Positions 1 through 60,482 of a DNA stretch of 60,482 nucleotides are shown here, in pieces (the stretch's first letter is position 1; the number at the start of each line of letters is the position of its first letter). The translations under genes were made by a program, and so were the position numbers. The stretch comes from Desulfurococcaceae archaeon (lineage in GTDB: Archaea > Thermoproteota > Thermoprotei_A > Sulfolobales > NBVN01): positions 1-60,482 of the forward strand of contig JAJHQJ010000005.1 in NCBI GenBank assembly GCA_020833415.1, read 5' to 3'. Under the pieces are notes generated by a model. The model searched no databases and was not told the DNA's origin. It saw nothing but the letters and a program-made list of their open reading frames with translations.

Positions 1-268
1 GTCGTGTAAATACGAGCTACCCCTCTCAAGGCCTAAGGTAGGGGTTCAGGGTATAACTGGTAGTTGGAGGATTAGGAGGCCGGTACTAGAGCGTAGTAGG
101 TGTATAGGTTGTGGTCTATGCTGGCTCTACTGCCCGGATAGCGTTATCGATGTAGAGGAGGAGGGAGGGAGGTTTAAGGTTGGTATAGACTACACCTACT
201 GTAAGGGTTGTGGTATATGCTCATCAGTATGCCCAACGAAGGCTATAACCATGGTTGAGGAGGTGTAG
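1..268 (+). CDS. porD: Pyruvate:ferredoxin oxidoreductase delta subunit, 3' part
   Basis: The open frame entering the window carries two 4Fe-4S ferredoxin motifs, CIGCGLCWLYCP and CKGCGICSSVCP, and ends at the TAG at 266-268. This is the 2x[4Fe-4S] subunit that passes electrons from the thiamine-diphosphate catalytic subunits to ferredoxin during oxidative decarboxylation of pyruvate or a related 2-oxoacid. The 5' end lies outside the window. One base separates its stop from porA, so delta, alpha and beta form one operon. The gamma subunit is expected just upstream but is not visible. Confidence 0.93.
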   Translation, partial: SCKYELPLSRPKVGVQGITGSWRIRRPVLERSRCIGCGLCWLYCPDSVIDVEEEGGRFKVGIDYTYCKGCGICSSVCPTKAITMVEEV

Positions 269-269
269 T

Positions 270-1448
270 ATGATGAGGCTAACACTAACCGGTAACTACT
301 GTGTTGCGTATGCAGTTAAGCTAGCTAGAGTTAGGGTAGTCTCGGCTTACCCTATAACACCACAGACAACTATAGTAGAGAAGATAAGTGAAATGGTTGA
401 TGAAGGTGAGGCCGATATTAAGATGATTAGGGTGGAGTCCGAACACTCAGCGCTCTCAGCAGTCTATGGAGCTGCTAGCGCCGGTGTTAGAAGCTTCACT
501 GCTACATCATCACACGGACTCCTATACATGCATGAGATGGTGTGGTGGGTGGCTCAAGCTAGGATCCCGTTAGTTATGGCTGTGGTTACTAGGACTATAG
601 GACCTCCATGGAACATCTGGACAGACCACCACGATATCATGGGTCAGAGGGATACCGGCTGGCTTATAGCTATGGCCGAGAACAACCAGGAGGTACTTGA
701 CGAGACCATAAAGTTGTTCAAGATTACTGAGGATCCTGATGTATTCCTACCCGGCATGATAGGGTTAGATGCCTTCGTACTAAGCCATACAGTGGAGCCT
801 GTAGAGGTACCGGATCAGGATGTTGTAGATAGCTTCCTACCTGAGAGGAGGCAGCCATACGTAATTAGAGCGGGGGACCCCCTAATAATGGGTAACATAC
901 CTTCGGACCTTGTTAGGAACGCTAGGATGAGGTGGGACGTACACCTAGGACTTAGGAATGCTGAAACCGTAATAGAGAGGGTCGACCAGGAATGGGGTAA
1001 GCTTACGGGTAGGTACCACGGGGGGTTAACCGAGTGCTACAGGTGCGAGGACTCGAAGTATATAATGATGGGGATCGGGTCGTGGGTAGGTGATATGAGG
1101 ATAGCTGTAGATTCCCTCAGGGATGAGGGCTACCCCGTAGGTCTACTGAAGATCAGGTACGTCAGACCGTTCCCAGTAAGGAGAGTCTACGAGACTGTAA
1201 AGGGGTCTAAGGGTGTGGTAGTCTTCGATAGGTCTATCTCAGCCGGATCCGCGGGTCCTCTATTCCTGGATGTGGCGTCCCATGTACAGGCTATGAGGTT
1301 GGGGATCCCCGTAAAGAACGTCGTGGCCGGTTTAGCTGGTGTAGACGTGGGGTACAGAGACTTCGAGCTAATAGTTAGGAGGTTTGTAGAGGAGGTAGAG
1401 AGGGAGGGTTGGGTTAGGGAGTTCCTAGAGTTTTACTCTGGGAGGTGA
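270..1448 (+). CDS. porA: Pyruvate:ferredoxin oxidoreductase alpha subunit
   Basis: The 392-aa protein is full length for archaeal PorA. It has the N-terminal pyrimidine-binding domain (SAYPITPQTTIVEKI near residue 30; conserved VESEHSA and SSHGLL segments) and a C-terminal transketolase-like domain with VFDRSISAGS. With PorB it forms the thiamine-diphosphate active site that makes acetyl-CoA, CO2 and reduced ferredoxin. I start it at the ATG at 270, behind GGAGGTG at 259-265; the ORF track starts 15 nt earlier inside that ribosome site. Substrate choice (pyruvate versus 2-oxoisovalerate) cannot be read safely from sequence. Confidence 0.93.
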   Translation: MMRLTLTGNYCVAYAVKLARVRVVSAYPITPQTTIVEKISEMVDEGEADIKMIRVESEHSALSAVYGAASAGVRSFTATSSHGLLYMHEMVWWVAQARIPLVMAVVTRTIGPPWNIWTDHHDIMGQRDTGWLIAMAENNQEVLDETIKLFKITEDPDVFLPGMIGLDAFVLSHTVEPVEVPDQDVVDSFLPERRQPYVIRAGDPLIMGNIPSDLVRNARMRWDVHLGLRNAETVIERVDQEWGKLTGRYHGGLTECYRCEDSKYIMMGIGSWVGDMRIAVDSLRDEGYPVGLLKIRYVRPFPVRRVYETVKGSKGVVVFDRSISAGSAGPLFLDVASHVQAMRLGIPVKNVVAGLAGVDVGYRDFELIVRRFVEEVEREGWVREFLEFYSGR

Positions 1449-2347
1449 TGGGTGTGCCTCTAACAATTAGAGAGCTACCTAGAGAGAAGTACGTCCTACC
1501 AGGGCACGCAGCATGTCCTGGATGCCCAGAGGCTATGGGTCTGAGGTACGTCGGTATGGCATTAGGTAGGAGGGCTATCCTGGTGATCCCAGCTGGCTGC
1601 ACATCGATAATCCAGGGCCTCTCACCGGGTTCAGGGCTTGCGTTCCCTATAATAAACGTAGCCTTCGCCTCATCCGACGCCGTCGCGGCAGGGGCCTCCG
1701 CAGCTAAGGAGGTACTCGGGGAGGATGCTATAGTTGTGGTGTGGGCAGGTGATGGGGCTACCTCGGATATAGGTTTCGCAACCCTCTCAGGGGCTGCCGA
1801 GAGGGGTGATAACATAATCCATATATGTGTAGATAACGAAGCCTACATGAACACCGGGATACAGAGGTCCTCGCAAACACCTAGAGGGGCCTGGACCACG
1901 ACTACCTGGAGAGGTAAGGCCGAGCCTAAGAAGAACATGCCCCTTATAATGCTGTCCCACGGAGTTCCGTACGTAGCTACAGCCAGCGTCGCCTACCCAC
2001 TAGACTTCATAGAGAAGCTGAGGAAGGCGGCCACCATCCGGGGGTTTAAGTACATACACCTACACGCACCATGCCCCGTTGGGTGGAGGTTCGACCCATC
2101 TGAAACCGTTGAAATAGCTAGACTCGCTATAGAGACCGGAATGTGGGTACTCTTCGAAGCTGAGCGGGGTAGGGTCGCGATAAGTCCGCCGAGTAGACCC
2201 TACGTGGATAAGTCTAGGAGGAAACCTATAGTTGAGTACCTCAAGAGACAGGGGCGTTTTAGGAACATCACTGAGGAACTAGTTAAGGAGTTAGAGAGGG
2301 AGGTAGATGAGTACTGGAGTATACTGATTAAGCTATCTTCCCAGTAG
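1448..2347 (+). CDS. porB: Pyruvate:ferredoxin oxidoreductase beta subunit
   Basis: The protein of about 299 aa holds the thiamine-diphosphate pyrophosphate site: HAACPGCPEA near residue 20, GAGDG-like WAGDGATSDIG and the metal-ligand region DNEAYMNTGIQ. It completes the catalytic core with PorA. The ATG at 1448 overlaps the porA stop (TGATG), but GGAGGTGA at 1441-1448 is better spaced for the GTG at 1454, so the true start may be two codons later. Its 3' end overlaps the convergent Sec61-beta gene by 15 nt. Confidence 0.92.
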   Translation: MGVPLTIRELPREKYVLPGHAACPGCPEAMGLRYVGMALGRRAILVIPAGCTSIIQGLSPGSGLAFPIINVAFASSDAVAAGASAAKEVLGEDAIVVVWAGDGATSDIGFATLSGAAERGDNIIHICVDNEAYMNTGIQRSSQTPRGAWTTTTWRGKAEPKKNMPLIMLSHGVPYVATASVAYPLDFIEKLRKAATIRGFKYIHLHAPCPVGWRFDPSETVEIARLAIETGMWVLFEAERGRVAISPPSRPYVDKSRRKPIVEYLKRQGRFRNITEELVKELEREVDEYWSILIKLSSQ

Positions 2348-2500
2348 GTTCAGGAGCACTATCGAGGCTATAAAGAGGACTGATACTAGTATTATCTGCC
2401 TAGGCGTTACCTCAAAAACAGCCTCAACCTCCTCGAAGAACCTAACTAAACCAGCTGCCGGCGATACCGGAGCCTCCCTCCTCCTACGGCGAGACGACAC
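2333..2500 (-). CDS. Preprotein translocase Sec61-beta (SecG) subunit
   Basis: This is a small single-span tail-anchored protein: a basic SSRRRRREAP start, the conserved SPAAGLVRFFEE motif and one C-terminal helix (IILVSVLFIASIVLL) ending LGR. That is the typical archaeal Sec61-beta layout, the accessory subunit of the SecYE channel. The ORF track begins at 2557, but that extension reads through a TATA-like TTTAAA region. I prefer the GTG at 2500, which gives 55 aa, close to the family length, with GGGGTAGG just upstream. Confidence 0.85.
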   Translation of the reverse strand: MSSRRRRREAPVSPAAGLVRFFEEVEAVFEVTPRQIILVSVLFIASIVLLNLLGR

Positions 2501-2590
2501 CGAACCTACCCCACACCGGGGTAGGTCACACCCTTTTAAACCTTCAGAAAGGTACATAAGCTACTCCACCTAAAATCGTTGGGGGTATGG

Positions 2591-2845
2591 ATGGTAACAT
2601 TGAGAGAGGCACAGGACATGATGAGGGTGAGGTACTTTGAGAGAGACTCCTCTAGAGGTATCTACGCGACGTTTACATGGTTAGTTGAGGAGATCGGAGA
2701 ACTGGCTGAGGCTATACTAAGTGGTAATAAGGAGAGCATCGAGGAGGAGATAGCCGATGTAATAGCGTGGGCTCTTTCCCTAGCTAACCTCCTAGGAGTA
2801 GATGTTGAAAGGTCTTTCCTGAGGAAGTACCCTAGGGAAGTGTAG
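2591..2845 (+). CDS. MazG-like nucleotide pyrophosphohydrolase
   Basis: The all-alpha protein of about 84 aa has the two acidic motifs of the MazG/NTP-PPase superfamily: EEIGELAEA near residue 30 and EEEIADVIAW near residue 50, which bind magnesium and nucleotide triphosphate. Such enzymes hydrolyse NTPs, often non-canonical or dNTPs, to NMP and pyrophosphate; the substrate here is unknown. I start at the ATG at 2591 after GGGGGT rather than the TTG at 2579. The protein is slightly shorter than usual and its 3' end abuts a sequence repeated at the end of the mrp gene. Confidence 0.8.
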   Translation: MVTLREAQDMMRVRYFERDSSRGIYATFTWLVEEIGELAEAILSGNKESIEEEIADVIAWALSLANLLGVDVERSFLRKYPREV

Positions 2846-3199
2846 TGGGTATTCAGTGGGTTCCACAGGAAATAAAGGGGTAGTAAGGTACTAGTCAGAA
2901 GGCACACCCCTTCATTTCTCCTGGAATAAGATCGCGCTTAGGGTTTGTTTTGAACTTTGGATAATATTAAAGTGCATTTCTTTCTTTGTAGAGTATTAAC
3001 TGAAAATATATAAAGTGAACTACATTATACAAACCAACTATACTATAACCGATCTAAACAGTTTATGGGTTTCTCTACATCATAAAGCTGAGTAGAGTAG
3101 TAATAGAAAGCGATCAGTAGTGCAAAAGAAATAGAGGGGTGTGTCTCAGGTTGTGGTTATGTGGGAATTTAGTGGGTTTCAGAGGAAATGGAGGGGTTT
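2845..3199 (+). repeat. AT-rich spacer bounded by direct and inverted imperfect repeats
   Basis: Bases 2845-2882 (GTGGGTATTCAGTGGGTTCC...) match 3161-3199 (GTGGGAATTTAGTGGGTTTC...) in the same orientation at roughly 80 percent. The second copy is the end of the mrp coding region. Just inside, GGCACACCCCTTCATTTCTC at 2901-2920 is an imperfect inverted match to 3127-3147. Between them lies AT-rich sequence with no gene I can support. It may be a decayed insertion or a partial duplication of the mrp tail. Confidence 0.5.
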
Positions 3200-4014
3200 A
3201 CCTGATTTACCCAATTTTCTATAAAGGTAGCTATCCCCTCGAACGCCTCTGCTAAGGGGGTATCAGGTTTCTCTAGTATGTATATCAGTCCCCTACTTAC
3301 GTAGCCTGGAAGCTCCGGGTCTATAGGTATCTTAGCTATTATGGGTATTCCGTACTTCTGTGAGATGTAATCTGAAGTCGAATCACCGAATATACTGTAC
3401 ACCCTACCGCTTTCAGGGCAGTAGAAGTAGCTCATGTTCTCGACTAACCCAAGCACCTTAAGCCCTACATGTCTTGCGAAGTTTACTGCCCTTACTACTA
3501 CCCTACCCACGACCTTCGAGGGTGTAGTGACTATTATAGCTCCATCAACTCTCACTCTCTGTGCAACTGTTAGAGGTTCATCCCCCGTTCCTGGGGGTAG
3601 GTCTATTATCAGAAAATCCTGTTCACCCCACCTAACCTGCGTTAGTAGTTGTACTATCGCACCGGTCTTAAGGGGTCCTCTCCATATTATAGGTGTCTCA
3701 TCATCCGTTAGAAAGCCTAATGACATAACTCTAACCCCTAGGGGTCCCTCTACAGGTTCTATACCATCTAGGGAAACCGAGGGCTTCCTACCCTCCAGGC
3801 CTAGGAATATAGGTACCGATGGACCGTGGAAATCTACGTCGAGGACACCGACCCTATAACCCCTCTTAGCTAGTGCTACTGCTAGGTATGAGGATAGTAG
3901 AGACTTACCTACACCACCCTTACCACTCATAATAACGATCCTATGTCTAACCTCTGGTAGGAGTTCCTCCGATTGCGGAGGTTTATCTACAGTAACTCTG
4001 AACCTACTACCCAA
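3169..4014 (-). CDS. Mrp/NBP35-type iron-sulfur cluster carrier ATPase
   Basis: The 281-aa P-loop protein of the ApbC/Mrp family has a deviant Walker A (MSGKGGVGKS near residue 30), DVDFHGPS, the switch DLPPGTGDEP and the family signature ENMSYF. These proteins bind and deliver 4Fe-4S clusters to apo-proteins. The start is the TTG at 4014 with GAGGGGT eight bases upstream. The usual C-terminal CxxC cluster ligands appear as YCPES here, so only one cysteine is present. Cluster binding may use another residue or be altered. Confidence 0.88.
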   Translation of the reverse strand: MGSRFRVTVDKPPQSEELLPEVRHRIVIMSGKGGVGKSLLSSYLAVALAKRGYRVGVLDVDFHGPSVPIFLGLEGRKPSVSLDGIEPVEGPLGVRVMSLGFLTDDETPIIWRGPLKTGAIVQLLTQVRWGEQDFLIIDLPPGTGDEPLTVAQRVRVDGAIIVTTPSKVVGRVVVRAVNFARHVGLKVLGLVENMSYFYCPESGRVYSIFGDSTSDYISQKYGIPIIAKIPIDPELPGYVSRGLIYILEKPDTPLAEAFEGIATFIENWVNQVNPSISSETH

Positions 4015-4026
4015 CGCTTATACCCC

Positions 4027-4677
4027 TCAACCCACCTTCTGGACGTTTACTAGTTCTACGGTAAATACGTACCTATCAATACCTACCTCAGCTTTAACTG
4101 GTACTAAACTCAGTTCAACTCCTCTGTATACAGTTACGGAGATATTCCTGGGGATGTTGTCTATGGTGCGTACGTAGGTATAACGGTAGGCTGATACGGA
4201 AACCTTACCCAGAGCTTCGTTATTCACAGTGAGGCTACCCAAGTTCTCTATACTGAGGTTACTCCATGAGGAGACTACCGTGGGGTTTAGGAAGAGTGTA
4301 CTCATGTTTTCAGCTCTAAACACGAGCCCTAGAACCTCAGCTACTACGTAGAGCTGGGGCTGGACTGCGTAGGGGAGGGCTGAGTAGTTTACTCTATAGA
4401 CATCGCTTTCGTTACTCCTGGAGAACTCCTTACGTATAGTTAGGTAGAGGTAGTCCAATGTCCCGAGGACGTAGCTCGAGGTGGGAATATCGCCCCTAAC
4501 CTTATAGACTAGGACTATGGTCTCATTTTTCCTGTCTCCGAGCTCCAGGAACCTCTGGAGCACCTCGCGTGGACTAGCCCTAGTACCAGACCCCGTCTGA
4601 CCTCCAGTGGTTACCACTCCAATGAGTTGGTAGGCTACTATACCCATCACTACCAGTAGTACCCCAACAGCTACCAA
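4027..4677 (-). CDS. Membrane-anchored protein of unknown function
   Basis: One N-terminal transmembrane helix (VAVGVLLVVMGIVAYQL) is followed by about 190 residues rich in beta-strand-like sequence and NxS/T sites, suggesting an extracytoplasmic domain. I recognise no family. It starts at a TTG without a clear ribosome site. The frame stays open upstream through a very basic stretch (RKRRYRRVR) that would give a better membrane anchor but contains no ATG, GTG or TTG. An ACG at 4741-4743, about 10 nt after the predicted transcription start, is a possible start. It resembles the gene at 33391-34245 in architecture. It ends 12 bases before mrp. Confidence 0.6.
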   Translation of the reverse strand: MVAVGVLLVVMGIVAYQLIGVVTTGGQTGSGTRASPREVLQRFLELGDRKNETIVLVYKVRGDIPTSSYVLGTLDYLYLTIRKEFSRSNESDVYRVNYSALPYAVQPQLYVVAEVLGLVFRAENMSTLFLNPTVVSSWSNLSIENLGSLTVNNEALGKVSVSAYRYTYVRTIDNIPRNISVTVYRGVELSLVPVKAEVGIDRYVFTVELVNVQKVG

Positions 4678-4858
4678 GTCCAGTCTGACTCTCCTATACC
4701 TCCTCTTCCTAACCTGCTTACCTACCTCCCTCCTCCTACCCGTAGCTCGTTACCCGATCTAAATAGGCCTCAATAATATAAGGTACGGTATTTAGGTGCC
4801 GTCGTGAGACTGCTTCGGTTTTCATAGGTTTATAAGGGTTGATGCTGCCATTATCCTG

Positions 4859-4990
4859 TGAGGCTCTGAGGTTAGCTCAAGAGGTACTCAAGATGTGGGG
4901 TCTCTGGGGTGGCCCTGAACGCCCCTAAGGCGGGTGCAGACCCAAGGAGCGATGCGGGGGAAGGAGATGAGGCGATGACCATAAAACAAC
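4859..4990 (+). ncRNA. Candidate structured non-coding RNA
   Basis: The gap of about 300 bp between the membrane-protein and pyruvate-kinase genes has no plausible ORF but has a good TATA box (TTTATAAGG at 4829-4837), predicting transcription from about 4859. The downstream sequence can fold: GGGTCT pairs with AGACCC around an inner GGGGTG/CGCCCC hairpin. It ends with GATGAGGCGATGACC followed by AAAACAACA. The GATGA elements recall C/D or kink-turn motifs and the ACA recalls H/ACA guides, but no box set is complete. The ends are guesses. Confidence 0.3.
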
Positions 4991-5051
4991 ATAAACTCAC
5001 ATAAGAGCTGAACCCCTCTCCTAGGAGGTGTTAGCTATATTTACGCCGAGT

Positions 5052-6458
5052 TCAGACCGTGACTCTACGTATCTTTATAACCTCCTCATACTCCTCAATA
5101 AACCCGTAGGCTAGGACCACGATATCGTTAACCTTAAGTAGTCCCGAGGACGTTAGATGCTTATAGAGCTTCTCGAGCCCCTCTACGTAGTTGGAAGCCT
5201 CTATTACGAATACATTGAGACCCCAGAGTATCGATAGTTTCCTAGCTTCCTCAATTCTAGGTACCCCAATGTATACGGGAACCCTAGGCCTCATAGCAGA
5301 GACTCTCCTAGCAGTCCTACCACGCATGCTGTAGATAGCTATGGTAGCGCCTAGGTCCTCAGCTAGCTCTACAACCCCCTTCACAAACCTAGTTCTAAGA
5401 TCTGCGACGTACCTCTCTACAGTTGGTGTGAAGGAGCTCTCAGCAGCTCTCACTATCTTATTCAACCACCTAACGACCTCTACCGGGTACTTGCCTACAG
5501 AGGTCTCCCCAGTTAGCATTAAGGCATCTACACCACTTACAACAGCCTCGTATACGTCAACAACCTCGGATCTAGTAGGTACGGGGCTCTCCCTCATGGA
5601 CTCCAGTAACTGTGTAGCTACTATAACGGGTTTACCTAACTCCCTACACCTCCTTACAACTCTCTTCTGTATGGAGGGTAGCTCCTCCAACCCTACGTTC
5701 ATCCCCAGATCTCCACGAGCTACTACAACACCGTCAGATACCTCGATGATGGAGTCGAGGTTTCTGAGGGCACTTAGGGTCTCGATCTTAGCTAGAATAC
5801 CGATATCGCAGTTCATCCTCTCAGCAACCTTCCTTACCTGCCGTACGTCTTCGGCCGCCCTAACGTAGCTAAGACCTATATAATCGAAACCGCTCCGACA
5901 CGCAAACTCTACATTCTCTAGATCATTCCTACTAAGTATGGGTAGGTCAAACTCCTTCCCCTTCACCGTAAAGGCCTTCCTAGGTGAGAGAATTGAGTCC
6001 GTCTGGGCTAGGGCATCGAAGTAGCCATCCCCAATCTCCACAATGGTGAACGATACCCTCCCATCATCCATTAGCATGGTATCTCCGCTGGAGAGCTCCT
6101 GGAGTACTGTAGGGGGTACGTCTACTGAGACTACAGGACCCCGCGTACCTAACTCCGAAAGTTGCTTACCCTGCAGTAAGAACCTGACCACGGTTCCCCT
6201 AGCTACATCTAGGGGTTTCTCCATCTGACCCAGCCTAAGGGAGGGGCCAACTACATCACCAATAAGGCTGACGTACCTACCGCTGGACCTCTCCACATCT
6301 CGAACCAGTTCAACGTACCTACTCCAGGTCTCTCTACTACCGTGGGCGAAGTTTATCCTAAAACCACTAACACCTAGAGCCACCATCTTATCAATTACCT
6401 CCTCCCTAGAGGAGGCCGGACCTATGGATGCTACTATCTTTACGTTCACAGCTCCCAC
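5052..6458 (-). CDS. pyk: Pyruvate kinase
   Basis: The 468-aa protein has the family order: N-terminal barrel start (KIVASIGPASS), FRINFAHGS, a B domain at about 70-165, the catalytic block ILAKIETLSAL...DGVVVARGDLGMN, and MLTGETSVGKYPVE. The C-terminal domain runs from about 340. It converts phosphoenolpyruvate and ADP to pyruvate and ATP, the last step of glycolysis, and its product feeds the POR encoded nearby. The start is the GTG at 6458, with a second GTG three codons later closer to the conserved N-terminus. Confidence 0.95.
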   Translation of the reverse strand: MGAVNVKIVASIGPASSREEVIDKMVALGVSGFRINFAHGSRETWSRYVELVRDVERSSGRYVSLIGDVVGPSLRLGQMEKPLDVARGTVVRFLLQGKQLSELGTRGPVVSVDVPPTVLQELSSGDTMLMDDGRVSFTIVEIGDGYFDALAQTDSILSPRKAFTVKGKEFDLPILSRNDLENVEFACRSGFDYIGLSYVRAAEDVRQVRKVAERMNCDIGILAKIETLSALRNLDSIIEVSDGVVVARGDLGMNVGLEELPSIQKRVVRRCRELGKPVIVATQLLESMRESPVPTRSEVVDVYEAVVSGVDALMLTGETSVGKYPVEVVRWLNKIVRAAESSFTPTVERYVADLRTRFVKGVVELAEDLGATIAIYSMRGRTARRVSAMRPRVPVYIGVPRIEEARKLSILWGLNVFVIEASNYVEGLEKLYKHLTSSGLLKVNDIVVLAYGFIEEYEEVIKIRRVTV

Positions 6459-6575
6459 TCACGGATCTACCGCAGATAACACTAAAATCAGGTCGCCACC
6501 CATTAGAGTACTAAATGGGGTTCTCAACCAGTCCATCCCAACCGCTCCTACCTCTACATAATATAGGTCTTAGAA

Positions 6576-7448
6576 TTAGTCGGCTACTACTCTCAACCTA
6601 TACCCGCTGTATACCTTCTTCAACCTATCACCGTACCTCCTCAGAAGAGCTGCCTCCCCCTTAAGTCCTGTGCAGTGGGCTGCGTGGACTTCGGTAACTC
6701 CCTCAACCTCTAACTCATTGACAACCCTCTCAATATCCTGCGGCTCAGCCTGTGCTAGGTGCAGTCCCCCGATTACAACTACTTCACTAGCTCCGGTAAC
6801 TTTCCTAGCCTTTCTGACTATGTTGGAGATCCCGGAGTGTGAGCAGCCGACTACAACTAAAGCCCTACTCCCTACCCTCACGGCGATTCCGGTATCGTCC
6901 AGCATGTACTCATCGGTGAGGGAGCCGTCGCGCACTGTCTTAAAACCCTCTACGGCGTAGCTATTATCGTAGTACCTCTCAACTTCACCGAGGAACCACA
7001 GATCCTTGGAGAGCTCTACGGACTCCTTGAGCAGTACGACCTCGAAGTCCCTTAGAGTCTCTCTAAGCTTCGGGCTAAACCCGACGTTGAACCTCATAGA
7101 TCCGCCCCTAGTGGAGTAGCACGGCTTTAATACGTCGGGGTGTGCTAGGAGGGGTTTTCCAGCAAGTAGTTTGGAGAGCCTTACGAGACCTTCCGAGTGA
7201 TCGTAGTGCCTGTGCGAGAGAACTAGGGAGTCGACGGGATTGAGGTCCGCACCTGCAGTCCTGGCGTTGTAGAGTAGTACCCGGCCGGAGGTACCGAAGT
7301 CCATAAGGACTCTATAGGAACTACCGTCCCCATACTCAACCGATACTAGTGCGCTAAACCCATGCTCCGAGAGGAGTCTGGTAAACCCGGAGTAGTCATC
7401 TACTAAGATAAGTACATCAACTCTATAGACCTCCCGAGGGGTCGGCAT
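6576..7448 (-). CDS. MBL-fold hydrolase, MJ0301-like (dihydropterin-RFAP synthase family)
   Basis: It has metallo-beta-lactamase motifs: LSHRHYDHSEGL (HxHxDH variant), CSHSGISNI, GGLHLAQ and AAHCTG. This pattern, with CSHSG and AHCTG, is that of the MJ0301 group, studied in methanogens as a 7,8-dihydropterin aminobenzene-riboside phosphate synthase. In a non-methanogen the substrate is uncertain. The track start at 7517 lacks a ribosome site; I use the ATG at 7448, just behind GGGGGTGG, giving 291 aa. It is monocistronic as far as can be seen. Confidence 0.75.
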   Translation of the reverse strand: MPTPREVYRVDVLILVDDYSGFTRLLSEHGFSALVSVEYGDGSSYRVLMDFGTSGRVLLYNARTAGADLNPVDSLVLSHRHYDHSEGLVRLSKLLAGKPLLAHPDVLKPCYSTRGGSMRFNVGFSPKLRETLRDFEVVLLKESVELSKDLWFLGEVERYYDNSYAVEGFKTVRDGSLTDEYMLDDTGIAVRVGSRALVVVGCSHSGISNIVRKARKVTGASEVVVIGGLHLAQAEPQDIERVVNELEVEGVTEVHAAHCTGLKGEAALLRRYGDRLKKVYSGYRLRVVAD

Positions 7449-7611
7449 GCCACCCCCAGCTCTGCTGAAGCCTTGAGTTAATATACCTATGCAGAGCTCT
7501 GGGAAGACCCGCAGCATCAGTCCGGGGAGTTCAAATCACACCTCATTCCGTCTCGAACTCATCATCGTACACCGCATTAATTAAGACCTAAAGACCCTGC
7601 CCCCATATTTC

Positions 7612-8049
7612 CTACAGTCTCCTCCTAGCCTTTAAAGCTGACTCGAACCTACATATAACCCTATCACAGGGTAACTCCAATTCTGCTGTCCCTTTCTCTA
7701 TGAGGTCTACGATAATCTCGTCTACCTCTACCTCTATTCTCCTAGCTACCTCGCATGCTCTATCATGGTCTATACCGAACCTCATGAGGGCTTTCTCTAT
7801 CGTGGCATGTCTTCTTAGAATAGCTGTACATAAGGCCACACCCCTCTGACTAAGGCTAACACCATCCTTCTCCTTAGTAACGAGACCTTTGAACCTAAGC
7901 TTCTTAAGCATTAGAGAGACAGTAGCCTTAGAGGCTCCGAGGGTCTTAGATATCTCGACGGGTTTAACACACCTACACCCCCTCTTATACGTTAAAACGT
8001 AGATCGATACCAGGTAGTCAACCATTTCAGGAGTTAGGTCGACGTCCAT
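7612..8049 (-). CDS. DtxR/MntR-family metal-dependent repressor
   Basis: The 145-aa protein has an N-terminal winged helix (KPVEISKTLGASKATVSLMLKKLRFKGLV) and a metal-binding dimerisation region with RRHATIEKALMRFG and an acidic, His/Cys-containing helix (DHDRACEVARRIE). This matches the DtxR/MntR/IdeR family, which bind DNA when loaded with Mn(II), Fe(II) or a related ion. It is the last gene of the metal importer operon and overlaps the permease gene by 23 nt. The two palindromes at the operon promoter are its likely sites, so the operon is probably self-repressed when metal is plentiful. Confidence 0.88.
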   Translation of the reverse strand: MDVDLTPEMVDYLVSIYVLTYKRGCRCVKPVEISKTLGASKATVSLMLKKLRFKGLVTKEKDGVSLSQRGVALCTAILRRHATIEKALMRFGIDHDRACEVARRIEVEVDEIIVDLIEKGTAELELPCDRVICRFESALKARRRL

Positions 8050-8863
8050 CTAACCACCTAATGAGAGTCCCAGTAGTTAGGAGGGCTAGGCTTATAACTC
8101 CCATGCATAGTGATACCTGAGCCCCCGTTAGGTAGGAGATGGAGTAGCCAGCCAGCGAGATCATCGTAGAGAAAGCGATAGCGGTTCCTACGCGGTAGCT
8201 TCTCAGTAGATACACCGAGATAACACTTGGAGTAGCTATTAGTACACCAGCTACAACCACCCCGTAGATCTTGACGGTAGCCGATAGTGTTAGAGCTACT
8301 AGGGTATACACTAGGTAGTAGTAAGCCCTTGTGTTTAACCCGGAGACGTAGGCTAGGTCAGGGTCGAAGCTTACATACTTAAGCTCTAGGTTGAAGGTCA
8401 GTATCGAGACTACGGTTAGTAAAGCTACCAGGGTTAGGTAGGCTAGGTCATTTGGGTGTACCAGTAGCGCTATACCCCAGACTACAGCCATAGCTCTGGA
8501 GTAGCCTACGGGGGTTATGTACGCTAGGTACCAGGCGGACGTTACGGAGAGTACGGCGGAGAGTGAGGACAGTAGGGATATAGCAACGTCCTGGGGGACC
8601 CTCCTCCTACTTAGCTCAGCTACGAGGACTGAGGACGCGAGTGAGTAGAGGAAGATTACTAACTGGAGGGGGACGACCTTGGTGAGGCTCTCGGCTAGTA
8701 CACCTAGGAGGGCTCCGGCTAGTAGGGAGTGCAGTAGCTCGATAGCAAATACTGTACTCTGCATTAGGCTCAGTACGTAGCTAAGAGAACCGAAGGCTAC
8801 GCCCCCCAGAGCTGCAGCGGCGAACCCTAAGGCTACTATACCTAGGAGGGGCAGGGAGATCAC
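8027..8863 (-). CDS. Metal ABC importer permease (ZnuB/MntB type)
   Basis: The 278-aa, highly hydrophobic protein has about eight predicted membrane helices and the ABC-3 family profile (AGALLGVLAESLT..., and the conserved late segment KIYGVVVAGVLIATPSV). It forms the inner-membrane channel of a zinc- or manganese-type importer. Its start overlaps the ATPase stop (ATGA) and its end overlaps the regulator gene, so all four genes are translated from one message. Metal specificity cannot be told from the sequence. Confidence 0.9.
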   Translation of the reverse strand: MISLPLLGIVALGFAAAALGGVAFGSLSYVLSLMQSTVFAIELLHSLLAGALLGVLAESLTKVVPLQLVIFLYSLASSVLVAELSRRRVPQDVAISLLSSLSAVLSVTSAWYLAYITPVGYSRAMAVVWGIALLVHPNDLAYLTLVALLTVVSILTFNLELKYVSFDPDLAYVSGLNTRAYYYLVYTLVALTLSATVKIYGVVVAGVLIATPSVISVYLLRSYRVGTAIAFSTMISLAGYSISYLTGAQVSLCMGVISLALLTTGTLIRWLDGRRPNS

Positions 8864-9651
8864 CTTGCGGACCTCACCGCGTGGTCCTCCCCCAGTATCA
8901 TCACACCAGCTACTTCAGACATGGTTGGGTAAGTCCTCCTAAGGTTATCCGGGGTTAGCACGCGGCTAGCAGGTCCGTAGGCTACGACCCTCCTGTTCAG
9001 CAGTATCACTAGGGGTTCGTACCGGATGCATGAGGCCATCTCATGCGTACTCATCAGTACGTCCACGGAGTACTCTTTATGCAGTTTGTAGAGGGTTCCG
9101 GCTAGGTCACACTTAGCGTCAAAGTCCAGTGATGCTAGGGGTTCGTCTAGTACTAGCAGCTTGGGCCTCCTCACTATCACGCTAGCTATTAAAGCCCTCT
9201 GGAGCTGACCTCCACTCAGCTCACTAAGCCTCCTACTACTCAATCCCTCGATCTCCATAGCTCTTAAGGCTTCCTCAACAGCTTCCTCAACATCTCTACC
9301 CACCACCCTCGGAGGCCTTCTCGTTGAGAGTAGTGTAACTGCTACGAGCTCCCTCACGGTCATGAAGGGACTTGGTCTACTAGTACCTGGCTGGGGCAGG
9401 TACCCCAAGAGCTTGGAGACCTCACGCCTATCCCTAAACGGGTCCCTACCGTAGACCCTAACATAGCCGCGTAAAGGTCTTAGGAGGCCTACTAAGACCT
9501 TTATTAGGGTTGTCTTACCAGCTCCGTTAGGTCCTAGCAGTAGCGCATAGAAGGGGGAGGTTAGGGTGAGGTTCACGTTCTCCGCTGCGTAGCTGTCGTT
9601 GTAGGATGCGTAGACGTCTACAAACTCCACCGACTTACCTACGTCTTCCAA
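8860..9651 (-). CDS. Metal ABC importer ATP-binding protein (ZnuC/MntA type)
   Basis: The 263-aa ATPase is complete: Walker [10 protein letters not shown] near residue 43, Q-loop LPQPG, signature LSGGQLQRA, Walker B LLVLDEPLASLD and the switch histidine STHEM. It powers uptake with the adjacent permease and binding protein. The start overlaps the end of the solute-binding protein gene by 17 nt. The LPQPGTS loop and the C-terminal extension are typical of the zinc/manganese subfamily. Confidence 0.92.
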   Translation of the reverse strand: MEDVGKSVEFVDVYASYNDSYAAENVNLTLTSPFYALLLGPNGAGKTTLIKVLVGLLRPLRGYVRVYGRDPFRDRREVSKLLGYLPQPGTSRPSPFMTVRELVAVTLLSTRRPPRVVGRDVEEAVEEALRAMEIEGLSSRRLSELSGGQLQRALIASVIVRRPKLLVLDEPLASLDFDAKCDLAGTLYKLHKEYSVDVLMSTHEMASCIRYEPLVILLNRRVVAYGPASRVLTPDNLRRTYPTMSEVAGVMILGEDHAVRSAR

Positions 9652-10642
9652 GGCTAATCACCCCGATTGTATAGCCTAAGGCAACCCCGGAGATAAATAC
9701 AGCAACCGCTATCAAAGTGAAGGTTAGGTAGTCACTACCTCCTCCCGCAGTTTCGGTGTGGGCTCCGCGAATCATTAGGGCAGTGAGCGTAACTAAGGGG
9801 ATCAACTCCGGGGATACGTCCTGGTACTTAGATAGGGGGACTACAGCTACGGGAATCCCCCTACTCCTTAACTGGCTTACCGCGTCTCCGTACTCAGCTA
9901 ACTCGAAGTCTGAGACTAGTAGTACATCGTACAGCCTCCCGTAGGAGTTAGCTGCATCTAAAACACGCGGTGCCTCGACCTGTAGACCGTGCTCTGGGAG
10001 TACCAGGTAGCTGAGCTCTAGACCTAGCTCCACTACTACGTACTGGAGTACCGGTGTTAGTAGAGCTACCCTAGTAGCTCCCAACCTCCTAGATAACTGA
10101 TCAAGTACCTTAGCTAGGTCATCTAGGTACTGTAGGTACCTCCCGAGGTTTCTCTCGTAGTACTCAGAGCCGTCGGGGTCTACCTCGGAAAGGGCTCTGC
10201 ATACAGCTCTAGCTACTACCTTAAGCCCACCTAGCGTAAAGGCGTAGCCGTGGGGGTTTACCTCACCGGTTAGGGGGTTATTCAGTAGCTGGAGACCTGT
10301 AGTAAGGTAGTCCCTGTAGCTAACTAGACGTAGAGTTAGATAACCACTGGAGACTAACTCCTCGACCCTCTCCTCAATGGGTAGGTGTGAGGGGCCCGTC
10401 ATTACGACTAGGCGTGCCCTACTAACGAGGTCCAGGAGGGTCGATAGTGGGGGCTCGTAGTGGTGTGGGTCTACCCCTAGAGGTACCAATGAGATTACCT
10501 CAACTCTATCACCTCCAACAGCTCTAACTACAGGTTCTAGGTATGGAGCTGTAACAGCTACTACAACATCTCCGGAACTCACGTACAGGGAGGTATAAGC
10601 CGATAGCACTAGCATTACTGAGACTAGTACTGCTAGGTGCAT
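9635..10642 (-). CDS. Metal ABC importer solute-binding protein, membrane-anchored
   Basis: The 335-aa cluster A-I binding protein (ZnuA/TroA fold) has an N-terminal signal helix, metal-ligand candidates in GVDPHHYEPP and NPHGYAFTLGG, a further histidine in LPEHGLQVEAP, and a C-terminal transmembrane helix (LIAVAVFISGVALGYTIGV) ending in arginines. The C-terminal anchor suits an archaeon without periplasm. The His-rich loop of many zinc-specific ZnuA proteins is absent, which leans slightly towards manganese or iron. ATG at 10642 lies about 8 nt from the predicted transcription start. Confidence 0.88.
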   Translation of the reverse strand: MHLAVLVSVMLVLSAYTSLYVSSGDVVVAVTAPYLEPVVRAVGGDRVEVISLVPLGVDPHHYEPPLSTLLDLVSRARLVVMTGPSHLPIEERVEELVSSGYLTLRLVSYRDYLTTGLQLLNNPLTGEVNPHGYAFTLGGLKVVARAVCRALSEVDPDGSEYYERNLGRYLQYLDDLAKVLDQLSRRLGATRVALLTPVLQYVVVELGLELSYLVLPEHGLQVEAPRVLDAANSYGRLYDVLLVSDFELAEYGDAVSQLRSRGIPVAVVPLSKYQDVSPELIPLVTLTALMIRGAHTETAGGGSDYLTFTLIAVAVFISGVALGYTIGVISLGRRR

Positions 10643-10654
10643 CCTACCACCAGA

Positions 10655-10697
10655 GTTTTATTACGTAAAACCTCTTATAAGTTTTACCAAATAAAAC
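10655..10697 (-). promoter_or_regulatory. Metal operon promoter with two DtxR-type operators
   Basis: Two 17-bp palindromes have the same arms and spacing: GTTTTA-ttacg-TAAAAC at 10655-10671 and GTTTTA-ccaaa-TAAAAC at 10681-10697, with centres 26 bp apart. A TATA box for the minus strand (ACTTATAAGAGG, 10673-10680) lies between them. The downstream palindrome overlaps the predicted start of transcription near 10650. A dimeric repressor on both sites would block TBP and polymerase. The DtxR-like protein encoded at the end of the operon is the obvious candidate; that link is inference. Confidence 0.8.
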
Positions 10698-10737
10698 CAA
10701 GTAAAGCTTATTTCGCAGTTAACTCGATAAGCTACTG

Positions 10738-10814
<77 letters not shown>

Positions 10815-10898
10815 CGTCCTTAAACTCAACCGACTAACCAGTCCCTAAGCCCTGTAGCCTTTAAGGTAAAACCTCCAGAGGATCTTGAGGGTTGTTGT

Positions 10899-11417
10899 AT
10901 GATACTCTCAGATACCGACCTCGTGGAGTACCTGAGGAGCGGTAGGCTAGTTATAGAGCCCCTGGACTGGGAGATCGTCAGGGAGAACGGGCTGGACCTT
11001 AGGCTGGGTAGCGGGTTCTGCGAGATCCTGCAAGCTAGTGAGGTACTCACGGTAGGCGAGGGCGATGTCTCCAGCTATTACAGGTGTGGTGGGGGTGGGG
11101 ACTACCTACTACTTAAACCCTCTACGCACTACTTACTACACACCCTGGAGACCGTGGCCCTACCGGATGACCTGATGGGCTTCGTAGAGCTCAGGTCCAC
11201 GTTCGCTAGGCTGGGCTTCGTAATGCCCCCCACGATAGTCGACGCAGGGTTCAGGGGTCAGCTAACGGTGGAGGTACTCACACCCCCCTATCCGACTAGG
11301 GTTAGGGTGGGCACCAGGTTCCTGCACGTGGTGTTCGCCAAGACACTAACACCCGTAACCAACACCTACAGGGGTAGGTACCAAGGGCAGAGTGGGGTAA
11401 CCCTACCTAGGTGGTAG
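10899..11417 (+). CDS. dcd: dCTP deaminase (Dcd family)
   Basis: The 172-aa trimeric dUTPase-fold enzyme matches archaeal Dcd end to end: MILSD start, RENGLDLRLG, LRSTFARLGF carrying the catalytic S/R region, and VDAGFRGQLT. It deaminates dCTP to dUTP (some archaeal forms go on to dUMP), feeding dTMP synthesis. The C-terminal tail ends GQSGVTLPRW, as expected for the lid. A TATA-like TTTAAGGTAAAA lies at about 10860. Start ATG 10899. Confidence 0.94.
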   Translation: MILSDTDLVEYLRSGRLVIEPLDWEIVRENGLDLRLGSGFCEILQASEVLTVGEGDVSSYYRCGGGGDYLLLKPSTHYLLHTLETVALPDDLMGFVELRSTFARLGFVMPPTIVDAGFRGQLTVEVLTPPYPTRVRVGTRFLHVVFAKTLTPVTNTYRGRYQGQSGVTLPRW

Positions 11418-11460
11418 TTAAGCGCTGTTAAACTAGTCTAGCTCCAGCTTCTGGGTAGCT

Positions 11461-12369
11461 GTGAACGCTGTAGTGGTTCCAGGGAGTGTTGACCTAGACC
11501 TAAGCCTCTACCTAAGCTTTACCCTACCGATGTTCACCAAGAGGGGGGTCTGCTGGGTTAAGGAGTACGGCTTCGGGAGGGGCAGTATTCTGTGTTCGGA
11601 TGGTGGTGTGAAGTGTTATGGGGAGGGCTGTAGTGAGACCCTTGTTACCTACCTAGCAGGTCTATGGATAGATAAGGATAGGGCTTTAGAGCTAGTTGAG
11701 GGTAGGGCCCGCGAGGTTGCCGAGGATGTAGTGTCTAGGTTCTACTGTTTAGGGGTACCGGCATCTCCCTGGGATACATTTGAGGTACTTACCACAGCCT
11801 TTCTGTCCAGGAAGACGGACTACCACACTAATACCGTCAGGTGGGTTAGGCTCCTCCTAAGTTACTTAAGCCTCGAGCAGGGTCCCACCTTAGAGGGGGT
11901 TCTTAGGTGCTCTGAGAGAGTTTATAAAGAGTTCCACTCATACCAACTCCTTCAATACCACCAGGTCGTGAGGGAGATCTACGCCGTATCCTCAATGGCT
12001 AGGGCTGTGAAGGAGGTCGACAAGTTGAGGATGGAGCTAGTTAAGATAAGGTACGTCGGTCCTAAAGTAGCTGACTCCTTCATACTCCACGTAGGCTTAG
12101 ATCCCTCCAAGGCCCCGGTAGACGTACACTACATGAGGTTCCTGAAGAGGTGGGGTCTGCTTAGGGAAAGCCTTACAGTACCATCTAAGGTCTACTGCTC
12201 TAGGTACTCCTGCAGTAACTGCCCTCTAGCACCTAGGTGTGTATCTAACTACGCATCCACGCTATTTAGGAGTTTAAATGGCTTTATTCAATCAGCAGCT
12301 TACGTAGCTGACAAGCTAGGTATAACTAGGTGTGAGGATATGGAAAGAGTTAGACATAAGCTAGTATAG
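11461..12369 (+). CDS. HhH-GPD DNA glycosylase with C-terminal 4Fe-4S motif
   Basis: The 302-aa protein has a helix-hairpin-helix (RYVGPKVADSFIL) followed by the catalytic aspartate region PVDVHYMRFLKRWG, as in endonuclease III/MutY/OGG relatives. A four-cysteine loop near the C-terminus, CSRYSCSNCPLAPRC, should hold a 4Fe-4S cluster. The hairpin lysine suggests bifunctional glycosylase/lyase activity. The N-terminal 100 residues do not look like classic Nth, and the substrate (oxidised base, uracil or mismatch) is open. Starts with GTG at 11461. Confidence 0.75.
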   Translation: MNAVVVPGSVDLDLSLYLSFTLPMFTKRGVCWVKEYGFGRGSILCSDGGVKCYGEGCSETLVTYLAGLWIDKDRALELVEGRAREVAEDVVSRFYCLGVPASPWDTFEVLTTAFLSRKTDYHTNTVRWVRLLLSYLSLEQGPTLEGVLRCSERVYKEFHSYQLLQYHQVVREIYAVSSMARAVKEVDKLRMELVKIRYVGPKVADSFILHVGLDPSKAPVDVHYMRFLKRWGLLRESLTVPSKVYCSRYSCSNCPLAPRCVSNYASTLFRSLNGFIQSAAYVADKLGITRCEDMERVRHKLV

Positions 12370-12373
12370 AGCT

Positions 12374-12613
12374 TTAGCTAATTGGAGGGATTCTCTCTAT
12401 CTTAAACCAGGTAACCTCGTCTCTCTTAAGTAGTCTACTCACCTCGTTCTCAGCTACATCTCCATCTATAAGTACGTAGTAAAACCCGTCCACAACAGAG
12501 CTCTTTGTCACCTTAATAACCCTATACATAGATGATAGGCTCTTGATTATCTCATCAGCTAAGTTCCTGTAGTATGTGGTGAAGTATATGGCAGTCCTAG
12601 ACACGTTATCCAC
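12374..12613 (-). CDS. Small conserved-looking protein of unknown function
   Basis: The 79-aa soluble protein (AIYFTTYYRNLADEIIKSL... to WFKIERIPPIS) has no motif I can assign; the alternating beta/alpha pattern would fit a small ferredoxin-like fold. It starts with GTG at 12613 or at the GTG three codons on, which sits behind GGGTGGAT. It is convergent with the glycosylase gene, four bases away. About 90 bp upstream of it precede the ribK 3' end and hold only promoter-like AT tracts. Confidence 0.5.
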   Translation of the reverse strand: MDNVSRTAIYFTTYYRNLADEIIKSLSSMYRVIKVTKSSVVDGFYYVLIDGDVAENEVSRLLKRDEVTWFKIERIPPIS

Positions 12614-12705
12614 CCATGATACTACTACCCCAGAGCTTTAAGCTTATGTTGAATTCTCAGCCTGTACTTTAAAAGGTCTTCATTCCTCCCGGTCGTACCT
12701 GCATA

Positions 12706-13110
12706 CTATCCTTTAAAACATCTTAGCTCTAACCATACGTAATCTCCATCACGGAGTCTCAGTAGCTCCCTCAAATACTTTGAGGAGACGACCTCCAGAA
12801 TCCCTTCATGGTGCTTAGATAGATTCGGTCTAACTACTACTACGTCTGCGGTAGCTGTGTTGTCCCTACCTATAGAGCCTAGCCAGTACCTAAACCCTCC
12901 GTAGAGTTTTCCCTCAAAGAATACGTTCCTTACGAACAGGGGTTTACATAGCCTCTCTATGTTACTAACGGGGGTCCCCATGTCAACGTTGAGGGTCCCC
13001 GGGTAGGGCTCTTCATTCAGTATCTCTGTGAATAGTAGGTAGTATATTGGGAGTGAGATAAAGTACCTCCCACGACCAGGTCCGCTCACAACCCTACCTT
13101 CTAGCTTCAA
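12706..13110 (-). CDS. ribK: CTP-dependent riboflavin kinase (archaeal RibK)
   Basis: The 134-aa protein has the DUF120/RibK pattern: GRVVSGPGRGRYFISL at the start, PGTLNVDMG, the GGFRYWLG loop and the C-terminal LRLRDGDYVWLEL. The archaeal enzyme phosphorylates riboflavin to FMN using CTP instead of ATP. It is full length. It overlaps the endonuclease V gene by 17 nt, and both lie downstream of psmB, so the three form a tight minus-strand operon. Confidence 0.88.
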   Translation of the reverse strand: MKLEGRVVSGPGRGRYFISLPIYYLLFTEILNEEPYPGTLNVDMGTPVSNIERLCKPLFVRNVFFEGKLYGGFRYWLGSIGRDNTATADVVVVRPNLSKHHEGILEVVSSKYLRELLRLRDGDYVWLELRCFKG

Positions 13111-13732
13111 CGGCCCTCACCTCCTTAGCTACCCTATCAGCTAAGTAGGTAGGCTCAGGTAGGTCGTGATGCTTAAAGAGGGTTTTAGATAGAACCCTTA
13201 AGTTATCCAAGCTAACTCTATGCCCTATGCTTAGGTATACCTCCCTCCTACCATACTTAACTACTAACCCCCCAACTAGGTCGTCTACTACGATAAGCCT
13301 TTCGGGACCCGAGTCCACTACCCTACCGTAGAGTAAGCTCTTAGCTGCTCCCACAGATGCGGTGTCGGTGACCAACCCTATGTGTGAGGCTATACCAAAT
13401 CTTCTCGGGTGTGTTACCCCATGTCCATCTACTACGAGGAGGTCCGGTTTTATACTCAGAAGCTCTATAGCCTTAATTAGTAGAGGGGCCTCCCTAAAGG
13501 CTAGTAAGCCTGGTATGTAAGGCACCTCAACCCTTCCCTTAACGACTACATACTCCACAGGATCCAGTTGCGGGTATGTGAGTAGAACAGCTACACCCAC
13601 ACCGAGGTTCCTAGCGTAGCTAACGTCTAAGCCAGCTACGTACCTAACCTTACCTAGGTCTAAGTCGTTGAGCGAGACCCTCCTCGAGAGCCTCTCCTGC
13701 AGTCTCTTAGCTCTCTCAACATCGAATATCAT
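13094..13732 (-). CDS. nfi: Endonuclease V
   Basis: The 212-aa RNase H-like nuclease has the family blocks in order: YVAGLDVSYA (first catalytic Asp), YIPGLLAFREAPLLI, DLLVVDGHGVTHPRRFGIASHIG (second metal site) and TASVGAAKSLL. It cleaves near deaminated bases such as hypoxanthine, which fits high-temperature life. It sits four bases after psmB and overlaps ribK. Confidence 0.92.
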   Translation of the reverse strand: MIFDVERAKRLQERLSRRVSLNDLDLGKVRYVAGLDVSYARNLGVGVAVLLTYPQLDPVEYVVVKGRVEVPYIPGLLAFREAPLLIKAIELLSIKPDLLVVDGHGVTHPRRFGIASHIGLVTDTASVGAAKSLLYGRVVDSGPERLIVVDDLVGGLVVKYGRREVYLSIGHRVSLDNLRVLSKTLFKHHDLPEPTYLADRVAKEVRAVEARR

Positions 13733-13735
13733 ATC

Positions 13736-14341
13736 CTAGGCCACTGGGTAAAACCTCTCGTAGGCTCCCTTCCTAGTTATAACGGCTACGTCTACTCCGT
13801 CACCTGATACAGCATCCCTACTGATGGCTGCCCTGATAGCGTTTACAGCAAGTCTCTCGGCGTCCTCAACACCCATGTTCTCCCTGTACCCGCTTTCGAT
13901 AATACCTATAGCTATAGGTGCCCCAGTACCTATGGCAGCGTAGTTGTCCTCTATGAGGGAGCCTAGGGGGTCCATTACGAATAGGTGCGGCCCGGTCTCG
14001 TCTATACCTCCGAATATGATCTCCGAGAGGAACGGGTAGTACTTGTACTGGTATAGCAGTGTTGAAAGCAGCTTAGCAGCCCCCCTAACGCTAATGGGGT
14101 AGCCTAGGCTAATCTCGTACGACCTTACCTCAACCGATAGCCAGCGGGTTAGCGTCTGAATATCTGCGAAAAGCCCTGCTAAAGCTATGCCAAACCTATC
14201 GACTAGTATGTACACCTTCTTACCAGCTCTACTCATAACGTAACCTCCGTAAGCCACTCTCTTTTCGGCAGCTAGAACTACGGCATCCAGGAGCCTAAGC
14301 CCTACAGCTGTAGCTCCAGTTCCTAAGCGGTCGTAGCCCAT
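13736..14341 (-). CDS. psmB: Proteasome beta subunit, probably the non-catalytic type
   Basis: The 201-aa protein is clearly a 20S beta subunit (AVVLAAEKRVAYGG, GKKVYILVDRFGIALAG, GSLIEDNYAAIGTGAPIAIG, SGDGVDVAVI). Aligning AVGLRLLDAV with the catalytic family puts alanine where the N-terminal threonine should be; the neighbouring residues are LGTGATAVG, with threonines two before and one after. Crenarchaea usually carry one catalytic and one unprocessed beta subunit, and this resembles the latter. The aligned active-site lysine is present. First gene of an operon with nfi and ribK. Confidence 0.9.
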   Translation of the reverse strand: MGYDRLGTGATAVGLRLLDAVVLAAEKRVAYGGYVMSRAGKKVYILVDRFGIALAGLFADIQTLTRWLSVEVRSYEISLGYPISVRGAAKLLSTLLYQYKYYPFLSEIIFGGIDETGPHLFVMDPLGSLIEDNYAAIGTGAPIAIGIIESGYRENMGVEDAERLAVNAIRAAISRDAVSGDGVDVAVITRKGAYERFYPVA

Positions 14342-14382
14342 ACCCTACCCCAACTATCCTAGAGCAACCAATATATAACTAA

Positions 14383-14478
14383 TGGTGGGCCCGCGGGGAT
14401 TTGAACCCCGGACCACCCGGTCCCCCACGGTTAGGCACGATATGAGCCGGGCGCTCTACCTGGCTGAGCTACGGGCCC
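14383..14478 (-). tRNA. tRNA-Met (CAU, elongator type) with 19-nt intron and encoded CCA
   Basis: Acceptor GGGCCCG pairs fully with CGGGCCC. The anticodon stem is CCCGG/CCGGG and the T arm is CGGGG-TTCAAAT-CCCCG. The anticodon loop reads CTCATA, then 19 extra bases (minus strand, 14440-14422: TCGTGCCTAACCGTGGGGG), then A, which is an intron at the canonical 37/38 position. CAT could also be the tRNA-Ile2 precursor that TiaS modifies, but the body looks like elongator Met. CCA is encoded at 14385-14383. Confidence 0.93.
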
Positions 14479-14557
14479 CAGAAAGACTCCTGTAAGCGCT
14501 TTTAAACGTTTTAACCTCAGCCCACCCTCGCCCACCTCCAGGTGCCTGTCACGTTCT

Positions 14558-14600
14558 ACAACTGAAAGCATTACCCCTTAGGGCGGGGAGGAGGTCAGTT
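14558..14600 (+). repeat. Hairpin relic of a transposon end
   Basis: CAACTGAAAG... followed by a CCCCTTAGGGCGGGGAGGAGGTCAGTTG stem is the shared terminal sequence of the IS605-type and solitary elements near 39-44 kb, here reduced to left-end and right-end tips alone. The outer bases CAACTGA and TCAGTTG are a perfect inverted repeat. It lies in the 319-bp gap before tsr3; the rest of that gap shows no gene or RNA I can support. Confidence 0.65.
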
Positions 14601-14797
14601 GCTGTACCTAGGGGACCCCATCTTAGCCCATCCCTTTACAGGTAGCACGGTCACCTCGAGGGTAGGTTCTCCGGGTATCGGATGGGGGTTACTCCTAATA
14701 ATCTACTGCCAGATTTGGAGCTGCCTACCCGGTAGCAGTGAATCTCTCAGCCTTTCTAAACTTAATAATAACCTCTGAGGACATCCCTTATTTGGGT

Positions 14798-15340
14798 ATG
14801 CTACGCGTTAGAATCTACGTAATTAGAGCCGGCTCGGACGATCCGAGGAAGTCTACGGGGCTTAAACTGGTTAGGAAGGGGTTTGCCGAGAGGGTTACCC
14901 CAGAGCAGACCCTACCTCACTGTGTCGTACTGCTAACAGTGTTTACTGATGAAGTACTATCTCCACTAGATAGAGATGCTATATCTAGGTGTGGTATAGC
15001 TGTAGTAGACTCGTCCTGGAAGAGGGATATTGAGAGAATTAGGAGGGTGAGTACAGCTTGGAGGGGACCTAAGAGGATTCTCCCAGCGTTGGTAGCAGGT
15101 AACCCGATTAACTACGGCCGCATATCTCTACTAAGTAGCGCTGAAGCTATAGCAGCAGCACTCTACATAGTAGGCTACACTGAGGAGTCCCTAAGAATAC
15201 TCTCCCTATTCAAATGGGGTAAGACCTTCCTAGACCTAAATAGGGAACTTCTCGAAGCCTACAGTAGAGCTAGCTCTATAGAGGATGTACTGAGGATCCA
15301 GAGGGAGTTCCTGATCTCCAAGGGGCTAGTACCTCCCTAA
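14798..15340 (+). CDS. tsr3: 16S rRNA aminocarboxypropyltransferase Tsr3
   Basis: The SAM-dependent enzyme of the Tsr3/DUF367 family has RAGSDDPRKSTGLKLVRKGFA at the start, VVDSSWKR, PALVAGNPINYGR and LSSAEAIAAALYI. It transfers the 3-amino-3-carboxypropyl group to the small-subunit rRNA (position equivalent to yeast 18S 1191). The ORF track starts at 14738, but a TATA-like CTTAATAATAA at about 14761-14770 and family alignment favour the ATG at 14798, giving 180 aa and an almost leaderless message. Confidence 0.88.
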   Translation: MLRVRIYVIRAGSDDPRKSTGLKLVRKGFAERVTPEQTLPHCVVLLTVFTDEVLSPLDRDAISRCGIAVVDSSWKRDIERIRRVSTAWRGPKRILPALVAGNPINYGRISLLSSAEAIAAALYIVGYTEESLRILSLFKWGKTFLDLNRELLEAYSRASSIEDVLRIQREFLISKGLVPP

Positions 15341-15392
15341 GTATGCGATTTAAGGAGGTAGGTAAATAAATATCTCCCATTACTACTACCAC

Positions 15393-15959
15393 TTGTGGTA
15401 TGCGGTGCCTTCAGCTAGGGTACTGGCTAAGATACTGGACCTCCTGGGAAGGGAGGGGATAAGCGGGGTTCTAGTAGGTAGTACAGCACTACAGCTTGCT
15501 GCCGGTATGCAGAGGTTTGACGGGGATGTGGATCTTTTTGTAACCTCAACATCAGTGCTAGCAAACCTAGGTATTGTTGAGGAGTTCGTAAGGCGTTATG
15601 GCTGTTTACTAGGCTCTACCTGGGTTGGGACTCCCAGCATTACGTGTTACATGGATGGTGAGGAGGTTATAGTGGACCTCTACGAGAACATGCACGACTT
15701 CTACATACCCACCGAAATACTCGAGGACTCTGTCGAGTACGAGGTTCAGGGAGTTAAGGTACGCGCAGTTAGACCTGAGGATTACATAGTTCTAAAGGCT
15801 GTATCGAGCGCTATAGAGGACCCGGATATTGTCAGGAGCTTAAGGGAGTTCCTAAGGTCTAAGAAGATAAAGCTGAGTAGGAAGTTAATAGAGTCTAGAC
15901 TTCAGCTATTTGAGGATCCCCAGGCAATTATGCGGAGGTTAGGCGATTTCATTAAGTAA
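15393..15959 (+). CDS. Nucleotidyltransferase-fold protein
   Basis: The 188-aa protein has the minimal nucleotidyltransferase signature: GVLVGSTALQLAAG followed by GDVDLFV (GS...DxD), then a third acidic residue in VDLYENMH. It resembles the nucleotidyltransferase parts of toxin-antitoxin-like and aminoglycoside-type families, but there is no HEPN partner next to it. TATA (TAAATAAATATC, 15364-15375) predicts transcription from about 15395, so the TTG at 15393 or the GTG at 15405 would be leaderless. Substrate unknown. Confidence 0.72.
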   Translation: MWYAVPSARVLAKILDLLGREGISGVLVGSTALQLAAGMQRFDGDVDLFVTSTSVLANLGIVEEFVRRYGCLLGSTWVGTPSITCYMDGEEVIVDLYENMHDFYIPTEILEDSVEYEVQGVKVRAVRPEDYIVLKAVSSAIEDPDIVRSLREFLRSKKIKLSRKLIESRLQLFEDPQAIMRRLGDFIK

Positions 15960-16628
15960 TCCTGAGGTTGCTAATCTGAGTAGTGAGGAGATATCGACGA
16001 ACTCCACGCGGAGTAGTAGAGACCTTATTACGTACTGAGCTAGGTCGAAGACCTTCGCAGCCCTAGTGAGTATTACGAAGTCACTACTACACACCACCCT
16101 CCCAGACCCTATGACCTCTACATCCGCTCGCGCTACGAGGATTGTCTCCAGACCGTACCTCTCTCTAATAAATTCAGCATGCTTAGAGCTCCAGCTGACG
16201 TTCTTATCTAGGACTATCAACACCTCAGCGGGCTTTAGATCCCTTAATGACTTAGCTACTAACTCCAGTGATAATACTATACTGGGGCTGTCGAAGTCTT
16301 TGATGTAGCTACTCCTGAGGTCCCTAACAAAGCCGTCGTCGCAGAGAAATAGCTGCCGCCCTTCTATAGCTGAGGCTACAGTAAGTACGACGTTGTAGCC
16401 GTCTATTACTAGAGACTCCCCAGCTACTACTCTAACGGTCTTACTCCTTACTGCTATAGCGTCAGAGCTTCTGTGAACGCATCTCAGTAGGAGAGCTCTC
16501 TCATCGCGCTCCAAACCGTACCTAGAAGAAACGAAGTCAAGGGAAGCCTTTTGAGGATACCCCCTATCTAGGAGGTAGCGGTAATCCCTTATAGCCTCCC
16601 GGACCTCAGTTCTTAGAGGGACGTACAA
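15939..16628 (-). CDS. DUF434 family protein
   Basis: The 229-aa protein has the DUF434 helix-rich N-terminus (RGYPQKASLDFVSSRYGL) and the following conserved block LVIDGYNVVLTVASAIEG, LFLCDDGFVRD, then VLIVLDKNVSWSS. The IDGYNV and FLCDDG acidic motifs suggest a PIN/NYN-like nuclease fold. The function is unknown. It starts with TTG at 16628, inside the 3' end of alaS, so the two are co-translated; it is convergent with the nucleotidyltransferase gene. Confidence 0.75.
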   Translation of the reverse strand: MYVPLRTEVREAIRDYRYLLDRGYPQKASLDFVSSRYGLERDERALLLRCVHRSSDAIAVRSKTVRVVAGESLVIDGYNVVLTVASAIEGRQLFLCDDGFVRDLRSSYIKDFDSPSIVLSLELVAKSLRDLKPAEVLIVLDKNVSWSSKHAEFIRERYGLETILVARADVEVIGSGRVVCSSDFVILTRAAKVFDLAQYVIRSLLLRVEFVDISSLLRLATSGLLNEIA

Positions 16629-19378
16629 AGCTCACGCACTCTCTTCTCAAGGTAGCTACTGAGGTTAAGAACCTCAGGGTCGCTCAATTGCTTAGTAATC
16701 GTTAAAACGGCGTGGTCCCTCTTACCCCCACCCCTACCGCCCACTAGAGATGAGAGCTCTCTAACTAGGTCTACGGCACTGATGTATCTAGATGCGGTAG
16801 ACCCCTCAGATACCTCGATTAGCGATCTCTGCTGAACTGGTGCGATGAGGATCACCACCGCCTCCGGAACTTTTGAGACGTAGTCCTTGAGTACCTCCCT
16901 GAAGAGCTCCTCATCTAGGAACTCTACCCTAACCACGGATAACAGACACCCCTCACTAACCCTCCTGGCCTCAGCCTCGAATAGCCTCCTCAGGGATTTG
17001 CCAGCTAGATCCCTGTAGTTCTGCAACCTCCTCCTAAGCTCATCCAGTTCCTTCAGTAGCTTGGGTAGACGCTCCGAGACCTCACCGCCTACTAGCTTCG
17101 ACGCCTCCCTTAGTTTACTCTCCAGACTAGCTACGTACTCCACTAGCTGAGGTCCAGCTACGTACTCGAACCTTATAACACCGTCCTGTATCTTCTCGAC
17201 GTTGATGATCTTAAATCCGCCAACCTCAGCTGTGTTCCTGAGGTGGGTCCCGTAACAAGCCTCGGCGTCTAAACCACCTACCTCTACAACCCTTATGTAG
17301 GGCTCCAGCGGTACACCACCTTGGTATAGCCTAAAACCGTAGAGCCTCTCGGCATCGTACTTGTACAAAAGCTTGGACTCAACGCTCCAGGACTCGTTTA
17401 TAACTCTGTTGACCTCCCTCTCCATCCTCTCCACCTCCTCGGGTGTCGGTAACTTGTAGTGAGTAACGTCAAGCCTTCCCTTAGTAACCTCTTTCTCCGC
17501 ACCGGCCTGCCACACGTGGTCTCCGTATAGCTTCCTCAGAACTCCGAGGAGTATGTGGGTAGCTGTGTGGTGCCTCATATGTGCGTACCTTCTGTTCCAG
17601 TCTATCCTACCTACGACCTCGCGACCTACGTACTCCTTCGGTACCTCGCGGTCTACCTTATGCAGTATTACCCCACCCACCTTCCGGACATCAACTACCC
17701 TGAGCACTAAGTCGTCCACCTCTAAGGTCCCCGTATCTGGTTTCTGACCCCCTCCCTCAGGGTAGAAGGCTGTTTGGTCTAAGACTACGTAGTTCCCGAA
17801 GGCCCCTAGGACCTTAGCCCTGAACTCCCTCATATACGGATCTTCGTGGAAAAGCCTCCTGGTCTCCGGTAGTGAGAGAATGGCTTTGGCGATGTCCTCG
17901 GGAACCGGTACTGCCTCAGTCTTTTTAATCGGAGCTCTGGACCTCCTGGAGGCTAGTACGGAGTAGAACTCCCTAGGAGCCTCCACCGAGTATCCTAACC
18001 TACTAGCTATCTCAGCAGCCTCCTCAGGCGGGATTCCATGACTTTCGTAGAGCTCTACGAACTCCTCTAGGCTAAGTCCAGTAGAACCCTTAGTTAAGTA
18101 CCTCCTGATAACCGATGGGGCTCTCCCAACAAGCTCGGAGTACTTGAGGAACTCCACCTCCACCACCTCGTGTATGTACTGCTCAGCCCTCGGTACAGAT
18201 GGGTAGAGGTCCCTCCAATACCTAATCTGAAGGTCTAGTAGCTTATGCAGTACGTCAAGCCCTACCCCCAGTTTGGTAAGTATCCTAAAGGTCTTCCTAA
18301 GTACGAGCCTAGCTAGGTAGCCCTCACCGCTATTAGACGGTACTACACCGTCGGACAGCATTAGTATAGCTGTCTTAAGGTGGTCTAAGACGTTGTAGAC
18401 CTGTACAGCTCCGCTAACGTAGGCGTCGACCTCCTCTATAGGTAGACCTAGTTCCTCACTTACAAGAGCCTTAGCTCTGCGGAAGTTCTCGGATACCCTC
18501 GGATCAAGCCTACCGGACTTCCTAAGTAGGGAGTAGAGTAGTTTATCGGGAGGTTCCCTAACTCCGAGTAACTTGTGGTACTCGTGTACGAGGTCCCCGT
18601 ATATAGCGTGGAAGGCTGTAGGGGTTTTCTGTGTTAGCCAGGCGATTCTCTCAATACCGTAACCGGTATCAACTATCTTGAGGGGCATCTCCCGGTATCC
18701 ATCCTCCACGACATCGTACATCATGAAGACCAGGGTAGCTACCTCGAGACCCCCTACGGAGACCTCGAAGCAGGGCCCCGCGTTACCTCCCCCCTCCCAC
18801 CAGGACTCCTTGAGAGATAGCTCCTCCTCCGGGACGCCCATGACCTCGGTGAAGAACTCTACAGCGTACTCAACGGTCTTGTCGGTGAAGTAAACGAATT
18901 TATCTGGGTAGTTAAAGGCGTGGTGACCCCCCATTATGAAGTTCGTTAGGTGCCTCCCCAGGGTATAGCCTATGTTACCGAGGTCCTCGAGTCTTATGCA
19001 GGGCTGTGCTATGACTAGGGGGTTTGCGGGGGGTGGGACGATCATCTTAGTAACGTGGGGTTGGAATACAGCTATGGAGGCTATGGTTAGGAAGAGGTCT
19101 TCCCTCCACCTAGCTACTACGGGGTAGGGGTCTATAACCTCGTGACCCCTATCCTGGAAGAACTTGAGGAACCTATCTCTAACCTCCTTAACTATTAGCG
19201 GGGGGCTCTTTATGCTGATCCTATCGAAGTAGTAGTCCGTGCAGGGGGTATCGCCGCAGTTATCCCGCCTAACGGGGCTCCAGAAGTACGCTCTGCAGGA
19301 GCTGCACTGCTGTCTTAGGTAGCCTCTCTCTCTAAACAGTCTAACTCTAAATATCTCCTCCCTACTCGTCTCGCTCAC
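16613..19378 (-). CDS. alaS: Alanyl-tRNA synthetase
   Basis: The 921-aa archaeal-type AlaRS is complete: a zinc-ribbon-like N-terminal extension (CSSCRAYFWSP...CGDTPC), the class II catalytic core with GGNAGPCFEV, an editing domain with HHTATHILLG and CYGTHLRN (HxxxH and CxxxH zinc ligands), and a C-terminal oligomerisation/DHHA1-like tail with GGRGGGKRDHA. It charges tRNA-Ala, one of which is encoded at 10.7 kb. GTG start at 19378. A mini IS607 lies between it and the Rpo12 gene upstream. Confidence 0.96.
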   Translation of the reverse strand: MSETSREEIFRVRLFRERGYLRQQCSSCRAYFWSPVRRDNCGDTPCTDYYFDRISIKSPPLIVKEVRDRFLKFFQDRGHEVIDPYPVVARWREDLFLTIASIAVFQPHVTKMIVPPPANPLVIAQPCIRLEDLGNIGYTLGRHLTNFIMGGHHAFNYPDKFVYFTDKTVEYAVEFFTEVMGVPEEELSLKESWWEGGGNAGPCFEVSVGGLEVATLVFMMYDVVEDGYREMPLKIVDTGYGIERIAWLTQKTPTAFHAIYGDLVHEYHKLLGVREPPDKLLYSLLRKSGRLDPRVSENFRRAKALVSEELGLPIEEVDAYVSGAVQVYNVLDHLKTAILMLSDGVVPSNSGEGYLARLVLRKTFRILTKLGVGLDVLHKLLDLQIRYWRDLYPSVPRAEQYIHEVVEVEFLKYSELVGRAPSVIRRYLTKGSTGLSLEEFVELYESHGIPPEEAAEIASRLGYSVEAPREFYSVLASRRSRAPIKKTEAVPVPEDIAKAILSLPETRRLFHEDPYMREFRAKVLGAFGNYVVLDQTAFYPEGGGQKPDTGTLEVDDLVLRVVDVRKVGGVILHKVDREVPKEYVGREVVGRIDWNRRYAHMRHHTATHILLGVLRKLYGDHVWQAGAEKEVTKGRLDVTHYKLPTPEEVERMEREVNRVINESWSVESKLLYKYDAERLYGFRLYQGGVPLEPYIRVVEVGGLDAEACYGTHLRNTAEVGGFKIINVEKIQDGVIRFEYVAGPQLVEYVASLESKLREASKLVGGEVSERLPKLLKELDELRRRLQNYRDLAGKSLRRLFEAEARRVSEGCLLSVVRVEFLDEELFREVLKDYVSKVPEAVVILIAPVQQRSLIEVSEGSTASRYISAVDLVRELSSLVGGRGGGKRDHAVLTITKQLSDPEVLNLSSYLEKRVRELCTSL

Positions 19379-19420
19379 CTAGTCACACAACCTTAGAATA
19401 GTTTAAAGCGTGATCGTAGG

Positions 19421-19690
19421 CTGTTGCAGAACCGACCGTAAGTTTAGGTATCTGTAAATACCTGTAAACTTGGTATCGTAGTAGTGTTCAAATACCCCTA
19501 CTCCCGCTATAGTTTCTTGGATGATCCGCTCTGCGGTGACTCCACGGACTCGGATGGGAGCCCCGTGGTGTTGGGCTCGACGGGGGCCCGTGGTGTGTGG
19601 GTGAAGCCGGTGAACCCACACCGAGGTCCAACCCCGCCAGCGGAACTACGGGTACACCAGATACTACCAGGTACCGATGGCGGGGAGGCG
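19421..19690 (+). mobile_element. Mini IS607-derived element (non-autonomous)
   Basis: The 270-bp element keeps the left end (CTGTTGCAGAAC... GTTTAGGTATCTGTAAATACC) and the right end of the IS607 at 21765-23732, including the tnpB tail reading SDGSP...LGSTG...VNPHRG, with everything else deleted. It ends in GGTACCGATGGCGGGGAGGCG. An internal TATA-like TTCAAATACCCC precedes the kept right end by about 25-30 bp. The left flank is AGG, as in the other copies. Removing 19421-19690 joins GATCGTAGG to CTAGCATGG. ORFs in the track here are fragments of the tnpB tail. Confidence 0.88.
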
Positions 19691-19722
19691 CTAGCATGGG
19701 ACACCAGAGCTTTACCGTGAGG

Positions 19723-19902
19723 TTAGACTGCCTCGACGCGTGCGGGGGCGCTCTTACGCATCTTTACTACGAGCTTAGACCCGCACTTAGGGCACCTTAT
19801 GAAGGCGTAACCCTCCCTAGCAGCTCTCTCACTGAAGGGTTCGAGCTGCCTCTTATCGAACTGCTCCCCACAAACCCAGCACTTGTAGTATACGCCTGAC
19901 AT
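19723..19902 (-). CDS. rpoP: DNA-directed RNA polymerase subunit Rpo12 (RpoP)
   Basis: The 59-aa zinc-ribbon protein missed by the ORF track runs MSGVYYKCWVCGEQF..., with CWVC and CPKCGSKLVVKMRKSAPARVEAV. The two CxxC pairs and the basic ARVEAV tail match archaeal Rpo12/eukaryotic Rpb12, which helps assemble the Rpo3-Rpo10 platform. ATG at 19902; AGCTTAAATACC about 45 bases upstream is a good TATA box. It runs towards alaS, but the mini IS607 now lies between them. Confidence 0.88.
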   Translation of the reverse strand: MSGVYYKCWVCGEQFDKRQLEPFSERAAREGYAFIRCPKCGSKLVVKMRKSAPARVEAV

Positions 19903-20032
19903 CTTGCTACCTGGGACATATAGTTGCTGTAGGGGGTATTTAAGCTAAAGTAGTGGGCGCTCAGCGTCTTTACGTTCGTAGTAGAAGTACTCCAGAGACC
20001 TACTTTTATTTCTCTGGGTAGGGAGCTCTAGG

Positions 20033-21289
20033 GTGGTTAGAGGGATGTACTTAAGTACCCGGGCTTGCTACAGGGAACCTGCTCAGATAGCTGATGGGGT
20101 TTTCTGGGTAGGTGCTAACGACTGCGTTAAGGATCTCTTCGAATCCCTCTGGCCGATACCCTACGGAGTCTCGTACAACGCCTACGTAGTGGTGGGTTCA
20201 GACGGTGTTGCAGTTATAGATGGTGTTGACGAGCACTTAACCTTCGAGTACCTGGAGAAGGTTAGGGAGGTTGTTGGGGACTTAGATAGGGTGAGGTACG
20301 TAGTGCTGAACCACCTAGAGCCGGACCACCACGCTTCAACCCCTAAGCTACTGAACCTAGCAAGAAATGCTGAGGTAGTTCTAACACCTACAGCCGCCAG
20401 GCTTATCGGAACCCTCTACAGGATACCCGGGGGTAGGTTAGTCGAAGTTAGGGATGGTGAGAGGTTAGACCTAGGGGGTAGGAGGCTTAGGTTCATCCAC
20501 ACCCCGTGGCTCCACTGGCCAGAGACCATGATGACGTACCTGGAGGAACTCGGAATACTCTTCAGTTGCGATGCGTTCGGATCCTACGGAGCTCTTACCG
20601 AGGGGTTATTCGACGATGAGGTCAACCTGGAGTTCTACCTAGAGGAGGCTAGGAGGTACTTCTCTAACATAGTACTGAAGTACTCTAGGAACGTACTCGA
20701 AGCCCTGAGTAAGATCGAGAGACTGGGCCTGAGGATCTCGGTACTGGCCCCCTCCCACGGCCCCATATACAGGAGGTACGTGGATAGGATACTAGCCCTC
20801 TACAGAGACCTATCGATCCCGAAGAGGTGTGTCGAGGTATCAGTGATATACGGGTCGATGTACGGAAGAACGGAGAACCTAGTTGAACAGGTAGCGAGGA
20901 GGTTTAGAGAGAGGGGTGTGGATGTTAAGGTGGTGGACGCAGCTAGGGTACACCCATCCTACACACTCTCAGAGGTTAGTAACTCCGGGGCACTACTCTT
21001 CATATTCCCAACCTACGACGCCTCAGTATTCCCACCGGTTAAGGAGGTGATGAACTACCTACAGGTAAAGCAGGCTGGGAGAGGTAGGATCGCTGCAGTA
21101 GTAAACACGTACTCTTGGGGTGCCTCAGCAAAGGAGGCTGTAGAGATCCTCACCAAGGCCGGGTTTCAGGTAGTTGAACCAGTGATCCAGCTCAGGCCTC
21201 TACCAACTGAGGAGGACCTGAGGAAACTCGAGGAACTGGTCGACGCACTAGCTAGGGAAGTACTTAAGTACGAGAAGTGCTCCGAATAA
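20033..21289 (+). CDS. Flavodiiron protein (A-type flavoprotein)
   Basis: The 418-aa protein has an N-terminal beta-lactamase-like diiron domain, with ligands in NHLEPDHH near residue 94, the histidine of HTPWLHWPE, SCDAFGSYG and APSHGP. A flavodoxin domain follows from about residue 258 (VIYGSMYGRTENL, FPTYDASVFPP, NTYSWGAS). It reduces O2 to water (or NO to N2O) in anaerobes, taking electrons from rubredoxin or F420. A TATA at 20001-20008 predicts transcription near the GTG at 20033, so it may be leaderless; ATG at 20045 is the alternative. Confidence 0.93.
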   Translation: MVRGMYLSTRACYREPAQIADGVFWVGANDCVKDLFESLWPIPYGVSYNAYVVVGSDGVAVIDGVDEHLTFEYLEKVREVVGDLDRVRYVVLNHLEPDHHASTPKLLNLARNAEVVLTPTAARLIGTLYRIPGGRLVEVRDGERLDLGGRRLRFIHTPWLHWPETMMTYLEELGILFSCDAFGSYGALTEGLFDDEVNLEFYLEEARRYFSNIVLKYSRNVLEALSKIERLGLRISVLAPSHGPIYRRYVDRILALYRDLSIPKRCVEVSVIYGSMYGRTENLVEQVARRFRERGVDVKVVDAARVHPSYTLSEVSNSGALLFIFPTYDASVFPPVKEVMNYLQVKQAGRGRIAAVVNTYSWGASAKEAVEILTKAGFQVVEPVIQLRPLPTEEDLRKLEELVDALAREVLKYEKCSE

Positions 21290-21828
21290 GTGAGTATGGT
21301 ATAATTTTAAGTATTTTAAGTGTATACGTATATACGCACCTCCACCACTTTCGGTCTCCGTAGCCCGATTGATGGCGTGTCTCGAAATCTAAGTAGGGTA
21401 TATTACGCTACTCCTACTAAGTCCTTAGATAGGGTTGGGGGCTGTGGGGTCTAATTACGCAATAGATGCTCGGGGGCTTGTTAAGAGGTACGTTACTAAG
21501 AAGAGAATGGGTCTGCTGAGGAGTCGTACTGAGGTCATCGAAGCCCTTAGGGGGGTTAGCCTTAGGGTTAGGTACGGGGAGGTAGTAGGGCTCCTAGGAC
21601 CCAATGGGGCGGGTAAGACCACAACTATAAAGATACTGTCAACACTACTTCTACCGGACTCCGGGGAGGCATACGTCTGCGGTTACGACGTAGTTAAGGA
21701 GGCTCAGAGGGTTAGGAGGGTCATAGGGATTATGATTAGCGTGGAGAAGGGCTTCTATGGGAGGCTGTTACAGACTAAACGATAAGTTTAAATACCTGTG
21801 AATTCTTGTAAATAATTGGTACAATGCA

Positions 21829-22452
21829 TTGAGCGAGCGGTATCTAACGACTAGGGAGTTTGCGAAGCTTTTGGGTGTTTCGAGAGTCACAGTGATCAAG
21901 TGGATTAAGAGTGGTAGGGTTGTCGCTTACAGCGTCCACGGTAGGTGGAGGATCCCCTACAGCGAGGTCGAGAGGGTTCTTAGAGGTGTTCAGAGGGTTG
22001 GACGTGTAGCTATATACGCTAGAGTCTCCTCGAATACTCAGAGGGATGATCTGGAGAGGCAGGTTGAATCCTTGAAGCTCTGGGTCTCCAAGAGCTTTCC
22101 AAACGCTGAATACGTTGTTGTTACAGATGTTGCCAGCGGGTTGAAGGAGGATAGGAGGGGGCTGAGGGAGCTAATCGAGATGGCTAGGAGGAGGGAGATA
22201 CAGGCAGTAGTAGTTGCATACAGAGACAGGTTAACTAGGTTTGGATTTGAGTACCTTAAGACCTTATTCAACGCATTTGGTGTAGATGTTTACGTAGCGT
22301 TCCAGGAGGAGCCGAAAGACTACGTCCAGGAGCTTGTAGAGGACTTCGTAGAGATCGTGACCTCATTCGCTTCTAGGATCTACGGTAAGAGGTCTAAGAA
22401 GTATAAGGAGGTGGTGAGTTGTATTGGAGAGGTTGTCAAAGACTCTAACTAG
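21829..22452 (+). CDS. tnpA: IS607 serine recombinase TnpA
   Basis: The 207-aa protein has a MerR-like helix-turn-helix (YLTTREFAKLLGVSRVTVIKWIKSG, residues 4-30) followed by a small serine-resolvase domain with nucleophile in YARVSSNTQRDDLERQ, then VASGLKEDRRGL and YRDRLTRFGFEYL. It would catalyse excision and insertion of the element. The start shown is the TTG at 21829. It is intact, so this element may still move. Its 3' end overlaps tnpB. Confidence 0.92.
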   Translation: MSERYLTTREFAKLLGVSRVTVIKWIKSGRVVAYSVHGRWRIPYSEVERVLRGVQRVGRVAIYARVSSNTQRDDLERQVESLKLWVSKSFPNAEYVVVTDVASGLKEDRRGLRELIEMARRREIQAVVVAYRDRLTRFGFEYLKTLFNAFGVDVYVAFQEEPKDYVQELVEDFVEIVTSFASRIYGKRSKKYKEVVSCIGEVVKDSN

Positions 22453-23722
22453 AACAGTTGTTCTTGAATGCTACACTAACAGGTTTGCTAGAAGAACTCT
22501 CAGAGAGATAGAAGATGCTTATAGGGAGATGCTCGTAGAGATGGTTGAGTACGCTGTTGAGCACAAGGCGTCGCAGAGCACTTTACATAAAGTCTTCTAT
22601 GAAAAGTTTGGGAAGAGGTATCCTTGGCTCCCGACCAGGGTGATTAAGGGTGCCTACAGAGATGCTGTTAGAAGGGCTAAGAGTTTTAGAGAACGTATGA
22701 AGAGAGGCAAGGTGCACAAGGATAGGCCAGAGGTTAGGAGGGTAACGATAACGTACTCAGACTCACAGGACTGGAGGCTTGGGGATGGAGTCATTAAGCT
22801 AAGGACTCATAAGGGTTGGGTAGAGCTCCACTACAGAAACCATAAACAACTTCATAGATACATTTACAGTGGCTGGAGGTTGGCTAGTGAGTTGAGGTTT
22901 AAGATTCTAGGTAAGAAAGTAATTGCATATCTAACCTTTACTAGAGAGTTTGAAGTCAGCTACGACCCTAGGAACGCTGTTGCTGTAGATGTTAACGAAA
23001 ATAACGTTACTATCGCCCTCTTTAAGGACGGTGTGTTAAGTGATGTTTATAGGGTTGAGACTGGTCTTGGGAGGGTTGTTGTTGCATACTCCAAGAGGAG
23101 GAAGAGGATAACGCAAGGTAGGTCGACAAAGACTAGAGAGGTTAAGAAGAGGCTTAAGAATCTTCGCGAAAAAGAGAGGAAGCTAGACGTACTGAGGAAG
23201 ACAGCGAAGTTCATAGAGACTCTTGCTGTTGAGAACAGAGCTGTTGTAGTTGTTGGAAATATTAATGAGAATGCTAAGAAGAGGATGGAGGAGAGTGCCA
23301 GCAACAAACTGAGGCACAGGATCCACCAGTGGAGCGTTAGGAAGTTAGTTGAGCTTCTCGACGAAAAGCCCATACACGTCGTCAGGGTCTCTGAGAGGGG
23401 TACATCGTCTAGAGACCCATTCACAGGCAAGGTGATTAAAAGGTTCGAGCCCCTGGTGATCCGCTCTGCGGTGAAGGGGCTTGAGAGGGTGAAGGTAATG
23501 AGAATGGTTCTCAGAGTAGCGTGGGTTGGTGGGAGAGTCCTCGAGAGGGACGTCGTAGGGGCAGTAAACATCGGGCTGAAGTACCTGAACTCAGATGGGA
23601 GCCCCGTGGCGTTGGGCTCGACAGGCACCCATGAAGTGTGGGTGAAGCTGGTGAACCCACACAGAGGTGCAACCCCGCTAACGGGATTACAGATATTTGT
23701 AAATACCGTCATGTACCGTTAG
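22424..23722 (+). CDS. tnpB: TnpB of IS607 with altered nuclease motifs
   Basis: This is a TnpB-like protein of up to 432 aa. RuvC-I aspartate is present (VAVDVNENNVT), as is the last one (LERDVVGAVNIG). The usual RuvC-II glutamate block (VVLEKL in the copy at 40893) reads VVVGNINENAKKRMEE, with glycine at that place, and the zinc-finger cysteines are replaced (SSRDPFTGK). From memory, Sulfolobales ISC1904-like TnpBs share these features, so this is a lineage trait rather than decay. The active glutamate may have moved, or the protein may only bind RNA and DNA. Start TTG at 22424 or 22433. Confidence 0.88.
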   Translation: MERLSKTLTRTVVLECYTNRFARRTLREIEDAYREMLVEMVEYAVEHKASQSTLHKVFYEKFGKRYPWLPTRVIKGAYRDAVRRAKSFRERMKRGKVHKDRPEVRRVTITYSDSQDWRLGDGVIKLRTHKGWVELHYRNHKQLHRYIYSGWRLASELRFKILGKKVIAYLTFTREFEVSYDPRNAVAVDVNENNVTIALFKDGVLSDVYRVETGLGRVVVAYSKRRKRITQGRSTKTREVKKRLKNLREKERKLDVLRKTAKFIETLAVENRAVVVVGNINENAKKRMEESASNKLRHRIHQWSVRKLVELLDEKPIHVVRVSERGTSSRDPFTGKVIKRFEPLVIRSAVKGLERVKVMRMVLRVAWVGGRVLERDVVGAVNIGLKYLNSDGSPVALGSTGTHEVWVKLVNPHRGATPLTGLQIFVNTVMYR

Positions 23723-24412
23723 CGGGGAAACGCTTACCGGTAGGGAGAACCCCATCTACTTCGGCTACCTCTACGGTATTGAAGGTAGGGAGCTTACGGA
23801 TAGGGTCAGCTACCTACTAGACCTAGTGGGTCTAAGTGAGCTGGGGGGTAGCGATAGGCTTTACGAGGAGTTTAGCCTAGGTATGAAAGCTAGGCTAGCT
23901 CTAGCAAGAGCCCTCCTTAAGGACCCCCCGGTGCTTTTACTAGATGAGCCTACCCTAGGGTTAGACATACCCTCAGCTAGGAGGATAAGATCCCTAGTTA
24001 AGGACCTAGCCCGGAGGGAGGGTAAGGCCGTACTCTACACCTCGCATAACATGCTTGAGGTGGAGCAGGTCTGCGATAGGGTGGTCCTCATAGATAGGGG
24101 TGTAGTAGTAGCTGAGGGGACCCCGGAGGAGCTTAAGAGCAGGATCCCCAGTATCCGTACGCTAGAGCTACACCTAAGTAACCTACCTAGCGGACTCATC
24201 GACGACCTTAGAATGATGGGGTTGGAGGTCCGCGAGTACGGGCAGAACCAGGAGGGGCTCTACGTAATCAGGGTACTTACCAAGAGACCTGAGGAGGTCG
24301 TTGACGACGTGGTCCGGGTGGTCCTATCTAGGGGTGCGGAGGTCTCCAGGCTGAGGATCGAGGAACCCACACTGGAGGACGTGTTCGTCTACTTTACGCG
24401 GGGTAGGGAGGG

Positions 24413-25222
24413 TTGAGGAGTTTCCTAAGGCAGGTTAAGGCCGAGATGCTACTAGTATACGCCGAGGTTTTCAGGAGGAAGAGTACCCTAGTTATGAGTG
24501 TGGTGTGGCCCTACATAATGACGACCTTCATGCTGGCACTCGGGTACGTCGCGGGGTCTCCGGAGGTCTTCGTAAGGAGGGTTGGGGCTGACCCAGTACT
24601 ATTTCTAGCTACCGCTAGCTACGTACTCTTCTCAACTCTTTCTGTAGTTGACGACGTTATGTGGAGACCTGTGTACGACGAGCACGCCGGGACCCTCCCC
24701 TATGTAGTCTCCAGTCCTACTAGTACAGTACTACACTATGCTGCAATACCCGTCCCCAGGTTTACCCTATCACTATTACTGGGAGCTACCTTCCTACTAC
24801 CCGTGTTTACGGTGCGGGAGGGGTTCGACGGACTGCTCTCAGGGTTTATCGTAGTAGCAGTATCGTTGGTGGCTGCTCTAACCTTCATACCTCTAGCAGT
24901 AGCTGTGGGTCTGGGGCTCTACTCCCTAGGTGGTGAGAGCTGGAGGGCCATCAACGTCATCCGACCGCTCTTCCTAGTTGCAATGGGGGTCTACTACCCT
25001 AGGTGGATGCTAAGCAGGGTAGCGTACCTAGTAACAGCCCTACTACCGCCGTCTAACTGTGTTGAGGTAGTCCAGAGGCTTGTAGTTAGGCTTGGGGAGG
25101 TTAACGAGGTACTGATCCCACTAACCCTAGCCGTAGTTCTGGCCGTAGTCCAGCTTTACCCTATGAGGAGGTCTGCTAGGAGGTGGGAGGTCGCTAAGCT
25201 TAGGGAGGGTGTTAAAGTTTGA
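24413..25222 (+). CDS. ABC-2 type exporter permease
   Basis: The 269-aa protein has about six predicted membrane helices and an ABC-2 layout (long cytoplasmic start, FLATASYVLFSTLSVVDDVMWRPVYDEHAGTLPYV, late GVYYPRWMLSR). It would form the channel with the second permease and the interrupted ATPase. The TTG start overlaps the ATPase stop (TTGA), and the next gene begins the same way. The reading frame is intact, but without the ATPase and partner it probably has no function unless the elements excise. Confidence 0.82.
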   Translation: MRSFLRQVKAEMLLVYAEVFRRKSTLVMSVVWPYIMTTFMLALGYVAGSPEVFVRRVGADPVLFLATASYVLFSTLSVVDDVMWRPVYDEHAGTLPYVVSSPTSTVLHYAAIPVPRFTLSLLLGATFLLPVFTVREGFDGLLSGFIVVAVSLVAALTFIPLAVAVGLGLYSLGGESWRAINVIRPLFLVAMGVYYPRWMLSRVAYLVTALLPPSNCVEVVQRLVVRLGEVNEVLIPLTLAVVLAVVQLYPMRRSARRWEVAKLREGVKV

Positions 25223-26298
25223 GGGACATACTAAGGGCTTCCCTAGCTGTCCTCAGGGCATACTTCACCGCGGAGTTAGTTAGGAGTAGGGGGCTCGTCT
25301 ACGGACTCCTATCCCTGGCTGTGTGGATATCCGTATTCGTAGTACCTACGACGCTGTTCTCCGAGGAGGGAGCCACAGAGCGAGTAGCAAGAGGGGTTCT
25401 GGTAGGTGTAGCAGTATTCCTAGCGTACTCAACGGCTACGTGGGACTGGGCCATGCTACTCAGGTGGTTAGTACAGCTAGGTGTACTCGAGTACGTTCTA
25501 GCGTCGGGGAGCCCTATAATATCCCACTTCATAGGGATGATACCCGTATCCCTAGCTTGGTACTCCATAGCTCTCTGCATAGTCTACGCAGTTATAAGCC
25601 TCTTCGTAGGCCCCCCAAGGCTGGTGGTCCTAGATCCGATAGCACTGGCCACCGGTATCGTAACCCTACTACTAGTTCTCCTAGCCTACGCGCTTCTAGT
25701 TGGAGGAGCCCTACTAACCTCAGGTACCCCAGGTCCTGTAGTAGAGTTAGTTAGCTGGATACTCCCGCTAGCTGCTGGAGGATTCTTCCCAGTAAGGAGT
25801 ATGCGTTTCCCCGCTAACGGTACTCGGTGGTATCTGTGCGTACCTGTATTCCCGTTAGCGGGGTTGAGCCTCGGTGCGGGTTCACCGGCGTCACCCACAC
25901 CCCATGGGCCCCCGTCGAGCCCAACGCCACTGGGCTCCCATCTGAGTCCGTGGAGTCACCGCAGTGCGGATCATCCAAGAAACTATAGTGGAAGTAGGGG
26001 TATTTAAGTATTACTCTACGATACTAAGTTTACAGGTATTCACAGATACTTAAACCTACCATCAGTTCTGTAATAACCTGATCTACTCCAGGTGGTAGCC
26101 TACCTAACGCCGTTTAGCTACCCGGCGGAGCTCATAAGGTACTCCCTAGGGGTTTCAGAGCCACCAGTAGATGTTGGGGTAGTAGCTGCTATAGGCCTTA
26201 CGTACGCTATACTCTTCCTAGCGGCCTCAGCGGTATTCCTAAGAGTGCAGCTACGTAAGGTACTTAAGGAGGGCGTTAAGTCGGTAGCTCTATTCTAG
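25219..26298 (+). pseudogene. Second ABC-2 permease gene, split by a mini IS607
   Basis: Bases 25219-25803 encode 195 residues up to AAGGFFPVRSM; 26077-26298 encode PDLLQVVAYLTPFSYPAELIRYSLG and a final helix. Removing 25804-26076 (273 bp) joins the two parts in frame and gives a 268-aa permease, matching its 269-aa neighbour. The insert brings in-frame stops, so the present product ends within the element. It is the last gene of the exporter operon. Confidence 0.88.
25804..26076 (-). mobile_element. Mini IS607-derived element inside a permease gene
   Basis: This 273-bp relative of the element at 19421 is in the opposite orientation: left end TTATTACAGAACTG... at 26076, right end GTACCGTTAGCGGGGAAACG at 25804-25823. 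Read on the minus strand it has a good TATA (CTTAAATACCCC) followed about 28 nt later by GGATGATCCGCACTGCGGTGACTCC and the tnpB tail. This is the arrangement needed to express a short right-end RNA. The left flank is CAGG. No protein gene is left inside. Confidence 0.9.
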
Positions 26299-26375
26299 TA
26301 CCGCTGGGGAAGGGGTCAATTGTCTCGTAGCCTCCCTTCGGTGAGCTAATTTATCCGAGGAAACGGGGTACTCCG

Positions 26376-27554
26376 GTGGAGGGTGTGGGTCTAGCTAGCT
26401 TTAAGCTTAGGTATGGTAGGACCTTGGTTAGCTTCGGACCGGGATCGGTGGAGTCTCTGGCTAGTTGGTTATCCAGGTTTAAGAGAGTTTACGTGGTGGC
26501 TGGTAGGAGTGCTGCTAGGGTTAGCGGGGCGTTAGACGATGTAGAGAAGTACCTGAGGGCCTCAGGGGTTGAGTACGAGGTGTTTAGCGGGGTCTTTCCA
26601 AATCCAACGGCCTCCCTGGTGGACTCCGTAGCTGAGCTTATCTGGAGGTACGGAGCTGAGGCTGTGGTAGCGGTAGGCGGTGGTAGTACTATTGATGTAG
26701 CGAAGATAGCGTCGGTAGTGGTGAGCTGCGGGGGTCGGGCTAGGGACTACCTGAGTAGGTCTAGGGATGTCTGCGACGCTCTACCTTTAGCCGCAGTCAA
26801 CCTAACCCACGGTACTGGAAGCGAGGTCGATAGGTATGCTGTGGCTACTATCGAGGAGACTCACGAAAAGGTGAGCATAGCCAGCGAGTACATCTACCCA
26901 TCGCTAGGTATCGACGATCCTCGCTACCTGGTAACCCTACCTAGGGTTCAGACGGTCTACACCTCTCTGGACGCGTTCTACCACGCCATAGAGTCATCTA
27001 CGAGTAAGGCTTCATCTCCCTTTACGAGGTCCTTAGCTGAGGAGGTGGTTCGTCTCATATCTAGGTGGCTACCGGTAGCTGTTAGTAACCCCGCGGACCT
27101 TGAGGCTAGGTACTGGCTACTCTACGCGTCTCTCCTAGCTGGTATAGCTGTAGATAACTCACGTACACACATGATACACGCTCTAGAGCACGTGCTAAGC
27201 GGTTTAGAACCTAGACTAGCCCACGGGGCTGGGCTAGCAGCACTAGGTCCGTCAGCTATAGAGTTCCTGTATAGAGAGGTGCCTGAGGTTCTGCACAGAC
27301 TCCTCAGGTATCTAGACCCCTCTCTAAGGCCCGACCCCGAGGATAGCGGGAAGGCCGCCGCGGCAGTTAGGAGGTTCCAGGCGGAGGTGGAGTTCTCAGA
27401 GTCCCTACTGGATTACGGCTTTACAGCCGATAGGGTCGACGAGGTGGTCTCTATAACGTTCAAGTCTCTCGGATACCTCCTCAGCCTAGCCCCACTAGAG
27501 GTAGGCGAAGACCTAGTCAGGAGGATCTACCTAAACTCCTTGAGGCGCTACTAG
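26376..27554 (+). CDS. Iron-containing alcohol dehydrogenase family protein
   Basis: The 392-aa group III ADH-fold protein has the N-terminal nucleotide site VVAVGGGSTIDVAKI and the NLTHGTGSEVDRYAV loop. Metal ligands lie in SLDAFYHAIES (Asp and His) and in HMIHALEHVLSG, with a further His at LAHGAG. It likely oxidises or reduces an alcohol/aldehyde or a polyol with NAD(P); substrate not inferable. GTG start at 26376, with another GTG three codons on. Transcribed separately from the damaged ABC operon. Confidence 0.85.
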   Translation: MEGVGLASFKLRYGRTLVSFGPGSVESLASWLSRFKRVYVVAGRSAARVSGALDDVEKYLRASGVEYEVFSGVFPNPTASLVDSVAELIWRYGAEAVVAVGGGSTIDVAKIASVVVSCGGRARDYLSRSRDVCDALPLAAVNLTHGTGSEVDRYAVATIEETHEKVSIASEYIYPSLGIDDPRYLVTLPRVQTVYTSLDAFYHAIESSTSKASSPFTRSLAEEVVRLISRWLPVAVSNPADLEARYWLLYASLLAGIAVDNSRTHMIHALEHVLSGLEPRLAHGAGLAALGPSAIEFLYREVPEVLHRLLRYLDPSLRPDPEDSGKAAAAVRRFQAEVEFSESLLDYGFTADRVDEVVSITFKSLGYLLSLAPLEVGEDLVRRIYLNSLRRY

Positions 27555-27670
27555 ACCTCTGCCCAACAAAGCCCTCAGCCCTCACACGGTTCCTCACCGA
27601 TCAGCTCCGAAGAACCACATCACACCAGTTTTAAATTCTGTAGAAGCTTATATAGCTTTGGTAATTAAGT

Positions 27671-28411
27671 ATGAGTAGTGAGGCAGCTTACTTCGAGTAC
27701 CCCTCGGCTAAGACTTTCGTAACGCTCTTGGAGGTCATAGGTGAGGTAGCTGACGAGATACTAATGGACATAGGGCCCGAGGCTGTTCAAGTGAAGGCCC
27801 TAGACCCGGCTAGGCTATCGCTTATCGAGGTACGCATACCGTCATCGGCTTTTACACAGTACAGCGTCAGACCTGAGGGTCTAAGGATAGGGCTAAACCT
27901 CAGTTCCCTCCTGAAGATCCTACCTAAGCCTAAGAAGGGTGAGGTACTTAAGTTCTCGGCAGACGAGTCCTTCTATAGTCTCTTAATAGAGGGGACAGCT
28001 CCCAAACTGTTTAGATTCAGGTCTATAGAGGTTTCAGCTGAGGAGATCCCCGAGCTAAGCTTAGAGTTTAAGGTTAGAGCAAGGGTGCTCTCCAAAGCCT
28101 TTAAGCAAGCTCTCACAGACCTTAAGGGCTCCGGAACGATAGAGATCGAGGTCCCGGCGACAGACTACATACTACTCAAGGGTGGTGGCTCTACGGTTAA
28201 GATGTCCAGAGTGTCTGGGTCGATCATAGACATAGAATTCGAGGAAAACGTTAGGTCAGCCTACGAAGAGAGTTACCTAGCTAAGGTACTACCTCTTTCA
28301 ACATTAACGGACAGCCTAACCCTGGAATTAAGTTCCTCAAGTCCTCTACGCATGACGTTCGATATTCCGGGGGATATCGTAGTAAGATATACCTTAGCCC
28401 CGCAGACCTAA
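27671..28411 (+). CDS. pcn: DNA polymerase sliding clamp (PCNA)
   Basis: The 246-aa protein has two PCNA-fold repeats, with MDIGPEAVQVKALDPARLSLIEVRI, LSSLLKILPKPKKGEVLKF near the centre, and the C-terminal VRYTLAPQT. It lacks an obvious long PIP pocket tail. Crenarchaea make a heterotrimer from three PCNAs; this is one of them, and which one cannot be decided here. It tethers polymerase, ligase and Fen1 to DNA. The clamp loader genes rfcS/rfcL are at 54-57 kb. TATA-like TTTAAATTC about 40 bp upstream. Confidence 0.93.
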   Translation: MSSEAAYFEYPSAKTFVTLLEVIGEVADEILMDIGPEAVQVKALDPARLSLIEVRIPSSAFTQYSVRPEGLRIGLNLSSLLKILPKPKKGEVLKFSADESFYSLLIEGTAPKLFRFRSIEVSAEEIPELSLEFKVRARVLSKAFKQALTDLKGSGTIEIEVPATDYILLKGGGSTVKMSRVSGSIIDIEFEENVRSAYEESYLAKVLPLSTLTDSLTLELSSSSPLRMTFDIPGDIVVRYTLAPQT

Positions 28412-28464
28412 GATAATTTTTTAAGCTGTTCTACAGATCTCCCTATGAAAGGGTGTGTCAGATT

Positions 28465-28920
28465 ATGCCAAACCGCGGACTAGATGAGGTAGACATAAAG
28501 ATCTTGAGCATACTCCAGGATAATGCTGACCTAACCTACGCGGAGATAGCCAGGATAGTAGGGGTTAGCACCTCCACGGTCTTCATGAGGATAAAGAAGC
28601 TCAAGGAGCAGGGCTACATTAAGAGAATAGTAGCTGAGGTAAATCCAGAGCTACTGGGATACAAGTTGAAGGCCTTGGTATTTCTGTCTATAGACGTTAA
28701 GAAGTTTAACCAGGTAGTAGAGGCCTTAAGGAGTATGCCCCAGATTAAGGAGATATACGACGTCACCGGGGAGTGGACCCTTGTGTGTACACTACTTGTA
28801 AAGGACCACGCAGAGCTCTCTAAGGTACTGGATGCGATAGGCTCCATCGACGGAGTTGAAAGTACCTCAACACTAGTAGTGCTGAGGACGATGAAGGAGG
28901 AGCATAAGGTGCTTCCTTGA
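28465..28920 (+). CDS. Lrp/AsnC family transcription regulator
   Basis: The 151-aa protein has an N-terminal helix-turn-helix (IKILSILQDNADLTYAEIARIVGVSTSTVFMRIKKL) and a C-terminal RAM ligand domain (YDVTGEWTLVCTLLVKDHAELSKVLDAI). It would bind DNA as a dimer or octamer, usually answering to an amino acid. I use ATG at 28465, with GGGTGTG just upstream; the track starts at GTG 28453. Its stop overlaps the next gene. Confidence 0.9.
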   Translation: MPNRGLDEVDIKILSILQDNADLTYAEIARIVGVSTSTVFMRIKKLKEQGYIKRIVAEVNPELLGYKLKALVFLSIDVKKFNQVVEALRSMPQIKEIYDVTGEWTLVCTLLVKDHAELSKVLDAIGSIDGVESTSTLVVLRTMKEEHKVLP

Positions 28921-29429
28921 GACCCCGCTACGGTTACGGACTCTTCAACGTAGATTCAGCCGGTGAGTTCAGACAGAAGGTCATCTTCTTCTATTGGGAC
29001 CCTGAGGAGGAGCTGTACCACGCAGTAGCTACTCCTGAATCTCGCATGAAGGAGCTCGCGTCTCTTAGGGAGAACATGCAGTTCTTCGTAGATAGCGAGA
29101 GGATAGTAATTAATGGTGAGGAGGTTAAGGCTAGAGTGGTACACGTAGATGTAGGCTTCGTATCTAACCCGAGGAGGCCCTTCATAGAGTTCCTAATACT
29201 CTTCAAGGGGAGACTGGTTAGGGGGGTGAATAGGTATGAGAACTACTACGAAACCGAGAGGGTTGAGTACAACTATAGAGTTACCTGGATACTACCAGAG
29301 GGGTTTAAGTTTCTTAAAGCCGACTTCGGCTTTCCCTACGAGGTATTCGACGATAGAGTGGTAGTTATTAACGTTAAGAAAGGCTCGACTACCCCTGGCT
29401 ATGAGTATATGGAGTTTTTAGCCTCCTAG
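28917..29429 (+). CDS. Conserved-looking protein of unknown function
   Basis: The 170-aa soluble protein begins with the TTG that overlaps the Lrp stop (TTGA), so it is co-expressed with the regulator. It has an aromatic-rich alpha/beta sequence (FFYWDPEEELYHAV, GVNRYENYYETERVEYNYRVTWILPEGF) and no catalytic motif I recognise. The lipocalin/START-like strand pattern is only an impression. It overlaps the 3' end of priL by 41 nt on the other strand. Confidence 0.6.
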   Translation: MRPRYGYGLFNVDSAGEFRQKVIFFYWDPEEELYHAVATPESRMKELASLRENMQFFVDSERIVINGEEVKARVVHVDVGFVSNPRRPFIEFLILFKGRLVRGVNRYENYYETERVEYNYRVTWILPEGFKFLKADFGFPYEVFDDRVVVINVKKGSTTPGYEYMEFLAS

Positions 29430-30468
29430 CTACATGCCTATAGTACTGGACAGGGCTTCTGGTTCCGCAATCAGCTACACACATACCTAAGGCCCTCATT
29501 TTATCACAGCTGTAGGTGTAGTACCTCTTTCTACTCCCCCTCAGTCCAGCTAGGTGCTCTATCTGGTACCGAGCAATTTTCTCGTCGAAATCGGGGGAGG
29601 TCTTGAAGAATTCGATAATCTCGTCAACACTATAGCCTACGGCTAGTAGGAAGGTGGCTAAGGCGAACCTCTGATGGTGGCTTAAGTGCTCACCTTTTGC
29701 AAGAAGTTCCTTTAGCCTGGCCATACACAGCGGAAACGCGCTCTCTACCTTTGCGGGAACCTTTCTAGCTTCCCCACTCCTAATCCTCTCTGGTATTAAC
29801 TTCGAGGTATCAGGTATGAGGTCCTGAAGGACATCGCGGACAGCATCCCCAGAGAGGGCCTTTCCGTACTCTACAATACGCCTCTTTACTATCTCCTCAG
29901 CTAGTCTGGCTAGGTCCCTCCTACTTAGGTATACAAACCCCTTGAGTACGACCCTATTTACTAGCTTCCAGTCCGGCTCGCTGAGGAGGTTTTCAGCGTA
30001 ACGCAGGTATTTAGGTATGCTAACTCTATAGGGATAGCAAGCTATAACCTCCCTGGAGCCTGACTTACCAAGTACTATCCTATGCCCGCATCCATCTCTG
30101 CTTCCTACGAACTCGACCTCCAGGTTAAGTCTTCTCAGAATCTCGAGTAGCTCCTCCTCAGGTTCCTTGACTAGGTCGGTACTCACTCTCTTACCCTCGA
30201 AGTCAGCTAGCCTTGCCAATAGCCACTGATCGGTGTGCTGAGCTAGTGCTATTGCTAGGTAGAAGCTGGAGACTTCGTCATTAGCGTTGGTGGAGGGGCT
30301 GTACGGGATCCTCTTCACAGCGCTCTCTAATCTTACTAGAGCTCTGTTGGCGTAATTCTTCACATAGCTAAGTACGTCTACAAGACTCGCATCGTACCCT
30401 AGGATAAACCTCGAGACGTTCTCCAAGCCCACTAGCACTGGGTACCTAGAGTATAGCGGAGTTCTCAC
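29389..30468 (-). CDS. priL: DNA primase large subunit PriL
   Basis: The 359-aa protein has an N-terminal helical domain and a C-terminal iron-sulfur domain. Four cysteines fit the PriL cluster: FPLCMARL, TYSCDKM, GMCVAD and DCG. LSHHQRFALATFLLAVGYS and IARYQIEHLAG are conserved family segments. It partners PriS to make RNA/DNA primers and senses the 5' triphosphate. The small subunit is not in the window. GTG start at 30468. Confidence 0.92.
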   Translation of the reverse strand: MRTPLYSRYPVLVGLENVSRFILGYDASLVDVLSYVKNYANRALVRLESAVKRIPYSPSTNANDEVSSFYLAIALAQHTDQWLLARLADFEGKRVSTDLVKEPEEELLEILRRLNLEVEFVGSRDGCGHRIVLGKSGSREVIACYPYRVSIPKYLRYAENLLSEPDWKLVNRVVLKGFVYLSRRDLARLAEEIVKRRIVEYGKALSGDAVRDVLQDLIPDTSKLIPERIRSGEARKVPAKVESAFPLCMARLKELLAKGEHLSHHQRFALATFLLAVGYSVDEIIEFFKTSPDFDEKIARYQIEHLAGLRGSRKRYYTYSCDKMRALGMCVADCGTRSPVQYYRHVARRLKTPYTHSQG

Positions 30469-30549
30469 TACTGCCCGCCTAACTGCTTCTTCAAGGTAAT
30501 TAAATGCTAAAATAGCGCAGACACGATACTCTAGTCTAGGTGAAATACG

Positions 30550-32286
30550 ATAGGAAACTGGATAGTTACATCAGCATGGCCCTACGTTAACGGAGTACCC
30601 CACCTAGGTACTCTCGTGGGTAGCGTTCTATCGGCAGACGTCTTCGCTAGATACCTAAGGATGAGAGGTAATAGGGTGGTCTTTGTAAGTGGGAGTGACG
30701 AGCACGGTACGGTGATAGAGGTCGAGGCTATAAAGAGGGGACTTCAACCCAAGGATTTTACCGACCAAGCCCATAGCTACATACTTAAGCTGTGGGAGTC
30801 TTGGGAGATCTCGTTCGATAATTACACGAGGACCGAGTCTGAGGTGCATAAAGAGTTCGTACGGGAGTTCCTACTGGAAGTCCAGAGGAACGGATACATT
30901 GATGTCAGAGAGCAGTCGATTCCGTGGTGCCCTAAGGACAGGCTTTACCTACCGGATAGGTTCGTCAGCGGTACCTGTCCATATTGCGGCTACCCAGATG
31001 CTCATGGAGATCAGTGTGATGCGTGCGGCAGGATCTTGGATCCTGACCAGCTGATTAACCCGAGGTGCGTTTTCTGCGGTAGTAGGCCTGAGTTCATTTC
31101 GAGGAAGCACTGGTTCTTCCGCCTAGATAAACTGGGGGAGGCTCTCCGCGAGTTGCTCACCTCACACAAACTCCTAAGTGATAAGGTTAAGAGTTACTCA
31201 CTCGCCTGGGTAACCTCAGGGTTAAAACCCCGGGCCCTAACAAGGGATACCAGCTGGGGGATTCCAGCACCATTCGAAGGGGCTGAGGGTAAGACTGTCT
31301 ACGTCTGGTTCGATGCATTGCTAGGCTACATCTCAGCAACGAAGGAGTACTTTATAGTAAGGGGTAGGCCTGAGGAGTGGTTAGAACTTTGGTTAAGTAG
31401 AGATACAATGACAGCCTACTTCATAGGTAAGGATAACATACCGTTCCACGCAGTGATATTCCCAGCCCTAATCCTAGCCTCTGGAAGAGGCTACAAGTTG
31501 CCGGACCTGATTTCCGCAACCGAGTACCTTCTCTACGAGGGGGAGAAGTTCAGTAAGAGTAGGCGGGTAGGTATATGGGCTGACGAGGCTCTGGAGATCT
31601 TCGGTGAGGCGGAGTACTGGAGGTTCGCCTTAATGCGTATGAGACCGGAGGACCGCGATACCAGCTTTAAGTGGACCGAGTTCGTTAGGATAGTAAATAC
31701 CGAGCTAAACGACGATATCGGTAACTTCATACACAGGGTCCTGACCCTCATATGGAGGTACTTTAACGGCGTAATACCGGAGATCTCAGCACCTACTGGG
31801 GAGGATGAGGCTGCGCTGAAGACTTTAAGAGATAGCTGGCTAAGGTACTGCAGATATATAGAACTAGGTGAGATCAGGAAAGCATCTGAGGTGATAGTAG
31901 AACTAGCTAGGTTCGGCAACCAGTACATCACTAGGAAGGCACCCTGGTTTAAAATTAAGGAGGATGTCAATGACGTTAAAAACACTCTACGAGTTTCCTT
32001 CGAGATATGCTTACATATAGCAGTAATGCTCTACCCCTTCATGCCTAGACTCTCCAGAACTCTACTCGACACCATGGGTGTGGAGCTTCGAGAAGAGCTA
32101 GTAGTTAGGGATACCCCGAGAGAGCTCCTTAGGGAGGGTCATAGAATTAAGGAGCCTAGGGTAGTATTTACTAAGATACCGAAGGACCTGGCCGAGGCTT
32201 TACTAGACCCCGAGAAGAGGGAGACTCTCATAAGGTCTGCTCGGGAGAGAACTAACGCGCGGAGACCGCAGGTCCTCAGGTTTTAG
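30550..32286 (+). CDS. metG: Methionyl-tRNA synthetase, apparently starting at ATA
   Basis: This is class I MetRS with HIGH as PHLGT, KMSKS as KFSKSR, the zinc knuckle CPYCGY...CDACGR plus CVFCG, and WFDALLGYISA. The ORF track starts at 30616, which cuts off the required IVTSAWPYVNGVPHLG segment. The frame is open back to a TGA at 30541 with no ATG, GTG or TTG. The ATA at 30550 lies 6 nt after AGGTGA and gives (M)GNWIVTSAWPYVNG, the expected family N-terminus, 578 aa. It lacks the C-terminal EMAP/Trbp111 domain. Confidence 0.93.
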   Translation: MGNWIVTSAWPYVNGVPHLGTLVGSVLSADVFARYLRMRGNRVVFVSGSDEHGTVIEVEAIKRGLQPKDFTDQAHSYILKLWESWEISFDNYTRTESEVHKEFVREFLLEVQRNGYIDVREQSIPWCPKDRLYLPDRFVSGTCPYCGYPDAHGDQCDACGRILDPDQLINPRCVFCGSRPEFISRKHWFFRLDKLGEALRELLTSHKLLSDKVKSYSLAWVTSGLKPRALTRDTSWGIPAPFEGAEGKTVYVWFDALLGYISATKEYFIVRGRPEEWLELWLSRDTMTAYFIGKDNIPFHAVIFPALILASGRGYKLPDLISATEYLLYEGEKFSKSRRVGIWADEALEIFGEAEYWRFALMRMRPEDRDTSFKWTEFVRIVNTELNDDIGNFIHRVLTLIWRYFNGVIPEISAPTGEDEAALKTLRDSWLRYCRYIELGEIRKASEVIVELARFGNQYITRKAPWFKIKEDVNDVKNTLRVSFEICLHIAVMLYPFMPRLSRTLLDTMGVELREELVVRDTPRELLREGHRIKEPRVVFTKIPKDLAEALLDPEKRETLIRSARERTNARRPQVLRF

Positions 32287-32351
32287 ATAAGACCTAAGCT
32301 ACGACCCTAGGTTTATAAGGTCTTAGGTACTACCTGAAGAGGTGCAGATCT

Positions 32352-33188
32352 ACGTGTAGACTTATGTCAGTCTTGGGATCCGAGTGGGGCGACCTCCCCG
32401 AACTCTTGGAGGCCTTTAGTGAGGCTAGTAGGTGCGACCCCTACCTAATGAGTCTACATAGCTCAAAGATTTGCGAGGGGCATAGCGACGGCTGGGGCTA
32501 CGTCCTAGTCGGGGCTCTGGAGAGTGGGGAGGAAGTGGTTAACTACTATAGAAGTACTAGACCTGTCTACGAGGATACCGCTGTGCTAGGTAGTCTCGGG
32601 GGCTCAGCTAGGGAACTGGTGTACGGGGTACTGGTAGCGCATTCTAGGAGGAAGGCCGAGGGGTCTGTAAGGGTTGGGAATACCCACCCACTATACTACT
32701 CCTGGCGGGGGTTCGATATGTGGATAGTGCATAACGGAGTTGTAGATGCGGACTCTATAGCTAGGGAGCTCGGAGTCCCTAGAGGGGAGGATACTACCGA
32801 TACCTACTACCTCGGGGAGCTCATCTACAGGTCGGTGGCAGGTCCTGACTTAGGCGATGTAGTGGAGAAGGTGAGGTACGCCTCTAAATATACTAAGACG
32901 GCTATGAACACCTCTATACTCCTCTATACGAAGGGGAAGGCCTTACTCGTAGTAACCTCTTACGTAAATCCAGATAGACTAGGCGACCCTAAGGTAGTCG
33001 ACTACTATAGGCTCTACCTATTGAGTGGCCCAAGGGATTCGGCAGTGGTTTCATCCTCAATATTGAAGTACTATAATGTGCGTAGTGAGAGGGTTTCCGA
33101 GGTACCCCTTCAGTCCGGGCTGGCTATAGAGATAGACTTGAAGAGGAGAGTGGAGACCGCACGAGTTTCGTTTAAACTCGGTACCTAG
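32352..33188 (+). CDS. Class II glutamine amidotransferase-like protein, apparently starting at ACG
   Basis: This is an N-terminal nucleophile amidotransferase domain: GHSDGWGYVLV, VAHSRRKAEG, NTHPLYY, WIVHNGVVD and DTTDTYYL. Family members begin MCRL, where Cys2 is the nucleophile. Here ACG TGT AGA CTT ATG reads xCRLM; the track start at 32364 would remove the cysteine. ACG at 32352 is 7 nt after GAGGTG, and TATA TTTATAAGG lies at 32311-32319. It has no synthase domain, as in YafJ-like proteins, so the acceptor is unknown. 278 aa. Confidence 0.8.
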   Translation, partial: TCRLMSVLGSEWGDLPELLEAFSEASRCDPYLMSLHSSKICEGHSDGWGYVLVGALESGEEVVNYYRSTRPVYEDTAVLGSLGGSARELVYGVLVAHSRRKAEGSVRVGNTHPLYYSWRGFDMWIVHNGVVDADSIARELGVPRGEDTTDTYYLGELIYRSVAGPDLGDVVEKVRYASKYTKTAMNTSILLYTKGKALLVVTSYVNPDRLGDPKVVDYYRLYLLSGPRDSAVVSSSILKYYNVRSERVSEVPLQSGLAIEIDLKRRVETARVSFKLGT

Positions 33189-33227
33189 CTAACTCACATT
33201 GAAAGAGATCCGCGTGGGTGGTGAAGA

Positions 33228-33398
33228 GTGTCTGATGAAGAGAGGCTCAGAACTCACGGTCTTAGGGTATGTAGGGAGCTGTGTGCTGAGAAGGGGTTCT
33301 CAGCAGGGGCTTTTAGGGACTGTGTTGAGAGGTGCTTGGAGGAAATCGTGAAGGGGAGGCACCCGGAAGGTAGCGTCTTATTCAAGGAACTCACTTAA
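33228..33398 (+). CDS. Small twin-CX3C protein
   Basis: The 56-aa ORF below the track cutoff starts at GTG 33228 behind GGTGGTGA and ends TAA at 33396-33398. The sequence is strongly helical and charged with four cysteines spaced CX3C-X12-CX3C (VCRELC ... DCVERC). That is the spacing of disulfide-linked helical hairpins such as the small Tim chaperones; shared ancestry is not implied. It follows the amidotransferase gene by 39 bp and overlaps the convergent membrane-protein gene by 8 nt. Function unknown. Confidence 0.6.
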   Translation: MSDEERLRTHGLRVCRELCAEKGFSAGAFRDCVERCLEEIVKGRHPEGSVLFKELT

Positions 33399-34245
33399 CA
33401 TCTTTAGCCCCCTTCAACAGCCTCGATGGGTGGGTGGGGGCCCTCTCACGTTTTTTAACGTAAACCCATAGCGGAAGTACTGTTACAACGTAGAGTACAA
33501 CGGTTATCCACGGGTTGTCCAGAAGCCTCATGTACAGCCTACCGTTCTCGAACTTCAGTTTCAGTATTCCAGCTATGGTGGGCTCTGCACTAACCCTATA
33601 GCTGTATACGCAGCCGGTCGTTAACCTACTTAAGCAACTACCTTCTCTACAATTTACTTCAGCTACGTTAACGGGACCGTCCTCCCACTCTTTATACTCT
33701 ACCCTAATGCTACCCATGTCAACACCTCTGTATTCAGCCTTTACCGACGCGTTACATAGTTGTGCGGAGAGAACGAAGTAGATCTCGAGTGGGTACTGAG
33801 TTAAGATGTAGTCCTCGGACCTTCCTATTCTAGTTAAGTTAATGAAAGGACCCGGGTAGGAGGTGTTGACTGGGGATTCAGCCACCCTGAAGGAGGTGTT
33901 GACCACCTCCCCACAGGCTTTAACGAGTCTACTTTCCCTTAGGTAGAAGGTCTTCCACTCACTACCCTTCGGGATGGTAAACCTAAGTGTCTCATTACTT
34001 ACGGTTACTAGTACCGTGTAGTTCCTATCTTCAGGAGGAGCTATGTAGGTAGCCCTGAGTAAAGTTACGTTAACAATTCTATCACCTGTGAGATCGTACC
34101 TCACTAAACCCTCCTGCAGTGAGAATGCAACAGTTAACGTCATAACTATATACAGGAGGGCTATAACTAATGATGTAGGGAGAAGCAACTTCCCGAGCTT
34201 TCTCCTACCTCTCTTCCTCCTAGCATACCTCCTATACTTACCCAC
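33391..34245 (-). CDS. Bitopic membrane protein of unknown function
   Basis: The 284-aa protein has a very basic start (KYRRYARRKRGRRK), a transmembrane helix (SLVIALLYIVMTLTVAF), about 190 residues of likely exterior beta-rich sequence with several NxT/NxS sites and cysteines, and a second helix near the C-terminus (WITVVLYVVTVLPLWVYV) followed by a basic tail. No family recognised. The layout matches the gene at 4027-4677. GTG start at 34245 with GGAG upstream. Confidence 0.65.
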   Translation of the reverse strand: MGKYRRYARRKRGRRKLGKLLLPTSLVIALLYIVMTLTVAFSLQEGLVRYDLTGDRIVNVTLLRATYIAPPEDRNYTVLVTVSNETLRFTIPKGSEWKTFYLRESRLVKACGEVVNTSFRVAESPVNTSYPGPFINLTRIGRSEDYILTQYPLEIYFVLSAQLCNASVKAEYRGVDMGSIRVEYKEWEDGPVNVAEVNCREGSCLSRLTTGCVYSYRVSAEPTIAGILKLKFENGRLYMRLLDNPWITVVLYVVTVLPLWVYVKKRERAPTHPSRLLKGAKDVK

Positions 34246-34327
34246 GAAATGCTCCCGAGACTAAGTAGTGACGAGATAGTTATATCTGTGTACCGGCGAG
34301 GTCCAACCTAGTTCGCAGACCCCGAGT

Positions 34328-34372
<45 letters not shown>

Positions 34373-34429
34373 TAGTCTAAGAAGGGTGAAAATTTAAATG
34401 CGTGCTCTAGGAGTGTACTTGGTGGTAGC

Positions 34430-34696
34430 ATGCCTGAGCCATCCGCTACAGCGATAGTACTGCTAAACACGGATATAGGCTCGGAGGACGAGGTTCTAGA
34501 ACAGCTCTCTAGAATTGACGGAGTTGTGGAGGCAAGTATAGTATACGGAGTCTACGATATAGTGGTAAAGGTTAAGGCTAGGAGTATAGAGGAGCTTAAA
34601 GATATAATAACTAACAAGATAAGGAAGCTAGCTAAGGTTAAGTCAACCCTAACTATGGTTGTAGTTGAGGGTAAGAGTTTCGAAAAGAGGAGTTGA
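34430..34696 (+). CDS. Stand-alone Lrp/AsnC ligand-binding (RAM) domain protein
   Basis: The 88-aa protein is the C-terminal RAM half of an Lrp regulator without the DNA-binding half (IVLLNTDIGSEDEVLEQLSRIDGVVEASIVYGVYDIVVKVKA). Such single-domain proteins bind small molecules or pair with full-length Lrp proteins; a full-length one is encoded at 28465. ATG start, with a TATA at about 34391-34400. Its stop overlaps the tiaS start (TTGA), so the two are co-translated. Confidence 0.88.
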   Translation: MPEPSATAIVLLNTDIGSEDEVLEQLSRIDGVVEASIVYGVYDIVVKVKARSIEELKDIITNKIRKLAKVKSTLTMVVVEGKSFEKRS

Positions 34697-36015
34697 AGGT
34701 ATCCATAGGTATAGATGGAGCCGATTCTCCTAGGGGGGGTTGTACTACACACACCCTCTACAGACTATTCAAGGAACTTGTGAAGGAGGGTTACGTAGAG
34801 AGGGTCTTAGACTACCCATATCTAGTAAGACTTAACCCCTCAGTACCCTTCAAGACGCGTGGTAACGGTGCCGTAGCATTAAAGTTTGAACTCCGGAAGG
34901 ACCCTGGAGATCTGGTACCCTTCGTGGTGGGAGTAGTTGAGAAGTACCTGAGAGAGTTCTCGGGGAATGTCGATGACGTTGGCCTAGCTATAGTCTACGG
35001 TGATTACGATAGGGAGCTCTCGCACATATATTACGAAGCTCTAACAGACTATGTACACAGGTCGCGGATAGAGGGGTTAGTCGAGGGCAGTAATGGGAGG
35101 TTAGCCCTACCCATGGGTCTAAGCAGAGGGTGTGTGGGGGCTATTGCAGCTATAGGCTGGTCTGCTTCTAAGTTCACCTACGAGCTCCTAGTATACCGTA
35201 GCTCCTACTTAACCCCCCGAGAGGCTCTAGTAGACTTGGGTAAGCTAGCTTCAGTGGACCTCAACCCTAGGTATCGCACCTTCTGTAGTTTTGACCCTGA
35301 GGTAGGTAGGGTCGTAGCTATACCCAGAGGTCCCGACCCCGTCATCCTAGGCCTAAGGGGGTTGGATCCCGGAGGCTTAATCGAGGCTCTAGAATACCTA
35401 GGTATCTCAAAATATGTCGAGGGCTGGATCATCTTTAAGACTAACCAGGCAACTGGAGAACACTACGTCCCCAGAGCTTCTAGGGATATGAAGCCTTTTA
35501 GAACCGGTTGTATAGCTGGTGAGGTTACCTCTGTGAGGTCTGTGGTAGGTGGGGATGTGGAGTTAAAGGTAGATGACGGTTTCGGTTCCCTAGTTGCGTA
35601 CGTGTTTAAGGAGACAGGGCTGAGTAAGGTAGCGAGGAGTTTAGTCCGCGGTGACGTAGTTAGACTCTGCGGTACTGTAAAGTACTGGGAGGGTGTAGGT
35701 GGAGTACTACACGTAGAGCTACTGGAGGTTATAGATATAGCCGAGCTTCACGTAAAGAGAAATCCGAGGTGCCCCTCGTGTGGAGCTAGACTTAAGTCCG
35801 CAGGTAGGGATAAGGGATTTAAGTGCGTTAAGTGCGGGTATAAAACTAAGGAGTTAAAGCCGTCAATTCAGTTGGTTGGTAGGGATATTAGTAGGGGTTT
35901 CTACGTACCCAGTTGCGGAGGGGCCAAGCACCTTACAATACCCAGACCTCTTGTTGATATAGATACACACGTCCCGGTACAGACTCTAGTGGGGAGGATT
36001 TCGGACTTCTACTAG
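34693..36015 (+). CDS. tiaS: tRNA-Ile2 2-agmatinylcytidine synthetase TiaS
   Basis: The 440-aa protein shows the TiaS order: IGIDGADSPRGGCTTHTLYRL at the N-terminus, the FKTRGNGAVAL block, an OB-fold around 265-350 (TGCIAGEVTSVRSVVGG) and a C-terminal zinc ribbon CPSCGARL...CVKCGYKT. It attaches agmatine to C34 of tRNA-Ile(CAU) so that it reads AUA. TTG start at 34693 overlapping the RAM-protein stop. AUA reading is of interest because two genes here appear to start with ATA, though a link is only speculative. Confidence 0.93.
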   Translation: MKVSIGIDGADSPRGGCTTHTLYRLFKELVKEGYVERVLDYPYLVRLNPSVPFKTRGNGAVALKFELRKDPGDLVPFVVGVVEKYLREFSGNVDDVGLAIVYGDYDRELSHIYYEALTDYVHRSRIEGLVEGSNGRLALPMGLSRGCVGAIAAIGWSASKFTYELLVYRSSYLTPREALVDLGKLASVDLNPRYRTFCSFDPEVGRVVAIPRGPDPVILGLRGLDPGGLIEALEYLGISKYVEGWIIFKTNQATGEHYVPRASRDMKPFRTGCIAGEVTSVRSVVGGDVELKVDDGFGSLVAYVFKETGLSKVARSLVRGDVVRLCGTVKYWEGVGGVLHVELLEVIDIAELHVKRNPRCPSCGARLKSAGRDKGFKCVKCGYKTKELKPSIQLVGRDISRGFYVPSCGGAKHLTIPRPLVDIDTHVPVQTLVGRISDFY

Positions 36016-36023
36016 CTGAGATG

Positions 36024-36136
36024 GGGAATCCCCAGTCTTCCCGACCACAGCCCTCAGATGACAGATGTAAACCCAGGTAGTGGGGGTCGGTGAACTACCC
36101 TAGGGGAACCCCAGCCCTTCAGGGCGGGGAGGTTAG
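36024..36136 (+). ncRNA. Solitary omega-RNA-like transposon right end
   Basis: GATGGGGAATCCCCAGTCTTCCCGACC ... CAGATGACAGATGTAAACCC ... CTAGGGGAACC ... CCCTTCAGGGCGGGGAGG matches, with changes, the right end of the IS605-type element at 39472-39600 read on the minus strand. No transposase is attached. It can form the same series of hairpins. It sits right after tiaS and could be a relic, a non-autonomous element tip or a TnpB guide RNA source. No own promoter is clear. Confidence 0.6.
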
Positions 36137-36180
36137 TACGAGGTAGTTATAGTAGGCAGGGTAATTGAAAGCTGAATTAC

Positions 36181-36474
36181 TTAGTGAGTACCTCCACGTA
36201 GCTCTACGAGTTTCTTACCGAAGATCTTCATCAGCTCGTACTTCCTCAAATTACTCGGCACTTTTACAACGATCAAGGCTGGAGATCTATACCACGTGCT
36301 AGGATGCCTTTTCTCCTCAGTCTCACACTCATAGCCCAATTCTCTACATACCTTCAGGACCTCCTCTGGTTTAGGGTTCGGAACAGTAAGGCTTTTGGGG
36401 AGTTTCCTACCTTGCTTACGGCCTAGGTTCTGGTCGAAGTAGTTAAGCCAGAACCTAAGCTCCCTATAGCTCAT
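36181..36474 (-). CDS. srp19: Signal recognition particle 19 kDa protein
   Basis: The 97-aa protein has the SRP19 pattern: FWLNYFDQNLGRKQGRKLPKSL at the start and ECETEEKRHPSTWYRSPALIVVK in the middle. It binds the apical loops of 7S RNA and helps load SRP54 in targeting of membrane proteins. ATG at 36474, five bases after the S8e stop, so it is in an operon with rps8e. The 7S RNA gene is not visible in the window. Confidence 0.9.
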   Translation of the reverse strand: MSYRELRFWLNYFDQNLGRKQGRKLPKSLTVPNPKPEEVLKVCRELGYECETEEKRHPSTWYRSPALIVVKVPSNLRKYELMKIFGKKLVELRGGTH

Positions 36475-36479
36475 TTATA

Positions 36480-36872
36480 CTAACCGGAGCTCTTAGTGAG
36501 CACGGCGTTAACTACACCGTCTCTCGAAGGTCTAGAGGTAACCTTAGCTAACCCAAGCTCGGTCTCTATAACTGATCCCCTAGATACTATCCCCAACCTA
36601 ACGTACTCCCTGTTAGCAGGGTTTTCCACCACCCTCAATATCTTCACCTTCCTAAAAGTCTTAGACCCGGGGTCGTAGATGTTAGCGTAGGCAACTTCCT
36701 TAAGTCTAACAACAGTATTCCCACCCCTAACCCTCTCCTTCACCCTAACATCCCTGCTTCCGATCCTAGTTAGGGTGGGGTACCCCCCTAGCTCGTACTT
36801 ACGCTTCTTTCTATGCGGTCTTCTAATACCTCCCGAGACCTTCCTTGAGTCATTGCCTTGGTATATTGCCAG
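36480..36872 (-). CDS. rps8e: Ribosomal protein S8e, apparently starting at CTG
   Basis: The track gives only the last 87 residues (start 36743). The frame continues upstream through a clear S8e N-terminus: YQGNDSRKVSGGIRRPHRKKRKYELGGYPTL. The only codons between the in-frame TAG and this sequence are GAA CTG GCA ATA. CTG at 36872 lies 6 nt after GGGGGTG and gives (M)AIYQGNDSRK, 130 aa, matching family length and start (MGxYQGND). A TATA (TTTTAAATACT) about 30 bp upstream fits a very short leader. Small-subunit ribosomal protein. Confidence 0.9.
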   Translation of the reverse strand: MAIYQGNDSRKVSGGIRRPHRKKRKYELGGYPTLTRIGSRDVRVKERVRGGNTVVRLKEVAYANIYDPGSKTFRKVKILRVVENPANREYVRLGIVSRGSVIETELGLAKVTSRPSRDGVVNAVLTKSSG

Positions 36873-37080
36873 TTCCTACACCCCCTAACTAGGGGTAGAT
36901 AGTATTTAAAAGCGTTTAAAGACCTCTACAATCAAAAGCCCCCCAAGGGTGGTAGAGGCCGCCCAATCTCTAGGAAAGTGTACAAGAGGTTGGTAGATGA
37001 TGGTGGTATGTAGTGTAGTTCTTTAGGTCCTACCTTAAAGCTTATAGCTCAACCTCCACTCTACTCTACGGGAGGGGTCC

Positions 37081-37344
37081 GTGGTCAGGCCGGCGCTGAG
37101 GTCTAGGTCTAAGAGAAGGGTGTGGAGAAGAGTACCTGGAGGGAAGGTTAAGGTATTCTACGAAAGGAACTACGTATATGAGGCTTACTGTGCTGTGTGT
37201 GGTAGACCTCTGGGAGGGGTTCCCAGGGATATCAGGGTTATCAGGTACGGTCCTAAGACCGCGAAAAGACCCGAGAGACCCTACGGCGGAGTTCTCTGTT
37301 CAACATGTCTAGCTACAGCTATTAAGCTATCTATACGTAGCTAA
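37081..37344 (+). CDS. rpl34e: Ribosomal protein L34e
   Basis: The 87-aa protein is basic: RPALRSRSKRRVWRRVPGGKVKVFYERN, then a zinc ribbon (YCAVCGRPLGGVP ... VLCSTCLATAIKLSIR). That is the archaeal L34e pattern. GTG start behind GGGAGGGG. It is divergent from rps8e and leads an operon with cmk, 13 bp on. The 200 bp between rps8e and this gene hold both promoters and a CCTCTAC/GTAGAGG hairpin (36923-36958) of unknown meaning. Confidence 0.92.
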   Translation: MVRPALRSRSKRRVWRRVPGGKVKVFYERNYVYEAYCAVCGRPLGGVPRDIRVIRYGPKTAKRPERPYGGVLCSTCLATAIKLSIRS

Positions 37345-37357
37345 CTGAGGGGGTTCT

Positions 37358-37939
37358 TTGAGCAACTTCTGTGAGGAGGGGGTTGTCATAGCTGTAAGCG
37401 GTAAGCCTGGAAGCGGTAAGAGTACTTTAGCTAGAAACCTAGCTGAGAAGCTAGGACTGCGCTACGTATCTGTAGGGCAGATCTTCAGGAGAATAGCCTC
37501 GTCTATAGGGGTAAGTCTGGAAGAACTCAGTAGGATAGCTGAAAAAGACGATAGCATAGATAGGATGATAGACTCAACAGCCGTAGAGGAGGCTAGAAGA
37601 GGCTGTGTAGTACTGGACGGTCACCTCTCGGCGTGGATTCTAAAGGACTTAGCACACGTTAAGATAATGACGTACGCCCCTCTGAGTATTAGAGCTATGA
37701 GAATAGCGAGACGGGATGGTAAGAACATCGAGGAAGCCTTACATGAGATCGAGATCCGGGAGGACTCAGAGGCTAGGAGGTACTTGAGGTACTACGGGAT
37801 AAACATCAACGACATCTCAGTATTTGACTTAATAGTAAATACTTCAAACCTTAGTGAGGAGGAGACTACTCAGGTGGTATTAGAGGCTGTTAAGGTACTT
37901 CTAGAGAGAAGACTTAGAGAGAAGCTTAAGAGCTCCTAG
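37358..37939 (+). CDS. cmk: Cytidylate kinase (archaeal type)
   Basis: The 193-aa P-loop kinase has VIAVSGKPGSGKSTLARNLAEKLGLRYVSVGQIFR at the start, VVLDGHLSAWI, and RIARRDGKN with IREDSEARRYLRYYGI. It phosphorylates CMP/dCMP to the diphosphate. The place next to L34e is common in archaea. TTG start at 37358 with GAGGGGG upstream. A tRNA-Ser gene follows 16 bp after its stop. Confidence 0.9.
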   Translation: MSNFCEEGVVIAVSGKPGSGKSTLARNLAEKLGLRYVSVGQIFRRIASSIGVSLEELSRIAEKDDSIDRMIDSTAVEEARRGCVVLDGHLSAWILKDLAHVKIMTYAPLSIRAMRIARRDGKNIEEALHEIEIREDSEARRYLRYYGININDISVFDLIVNTSNLSEEETTQVVLEAVKVLLERRLREKLKSS

Positions 37940-37955
37940 TGCAGAGATCAGTTGA

Positions 37956-38040
37956 GCCGGGGTGCCCGAGCGGTCTAAGGGGCCGGCCTTGAGAGCCGGT
38001 GGGTGTGACACCCGCGCGGGTTCGAATCCCGCCCCCGGCG
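37956..38040 (+). tRNA. tRNA-Ser (UGA)
   Basis: Acceptor GCCGGGG pairs with CCCCGGC, discriminator G. Anticodon stem GCCGG/CCGGC with loop CTTGAGA gives TGA. A long variable arm (GGGTGTGACACCC-like) marks a class II tRNA, and the T arm is GCGGG-TTCGAAT-CCCGC. No intron. CCA is not encoded (CCT follows), unlike tRNA-Ala and tRNA-Met in this window. Confidence 0.97.
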
Positions 38041-38075
38041 CCTACTTCTAAGTGAGGTCACGTACCTAAACCAAG

Positions 38076-38897
38076 GTGGGGGTAGTGAGTCGGGAGGTAA
38101 TCGAGGAAGGGGATTACGTACTCATCTACGTAGACCCTAGGAGACGTAGGGTGGTAAAGGTATCTAGAGGGGCTAGATTCGAAAGCGATAGGGGGGTTCT
38201 AAACCTTGAGAACCTCATAGGGCTTCCCTACGGTTCTAGGGTTAGGCTTAGTACTGGAGCAGAGGTCTACGCTCTTAAACCGACGCATACCGATCTTACA
38301 CAACTCTTCGAAAGAGTTACCCAGGTTATCTACCCAAAGGACATAGGCTTGATGATAGTCCTCTCGGGTGTAGGACCCGGTAGTAGAGTCCTAGAAATAG
38401 GTGTCGGTACAGGTTACCTCACATCATTCCTAGCTAACTTAGTGAGACCCGACGGCCTTATAGTAGGTTACGAGATCCGCCCAGACTACGCTGAGAAAGC
38501 CATTAAGAACTTAAGGAAACTCGGCCTGGATAAGTACGTAGTAATCAAGATCGGTGACGCTAGAGAGGGTTTGGAGAAGCTCAATAGAAAGTTTGACGTA
38601 GTCTTCATAGACATTCCAGACCCGTGGAATGTCTACCCTAAACTTAACGACGTCGTAGTCCCCTCGGCGCCGGTTATATCCTTCCTACCTACAGTGAACC
38701 AGGTACTTAAAGTCCTGGAATACCTGAGTGGGTGTAGCTGTGCTACGGACGTAAGGGTCTACGAAACTCTTCTCAGAGAGTATGAGGTGAAGAGGGAGGC
38801 CCTAAGACCTAAAACTCTCTCAATAGTACATACAGGGTATATACTCTTCTTTAGATTTATAACACCTAAGCCTCAAACTGAGGGAAATGTCGGTTAG
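38076..38897 (+). CDS. trmI: tRNA (adenine-N1)-methyltransferase TrmI
   Basis: The 273-aa protein has a small N-terminal beta domain (GDYVLIYVDPRRRRVVKVSRGARFESDRG), then the TrmI signature KPTHTDLTQLFERVTQVIYPKDIGLMI, the SAM motif VLEIGVGTGYLTS, and FDVVFIDIPDPW. It methylates A57/A58 in the T loop of tRNAs, a thermal stabiliser. GTG start at 38076; GTG codons nearby are alternatives. It ends at the edge of the transposon island. Confidence 0.92.
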   Translation: MGVVSREVIEEGDYVLIYVDPRRRRVVKVSRGARFESDRGVLNLENLIGLPYGSRVRLSTGAEVYALKPTHTDLTQLFERVTQVIYPKDIGLMIVLSGVGPGSRVLEIGVGTGYLTSFLANLVRPDGLIVGYEIRPDYAEKAIKNLRKLGLDKYVVIKIGDAREGLEKLNRKFDVVFIDIPDPWNVYPKLNDVVVPSAPVISFLPTVNQVLKVLEYLSGCSCATDVRVYETLLREYEVKREALRPKTLSIVHTGYILFFRFITPKPQTEGNVG

Positions 38898-38961
38898 GAC
38901 TAACCTAAATAGTTAAGGTGCCTAGCACTTAACTCAGCACACATACTCTACGGACATTATT

Positions 38962-39217
38962 CAACTGAAAGTCTCGCCTTTAAAGGTGAGGATGGGGTGG
39001 GAAGTTTATAAGTTCTGTGTTGATATTTTCTTGGTGATGAGTGTTTAAGCTCTGTGAACCTAAGGTGATGATGGTTGGAGTACCCATAACCCTGAACCCC
39101 GTTAGGTGTAATGGGTCAGAGACCTGGCCTGGGATTGAACCTATGGAAAGGGGATGTAATCCCAAACCTCCCTACCCTAGGGGAACCCCCACCCTTCAGG
39201 ACGGAGAGGAGTTCAGT
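38962..39217 (+). mobile_element. Solitary non-autonomous element 1, with own promoter and structured RNA
   Basis: The element starts with the left-end hairpin CAACTGAAAGTCTCGCCTTTAAAGG and a TATA (TTTATAAG, 39005-39012). About 29 bp later comes GGTGATGAGTGTTTAAGC, then TGATGATGGTTGGAGTACCCATAACC, a conserved block GGATGTAATCCCAAACCTCCC, and the right-end hairpin ending AGGAGTTCAG. The same order is found at 43727-43979. No protein is encoded. It looks like a promoter plus a roughly 180-nt RNA between transposon ends. The GTGATGA box at the predicted RNA 5' end resembles a C box. Confidence 0.72.
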
Positions 39218-39243
39218 CTCTGCTCTAACTGAACTGTTGGTGA

Positions 39244-39444
39244 TGCCACCTGAGTCAGAGTCGGAGGGCGGTAGAGCTAGAGCTATTAGAGGAGTACACG
39301 TATGCTAATGAGAAGAGGTATAGGTTTAAGCTACGCGGTACAGATATAGTGATAAACGTTAGTGCAGATAATGTGGATGAGGGTATGGAGAAGGCAGTAG
39401 AGATATTGAAGAAGTTAGGACTGCTACCAGAGTTTCCCCGCTAA
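39244..39444 (+). pseudogene. Truncated small gene between two mobile elements
   Basis: An open frame codes for SRRAVELELLEEYTYANEKRYRFKLRG... ending KKLGLLPE, then runs into the IS607 right-end fragment at 39431 and stops in it. The sequence looks like a real small soluble protein (alternating alpha/beta, hydrophobic periodicity) but I do not recognise it. It has no ATG/GTG/TTG; a CTG at 39250 follows GGTGAT by five bases. It is probably the surviving part of a native gene cut at its 3' end. Confidence 0.45.
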
Positions 39445-39473
39445 CGGTACTTAATGGTATTTGTGAGTATTCT
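39431..39473 (-). mobile_element. Right-end fragment of an IS607 element
   Basis: On the minus strand, AATACTCACAAATACCATTAAGTACCGTTAGCGGGGAAACT matches the right end of the IS607 at 21765-23732 (GTACCGTTAGCGGGGAAACG) including the AAATACC block before it. Only about 43 bp remain, squeezed between the truncated small gene and the IS605-type right end. Confidence 0.7.
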
Positions 39474-40243
39474 GACCTCCTCCCCGCCCTAAAGGGCGTG
39501 GGTTCCCCTTAGGGGGTTCATCGGTTCCCCGCATCTATTCGGGTCTACATCTGTCATCTGCGGGGCAGTCGGGGTGGCCAGAGATCCCCCCATCTGGGTT
39601 AAAGCCCTCTTCTCAATATTTAATATTGCTACTGTATCCCGATCTGCTTCAAACCCACATCTAGGGCACTTAAGTACTCTATATCCATTCTCTCTCATTT
39701 TGCTACTGCACCTTGGGCACTTAGTGGATGTATCCATGGGGTCTACTGCTATAGATGGGACTCCGTGTTTCCCGCACTGCCAGTCAATCCACTCAGAGAT
39801 CCTCCTGTAGCTGAGTATTAGTAGGGAGACCTTGTGCTCCCGGGGGAGCTTCATCAAGCTCTCCACCAATCCTGTTAAATCCTCCCTGGCGACTGCGTAT
39901 TGGTGTTGCCTAGCTAATACTACAATTCTATGCGATGTCTTCTTAACCCAGTCCTCAATTATGCATCTAGCCTTAGCGTAGTAGTGTGATATCCTCCTTC
40001 TAACACCCCTCCTCCTAAGCCATGCATCATACCTCATCGAGGAGTACTTCTTCTGGAGGTTCTCAGCTAGTAGCTTATAGTGTAGAGCCCGCTCAATAGG
40101 GGTTTTAAACCTATATTCAAACTTGGAATTACCGATAACAATATGCTTCTCATTGACATCCACAGCTAAGACTCCTCTAGGGCTGTTTCGTAGCTGATGG
40201 TTAGGGGTTAGATTTATAAGCTTTGTTTCTATCCGTTATTCTG

Positions 40244-40900
40244 GTGCCAGCTATTCCAGGGCCTTCGGAGAGGTTGCTGAGGCCTAAGGAGGTCTGCCGG
40301 AGGCTTGGTATCAGCTACTCCACTCTATCTAGGTGGGTTAGGGAGGGTAGGATTAGGGCTATTAGGACTGCTGGTGGTAAGTATAGGGTTCCTGAGAGTG
40401 AGGTTAGGAGGATTGCCGAGGGACTACCGATAAGCAGGGAGGTCAGGGCAGTCGTATATACCCGCGTAAGCTCCTCGGACCAGAAGGGCGACTTGGAGAG
40501 GCAGGTACAGTACCTGACGCAGTACTGCTCCTCTAAGGGGTACAGGGTCGTAGACGTCTTGAGCGACGTAGCTAGTGGCTTGAAGACCGATAGGAGGGGG
40601 CTATTGAAGCTCTTCGACTACGTCGTTAATAGGCAGGTGGACGTGGTTGTAGTGACGTATAGGGATAGGCTGACTAGGTTCGGCTTCGAGTACCTGGAGC
40701 ACTTCTTCAACCAGTATGGCGTTAGGATCGAGGTTGCCTTCGGTGAGGAGCCCAAGGACGCTTACCAAGAGCTCGTAGAGGACCTGATAGAGATTGTAAC
40801 TTCCTTTGCTGGGAAGCTCTACGGGTTGAGGAGTCACAAGAAAAAGAGGCTCGTAGAGGGCTTCAAGAAGCTGCTGGAGGAGGTCGAGAAGAGTGGTTGA
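40244..40900 (+). CDS. tnpA: IS607 serine recombinase TnpA (second element)
   Basis: The protein has a MerR-type helix-turn-helix (LLRPKEVCRRLGISYSTLSRWVREGRIRAIRTAGGKYRVPESEV) and serine recombinase domain (VVYTRVSSSDQKGDLERQ, VASGLKTDRRGL, YRDRLTRFGFEYLEHFF). I start at GTG 40244, about 26 nt after the TATA box, rather than the TTG at 40223, giving 218 aa. It is intact. Its stop overlaps the tnpB start (GTGGTTGA). Confidence 0.92.
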   Translation: MPAIPGPSERLLRPKEVCRRLGISYSTLSRWVREGRIRAIRTAGGKYRVPESEVRRIAEGLPISREVRAVVYTRVSSSDQKGDLERQVQYLTQYCSSKGYRVVDVLSDVASGLKTDRRGLLKLFDYVVNRQVDVVVVTYRDRLTRFGFEYLEHFFNQYGVRIEVAFGEEPKDAYQELVEDLIEIVTSFAGKLYGLRSHKKKRLVEGFKKLLEEVEKSG

Positions 40901-42140
40901 GCTGACGAGGACTGTCGTGATTCCAAGCGTCGAGCTTACTGAAAGAAAGCTCAAGACCTTCAAAGAGCTCGTCGAGCTCTACAAGCAAATGCTCGTCGAG
41001 CTCGTGGACTACGGCTTCGAGAAGAACGTAGACTCCTTCACTAGGTTGAAGAGGGATAAGTACCGCGAATTGCGAGAGAGGTTTCCACAACTGCCAAGCC
41101 ACTACATTCACACTGCTTGTCAAGACGCTTCGACGAGGATTAAGAGCTTCAACAAGCTCAAGAAGAGGGGCTTGGCAAAGTCGGAGAGGCCGGAGGTAAA
41201 CAGGGTCGCCATCTGGCTCGACGACCACCTATGGAAGCGCGTCGGCTATACGACGATCCTCGTCTCCACGCACAAGGGCTGGGTGCCGGTGGAGCTTAGG
41301 CCTCACAAGCAGTTCTGGGAGTACGTGAACTCTGAATGGGCTTTGAGGACGCAACCAAAGATGAGGCTCGACTACAAGAGAAGGAGGTTGTTGGTCTACC
41401 TAGTCTTCACGAAGGCTGCGAACATCGATGAGGAGAGGACCGAGAACGTTGTCTCGGTCGATGTCAACGAGGACAACGTGACGGTCAAGGTCCTCGACAA
41501 GGCCTACATACTCAAGACCAACATCAAGAGGCTCACCCTCGGCTACGCCAAGTATAGAGAAGTCGTCCAGAGCGTCAGGGGGAACGGGCACGTGAAGAGG
41601 GCTCTCCACGGTAGAGAGCGGAAGAGGAAGAAGGACATTAGGCTAAAGGTGGCGAACTTGATCGCGAACACTGCTAAGGAGCTGAACGCGGTGGTCGTCT
41701 TAGAGAAGCTCCCCAGAGGGTGTCCTAAGAACATGATCGAGGGCGTTAAGGACGCTACCTTGAGGCACAGGATCTACCAAGCTGGCTTTAGGAGCATGGT
41801 GAAGGCAATTGAGGAGGAGTGCTTTGAGAGAAGAGTCCCCGTCGCAAAAGTCGATCCGAAGGGCACGTCTTCGAGGTGTCCATTCTGCAGTTCAAAGCTG
41901 ATGAGGGGCAATGCCTCGAGGCACTTGAAGTGCTCGAAGTGTGGAGTGGAGATGGGCAGGGACGTGGTGGCCGTCATGAACATCGAGAGGAGGTACTTGA
42001 CTTACAAGGGGCTCGTGCCGTTAGCCCCGATGCCCTGTGAACCCGCTCTAGAGGTAGCAGTGCTACCAGTGAAGGAGTGGGCGAGGAGGAAGTCCCTAGA
42101 TGCAATAAATAAACATGAACTAGTAAGGATGAGCATCTAG
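40893..42140 (+). CDS. tnpB: TnpB RNA-guided endonuclease (IS607 type), intact motifs
   Basis: The 415-aa protein has all RuvC acids in place: VSVDVNEDNVT, VVVLEKLPRG and GRDVVAVMNIERR, plus a four-cysteine zinc finger CPFCSSK...CSKCG. By family knowledge it cuts DNA next to a short TAM using an omega RNA made from the right end of the element. It could therefore be the active nuclease for this window. GTG start at 40893, overlapping tnpA by 8 nt. Confidence 0.92.
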   Translation: MVELTRTVVIPSVELTERKLKTFKELVELYKQMLVELVDYGFEKNVDSFTRLKRDKYRELRERFPQLPSHYIHTACQDASTRIKSFNKLKKRGLAKSERPEVNRVAIWLDDHLWKRVGYTTILVSTHKGWVPVELRPHKQFWEYVNSEWALRTQPKMRLDYKRRRLLVYLVFTKAANIDEERTENVVSVDVNEDNVTVKVLDKAYILKTNIKRLTLGYAKYREVVQSVRGNGHVKRALHGRERKRKKDIRLKVANLIANTAKELNAVVVLEKLPRGCPKNMIEGVKDATLRHRIYQAGFRSMVKAIEEECFERRVPVAKVDPKGTSSRCPFCSSKLMRGNASRHLKCSKCGVEMGRDVVAVMNIERRYLTYKGLVPLAPMPCEPALEVAVLPVKEWARRKSLDAINKHELVRMSI

Positions 42141-42661
42141 GGACAAACGGTATATTTCCGTGGTTTAGGTATGTGTTTAGATACTTCGAGAACTAGTTTT
42201 CCATCCTTGAACATTAACCTAGCGTCTCCACCAGGATGGTTGTCATACCTCATATCCCAGCCAATGACTTCTAGTCTATAGCCTCCAAGCAACTCCACAT
42301 AGTTACCGTTAATTCTATAACTATACTTGTGCGTCAACCAGACCCTCAGAGCCTTAGCCCTAGGCACTCTGCCCTTGTTAGGGTTGTTGAGCCATGACTT
42401 GGCAATGGCTACTGCTTCGCAGTAGCAGTCAATAGCTACTTTGGATGGTAGACCATACTCCTCCTTGAGGATATTATAGAGTAGTCTGTGTGCTTTACCA
42501 AGCGTTAAAGCCTTGTTCTCAATCACTAGTTTAATAGCGTAGTTTAATGCCTCTCTATACCTATACATGAAGCTCATTAACTCCCTGAATGTCTTGGGCT
42601 CGGCTCTAACCCTGACTGTTAAAGTGAGGGTTAGAGAGCCCTCATCACCCAAGGACACTCC

Positions 42662-42791
42662 TCACTCCACCCTATACTTAGCTATATTCACACTCCTATG
42701 GCAATTCGGGGCAGTTAGTGTAGTACTTTCTCTTACCCCTATACTCCCAGACATGACCACACGAAGGGCACTTCAACTTAACCAGATGCAT
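42662..42791 (-). pseudogene. Frameshifted small zinc-ribbon gene of the IS605-type element
   Basis: From ATG 42791 the frame reads MHLVKLKCPSCGHVWEYRGKRKYYTNCP and then stops. Removing one G in CCCCGAATTG restores CPNCHRSVNIAKYRVE and a stop at 42662. The complete 42-aa protein with two CPxC pairs is a common partner of archaeal tnpB. It lies just upstream of tnpB, under the left-end promoter. One inserted base has broken it. Confidence 0.65.
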
Positions 42792-42838
42792 CAGCAAACA
42801 AACATACACACAGACACATTTATAAACTTTCCACTTCA

Positions 42839-42872
<34 letters not shown>

Positions 42873-42879
42873 TCTTCTT

Positions 42880-43690
42880 CCTCCTCTTAGAGTAGGCTAT
42901 AACAATTCTTCCAAGACAGTTCTCAACTCTGTAGACATCGCTTAGTGCACCATCCTCGAAGAGGCAACAGTAAAGTTGTTCTCGTTGGCACCTACAGCAA
43001 CGACATTCTTAGGGCTGTAGCCAACCTTGAATTCCCTAGTAAATGGTAGATACACAACTACCTTCTTACCTAGAACATTAAACCTCAACTCACTAGCTAA
43101 CCTCCAACAACTATAGAGGTATCTGTATAGCTGTCTATGTTTTGTAGTGAAGCTCTACCCAGTCCCTATGAGTTCTTAGCTTAATGACTTCATTCTCAAA
43201 CCTCTAACCCTGCGAATCAGAGTACGTTATTGCTACCCTCCTAACCTCCGGCCTATCTCTATACGCCTTCGCCCTCCTAACAACATCCCTATAGGCACCC
43301 TTAATCACCCTAGTCGGAAGCCACGGGAATCTCTCCCTGAACTTCCCGTAGAATATGCTATGCAGAGTCTCCTGTGACGCCCTATATTTCACAACGTACT
43401 TGACCATCTCTACGAGCATTTCCCTATAGGCACCCTCTATCTCCCTAAGAGCTCTCCTAGCAAACCTGTTAGCGTAGCACTCAAGAACTACCGTCTTAGC
43501 CAAGGTCTCTGCTAGCCTCTCCAGGCAGTACTCACCCTCCGGTTGGTTCCTCTAGTAAGTGCTTAACCTCACTATACGGTATCCTCCACCTGCCATTTAG
43601 AAGATAGGCCCTAACCCTACCACCCTTATCCACTTAACCACAGTAACCCTTGAAACTCCCAAAAGCTTCGCAAACTCCCTAGTACTAAGG
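42880..43690 (-). pseudogene. Decayed IS607 relic (tnpA HTH and tnpB remains)
   Basis: On the minus strand, 43690-43510 encodes YLSTREFAKLLGVSRVTVVKWI, the helix-turn-helix of TnpA, followed by frameshifts and loss of the recombinase domain. Then 43503-43204 gives a TnpB N-terminus (VVLECYANRFARRALREIEGAYREMLVEMVKY) very like the one at 22424. Further tnpB pieces with stops (LASELRFNVLGKKVVVYLPFTREFKV) continue to about 42880. It belongs to the same lineage as the element at 21765. No function expected. Confidence 0.82.
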
Positions 43691-43726
43691 TAACGCTCCT
43701 CAATACCTAAGCTCCAGGCGTTTACA

Positions 43727-43979
43727 ACCGAAAGCCTCGCCCTTTAGGGCTGGGATGAAATATGGAAGCTTATAAGCTCTCCCATTTTAATTATCCTCAG
43801 TGATGAGTGTTTAGGCTCTGTGAGCCTGAGGCGATGATGGTTGGAGTACCCATAACCTCGAGAGGGGTAGGGGTAGTGGGCCGGAGACCCGGCCTGGGAT
43901 TGAACCCTCAAGAAGAGGGGATGTAATCCCAAACCTCCCCGCACTAGCGGCTCGCCATTCTTGGCGGGGAGGAGGTCAG
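43727..43979 (+). mobile_element. Solitary non-autonomous element 2, with own promoter and structured RNA
   Basis: This is the same design as 38962-39217: left-end hairpin CAACCGAAAGCCTCGCCCTTTAGGG, TATA CTTATAAG (43769-43776), then about 31 bp later GTGATGAGTGTTTAGGCTCTGTGAGCCTGAGGCGATGATGG, GGAGTACCCATAACC, the GGGGATGTAATCCCAAACCTCCCC block and a strong terminal stem CCTCCCCGC/GCGGGGAGG. AGGCTCtgtGAGCCT is a perfect small hairpin. No coding capacity. Confidence 0.75.
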
Positions 43980-44044
43980 ATGGTGATATACGGTAGCTTT
44001 GGGCTAAGAAAAAGAGTTTTGTTAAGAGGTACCCGGGTACCTCC

Positions 44045-45238
44045 TTAGGATTTGAGGTCCTCGTAAGTTAGCATTACTACATCAGTGGGCTTCCTGCTTA
44101 TCGCACCTACTCTAGCTCCTACTATGACTTTAATCCCCTTAGCGGCCGCTATGTCTAGGAGTCTCTGAGTGATCACACCATCCATAACAACAGCGTAGGC
44201 CTCTGCTAGGTCTTCACCTACTAGCTTGTCTACCAGGTCCTTTACTGGGACTCTACCTAGCTCATTCCAGTTCTTATCGTATATAACGCTCTCGAGGGTA
44301 CCCCTCAGGGTGTCTATAGTCTTAAGTACTGCCTCGGGTAGCTGGATCTCGCTTACGGCCTCTGCTTCGGGGATGGTCGTTGGAGCTTTTTCAGCTACCT
44401 CCTCAACACTCTCAGTGACTTCCCTAAGTTGCTGCATGTATACCTCTAGAGGTACGGCATTCTTCAAGGCCTTGGCTATCTCCTTACCCGTAAGCTCCTC
44501 TACCTCACGTCCGGGAGGGGCTCTCGCCACCAGATCTACCTTAGCTACCCTCACCAACTCCTTGAGTATCATGTCGCCAGCTCTATCCCCATCGAGGAAG
44601 GCGATGGTCTTCTTAGTCTTGGAGAGCTCTACTACGGTCTTAGGGATCTCTCCCCTAGCTCCCTCCAAGGCGATGGTGTTCTTATAACCGTACCTAAGTA
44701 GGTTTATTACATCGGCTCTACCCTCAACTATGATAATAGTGTCGGACTTGTCGACCTCCGGTCCTGCCGGCAGCCTCTCTGGACCGTACTCTATTAGCTC
44801 AGCAGTCTTAGTCGAAGTCTCTATCTCCTGTAGTACCTCCTTAACATCCACTTCCTTCTCCTTTATCATGGTCTGCAGTATCTCCTTAGCTCTATCGACA
44901 ACCTTCTTCAGCTTCTCCCTCCTAACGTCAACTATATCGAAGACCCTTACCTTAGCGTTGAAAGGACCTACCTTATCAACGAACTCTAGCATAGCGGCTA
45001 CGAGGGCTGTCTCAACTCTATCTAAGTTGGACGGTACTAGAATCTCCCCAAAGGTCTTAGAGCCCTGATGCTTAACCTCAACGGAGATTCTACCGATCCT
45101 ACCCTTCTCCTGGAGGTCTCTAAGATCAAACTCGGAGCCGAAGAGCCCCTCAGTTTGACCGAATATCGCACCTACTATATCGTGCTTATCTACCAACCCC
45201 TCTACCTCTACCCTAGCCCTAATCATGTACTTTACCAT
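44045..45238 (-). CDS. dnaG: Archaeal DnaG-type primase
   Basis: The TOPRIM-domain protein has DTIIIVEGRADVINLLRYG and FLDGDRAGD (catalytic acids), preceded by an archaeal DnaG N-terminal region (EVEGLVDKHDIVGAIFGQTEGLFG). In archaea it is a stable part of the RNA exosome and can prime DNA weakly. I use ATG 45238, nine bases after GAGGGTG; the track begins four codons earlier. About 397 aa, normal length. Confidence 0.92.
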   Translation of the reverse strand: MVKYMIRARVEVEGLVDKHDIVGAIFGQTEGLFGSEFDLRDLQEKGRIGRISVEVKHQGSKTFGEILVPSNLDRVETALVAAMLEFVDKVGPFNAKVRVFDIVDVRREKLKKVVDRAKEILQTMIKEKEVDVKEVLQEIETSTKTAELIEYGPERLPAGPEVDKSDTIIIVEGRADVINLLRYGYKNTIALEGARGEIPKTVVELSKTKKTIAFLDGDRAGDMILKELVRVAKVDLVARAPPGREVEELTGKEIAKALKNAVPLEVYMQQLREVTESVEEVAEKAPTTIPEAEAVSEIQLPEAVLKTIDTLRGTLESVIYDKNWNELGRVPVKDLVDKLVGEDLAEAYAVVMDGVITQRLLDIAAAKGIKVIVGARVGAISRKPTDVVMLTYEDLKS

Positions 45239-45343
45239 GGAGTTCAGCACCCTCGGCTCTACGCACCTACTCTTTCCTCAAAAACGTTTGCTATAGGACG
45301 TTATAAGTCTACATTAAGTCAAGTACTCCTAGAGATTAGACTA

Positions 45344-45460
45344 CTATACACCCTCACCACTAGGGGCTAGAGCCCTAGGCGTAGAGGTTAGCTTGTAGAT
45401 GTAGTTCTGGAGTATCCTAAGGGAGACTTTTGAGATGTTCTCCGCAGGTATCGCCTCCAG
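45344..45460 (-). CDS. Possible 38-aa protein or ncRNA with strong promoter
   Basis: A strong minus-strand TATA (CCTTAAATACC, 45480-45490) predicts transcription from about 45460. At that place CTG GAG GCG opens a frame reading EAIPAENISKVSLRILQNYIYKLTSTPRALAPSGEGV and stopping at 45344. The helical pattern and basic tail look protein-like, but it has no canonical start and no family I know. It could also be an untranslated RNA. The rest of the gap up to 45587 shows nothing else. Confidence 0.3.
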   Translation of the reverse strand: MEAIPAENISKVSLRILQNYIYKLTSTPRALAPSGEGV

Positions 45461-45587
45461 TGGAGAGTTCTACGCTTAGGTATTTAAGGAGCTGTCTACA
45501 TGCTCTTCACCTTTTGAGTTAAGAGGTTCTCTCGTGTAGGTCTTTGTTGAGTCCTTAAGGGCTATATTTGCTACGAAAACATCTTTT

Positions 45588-45989
45588 CTGGGGTCTCAGA
45601 TCCCAAGTAAGGAGAGTCTTGAGGAAAGAATATTAGAGATAGTGAAGGAGGCTAGTAAGAAGGGTGAGGGAGTGATACAGAGTGAGCTCTGGCATGCTCT
45701 AGGGATAGATAGTAGGGAGGGGAGTAAGATCGTGGCAAGGCTAATAAGAAGAGGGCTGTTAATGAGAGAGGCAGTTGTACACAAGGGTAAGAAAACCTAC
45801 AAGCTCTACTACTCTGACAGCATTAGAACCCCGGTAAGCATATCGGTGAACCTGAACCCAGCTATAGAGGTACCCTGCTTCTCCTGTAGGCAGATAAACA
45901 GATGTGGTGTAGGAGGTTACTACGACCCAACAAAATGCCCCCTGCTAACTAAGTACATAACTCAGCTAGTCCTCCGCAGATCTCTGTAG
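45588..45989 (+). CDS. RPC34-like winged-helix protein with Fe-S/zinc cysteines
   Basis: Winged helix (ESLEERILEIVKEASKKGEGVIQSELWHALGIDSREGSKIVARLIRRGLL) followed by a four-cysteine block CFSCRQINRCGVGGYYDPTKCPLL. This is the crenarchaeal/thaumarchaeal ortholog of RNA polymerase III subunit RPC34/hRPC39, which holds a 4Fe-4S cluster in that block. The track start at GTG 45642 removes the first helix. The frame is open upstream with no ATG/GTG/TTG. CTG at 45588 lies where a leaderless message from TATA CTATATTTG (45562-45570) would begin, giving 133 aa. Confidence 0.78.
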   Translation: MGSQIPSKESLEERILEIVKEASKKGEGVIQSELWHALGIDSREGSKIVARLIRRGLLMREAVVHKGKKTYKLYYSDSIRTPVSISVNLNPAIEVPCFSCRQINRCGVGGYYDPTKCPLLTKYITQLVLRRSL

Positions 45990-46026
45990 AGCTACTCACC
46001 GGGATCGCCGTCTCTCTACCTATTCA

Positions 46027-46515
46027 CTACCGGTTACTCCCCTGCTGTGATTGCTTAGATACTGACCTGCTCCATACGTAGCGTATAGCTGTCTCAACCT
46101 GCTTTAGAGCTAGCTGAGTCGGGTTCACTAGGACTACCTCAGCTAGGTAGCTATTACTCTCCTTAACTCTGTAGTCAGCTAGATCCCCTCTATCTTTAAG
46201 TTCATCTAGGAGCTTCATTAGGAAGCTCTCAACAAGCTCATCATCTACTCTAAGCCCTCCCCTTAGTACTACTCTCACTCCGTCAGTGGTGGGTATCTCG
46301 TTAGCTATTACGTCGCTCTCATAGTAAATCACCTTAACGCCCTCCGGTTGTCCCCCCGCACCTTCCTCGCGGACCCTCTGAGCCTCTGCCCTCCCCTTGG
46401 AAAGCTCTGATGCTATAGCCTTCAGCATCTCTAGCTCCTCAGATAGCTCCTTAATTCTCCTTTCCAGTTCCTCAATCCTGCTTCTCAGGTACTTCATGAC
46501 CTTCTCGTAGTTCAC
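46027..46515 (-). CDS. Coiled-coil protein of unknown function
   Basis: The 162-aa protein has an N-terminal coiled coil (RSRIEELERRIKELSEELEMLKAIASEL, residues 11-40), a polar linker, then an alpha/beta domain (VKVIYYESDVIANEIPTTDGVRVVLRGGLRVDDEL). I recognise no family. It starts at the GTG overlapping the stop of the uracil-DNA glycosylase gene and is co-translated with it, so a DNA-repair link is possible but not shown. Confidence 0.6.
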   Translation of the reverse strand: MNYEKVMKYLRSRIEELERRIKELSEELEMLKAIASELSKGRAEAQRVREEGAGGQPEGVKVIYYESDVIANEIPTTDGVRVVLRGGLRVDDELVESFLMKLLDELKDRGDLADYRVKESNSYLAEVVLVNPTQLALKQVETAIRYVWSRSVSKQSQQGSNR

Positions 46516-47180
46516 GGATTACCACCATGGAGGAACTTCAGTAGTCCTACCCCCTCTCCTTCAGAACCGTGTACGTACTCTTTAATAAGGGTGAAGTCGT
46601 TCTGCAGCATTGCGAGGGTCTGAGGGTTGTATAGGGCAGCCGCCGGGTGGTAGGTGGGTATTACAGCTCTCTCTTGTCCCAGTACCTTGAGTCTGTAGAG
46701 TCTTCCTCTCATTCTACTGATACCCAACCACCTCACACCACCCTTCATTTCAAACACGTAGTAACCTGCGTAGTTACCTAGGGTAACTATCAGTGAAGGA
46801 TTAACTAGCGATACTATGGCATCGGTAAAGTAGGAGCATGCGGAAATCTCCTCAAACCTAGGTTCACGATTACCCGGGGGTCTACACTTAACTACGTTAG
46901 TTATAAATACATCCTCCCTCTTTAACCCTATGGACTCCACTAGTTTAGTTAGGAGCCTACCAGCAGCTCCAACGAACGGTCGTCCCTCCTCATCCTCCGA
47001 CCTACCGGGTGCCTCTCCTAAGAACATAACCTTAGAGTAGAGGTTCCCCTCCCCAGGAACGGCCTTAGTTCTAGACTTATGTAGCTCACACCTTCTACAT
47101 GTGGTTATCTCAGCCCTTATACTAGCCCAGAGAACCTCCCTATTCAGTGTCTCAGCCCAACTTAGATCGCGCAACTTCAA
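46512..47180 (-). CDS. Family 4 uracil-DNA glycosylase
   Basis: The 222-aa protein has the type-4 UDG motifs: TTCRRCELHKSRTKAVPGEG with cluster cysteines, FLGEAPGRSEDEEGRPFVGAAGRLL (active site), NVVKCRPPGNREP, two more cysteines, and YHPAAALYNP. It removes uracil from deaminated cytosine and carries a 4Fe-4S cluster. TTG start at 47180. A fragment of a solitary element lies just upstream, about 23 bp from the start, and may have displaced the original promoter. Confidence 0.93.
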   Translation of the reverse strand: MKLRDLSWAETLNREVLWASIRAEITTCRRCELHKSRTKAVPGEGNLYSKVMFLGEAPGRSEDEEGRPFVGAAGRLLTKLVESIGLKREDVFITNVVKCRPPGNREPRFEEISACSYFTDAIVSLVNPSLIVTLGNYAGYYVFEMKGGVRWLGISRMRGRLYRLKVLGQERAVIPTYHPAAALYNPQTLAMLQNDFTLIKEYVHGSEGEGVGLLKFLHGGNP

Positions 47181-47202
47181 GATAAAACCGCACCGAGTTT
47201 AC

Positions 47203-47330
47203 CCATAACCCCGAGCCCCGAGAGGAGTAACGGGTCGGAGGCCCGGGGCTGAACCCTGAAACGGAGGAATGTAGCCCAAACCTCCCCACACTAGCAGGAA
47301 CCCTCACACTTTAGGCGGGGAGGGGTCGGC
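47203..47330 (+). mobile_element. Partial solitary element 3 (right half only)
   Basis: TACCCATAACCCCGAGCCCC ... CCCGGGGCTGAACCC ... GGAATGTAGCCCAAACCTCCCCACACTAGCAGG ... TTTAGGCGGGGAGGGG matches the right two-thirds of the elements at 38962 and 43727, starting at the same TACCCATAACC. The left end, promoter and GTGATGA box are missing. It lies between the UDG gene and the Cys-rich gene at 47379. Confidence 0.7.
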
Positions 47331-47378
47331 TAAAACCACCCTAACGTTTTAGCCGACCTTTATTCTACTCTAGGGGCA

Positions 47379-47876
47379 CTAGAGCTGTACTATCTCTAGT
47401 AAGGAGCCTTCTGAGTCTACGCACCAGAGGGAGTCCCCAACATTTCTTAACTTCTCTATAAGCTCTTTAACCTGCCTGGAGTCTATGTGACTTTCTACTC
47501 TAACTACCCTACCCCTGGTGTAAGCTCTTTTCTGGAGGAATAGTCTGCAACTAACTTCATCTCCGCAAACTAGGCACTGTGCATCTATGAAACCTGGAAG
47601 TAACCCTACATAAGTTCCCTGGGCTATCTCTACGTATAGACAGTCCTTTGAAGTGGGGTAGGGTATGTCTTTGGATGTCTTCACCCCGCTAACTAGGCAC
47701 TCACGCTCTAGCTCTACATACCTAACACTACAAGTAGTGCTTAGTAAGTTAATGAGTTGCTGGAATAACTGCTGATCAACTGAACTGAAGACTATCACAT
47801 CCTTACCACAGCTAGCTACTGCAAACACAGCTCTGGAGAGGCCTTCGCTAAAGCTCCCTATAGGATCACCCACCAT
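47379..47876 (-). CDS. Cysteine-containing protein of unknown function
   Basis: The 165-aa soluble protein has nine cysteines, including AQCLVCGDEVSCRLFL (CX2CX5C), which could hold a metal or cluster. No other motif is recognisable; the start (VGDPIGSFSEGLSRAVFAVASCGKDVIVF) looks like an alpha/beta fold. ATG at 47876. It is divergent from dtdA, 51 bp away. Confidence 0.55.
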   Translation of the reverse strand: MVGDPIGSFSEGLSRAVFAVASCGKDVIVFSSVDQQLFQQLINLLSTTCSVRYVELERECLVSGVKTSKDIPYPTSKDCLYVEIAQGTYVGLLPGFIDAQCLVCGDEVSCRLFLQKRAYTRGRVVRVESHIDSRQVKELIEKLRNVGDSLWCVDSEGSLLEIVQL

Positions 47877-47927
47877 ACCTGCCGAGAGAAGCTCTTAAAG
47901 TCTAGGGGACAGATCCTGGGGGAGTGT

Positions 47928-48767
47928 TTGAGGGTAGTAGTAGCTTACAGTATAAACGATGTAGCTGGTACCGGAGCTGCGAGTAAGTTAGTAGAACTGC
48001 TGAGGTGTAGAGATGAGGTTTTAGAGGGTGTCCCAAGGGCCTGTCTAGGTTCTCTAGCAGGGAGGGAGGTTTACGTAGCTGGGTTTTATGAGGACGTTCT
48101 CTATTTCGACTTCCTAGAGAGGGTTTTGGAAGCCGATTACTACATAGTAATTTCGAGGCACAGTGCGGTATCGGGCATCAGGTCCTTGACTGTTCACCAC
48201 ACCGGTAACCCCACGCCGAGAGCTGAATACGGCGGTAGACCCCTTGAGCTCTCCGTAGCTAACCCACCGATAGCACTTGCCATACTTAGAGCCCTCCGTG
48301 AGTTAGCTCGCGAGAAGTCCTTGGAGGGTACCTCCGTAACCTACGAGGTCACACACCACGGACCTACAAGCCTCTCCAAGCCCCTGACATTCGCTGAGAT
48401 AGGCTCTACTCTGACTGAGTGGTCCGATGCCACACTCCAGGAGGTACTCGCCAGAGCAGTCTATGCAACTCTTCTAAGTGAGGAGGGTAACTGTATACCG
48501 TCAATAGGGGTTGGTGGGGGGCACTACGCTCAGCAGTTCACTGAGAGATCTTTTAACTACGGTGAGTGCTACGGGCATATACTATCGAGACACACCGTAA
48601 AGGAACTCAGAGAGAACCTCGACCTATTCAGGTTCGTTGTCGAGCAAGCCGTACGTAGGGAAAGTACTGAGATCAAGAGGGTGGTGCTAGAGGGTAAGAA
48701 CCCATCATACGTTAAACAGGTAGTAGTGGAAGTATCCAGGAAGTACGGTATTGAAGTTGTGGAGTAG
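47928..48767 (+). CDS. dtdA: D-aminoacyl-tRNA deacylase (archaeal DTD2)
   Basis: The 279-aa protein has the DTD2 histidine-rich blocks: SLTVHHTGNPTPRAEYGG, YEVTHHGPTSLSKPLTFAEIGST and GVGGGHYAQQFTE. It removes D-amino acids from mischarged tRNAs, with zinc at the active site. The family is archaeal/plant, distinct from bacterial DTD. TTG start at 47928. A solitary right-end repeat starts 6 bp after its stop. Confidence 0.93.
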   Translation: MRVVVAYSINDVAGTGAASKLVELLRCRDEVLEGVPRACLGSLAGREVYVAGFYEDVLYFDFLERVLEADYYIVISRHSAVSGIRSLTVHHTGNPTPRAEYGGRPLELSVANPPIALAILRALRELAREKSLEGTSVTYEVTHHGPTSLSKPLTFAEIGSTLTEWSDATLQEVLARAVYATLLSEEGNCIPSIGVGGGHYAQQFTERSFNYGECYGHILSRHTVKELRENLDLFRFVVEQAVRRESTEIKRVVLEGKNPSYVKQVVVEVSRKYGIEVVE

Positions 48768-48772
48768 CCTGA

Positions 48773-48890
48773 TCTCCTCCCCGTCCTAAAGGGCGGGGGT
48801 TCCTCTAGAGCTGTTCACAGGTTCCCCGCATCTATTCGGGTCTACATCTGTTATCTACGGGGCAGTCGGGGTGGTCAGAGATCTCCCCAT
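48773..48890 (-). ncRNA. Solitary omega-RNA-like transposon right end
   Basis: Read on the minus strand: GATGGGGAGATCTCTGACCACCCCGACTGCCCCGTAGATAACAGATGTAGACCCGAATAGATGCGGGGAACC ... CCCGCCCTTTAGGACGGGGAGGAG. It is nearly identical to the right end of the IS605-type element at 39472-39600. No tnpB is attached. The paired CCCCGYA/TGCGGGG arms are kept, suggesting the RNA fold matters or the copy is young. AT-rich sequence upstream (ATTATAAG at about 48977) could be a promoter. Confidence 0.72.
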
Positions 48891-49031
48891 CTACGTGATT
48901 GCCTATCCTGCATCCCCGCGAGAGCTTAGGGGTAAACTTCAGAAGAGGGTTCAAAATAGCTAAAAATAATTAACTCTACTTATAATCTAAAATAATATTT
49001 AGCTTAACCAGCACACGGATCGGGGAAGCTC

Positions 49032-50189
49032 GTGGTTATAGATGTGGGTATAGTCGGTGCGTACAGCACCAAGTACGAGTTAAGGTCGGAAAAGGAGGCT
49101 TGGGATATGCTTAGGGAGGTTGTTGAGGGGGTCATGAAGTCTGTTGAGAAGGGTGTAGACGGTTCGGACATAGACTTAGTTATCGTGGCCAACTTCTCAG
49201 ATAGGTTTGGCGGACTCATCCACACAGCCCCCCTAGTAGCTTCCCTAGCTAAGGCTAGGAGGGCTAAAGGTCTTAGGGTAGAGAATGCATGTGCTTCTGG
49301 AGGAACGGCTATACTACTGGCATGGACTTTGCTGAAGTCGGGACTCGCTAGGAATGCCCTCGTAGTAGGCTTCGAGAAGATGAGCTATCAACCAACGGCC
49401 TCTGAGGCTAATGAGGTACTCTCCCTAGCCGCACATCCCGATGAAATAGTTACTGGAGCATCCTTCACATCTCTCTACGCCCTCATAGCTAAGGCTTACA
49501 TGGATGCCTACGGAGCTCGGGAAGAGGACCTAGCATTAGTAGCTGTAAAGAACCATGAGAACGGCTTGAGAAACCCCCTAGCAGCTATCCGTAGGAAGGT
49601 AACTGTTGAGGATGTAATGAAGTCACCCTATATCTCCTGGCCCTTGAAGTTGCTGGACTGTTCGCCACTTACGGATGGAGCTGTAGCTGTCATCCTAAGT
49701 AGTGAGCCACGTAAGTTTACAGACACCCCGGTCTACATAAGGGGTATGGCTCTAAGCCACGACCTTCCAGGTCTCTTTGAGAGACCTGATATAACCTCCC
49801 TAATAGCTGTAAGGAACGCAGCTGAGGAGGCTTTGAGGATAGCTGGAGTGGAGGTTAAAGACGTAGACGTCTTTGAGGTACACGATGCGTTTACTATAGC
49901 TGAGATAGTGATATACGAGATGTTAGGGTTAGCTAGGAAGGGTGAGGGGGTTAAGCTAATCAGGGAGGGGGTTACCCTCTTCACAGGGGAGAAGCCTGTC
50001 AACCCCAGCGGGGGGCTTAAGTCTAAGGGACACCCAGTTGGAGCTACCGGGATAGGTATGGTTGCCGAACTCTTCTGGCAGTTGAGGGGGGAGGCTGGTG
50101 AGCACCAGGTTAAGGGAGCTGAGCTGGGGCTTATGGAGAACCACGGGGGGACGGGTTCTACAGCTGTAGTAGCTGTTTTAAGTAGGTGA
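49032..50189 (+). CDS. Thiolase (acetyl-CoA acetyltransferase, archaeal SCP2-type)
   Basis: The 385-aa thiolase has an acyl-accepting cysteine near residue 87 (ENACASGG), VHDAFTIAE, KSKGHPVGATGIG and a final NHGGTGST. Archaeal relatives condense two acetyl-CoA to acetoacetyl-CoA, usually in a complex with HMG-CoA synthase and a DUF35 protein, for isoprenoid lipids. Here the next gene, 6 bp on, has a DUF35-like domain fused to a dehydrogenase, pointing to 3-hydroxyacyl-CoA formation instead. GTG at 49032. Confidence 0.9.
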   Translation: MVIDVGIVGAYSTKYELRSEKEAWDMLREVVEGVMKSVEKGVDGSDIDLVIVANFSDRFGGLIHTAPLVASLAKARRAKGLRVENACASGGTAILLAWTLLKSGLARNALVVGFEKMSYQPTASEANEVLSLAAHPDEIVTGASFTSLYALIAKAYMDAYGAREEDLALVAVKNHENGLRNPLAAIRRKVTVEDVMKSPYISWPLKLLDCSPLTDGAVAVILSSEPRKFTDTPVYIRGMALSHDLPGLFERPDITSLIAVRNAAEEALRIAGVEVKDVDVFEVHDAFTIAEIVIYEMLGLARKGEGVKLIREGVTLFTGEKPVNPSGGLKSKGHPVGATGIGMVAELFWQLRGEAGEHQVKGAELGLMENHGGTGSTAVVAVLSR

Positions 50190-50195
50190 TGGGGT

Positions 50196-51161
50196 ATGTG
50201 GAGACTCATTACGTATACGGAGCAGTACACCCCAATCACTCCCTACAAGTCTACCTATGCCATAGGTATCGTCGAGGACGAAAACGGTAACAGATTGGTG
50301 GTTAGGATAGATAGCAAGTACTTTGGTAGGCTAAGAACGGGAATGGTAGGTAGTGTATACGAGGAGTGGAGTATCTTCGGGAGCTTCAAGAAGTTCGTCC
50401 CCGAAGGTGTTGAGGAACCCGCGAAGGTCGCCCTAGTAACAGGTTCTGCGAGGGGTATAGGTGCAGCCATAGCTTTAGAGCTGGCTAAAGCCGGCTATAC
50501 CGTAGTAGTCTCCGACCTAACTTACGATGAAAGTGCTGAGAAGACGCTTCAGGAGATTAAAGCTGCAGGGGGTAGCGCGATCTTCGTAGCTATAGACGTA
50601 TCCTCGAGAGAGTCCGTTGAGAGGGCTGTGAAGGAGGTTGCAGAGAAGCTTGGGAGGATCGACGTTCTAGTAAACAGCGCTGAAATAACAAGGGATGCAT
50701 ACCTTCAGAGAATGTCTGCGGAGGACTGGGACGCTGTCATAAAGGTAAACCTAACGGGGGCCTCTAACTGCGCTAAGGCTGTCGCACCCTACATGATACG
50801 ACAGGGAGGTGGGGTAATAGTTAACATATCCTCAATAGTGGGTATGGTTGGGAACGTTGGTCAAACCAACTACGCTGCCTCGAAGGCGGGTCTCATAGGT
50901 TTAACATATAGCCTAGCTAAGGAGCTCGCACCGTACGGAATAAGGGTAGTCGCAATAGCTCCGGGCTTCGTAAGGACTAGGATGACACTGGCAGTACCAA
51001 AGTCAATACTTAGAGACTACCTAAGGAGGATACCTATAGCAAGGCTCATCGAGCCTACTGAGGTAGCTAAGCTAGTTAAACACGTTGTAGAGAACGAGGC
51101 AATCAACGGGGTTGTCATACCGATAGACCTAGGGCTCACGATATCCTCCCCAAAAGCCTAG
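50196..51161 (+). CDS. Fusion of DUF35-like OB domain and SDR dehydrogenase
   Basis: Residues 1-60 (TPITPYKSTYAIGIVEDENGNRLVVRIDSKYFGRLRTGMVGSV) look like the acyl-CoA-associated OB fold of DUF35, without its zinc ribbon. From about residue 75 it is a classical short-chain dehydrogenase: TGSARGIG, DVSSRESV, VNISSIVG and YAASK, close to FabG/PhaB. The usual NNAG reads NSAE. The fusion suggests the acyl intermediate passes from the thiolase next door to the reductase. A likely reaction is acetoacetyl-CoA to 3-hydroxybutyryl-CoA; this is inference. Confidence 0.8.
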   Translation: MWRLITYTEQYTPITPYKSTYAIGIVEDENGNRLVVRIDSKYFGRLRTGMVGSVYEEWSIFGSFKKFVPEGVEEPAKVALVTGSARGIGAAIALELAKAGYTVVVSDLTYDESAEKTLQEIKAAGGSAIFVAIDVSSRESVERAVKEVAEKLGRIDVLVNSAEITRDAYLQRMSAEDWDAVIKVNLTGASNCAKAVAPYMIRQGGGVIVNISSIVGMVGNVGQTNYAASKAGLIGLTYSLAKELAPYGIRVVAIAPGFVRTRMTLAVPKSILRDYLRRIPIARLIEPTEVAKLVKHVVENEAINGVVIPIDLGLTISSPKA

Positions 51162-51223
51162 CACCTAGGTAAGAGGAGTTTAAGAAGGGTTCACCCTTTT
51201 GCTTTACATTTCCCTGTTTGTAG

Positions 51224-51297
51224 TGGGGCCGCGGGGATTTGAACCCCGGACCACGGGGGCCCAAGCCCCGCATTCTACCAAGCTAAACTACGGCCCC
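51224..51297 (-). tRNA. tRNA-Pro (UGG)
   Basis: Acceptor GGGGCCG pairs with CGGCCCC, discriminator A. Anticodon stem CGGGG/CCCCG with loop CTTGGGC gives TGG. T arm is CGGGG-TTCAAAT-CCCCG. D arm GTTT...GAAT. No intron, no encoded CCA (CTA follows). About 145 bp between it and rps26e hold only AT-rich promoter-like sequence. Confidence 0.97.
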
Positions 51298-51441
51298 CAG
51301 TAAGTGAAAATACATGTAGCTTATAAAAATCGGTTCTCACACTACACCTGTAATCTCTTAGAGGGAATTCTGGAAGCGAGTTATCAGATCTGGTGTCTCC
51401 TATCACTACTCAAAAATACCAGCTTTCATCATCTAAAGTAC

Positions 51442-51729
51442 CTAGCCTAGAGACTCCCTCTTCTTCCTCTCCTCCTCAGGTCTAACCTTAACTATACCTA
51501 GGAATATCGCGCAACTAATGCAGTAGCACCTAGTCACTGGGTACCTAGCTATTATGGCTCCCTTCTTCTCCAGCTCCTCAGCTAGCTGGGGATCTACTGG
51601 GGAGTACCACTTAGTTACACAAATGGCCTTATCCTCCGGTATCAACCTTCCGCACTGATCACACTGTACTGTCTCTACAGAGCCCTTACTACCCTTCCTC
51701 CTACCCCTACTTTCACGCTTCTTCGGCAA
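51442..51729 (-). CDS. rps26e: Ribosomal protein S26e
   Basis: The 95-aa protein is strongly basic with the S26e pattern: KKRESRGRRKGSKGSVETVQCDQCGRLIPEDKAICVTKW and RYPVTRCYCISCAIFLGIVKVRPEEERKKR, with CxxC pairs for zinc. S26e is found in eukaryotes and mainly crenarchaeal lineages, which supports the taxonomic call. It lies near the mRNA exit of the small subunit. TTG start at 51729. Confidence 0.92.
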   Translation of the reverse strand: MPKKRESRGRRKGSKGSVETVQCDQCGRLIPEDKAICVTKWYSPVDPQLAEELEKKGAIIARYPVTRCYCISCAIFLGIVKVRPEEERKKRESLG

Positions 51730-51776
51730 GAGCCGTACACCACAGAAAAATAGCAGAAGGATTTAAAAACTCCTGA

Positions 51777-51816
51777 CCCCCTCCCCGCCCTAAAGTGTGA
51801 GGCTCTCAGTTGTAAC
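51777..51816 (-). repeat. Hairpin relic of a transposon end
   Basis: On the minus strand, GTTACAACTGAGAGCCTCACACTTTAGGGCGGGGAGGGGTCAGG has the left-end tip CAACTGA and the right-end tip TTTAGGGCGGGGAGG joined with no interior, as at 14558 and 34328. It lies between rps26e and a PIN gene. Confidence 0.62.
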
Positions 51817-51866
51817 TGGAAGAGCTAGTACACCACTTAAGCTATGGATAGTCTCCGGACGTGCCT

Positions 51867-52319
51867 CTATGCAGTACTCTCAGAACTACCGCATAGGGTG
51901 AATTTCCTTCTGCTATACCACCACGTTAGCTGCATAACCCCCATCTCCCTAAGTCTCCTTGCCATCTCCTTGTCTAGTGTTGCGACAATAACCCCCTCCC
52001 CTAAGTCCCTGAGATCCGATGCCAGCTTAAGTACGCACTCATCAGTGGTAGTGCAGCCCACTACGTCCACTATTTCAATACTTAGGTACCCTTCATCTAT
52101 TAATTTCAGGAGTAGTCTCGCAGCTAATCCCCGCCGCCCCCTTTCTAGGGCTATCCTAGATAGCTCGTCCATAACTCTTCTAGGGGTAACGAAAACCGGG
52201 TGCTCACAGATACCCTCTAGGGAGTCAACTATGTCAGGAAAGCTACCGTACTCTCCAATGATAAGGAGGGCACTAGTGTCGAGGATAATTCTACAAATCC
52301 TTCGGCTAGTGCTTGACAA
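51867..52319 (-). CDS. PIN-domain ribonuclease-like protein
   Basis: The 150-aa PIN-fold protein has acidic residues in IILDTSALLII, TDECVLKLASDL and GVIVATLDKEMARRL. The layout resembles the Fcf1/Utp24-like archaeal PIN proteins that follow aIF2-gamma in many archaea, rather than VapC: there is no antitoxin gene beside it. It probably acts in rRNA processing. TTG start overlapping the aIF2-gamma stop by 14 nt, so translation is coupled. Confidence 0.82.
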   Translation of the reverse strand: MSSTSRRICRIILDTSALLIIGEYGSFPDIVDSLEGICEHPVFVTPRRVMDELSRIALERGRRGLAARLLLKLIDEGYLSIEIVDVVGCTTTDECVLKLASDLRDLGEGVIVATLDKEMARRLREMGVMQLTWWYSRRKFTLCGSSESTA

Positions 52320-53544
52320 CTCCCCAGCCTACTAACCTCCATCTATTCATTATGTTTCTACTTATAGCTACCTTCATGCTCTTCCATGAGACTACCGGCT
52401 TGTCTACAAGGTCAGCTTCAAACCAGTCTGCTGACAACCTCTTGACTACGGCCATGACCGTTGCGGTCCCGGCTGTGATCATTATCTTCTCTCCGACCCT
52501 TAGTGGAGGGACCTTCTGTAGCTCACGTGTACCTACAACTCTCTCGAAGAGGTGGTAATCTACTGCTAGATGAGTCTGTGGCTCAGGTAGCTGATCGGCT
52601 AGACCTACAACAGAGCCTACAAGTCTGTCCGCCTTAGTTAGGGACGGGTCTAGGCCTGTACCTATTGCTACTAACCCTCCCGGTTTTGCCTCCTTAAATG
52701 ATCTCTCACCGAACCTTATGCTCTCAATTCTCGTATAGAGTTTCCTAAACATAGTCTTCCCCCCCTCGGTTACCCTAATACCTGGACTTATCTCTATTTC
52801 ATCACCTACCTTGAAGATCCCCCTAGTAACGCTCCCCCCTACTACACCCCCGATAAGCCTATCGGGAGGGGTTCCGGGTCTGTTAACGTCAAACGACCTA
52901 GCTACGAACATTACCGGCTTAGCTGAGAGGTCGCGCTCCGGGGTTTTGAAGAGCTCCTCCATGGCTACAATAAGTGCATCTACGTTTACCTTATGCAAGG
53001 CGCTGACGGGGATTATGGGGGCGTTCTCAGCGAACGTACCAGCTAGGAAACTTCTTATCTCCTCGTAGTTTTTCTTAGCCCTATCCCTATCTACTACATC
53101 GACCTTGTTTTGGACTACGATGATGTTCTTAACCCCGATAATCTCGAGGGCCTTAAAGTGCTCCCTAGTTTGAGGCTGTGGGCACGGCTCGTTAGCGGCT
53201 ATTACGAGGAGAGAGCTGTCCATAAGGGCTGCCCCCGATAGCATGTTGGCCATGAGCACCTCATGCCCGGGTGAGTCAACGAAGGATATGCTCCTCCTGT
53301 AAACCGGGTTCTGGCACTCTATTGGGTCAGTTACATAGCGTTCGTAAAGACCTCTACCAGGGCATTCGAATATATCGGTATCGGCATAGCCCACCTTTAT
53401 CGTCATAGACCTTAGTAGCTCCTCTGAGTGTCTGGAGGTCCAAATACCTGTTATAGCCTGGACTAGGGTAGTTTTACCGTGGTCTACGTGGCCTACTACC
53501 CCTATATTTATCTCCGGCTGTCTGTACTGAAACTCGAAGCTCAT
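52306..53544 (-). CDS. eif2g: Translation initiation factor aIF2 gamma subunit
   Basis: The 412-aa GTPase has GVVGHVDHGKTTLVQAITG (G1), DSPGHEVLM (G3), VVQNKVDVV (G4), SALHKVNVD (G5), a zinc-knuckle-like region (DIFECPGRGLYERYVTDPIECQNP; fewer cysteines than usual) and beta-barrel domains. It carries Met-tRNAi to the small subunit. Given the non-AUG starts proposed here, it belongs to the start-selection machinery, though nothing abnormal is obvious. Overlaps FKBP by 4 nt. Confidence 0.95.
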   Translation of the reverse strand: MSFEFQYRQPEINIGVVGHVDHGKTTLVQAITGIWTSRHSEELLRSMTIKVGYADTDIFECPGRGLYERYVTDPIECQNPVYRRSISFVDSPGHEVLMANMLSGAALMDSSLLVIAANEPCPQPQTREHFKALEIIGVKNIIVVQNKVDVVDRDRAKKNYEEIRSFLAGTFAENAPIIPVSALHKVNVDALIVAMEELFKTPERDLSAKPVMFVARSFDVNRPGTPPDRLIGGVVGGSVTRGIFKVGDEIEISPGIRVTEGGKTMFRKLYTRIESIRFGERSFKEAKPGGLVAIGTGLDPSLTKADRLVGSVVGLADQLPEPQTHLAVDYHLFERVVGTRELQKVPPLRVGEKIMITAGTATVMAVVKRLSADWFEADLVDKPVVSWKSMKVAISRNIMNRWRLVGWGVVKH

Positions 53545-54248
53545 TTTCCACCCTCTATTTCATCACGCGTAAACCTATCAATAAACACTACCTCGCTGAC
53601 CCCCTCTACATACTTGAATATGTCGTACGCGGCTAAGCTCTTTAAGTACTGTATTTCACTACTGATCCTGAATCTCTTAGGTATCTCTACAATGGCCTGT
53701 TTTGATGCTGTATCCATCTTAACTACTATATCCTCGGGCTTAGCACCCCTTAGCCTCCTCTTAACTAAGTACCTAATAGCCTCGGTGGGCTCGTTAACTA
53801 CCTTAACTACCTTAAGCTTGAGCTTAAGGGTCTTACCGGCAAGAGGGTGGTTGAAGTCTACTACTACACGCCCTCCCTCAATAGCCAGTATCCTACCGAG
53901 CTCCCCGTTGATCCTGACCTCCTTCCCTACCTCAGGCTTCACGTTCCGCCTCTCGAATACCCTCCTAGGGAAGGTCTTTATCTTACTCGGGTCTCTGGGG
54001 CCGAAGGCTTTTTCGGGAGGTACCTCCACCTCTACCTCCTCACCCTCTTTACAGTATGCTAAGGCCTCTTCAAACCCCTGGAAGAACCTTCCCTCACCGA
54101 CGACTACTACCTCAGGTTCGTAGATAGCACCCTCTACGTACTTCCTGTTCAACTTTGCTTCAACCTCTGAGGTGGTATCTACCAGCTCCCCCGTATCCTT
54201 CACGTAGATTGAGTACTCCACTATAGCTACCTGGTTCTTAGCTAGCAC
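53541..54248 (-). CDS. FKBP-type peptidyl-prolyl isomerase
   Basis: The 235-aa SlyD-like protein has VAIVEYSIYVKDTGELVDTT, FFQGFEEALAYCKEGEEVEVEVPPEKAFGPRDP, an IF-domain insert, HPLAGKTLKLKLKVVKV, and an extra C-terminal domain of about 85 residues (DIVVKMDTASKQAIVEIPKRF) typical of the long archaeal FKBPs. It acts as a prolyl isomerase and chaperone. First gene of the FKBP, aIF2-gamma, PIN operon. Confidence 0.93.
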   Translation of the reverse strand: MLAKNQVAIVEYSIYVKDTGELVDTTSEVEAKLNRKYVEGAIYEPEVVVVGEGRFFQGFEEALAYCKEGEEVEVEVPPEKAFGPRDPSKIKTFPRRVFERRNVKPEVGKEVRINGELGRILAIEGGRVVVDFNHPLAGKTLKLKLKVVKVVNEPTEAIRYLVKRRLRGAKPEDIVVKMDTASKQAIVEIPKRFRISSEIQYLKSLAAYDIFKYVEGVSEVVFIDRFTRDEIEGGK

Positions 54249-54352
54249 TTACCGCACCTTCAACTAGTATCGGGGACTTAACTTAAAAAGCGGATCTTCG
54301 GGTTGGAGTGGGTTAGGGTATTTAAGCCTGTTAAGCTCTAGATTTCTCCGGT

Positions 54353-55378
54353 GTGTTGATGAGTACTAGAAGTGTATTAGCAGAGCTTCTATGGGCTGAG
54401 AAGTACAGGCCTCGGTCCCTACGGGAGATGGTAAACCAAGAGGAGATCGTTAAGAGATTGCAGGTATTCGTTAAAGAGAAGAACATGCCGCACCTACTCT
54501 TTGCAGGCCCCCCGGGGACTGGCAAGACTACGGCAGCTCACGCGCTGGCACACGACCTCTACGGGGAGGACTACAGGTTGTACATGCTAGAGTTGAACGC
54601 TTCAGATGAGAGGGGTATAGATGTGATAAGGACTAAGGTTAAGGAGTTCGCTAGGAGTAAGCTACCAGCCAACGTTCCATTTAAGATCATACTACTAGAC
54701 GAAGCAGACAATATGACGCCAGATGCCCAGCAAGCCCTTAGGAGACTTATGGAGATGTACGTAGACGTTACCAGGTTTATACTTATAGCTAACTATCCCA
54801 GCAAGATAATCGAGCCGATTCAATCTAGGTGTGCGGTCTTCAGGTTTACCCAGCTGAAGAAGGAGGACGTTATATCCAGACTTAAGTGGATATGTAATAA
54901 CGAGAAGGTAGTCTGTGATGATAGAGGGCTTGAGGCTGTATATGAGGTCTCTGAGGGTGATATGAGGAAGGCTATAAATATCCTACAGGCTGCAGCCGCT
55001 CTAGGGGAGGTTAACGTATCTAACGTATATAGAGTGGTGGGCCTGGCTACACCAGCTGAGGTCAGGGCCCTACTTAAGTCAGCCCTCTTTGAGGGGGACT
55101 TCCTTAAAGCTAGGGATAACCTAAGGAAGCTGATGGTATCCTACGGTCTCTCTGGAGTAGATATTATTAAGCAGCTTCATAGAGAGATATTTAGCTCAGA
55201 GATAAACATGCCAGAGGAGATGAGGGTTGAGATAGCCGACTACTTAGGTGAGATACAGTTCAGACTTGTCGAAGGGGCTGATGACGAGATACAGTTAAGT
55301 GCCCTCCTCGCAAAGCTCGTACTACTAGGTAAACCGCTAAGACAGCAGGTCCAGGCTAAGCCTACTAAGGTGAAGTAA
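54353..55378 (+). CDS. rfcS: Replication factor C small subunit
   Basis: The 341-aa AAA+ ATPase has EKYRPRSLREMVNQEEI, LLFAGPPGTGKTTAAHALA, ILLDEADNMTPDAQQALRR and the SRC finger QSRCAVFRF. With RfcL it loads the PCNA clamp. No intein is present. GTG-TTG-ATG in a row at 54353 offer three starts; a TATA (TATTTAAG, about 54319) predicts a nearly leaderless message. Its stop overlaps the rfcL ATG (TAATG). Confidence 0.95.
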   Translation: MLMSTRSVLAELLWAEKYRPRSLREMVNQEEIVKRLQVFVKEKNMPHLLFAGPPGTGKTTAAHALAHDLYGEDYRLYMLELNASDERGIDVIRTKVKEFARSKLPANVPFKIILLDEADNMTPDAQQALRRLMEMYVDVTRFILIANYPSKIIEPIQSRCAVFRFTQLKKEDVISRLKWICNNEKVVCDDRGLEAVYEVSEGDMRKAINILQAAAALGEVNVSNVYRVVGLATPAEVRALLKSALFEGDFLKARDNLRKLMVSYGLSGVDIIKQLHREIFSSEINMPEEMRVEIADYLGEIQFRLVEGADDEIQLSALLAKLVLLGKPLRQQVQAKPTKVK

Positions 55379-56799
55379 TGTCCCAAGAGAGGAGAATTCC
55401 CTGGGTAGTTAAGTACAGACCGAGTAGGGTAGCTGATGTAGTTAATCAGGAGGAGGCTAAGAAGGCCTTCCTAAACTGGCTTGACTCCTGGCTACGGGGT
55501 AAGCCGGAGAGGAAGGCCGCCCTCCTCTACGGACCGCCGGGTTCTGGTAAGACCTCTCTTGTTGAGGCAGCTGCTAGGGAGTATGGACTGGAGCTATTAG
55601 AGATGAATGCCAGCGACTATAGAAGAGCTTCAGATATAGAGAGGGTGGCATTAGTATCATCTAGGGGGGCTAGCTTAGTAAGGGCTCGCGGTAAGATAAT
55701 CCTCTTAGATGAGGTAGACGGTATTTCCGCTACAGCCGACTTAGGAGCTCTAGATGCTATAGTAAATCTGATAAATAAAACATCCTACCCAGTAGTACTC
55801 GTAGCTAACGACCCCTGGGACCCGAAGCTACGCGAACTCAGGGAGGTTTGCCTACTTATAGAGTTTAAGAGATTAACTAAGACAGAGATAAAGAAGGTTC
55901 TCCAAAACATATGTAGGAATGAGAAGTTAGACTGCGAGGACGAGGCCCTGAACTTCATCGCCGAAAGAGCTGAAGGGGATCTTAGATCAGCCATAAACGA
56001 TATAGAAGCTCTTGGCGAGGGCTTCGGTAGGGTCACCTACGCCCTAGCCCGGACCGTCCTGGGTTATAGGAATAGGGAGTTAAATTCCTTCGAGGTAGTT
56101 AGGAGGATACTAACAGCTAAGTACTCTTGGCAGGCTAGGATAGCTGCCTCTCAGACTGACTTAGCTCCAGACGAACTTATTCAGTGGATTAACGAGAACG
56201 TACCTAGACAAGCTGTAGACCCCGAGGACCTCTGGCGAGCTTTTGAAAGCCTTTCCAGGGCAGATATCTACATGGCTAGGGTAGTTAAAAGCGGTAACTG
56301 GGACCTACTAGCATATGCTTCAGACATGATGACAGCTGGCGTAGCCTTGGCTATCACAAACCCGCAGTATAAGTTTAAGTGGGTTAAGTACGGGTTCCCG
56401 GAGAAGATAAGGATGTTATCTAAAACGAGGGAGGTTAGGCAGGTTAGGGATGACCTAGCTAAGGTTATAGCTCAGCACCTTAAGTGCTCTACCTCGGTAG
56501 CGAAGTCCGAGGTCATCCCCCTGCTAAGGGTTATATTCGATAACAACCCAGAGTATGCGGCAAGACTCGCTCTAGGTTTAGGGCTTAGTGACTCCATGAT
56601 AAAGTATCTCTCTGAGAGGAACGGTGATAGGGTAGTTAAGCTTGTAGAGGATCTGAGAGCGCAACTCAGAGAGGCTCTACTAGGAGGTTTAGAGAGCCCC
56701 GCTAGAAAAGAAGTGGAGAAGGTTAAGCCGGCTACTAAAAAGGCGGAGAGAAGGAGAGCAAAGAGTTCTGAGGGACTCAAGGGCTTTCTTAAGAAGTAA
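55378..56799 (+). CDS. rfcL: Replication factor C large subunit
   Basis: The 473-aa AAA+ protein has KYRPSRVADVVNQEEA, ALLYGPPGSGKTSLVEAAA, ILLDEVDGI, a collar domain, and a lysine-rich tail ending LKGFLKK, a PIP-box-like clamp-binding end. It is the single large subunit of the archaeal clamp loader. Overlaps the convergent wHTH gene by 11 nt. Confidence 0.95.
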   Translation: MSQERRIPWVVKYRPSRVADVVNQEEAKKAFLNWLDSWLRGKPERKAALLYGPPGSGKTSLVEAAAREYGLELLEMNASDYRRASDIERVALVSSRGASLVRARGKIILLDEVDGISATADLGALDAIVNLINKTSYPVVLVANDPWDPKLRELREVCLLIEFKRLTKTEIKKVLQNICRNEKLDCEDEALNFIAERAEGDLRSAINDIEALGEGFGRVTYALARTVLGYRNRELNSFEVVRRILTAKYSWQARIAASQTDLAPDELIQWINENVPRQAVDPEDLWRAFESLSRADIYMARVVKSGNWDLLAYASDMMTAGVALAITNPQYKFKWVKYGFPEKIRMLSKTREVRQVRDDLAKVIAQHLKCSTSVAKSEVIPLLRVIFDNNPEYAARLALGLGLSDSMIKYLSERNGDRVVKLVEDLRAQLREALLGGLESPARKEVEKVKPATKKAERRRAKSSEGLKGFLKK

Positions 56800-57064
56800 A
56801 GAGCTCGCGTATTATTCTAGCAACCGGGTTAGCTGAGTTTAACCTATAGGTCTTAACCCTCCCTAGGGAAACTTCGTAGACCACCCCCTGTTCCACCAAG
56901 TACTGCAGCCCTCTCTTAACAACTTTGTGATTAAGCCTTGTTAACCTAACTATGGCTGAGATATTGAGGGAACCGTACTCACATAGTAGCTTAAGTATTT
57001 TAACCCTAGTCCTACTCGATAGAACCTCGACTACCTTATCGCTTAGGCTACTCACCGAGCTCAC
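56789..57064 (-). CDS. Small winged-helix (ArsR-like) DNA-binding protein
   Basis: The 91-aa protein is a winged helix: LSSRTRVKILKLLCEYGSLNISAIVRLTRLNHKVVKRGLQYLVEQGVVYEVSLGRVKTYRLN. No metal or ligand domain. It starts inside the 3' end of orc1/cdc6 (17-nt overlap), so it is co-expressed with the origin-binding protein. Orc1-linked wHTH proteins occur in Sulfolobus-like genomes; a role at origins or in autoregulation is a guess. Confidence 0.85.
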   Translation of the reverse strand: MSSVSSLSDKVVEVLSSRTRVKILKLLCEYGSLNISAIVRLTRLNHKVVKRGLQYLVEQGVVYEVSLGRVKTYRLNSANPVARIIRELFTS

Positions 57065-58301
57065 GCCTCAGCGCTATGGCTCTATTGAGAGCGTTTAGCA
57101 GGCTATCCAGAGGTGCTGCTCCGAAGCTTACATAGCTACTCCGACCTCTACGTCCCTTAAGGCTCTTCCTAACCATTATTATACCTCTATTAGCTAACTC
57201 TGAGACGTAGTAGTAGACCTGCGTATGCTTCCTAGGTTCGACACCTATCTCAGTACACAGTTTCCTATATATAGACTCTACCGTACCTATGCTCACGAAA
57301 TCCTCTCCGGAACTCTTAAGCTCTAGGGCTATGGCTTTGAGAAGAAGTAGCTGGTGTAGGTTGAGGTAGTTGAGGGAGTCTAGGACGTGTACCAGACTTA
57401 CATCCTCACGGACGGATACGGCTCTAACATGGTCTACGAGAACTCTGGTAGCCCTCCCCTCCTCTATTTCCTTCTCTGCTAACTTGCCAGCAGCGTATAA
57501 AATAGCTAAAGCCTTCCTAGCGTTTCCATCACCACCAGTATCTACCCCGATTAGGTTTGCTATGTATTCGAAAACTTCATCACCTACAACACCCGGTTGA
57601 AACGCCTCCTCAGCACGGTACTTCAGTATATCGTAGAGCTCCCTAGCTCTATAGGCGTTAAAGACTATGGTATTTCTGAGGACATAGCCCCCGGAGACCT
57701 CATCAAGTACTTTAGCGATTTCATGCGGCTTCATCCTGCTTATGTAGATGAAGTTAAGCCTGAGAACCTCGGAGTGGAATACGTCGTAGAATCTAAGTAG
57801 GACGTACCTATCCTCAGCTTTAAAGCTCGTAAGTACCGTGTCGAACTCATCTAGAGTTACAATGGCGTAGAGGTCGTTGAGGTCTAGCTCCTTTAGGAGT
57901 GCTTGGACGAACTCTAAAAGTCCTAGCCCTCTATCCGGGATACTCAGGCCTAGTTGGTTCTTGATCTCCCTAAGTACAGGTAAGGCACCCTTAACGCTAG
58001 CACAGTTTACGTGTACGTACTTCAACTTTATACCCCGCTCATTGGCTATCCTACACATAACTCTCCCGAAAGATATCGCGGTAGCTGTCTTACCAGTACC
58101 TAGAGAACCGTATAGCACCACCCTACCCGAGGAGCTCCCCGGAGAGACTATGACGTGTTTGAACATCTTAGTTAGTTGCTTGAGTTGCTCCTCCCTATGT
58201 GGTAGAACCTCCGGAACGTACTCCGGGTACAGCTTGGTTTCATCTATAAATACCCCGGGCCTCCTAATAATACTTTCAATTACCTCCTTAATGTTACTCA
58301 T
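57048..58301 (-). CDS. cdc6: Orc1/Cdc6 origin recognition ATPase
   Basis: The protein of about 417 aa has AAA+ motifs VVLYGSLGTGKTATAISFGR (Walker A), VTLDEFDTVL (Walker B), sensor 1 IYISRMKPHE, GDGNARKALAILYAAG (sensor 2) and a C-terminal winged helix. It marks replication origins and recruits MCM. I prefer ATG 58301 with GGTGAT upstream; the TATA at about 58350 puts the track start (58334) ahead of transcription. No ORB repeats could be seen in the 70 bp upstream, so no origin is claimed. Confidence 0.93.
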   Translation of the reverse strand: MSNIKEVIESIIRRPGVFIDETKLYPEYVPEVLPHREEQLKQLTKMFKHVIVSPGSSSGRVVLYGSLGTGKTATAISFGRVMCRIANERGIKLKYVHVNCASVKGALPVLREIKNQLGLSIPDRGLGLLEFVQALLKELDLNDLYAIVTLDEFDTVLTSFKAEDRYVLLRFYDVFHSEVLRLNFIYISRMKPHEIAKVLDEVSGGYVLRNTIVFNAYRARELYDILKYRAEEAFQPGVVGDEVFEYIANLIGVDTGGDGNARKALAILYAAGKLAEKEIEEGRATRVLVDHVRAVSVREDVSLVHVLDSLNYLNLHQLLLLKAIALELKSSGEDFVSIGTVESIYRKLCTEIGVEPRKHTQVYYYVSELANRGIIMVRKSLKGRRGRSSYVSFGAAPLDSLLNALNRAIALRRELGE

Positions 58302-58373
58302 ACTTTCACTTATCACCTGAATACTTACACCCACATTAATAAGAACGCCTATAAAGAGTTCGAGGACGCCGAG

Positions 58374-59087
58374 CTAGGGGTTAAGACCTTCGTAGAGCTT
58401 CTTTCTTCTTTCGTACTCCTCCCGGTTCATGACGAATCTAGCTGGAACACCAGCTACTACAACACCAGGAGGTACATCCTTAGTTACCACAGCACCTGCT
58501 GCGACAACAGCTCCTCTACCTATTACGACACCAGCTACAACCGTAGCATTAGCTCCAATAACGGCCTCATCCTCGATTACTGTTTCAACTATCCTACTGC
58601 TTGGGGGGTACCTATCGTTCGTTATGACAGCTCTAGGGCCTATGAATACCCCTCTTCCTATCCGGGTCTTTATCGGTATGTAAACTCCGGTCTGTATGTT
58701 GGTGTGCTCCCCTATAGTTACATACCCATCTATTACGGTTCCAGTACCTACCTTAGTCCAGCTACCTACGGAGGTCTTCTCCCTAATTAACACTCCGTGA
58801 CCAAGCTCTACACCATCCCCAAGCTCTACCTCCTCATATATGATACAGTGGGTCCTAACTATCACACCTTTACCTAGTCTACATCCACTGCTAACTCTAT
58901 CAACCTCCTCTAGGGGCTGCTCAGAACTTCCTAGCTCTGAGAGTTTTCTCTTAACAGGAAACCCTAGAACCGAGAAGCTGAAGATTCTGGAGTCGTCTCC
59001 TACTGATGTACTACCGAGTACTACTACTGGAGGAGTCAGTAGCACGCTAGGGCTTAGCGAAGCCTTCCTAGATACGTAGTGCGTCAT
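58374..59087 (-). CDS. Left-handed beta-helix acyltransferase
   Basis: Hexapeptide repeats run through most of the protein ([86 protein letters not shown]). This is the LbH fold of sugar-nucleotide or serine-type acetyltransferases, with a probable role in surface glycan or sugar modification. A TATA (TATATAAATAC, about 59126-59136) puts the RNA start near 59104, so ATG 59087 is better than the track GTG at 59111; 237 aa. Confidence 0.85.
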
Positions 59088-59158
59088 TACGTTCACGAGC
59101 TTCCCTTGCACTGAGCAGGTAACACTATATAAATACAGTCCTAGTAGGGGCTGTAGCT

Positions 59159-59422
59159 GTGCAGCTGGTGGACTTCGTTAGGCAGATGGCTGTAGCCGTT
59201 ACAACTGTAGCCTGGTTTGTATTCCTAGTTACCTGGGCTGTTGGGTGGGCCCTACGGGGGGCTCCACTTCCGTTCAGGAACATCAAGAGAGTGGGTCAGA
59301 GTCTTATTGAGGACTCCGTAATGGCGGCTTTCTGGTTAGCACTCGGTACCACGATATTCGCACTGATATCCTACATAGTGTCCTCCATATCACTACCCAT
59401 GCCTCCACCCCCGTCACCTTAG
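59159..59422 (+). CDS. cedA1: CedA1-like small membrane protein (candidate DNA-import pilin)
   Basis: The 87-aa protein has two hydrophobic helices ([21 protein letters not shown] and [24 protein letters not shown]), a basic connecting loop ([10 protein letters not shown]) and a proline-rich tail. With the polytopic gene that follows, this fits the crenarchaeal Ced DNA-import genes, where CedA1 is a VirB2-like subunit. The identification rests on size, topology and neighbourhood, not on a clear motif. GTG start at 59159. Confidence 0.6.
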
Positions 59423-59436
59423 CGGGGTGTTCGACT

Positions 59437-60482
59437 ATAGAGATACTCCCACTAGCGTATACCCTCTCACTACTCACGTACGTAATAGGTGCTGTTCTCT
59501 ACGGCTCTCCCATACCTGCTAAGTACGTTAAGAAGTGGGGGGTTATGATGATGTACGACGGTATAGCGTCAGCTACTCTAGTCTCAGCCTATGGTCTCAT
59601 GATTAAGCTGGGGGACTACCTCCTGTCCATAGTTAACGCAGACTGGGGGAACTTCACCGTCTGGCTTACTAGTAGGACCGGTGTCCTGGTATCCATGTAC
59701 CTACTGCTACAGTCTCTCGGAGCTATGTTAAAGGCTTCGGGAGCTGAGGTACTCCTGGAGATACTTAAGCACGCAGGAGCACTCCTGGCTACAGCTCTCA
59801 CAGCTATTAAGACGGTTTACATCATCTCCATGGTAATCTACAGTCTTAGGGATAAGATCCTTGCCGTAGGTGTACTCCTCTACTCTCTACCATTTAGGAT
59901 TGGGAGAGGTGTTGGCGCGGCCCTGATAGCTGCCTCATTGGTATACTACATCGGACTCCCCCTCATGCCCGCGTTTGCGGCGATTTTCGAGGCGCCTCCC
60001 GTAACTATGCCTAGCAGCGGTTTAGGTAGTATCAGGGGTAGGGTGGTGGATGCTCTAGGAAGCCCCCTACCTAATGCTATTATAGAACTTTACGGAAGTA
60101 GTACCGTTGAACCGGATGTAGTTGTTGTGGCAGATACCTCGGGAAGGTTCTACGTCGGACCACCGTACGATGTGATGACGGAAGGTACCGCCTTTACGTC
60201 CTCCGTAGTCTTCATGGGGTACAGGTTCACCCCAGATCCATCGTATCTCAAAGCACCGTGGGAGGGGTCTCTAAGGGTCTACAACCTAGTCTACGCAGGT
60301 CAGAGTCTAGCTCTAATGCTTATTGGCGTGTTCTACATAGGTAACATGAGTAGGGTCTGTAGCGAACTTTTGTTAAACATGGAGGTTCTCAGCGAAACTG
60401 CCTCCGTAGCTATCCTAAAGCTTAGCATAGTTAACGTAAGCTCTATAGCGGTTAATGGTGAAAGCCTGCAGTGCTCTTGGAG
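59437..60482 (+). CDS. cedA: CedA-like polytopic membrane protein, 5' part, apparently starting at ATA
   Basis: The track lists nothing here because the frame runs off the window. It reads EILPLAYTLSLLTYVIGAVLYG, several more membrane helices (LLATALTAIKTVYIISMVIYSL, VGAALIAASLVYYIGLPLMP), then a long beta-rich, probably exterior domain (GSIRGRVVDALGSPLPNAIIELYG, carboxypeptidase-regulatory-like). It fits CedA, the DNA-import channel. The frame has no ATG/GTG/TTG before the first helix. ATA at 59437 lies 7 nt after GGGGTG, 14 bp after the cedA1 stop. The 3' end is outside. Confidence 0.6.
   Translation, partial: MEILPLAYTLSLLTYVIGAVLYGSPIPAKYVKKWGVMMMYDGIASATLVSAYGLMIKLGDYLLSIVNADWGNFTVWLTSRTGVLVSMYLLLQSLGAMLKASGAEVLLEILKHAGALLATALTAIKTVYIISMVIYSLRDKILAVGVLLYSLPFRIGRGVGAALIAASLVYYIGLPLMPAFAAIFEAPPVTMPSSGLGSIRGRVVDALGSPLPNAIIELYGSSTVEPDVVVVADTSGRFYVGPPYDVMTEGTAFTSSVVFMGYRFTPDPSYLKAPWEGSLRVYNLVYAGQSLALMLIGVFYIGNMSRVCSELLLNMEVLSETASVAILKLSIVNVSSIAVNGESLQCSW

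What the first reader, a model, noticed from the sequence alone, without database searches (positions are those of the whole stretch)
30550..59439. Several conserved genes appear to start at ATA, ACG or CTG
Five genes need an N-terminus for which no ATG, GTG or TTG exists: MetRS (ATA 30550), class II amidotransferase (ACG 32352), S8e (CTG 36872), RPC34-like (CTG 45588) and CedA-like (ATA 59437). In four, the one-base relative of ATG lies 6-7 nt after a good Shine-Dalgarno (AGGTGA, GAGGTG, GGGGGTG, GGGGTG); in the fifth it lies at the predicted start of a leaderless RNA. Weaker cases are the ORFs at 45460 and 39250 and the gene at 4677. Random consensus errors should not fall so often on start codons while leaving spacing intact.
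Basis: partly seen in the sequence, partly recalled or inferred. Interest (0 to 1): 0.82.

Follow-up and report, generated by a model that had tools for sequence, protein, structure and literature searches.

The report
Archaeon starts genes at CTG, ACG
A group of uncultured hot-spring archaea appears to begin a noticeable minority of its genes, including core ones such as ribosomal proteins and methionyl-tRNA synthetase, at 'wrong' start codons (CTG, ACG, ATA) that standard gene finders do not even consider, which implies that its start-codon proofreading is naturally relaxed.

Summary
The window is contig 77 of a 1.25 Mb archaeal MAG (order Sulfolobales, same family as Zestosphaera). In MetRS, the class-II amidotransferase, S8e and CedA the conserved N-terminus starts upstream of any usable ATG/GTG/TTG. 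A near-cognate codon sits 6-7 nt after GGTG in each; RPC34 is plausible only. Genome-wide, without using homology, 10 of 20 start sites at GGTG+6/7 that lack a canonical codon are CTG/ACG/ATA (1.8 expected, p=2.8e-6). Other spacings show no excess. Independent MAGs agree. MetRS starts with ACG in five of six congeners (ATG in the sixth). A TFS-like gene starts with ACG in five species. S8e is CTG here, ACG in one congener and ATG/GTG elsewhere. S15 and PdxT have CTG here exactly where 17 and 9 relatives have ATG/GTG/TTG. Consensus errors are too rare to explain this. Best reading: true near-cognate initiation through relaxed start-codon selection. The initiator tRNA and anti-Shine-Dalgarno look normal. 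A candidate cause, correlation only, is a genus-wide switch-1 substitution in aIF2-gamma (window 53395-53424) at the residue matching yeast eIF2-gamma N135, where N135D relaxes start selection. By-product: an RF2-like start/stop junction in archaeal aRF1.

The parts
30538..30543 (+). Shine-Dalgarno AGGTGA of metG (MetRS)
30547..30552 (+). ACG-ATA, candidate non-canonical start codons of MetRS (ACG aligns with ACG of congeners; ATA is at GGTG+7)
30547..32286 (+). MetRS gene; no ATG/GTG/TTG before codon 23
32339..32344 (+). Shine-Dalgarno GAGGTG of the class-II amidotransferase gene
32352..33188 (+). Class-II glutamine amidotransferase-like gene, start ACG followed by TGT (Cys2)
   Evidence: relatives align from residue 2
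36879..36885 (-). Shine-Dalgarno GGGGGTG of S8e
36480..36872 (-). Ribosomal protein S8e gene, start CTG (ACG in congener G006, ATG in G002)
39239..39242 (+). GGTG Shine-Dalgarno of ORF 39250
39250..39444 (+). Small conserved protein, start CTG also in congener G005
45588..45989 (+). RPC34/TFIIIC B-block-like winged helix gene, possible CTG start (no Shine-Dalgarno; unproven)
59424..59429 (+). Shine-Dalgarno GGGGTG of cedA
59437..60482 (+). CedA DNA-import protein gene, start ATA; runs off the window
52306..53544 (-). aIF2-gamma gene, candidate cause of relaxed start selection; zinc knuckle degenerate
53395..53424 (-). aIF2-gamma switch 1 EELLRSMTIK (Ser where most of the order has Gly and the rest of the family Ala)

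Best explanation
This archaeon, and to a lesser degree its genus, initiates translation at codons one base away from AUG (CUG, ACG, AUA, probably AUU/AUC) as well as at AUG/GUG/UUG. A GGTG-type Shine-Dalgarno places the codon in the P site 6-7 nt downstream. An ordinary initiator tRNA (anticodon CAU) then accepts a one-base mismatch that other archaea reject. Shown by sequence: the positions, their conservation and the statistics. Inferred: that Met is inserted, and that relaxed codon discrimination in the aIF1/aIF1A/aIF2 complex is the reason. Candidate, not shown: the genus-wide Ser in switch 1 of aIF2-gamma.
For: Homology-free test: at GGTG+6/7, 10 of 20 orphan start sites are CTG/ACG/ATA against 1.8 expected, p=2.8e-6; no excess at spacings 2-4 or 8-16. 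ACG follows GGTG at 6-7 nt almost as often as ATG/GTG/TTG does (14.9% against 18.5%; other codons 2.2%). Start-column alignments: MetRS ACG in G001-G005 and ATG in G006, with in-frame TGA upstream in G000 and G004 excluding the GTG; TFS-like ACG in G000, G002, G003, G005, G006; S8e CTG here, ACG in G006, ATG in G002; S15 CTG against 17 canonical; PdxT CTG against 9 canonical; agmatinase ACG against TTG in G002, G005, G006; EndA ATA in both G000 and G005. Several have the in-frame stop immediately before the near-cognate codon (S15, an NAD epimerase, C29:2431). At most 9 of 393 long genes look broken relative to G005. Initiator tRNA normal once its 18-nt intron is removed; anti-SD intact.
Against: No proteomics, Ti-seq or reads. 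ATA, ATT and ATC are not individually significant in the homology-free test, and part of the CTG signal reflects codon phase. Several MetRS orthologues have an in-frame GTG three codons before the ACG. In G005 the effect is weaker (3 near-cognate of 10 orphan sites, p=0.02). The control set of other archaea is too small to show that the phenomenon is confined to this group. The aIF2-gamma link is correlational: the same Ser occurs in G029, whose start usage was not measured.
Confidence: 0.85

Rival explanations
1. Consensus or assembly errors turned true ATG/GTG/TTG starts into CTG/ACG/ATA.
For: The source is a metagenome assembly, and S15, PdxT and agmatinase are non-canonical only in this MAG.
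Against: The same non-canonical columns recur in independent MAGs (MetRS, TFS-like, EndA, ORF 39250). Broken genes are rare: 9 per about 151,000 codons implies at most roughly 4e-4 substitutions per base, hence about one start-codon error expected against 20 or more seen (my arithmetic). Errors would not favour codons at one spacing.
Confidence: 0.04
2. The genes start at downstream canonical codons and the extra N-terminal residues are untranslated.
For: A canonical codon always exists somewhere downstream (e.g. ATG 32364, GTG 45642).
Against: The missing parts are essential or profile-conserved: Cys2 of the amidotransferase, the MetRS N-terminal strand, and S8e from profile position 2. G000 and G005 are aligned upstream of the first canonical codon with in-frame coding bias (37 and 24 genes flagged), though not all of these are start cases.
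Confidence: 0.04
3. RNA editing (C-to-U making AUG from ACG, as in plastids) restores AUG.
For: ACG is the most clearly enriched non-canonical codon.
Against: CTG and ATA cannot be made AUG by C-to-U editing; two or three different editing systems would be needed.
Confidence: 0.02
4. Tolerance without any change in the machinery: a good Shine-Dalgarno lets any archaeal ribosome use near-cognates, and gene finders that allow only ATG/GTG/TTG (Prodigal, PMC2848648) have hidden this elsewhere too. This shares the near-cognate starts of the best explanation and differs only in the cause.
For: Initiator tRNA, anti-SD and aIF1 look ordinary; Prodigal ignores ATA/ATT/CTG.
Against: S15, PdxT and S8e are canonical in all or nearly all relatives examined outside the genus; aIF1 is reported to discriminate against non-canonical codons in Sulfolobus (PMC6237735).
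Confidence: 0.3

Closest known systems
Bacterial non-AUG starts such as infC (IF3) AUU (own knowledge)
   Same: Near-cognate codon with a good Shine-Dalgarno, decoded by the normal initiator tRNA
   Different: There: one or a few regulatory genes per genome. Here: at least twenty good cases in one genome, CTG and ACG prevail, and ordinary housekeeping genes are included
Sui- (relaxed start selection) mutants of yeast, e.g. eIF2-gamma N135D (PMC11230868)
   Same: Mismatch tolerated at the P-site codon; the aIF2-gamma switch-1 residue altered here aligns with N135
   Different: Natural and lineage-wide; substitution is Ser rather than Asp; acts with SD rather than scanning; causality untested
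Archaeal start usage AUG/GUG/UUG (PMC7531240)
   Same: GGTG Shine-Dalgarno, conventional initiator tRNA, mix of SD-led and leaderless genes
   Different: CTG/ACG/ATA added to the repertoire; the review names only AUG, GUG and UUG
Plant plastid ACG starts repaired by C-to-U editing (own knowledge)
   Same: ACG at the start column
   Different: CTG and ATA also occur and cannot be edited to AUG by that route

Membership tests
Near-cognate initiation | Codon differs from AUG at one position and lies at the start column of the protein family | tested here: met
Near-cognate initiation | Initiation signal at the proper spacing | tested here: met
   GGTG+6/7 peak shared with canonical codons
Near-cognate initiation | No canonical codon usable in frame | tested here: met
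   In-frame stop adjacent or close upstream in S15, epimerase, S8e, MetRS, TFS-like, PdxT, CDC48
Near-cognate initiation | Protein N-terminus is Met from that codon | not testable with these tools
   Needs proteomics or Ti-seq
Sui-type relaxed initiation machinery | Alteration in e/aIF1, aIF1A, aIF2 or initiator tRNA | tested here: inconclusive
   Initiator tRNA and aIF1 ordinary; aIF2-gamma switch-1 Ser in all 7 genus members, zinc knuckle degenerate in G000; aIF1A only distantly similar to solved archaeal ones
Sui-type relaxed initiation machinery | Alteration causes near-cognate initiation | not testable with these tools
   Requires genetics or reconstituted initiation complexes
Altered initiator tRNA anticodon | Initiator anticodon other than CAU | tested here: not met
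   C11:1778+, CTCATA with 18-nt intron, A1-U72 acceptor pair, G-C rich anticodon stem
Sequencing artefact | Random placement; general excess of frameshifts and stops | tested here: not met

The most novel reading that the evidence does not exclude
An archaeal genus with a hereditarily relaxed initiation code: a changed aIF2-gamma switch 1 makes CUG, ACG and AUA ordinary start codons (about one in ten Shine-Dalgarno-led starts in this species), and some, such as ACG of MetRS and of the TFS-like factor and ATA of EndA, are kept by selection as deliberately weak or regulated starts.
Probability: 0.3. Interest if true: 0.87.

Novelty: new variant of a known kind. Interest (0 to 1): 0.74.

Why it matters
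Near-cognate starts are usually treated as rare curiosities in prokaryotes, and standard gene finders exclude them. A lineage in which they serve S8e, S15, MetRS, CDC48 and NMD3 would be a natural counterpart of yeast Sui- mutants, would make the control of start-codon fidelity in archaea (close kin of the eukaryotic system) directly testable, and would mean that many N-termini in these genomes are misannotated.

Tried and rejected
(1) First pairwise screen was swamped by antisense shadow ORFs; replaced by overlap and coding-potential filters. (2) Flagged cases that are not start problems: probable cbf5 intron (C14:13724-), the ABC ATPase at window 23702 cut by a TnpB-like insertion, and gene overlaps. 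(3) A wide SD definition gave only a weak contrast; the GGTG core with exact spacing was informative. (4) The blind SD+conservation scan includes GTG starts lying inside GGTG, so it was used only for leads. (5) Altered initiator tRNA: rejected. (6) aIF1 loss: rejected, present and ordinary. (8) Literature searches found no report of frequent near-cognate starts in archaea; the library lacks most subscription papers.
Full report
WHERE IT IS. The window is contig C77 of a 1.25 Mb, 85-contig, 82% complete archaeal MAG. Six congeners (G001-G006, MetRS 68-73% identical) and a family including Zestosphaera (NBVN01) within Sulfolobales were found. I assembled the whole MAG from fetched stretches and about 55% of the closest congener, G005.

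THE FIVE GENES. Family models and relatives place their N-termini at or next to the near-cognate codon. In MetRS the ATA is preceded by an ACG that aligns with the start of relatives. G001-G005 read GGTG-6 nt-ACG and G006 reads ATG at that column; two other genera of the family (G007, G015) also have ACG there. In most of these an in-frame GTG lies two or three codons upstream. In G004 it is followed at once by TGA, in G000 it is out of frame, and in G006 it is lost, so only the ACG/ATG column is common to all. The amidotransferase ACG is followed by TGT, the Cys2 required in class-II enzymes (own knowledge), and congeners align from that residue. RPC34 remains open.

IS IT CHANCE? Ignoring homology, I took ORFs of at least 80 codons (100) with the best coding bias and asked which codon lies a fixed distance after GGTG near the in-frame stop. 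ATG/GTG/TTG peak at 6-7 nt (10.9% and 7.6%). ACG has the same peak (9.2% and 5.7%). CTG is raised (4.5% and 2.8%). Other codons stand at 1.6% and 0.6%. ATA, ATT and ATC are not individually significant. Restricted to genes with no ATG/GTG/TTG from the in-frame stop to 12 codons past the site, 10 of 20 sites at GGTG+6/7 are CTG/ACG/ATA, 1.8 expected, p=2.8e-6; spacings 2-4 and 8-16 give nothing. G005 shows a weaker excess (3 of 10 at GGTG+5..7, p=0.02); the other archaeal loci at hand are too few to be a control. From the excess over the spacing background I estimate roughly one in ten GGTG-led starts in this species (my arithmetic).

INDEPENDENT GENOMES. S15: CTG directly after an in-frame TAG here, while 17 relatives have ATG/GTG/TTG in exactly that column. 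PdxT: CTG here, canonical in 9 relatives. S8e: CTG here, ACG in G006, ATG in G002, canonical outside the genus. TFS-like zinc-ribbon gene: ACG with a GGTG-led site in G000, G002, G003, G005, G006, with in-frame TGA three codons upstream in G000, G002 and G005. Agmatinase: ACG here, TTG at the same GGTG+5 place in G002, G005, G006. EndA: ATA at GGTG+7 in both G000 and G005. ORF 39250: CTG in both. CDC48, NMD3, DegT, an epimerase, IleRS (ATT) and others follow the pattern. Long genes are rarely broken, so the assembly is too accurate for errors to produce this.

HOW IT PROBABLY WORKS. Shine-Dalgarno pairing sets the P-site codon; a normal Met-tRNAi tolerates one mismatch. The 16S 3' end carries the normal anti-SD. 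aIF1, reported to reject non-canonical codons in Sulfolobus (PMC6237735), is present and ordinary. The distinctive factor found is aIF2-gamma, itself in the window. Its switch 1 reads EELLRSMTIK in all seven genus members, EELKRAMTIK in the rest of the family examined, and mostly EELKRGMTIK in the order, with G029 also Ser and G021 Ala. By phmmer coordinates (query 2 to yeast 91) Ser46 corresponds to yeast eIF2-gamma Asn135, assuming no gap in between. N135D impairs Met-tRNAi binding and raises UUG initiation (PMC11230868). Two of the four zinc-knuckle cysteines of aIF2-gamma are also lost. This is a correlation: I put about 25% on aIF2-gamma being the cause, and about 30% on the view that nothing special is needed and near-cognates are simply overlooked elsewhere.

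COMPARISON AND NOVELTY. Near-cognate starts are known one gene at a time; archaeal reviews name only AUG/GUG/UUG (PMC7531240), and Prodigal ignores the others (PMC2848648). Frequent use in core genes of a natural lineage, partly conserved between species, is a new variant of a known kind.

BY-PRODUCT: aRF1. The release-factor gene has no canonical start in G000 or G005. A pattern search shows a short ORF, (V/M)-x-(x)-(I/V)-UAG, whose UAG overlaps the start of the aRF1 frame as (A/G)TT-TAG-C/T. It is found in the genus, in most family members matched and in several other families, but not in G024, G025, G038, G039, G040; G008 and G017 have a TAT-TAG variant. ATTTAG is nearly invariant although it is not protein-constrained in frame. 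This is the layout of the bacterial RF2 +1 frameshift (CUU-UGA-C) and of the Mimivirus factor (CUU-UAG-C). The latter paper (PMC3521657) says such autoregulation is absent from archaeal homologues, and a 2021 review knows only one programmed frameshift in archaea, a -1 case (PMC8211752). Initiation at the AUU or UUU itself is an alternative.

Noticed in passing
G000 contig C46 around 39413-39554 (minus); also G001-G005, G007, G011, G012, G014, G016, G018-G020, G027, G029, G030, G033, G035: aRF1 (release factor) genes carry a conserved short ORF ending (A/G)TT-UAG-C/T that overlaps the aRF1 frame in +1, with an SD-like GGTG/GAGGG 6 nt before the AUU/GUU: an apparent RF2-like autoregulatory +1 frameshift or start-stop element in archaea.
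   Followed up: partly
window 52306-53544 (minus): aIF2-gamma lacks two of the four zinc-knuckle cysteines and has Ser in switch 1 (RSMTIK) across the genus.
   Followed up: partly
G000 C43:25584-25971 (plus): aIF1A itself may start at CTG (GGTG-5 nt-CTG AGC AAG); an in-frame TTG lies a few codons upstream.
   Followed up: no
window 22424-24413 (plus): A TnpB/IS605-like ORF ends about 23710 directly before an ABC-transporter ATPase that lacks its Walker A part compared with G005: probable insertion-truncated gene.
   Followed up: partly
G000 C14:13724-14573 (minus): Frame conserved with G005 but with no start; sequence resembles Cbf5, whose crenarchaeal gene often carries a spliced intron; probably an intron rather than a start anomaly.
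   Followed up: no
window 14387-14478 (minus); G000 C11:1778 (plus); C59 (minus): Three CAT-anticodon tRNAs (tRNA-Ile2-like, initiator, elongator Met) all appear to contain introns after the anticodon and were missed by ARAGORN.
   Followed up: partly
G000 C59:35229 (plus) and G005 C2:52757 (plus): IleRS appears to start at ATT in both species, with the in-frame stop a few codons upstream and no ATG/GTG/TTG at that place.
   Followed up: no
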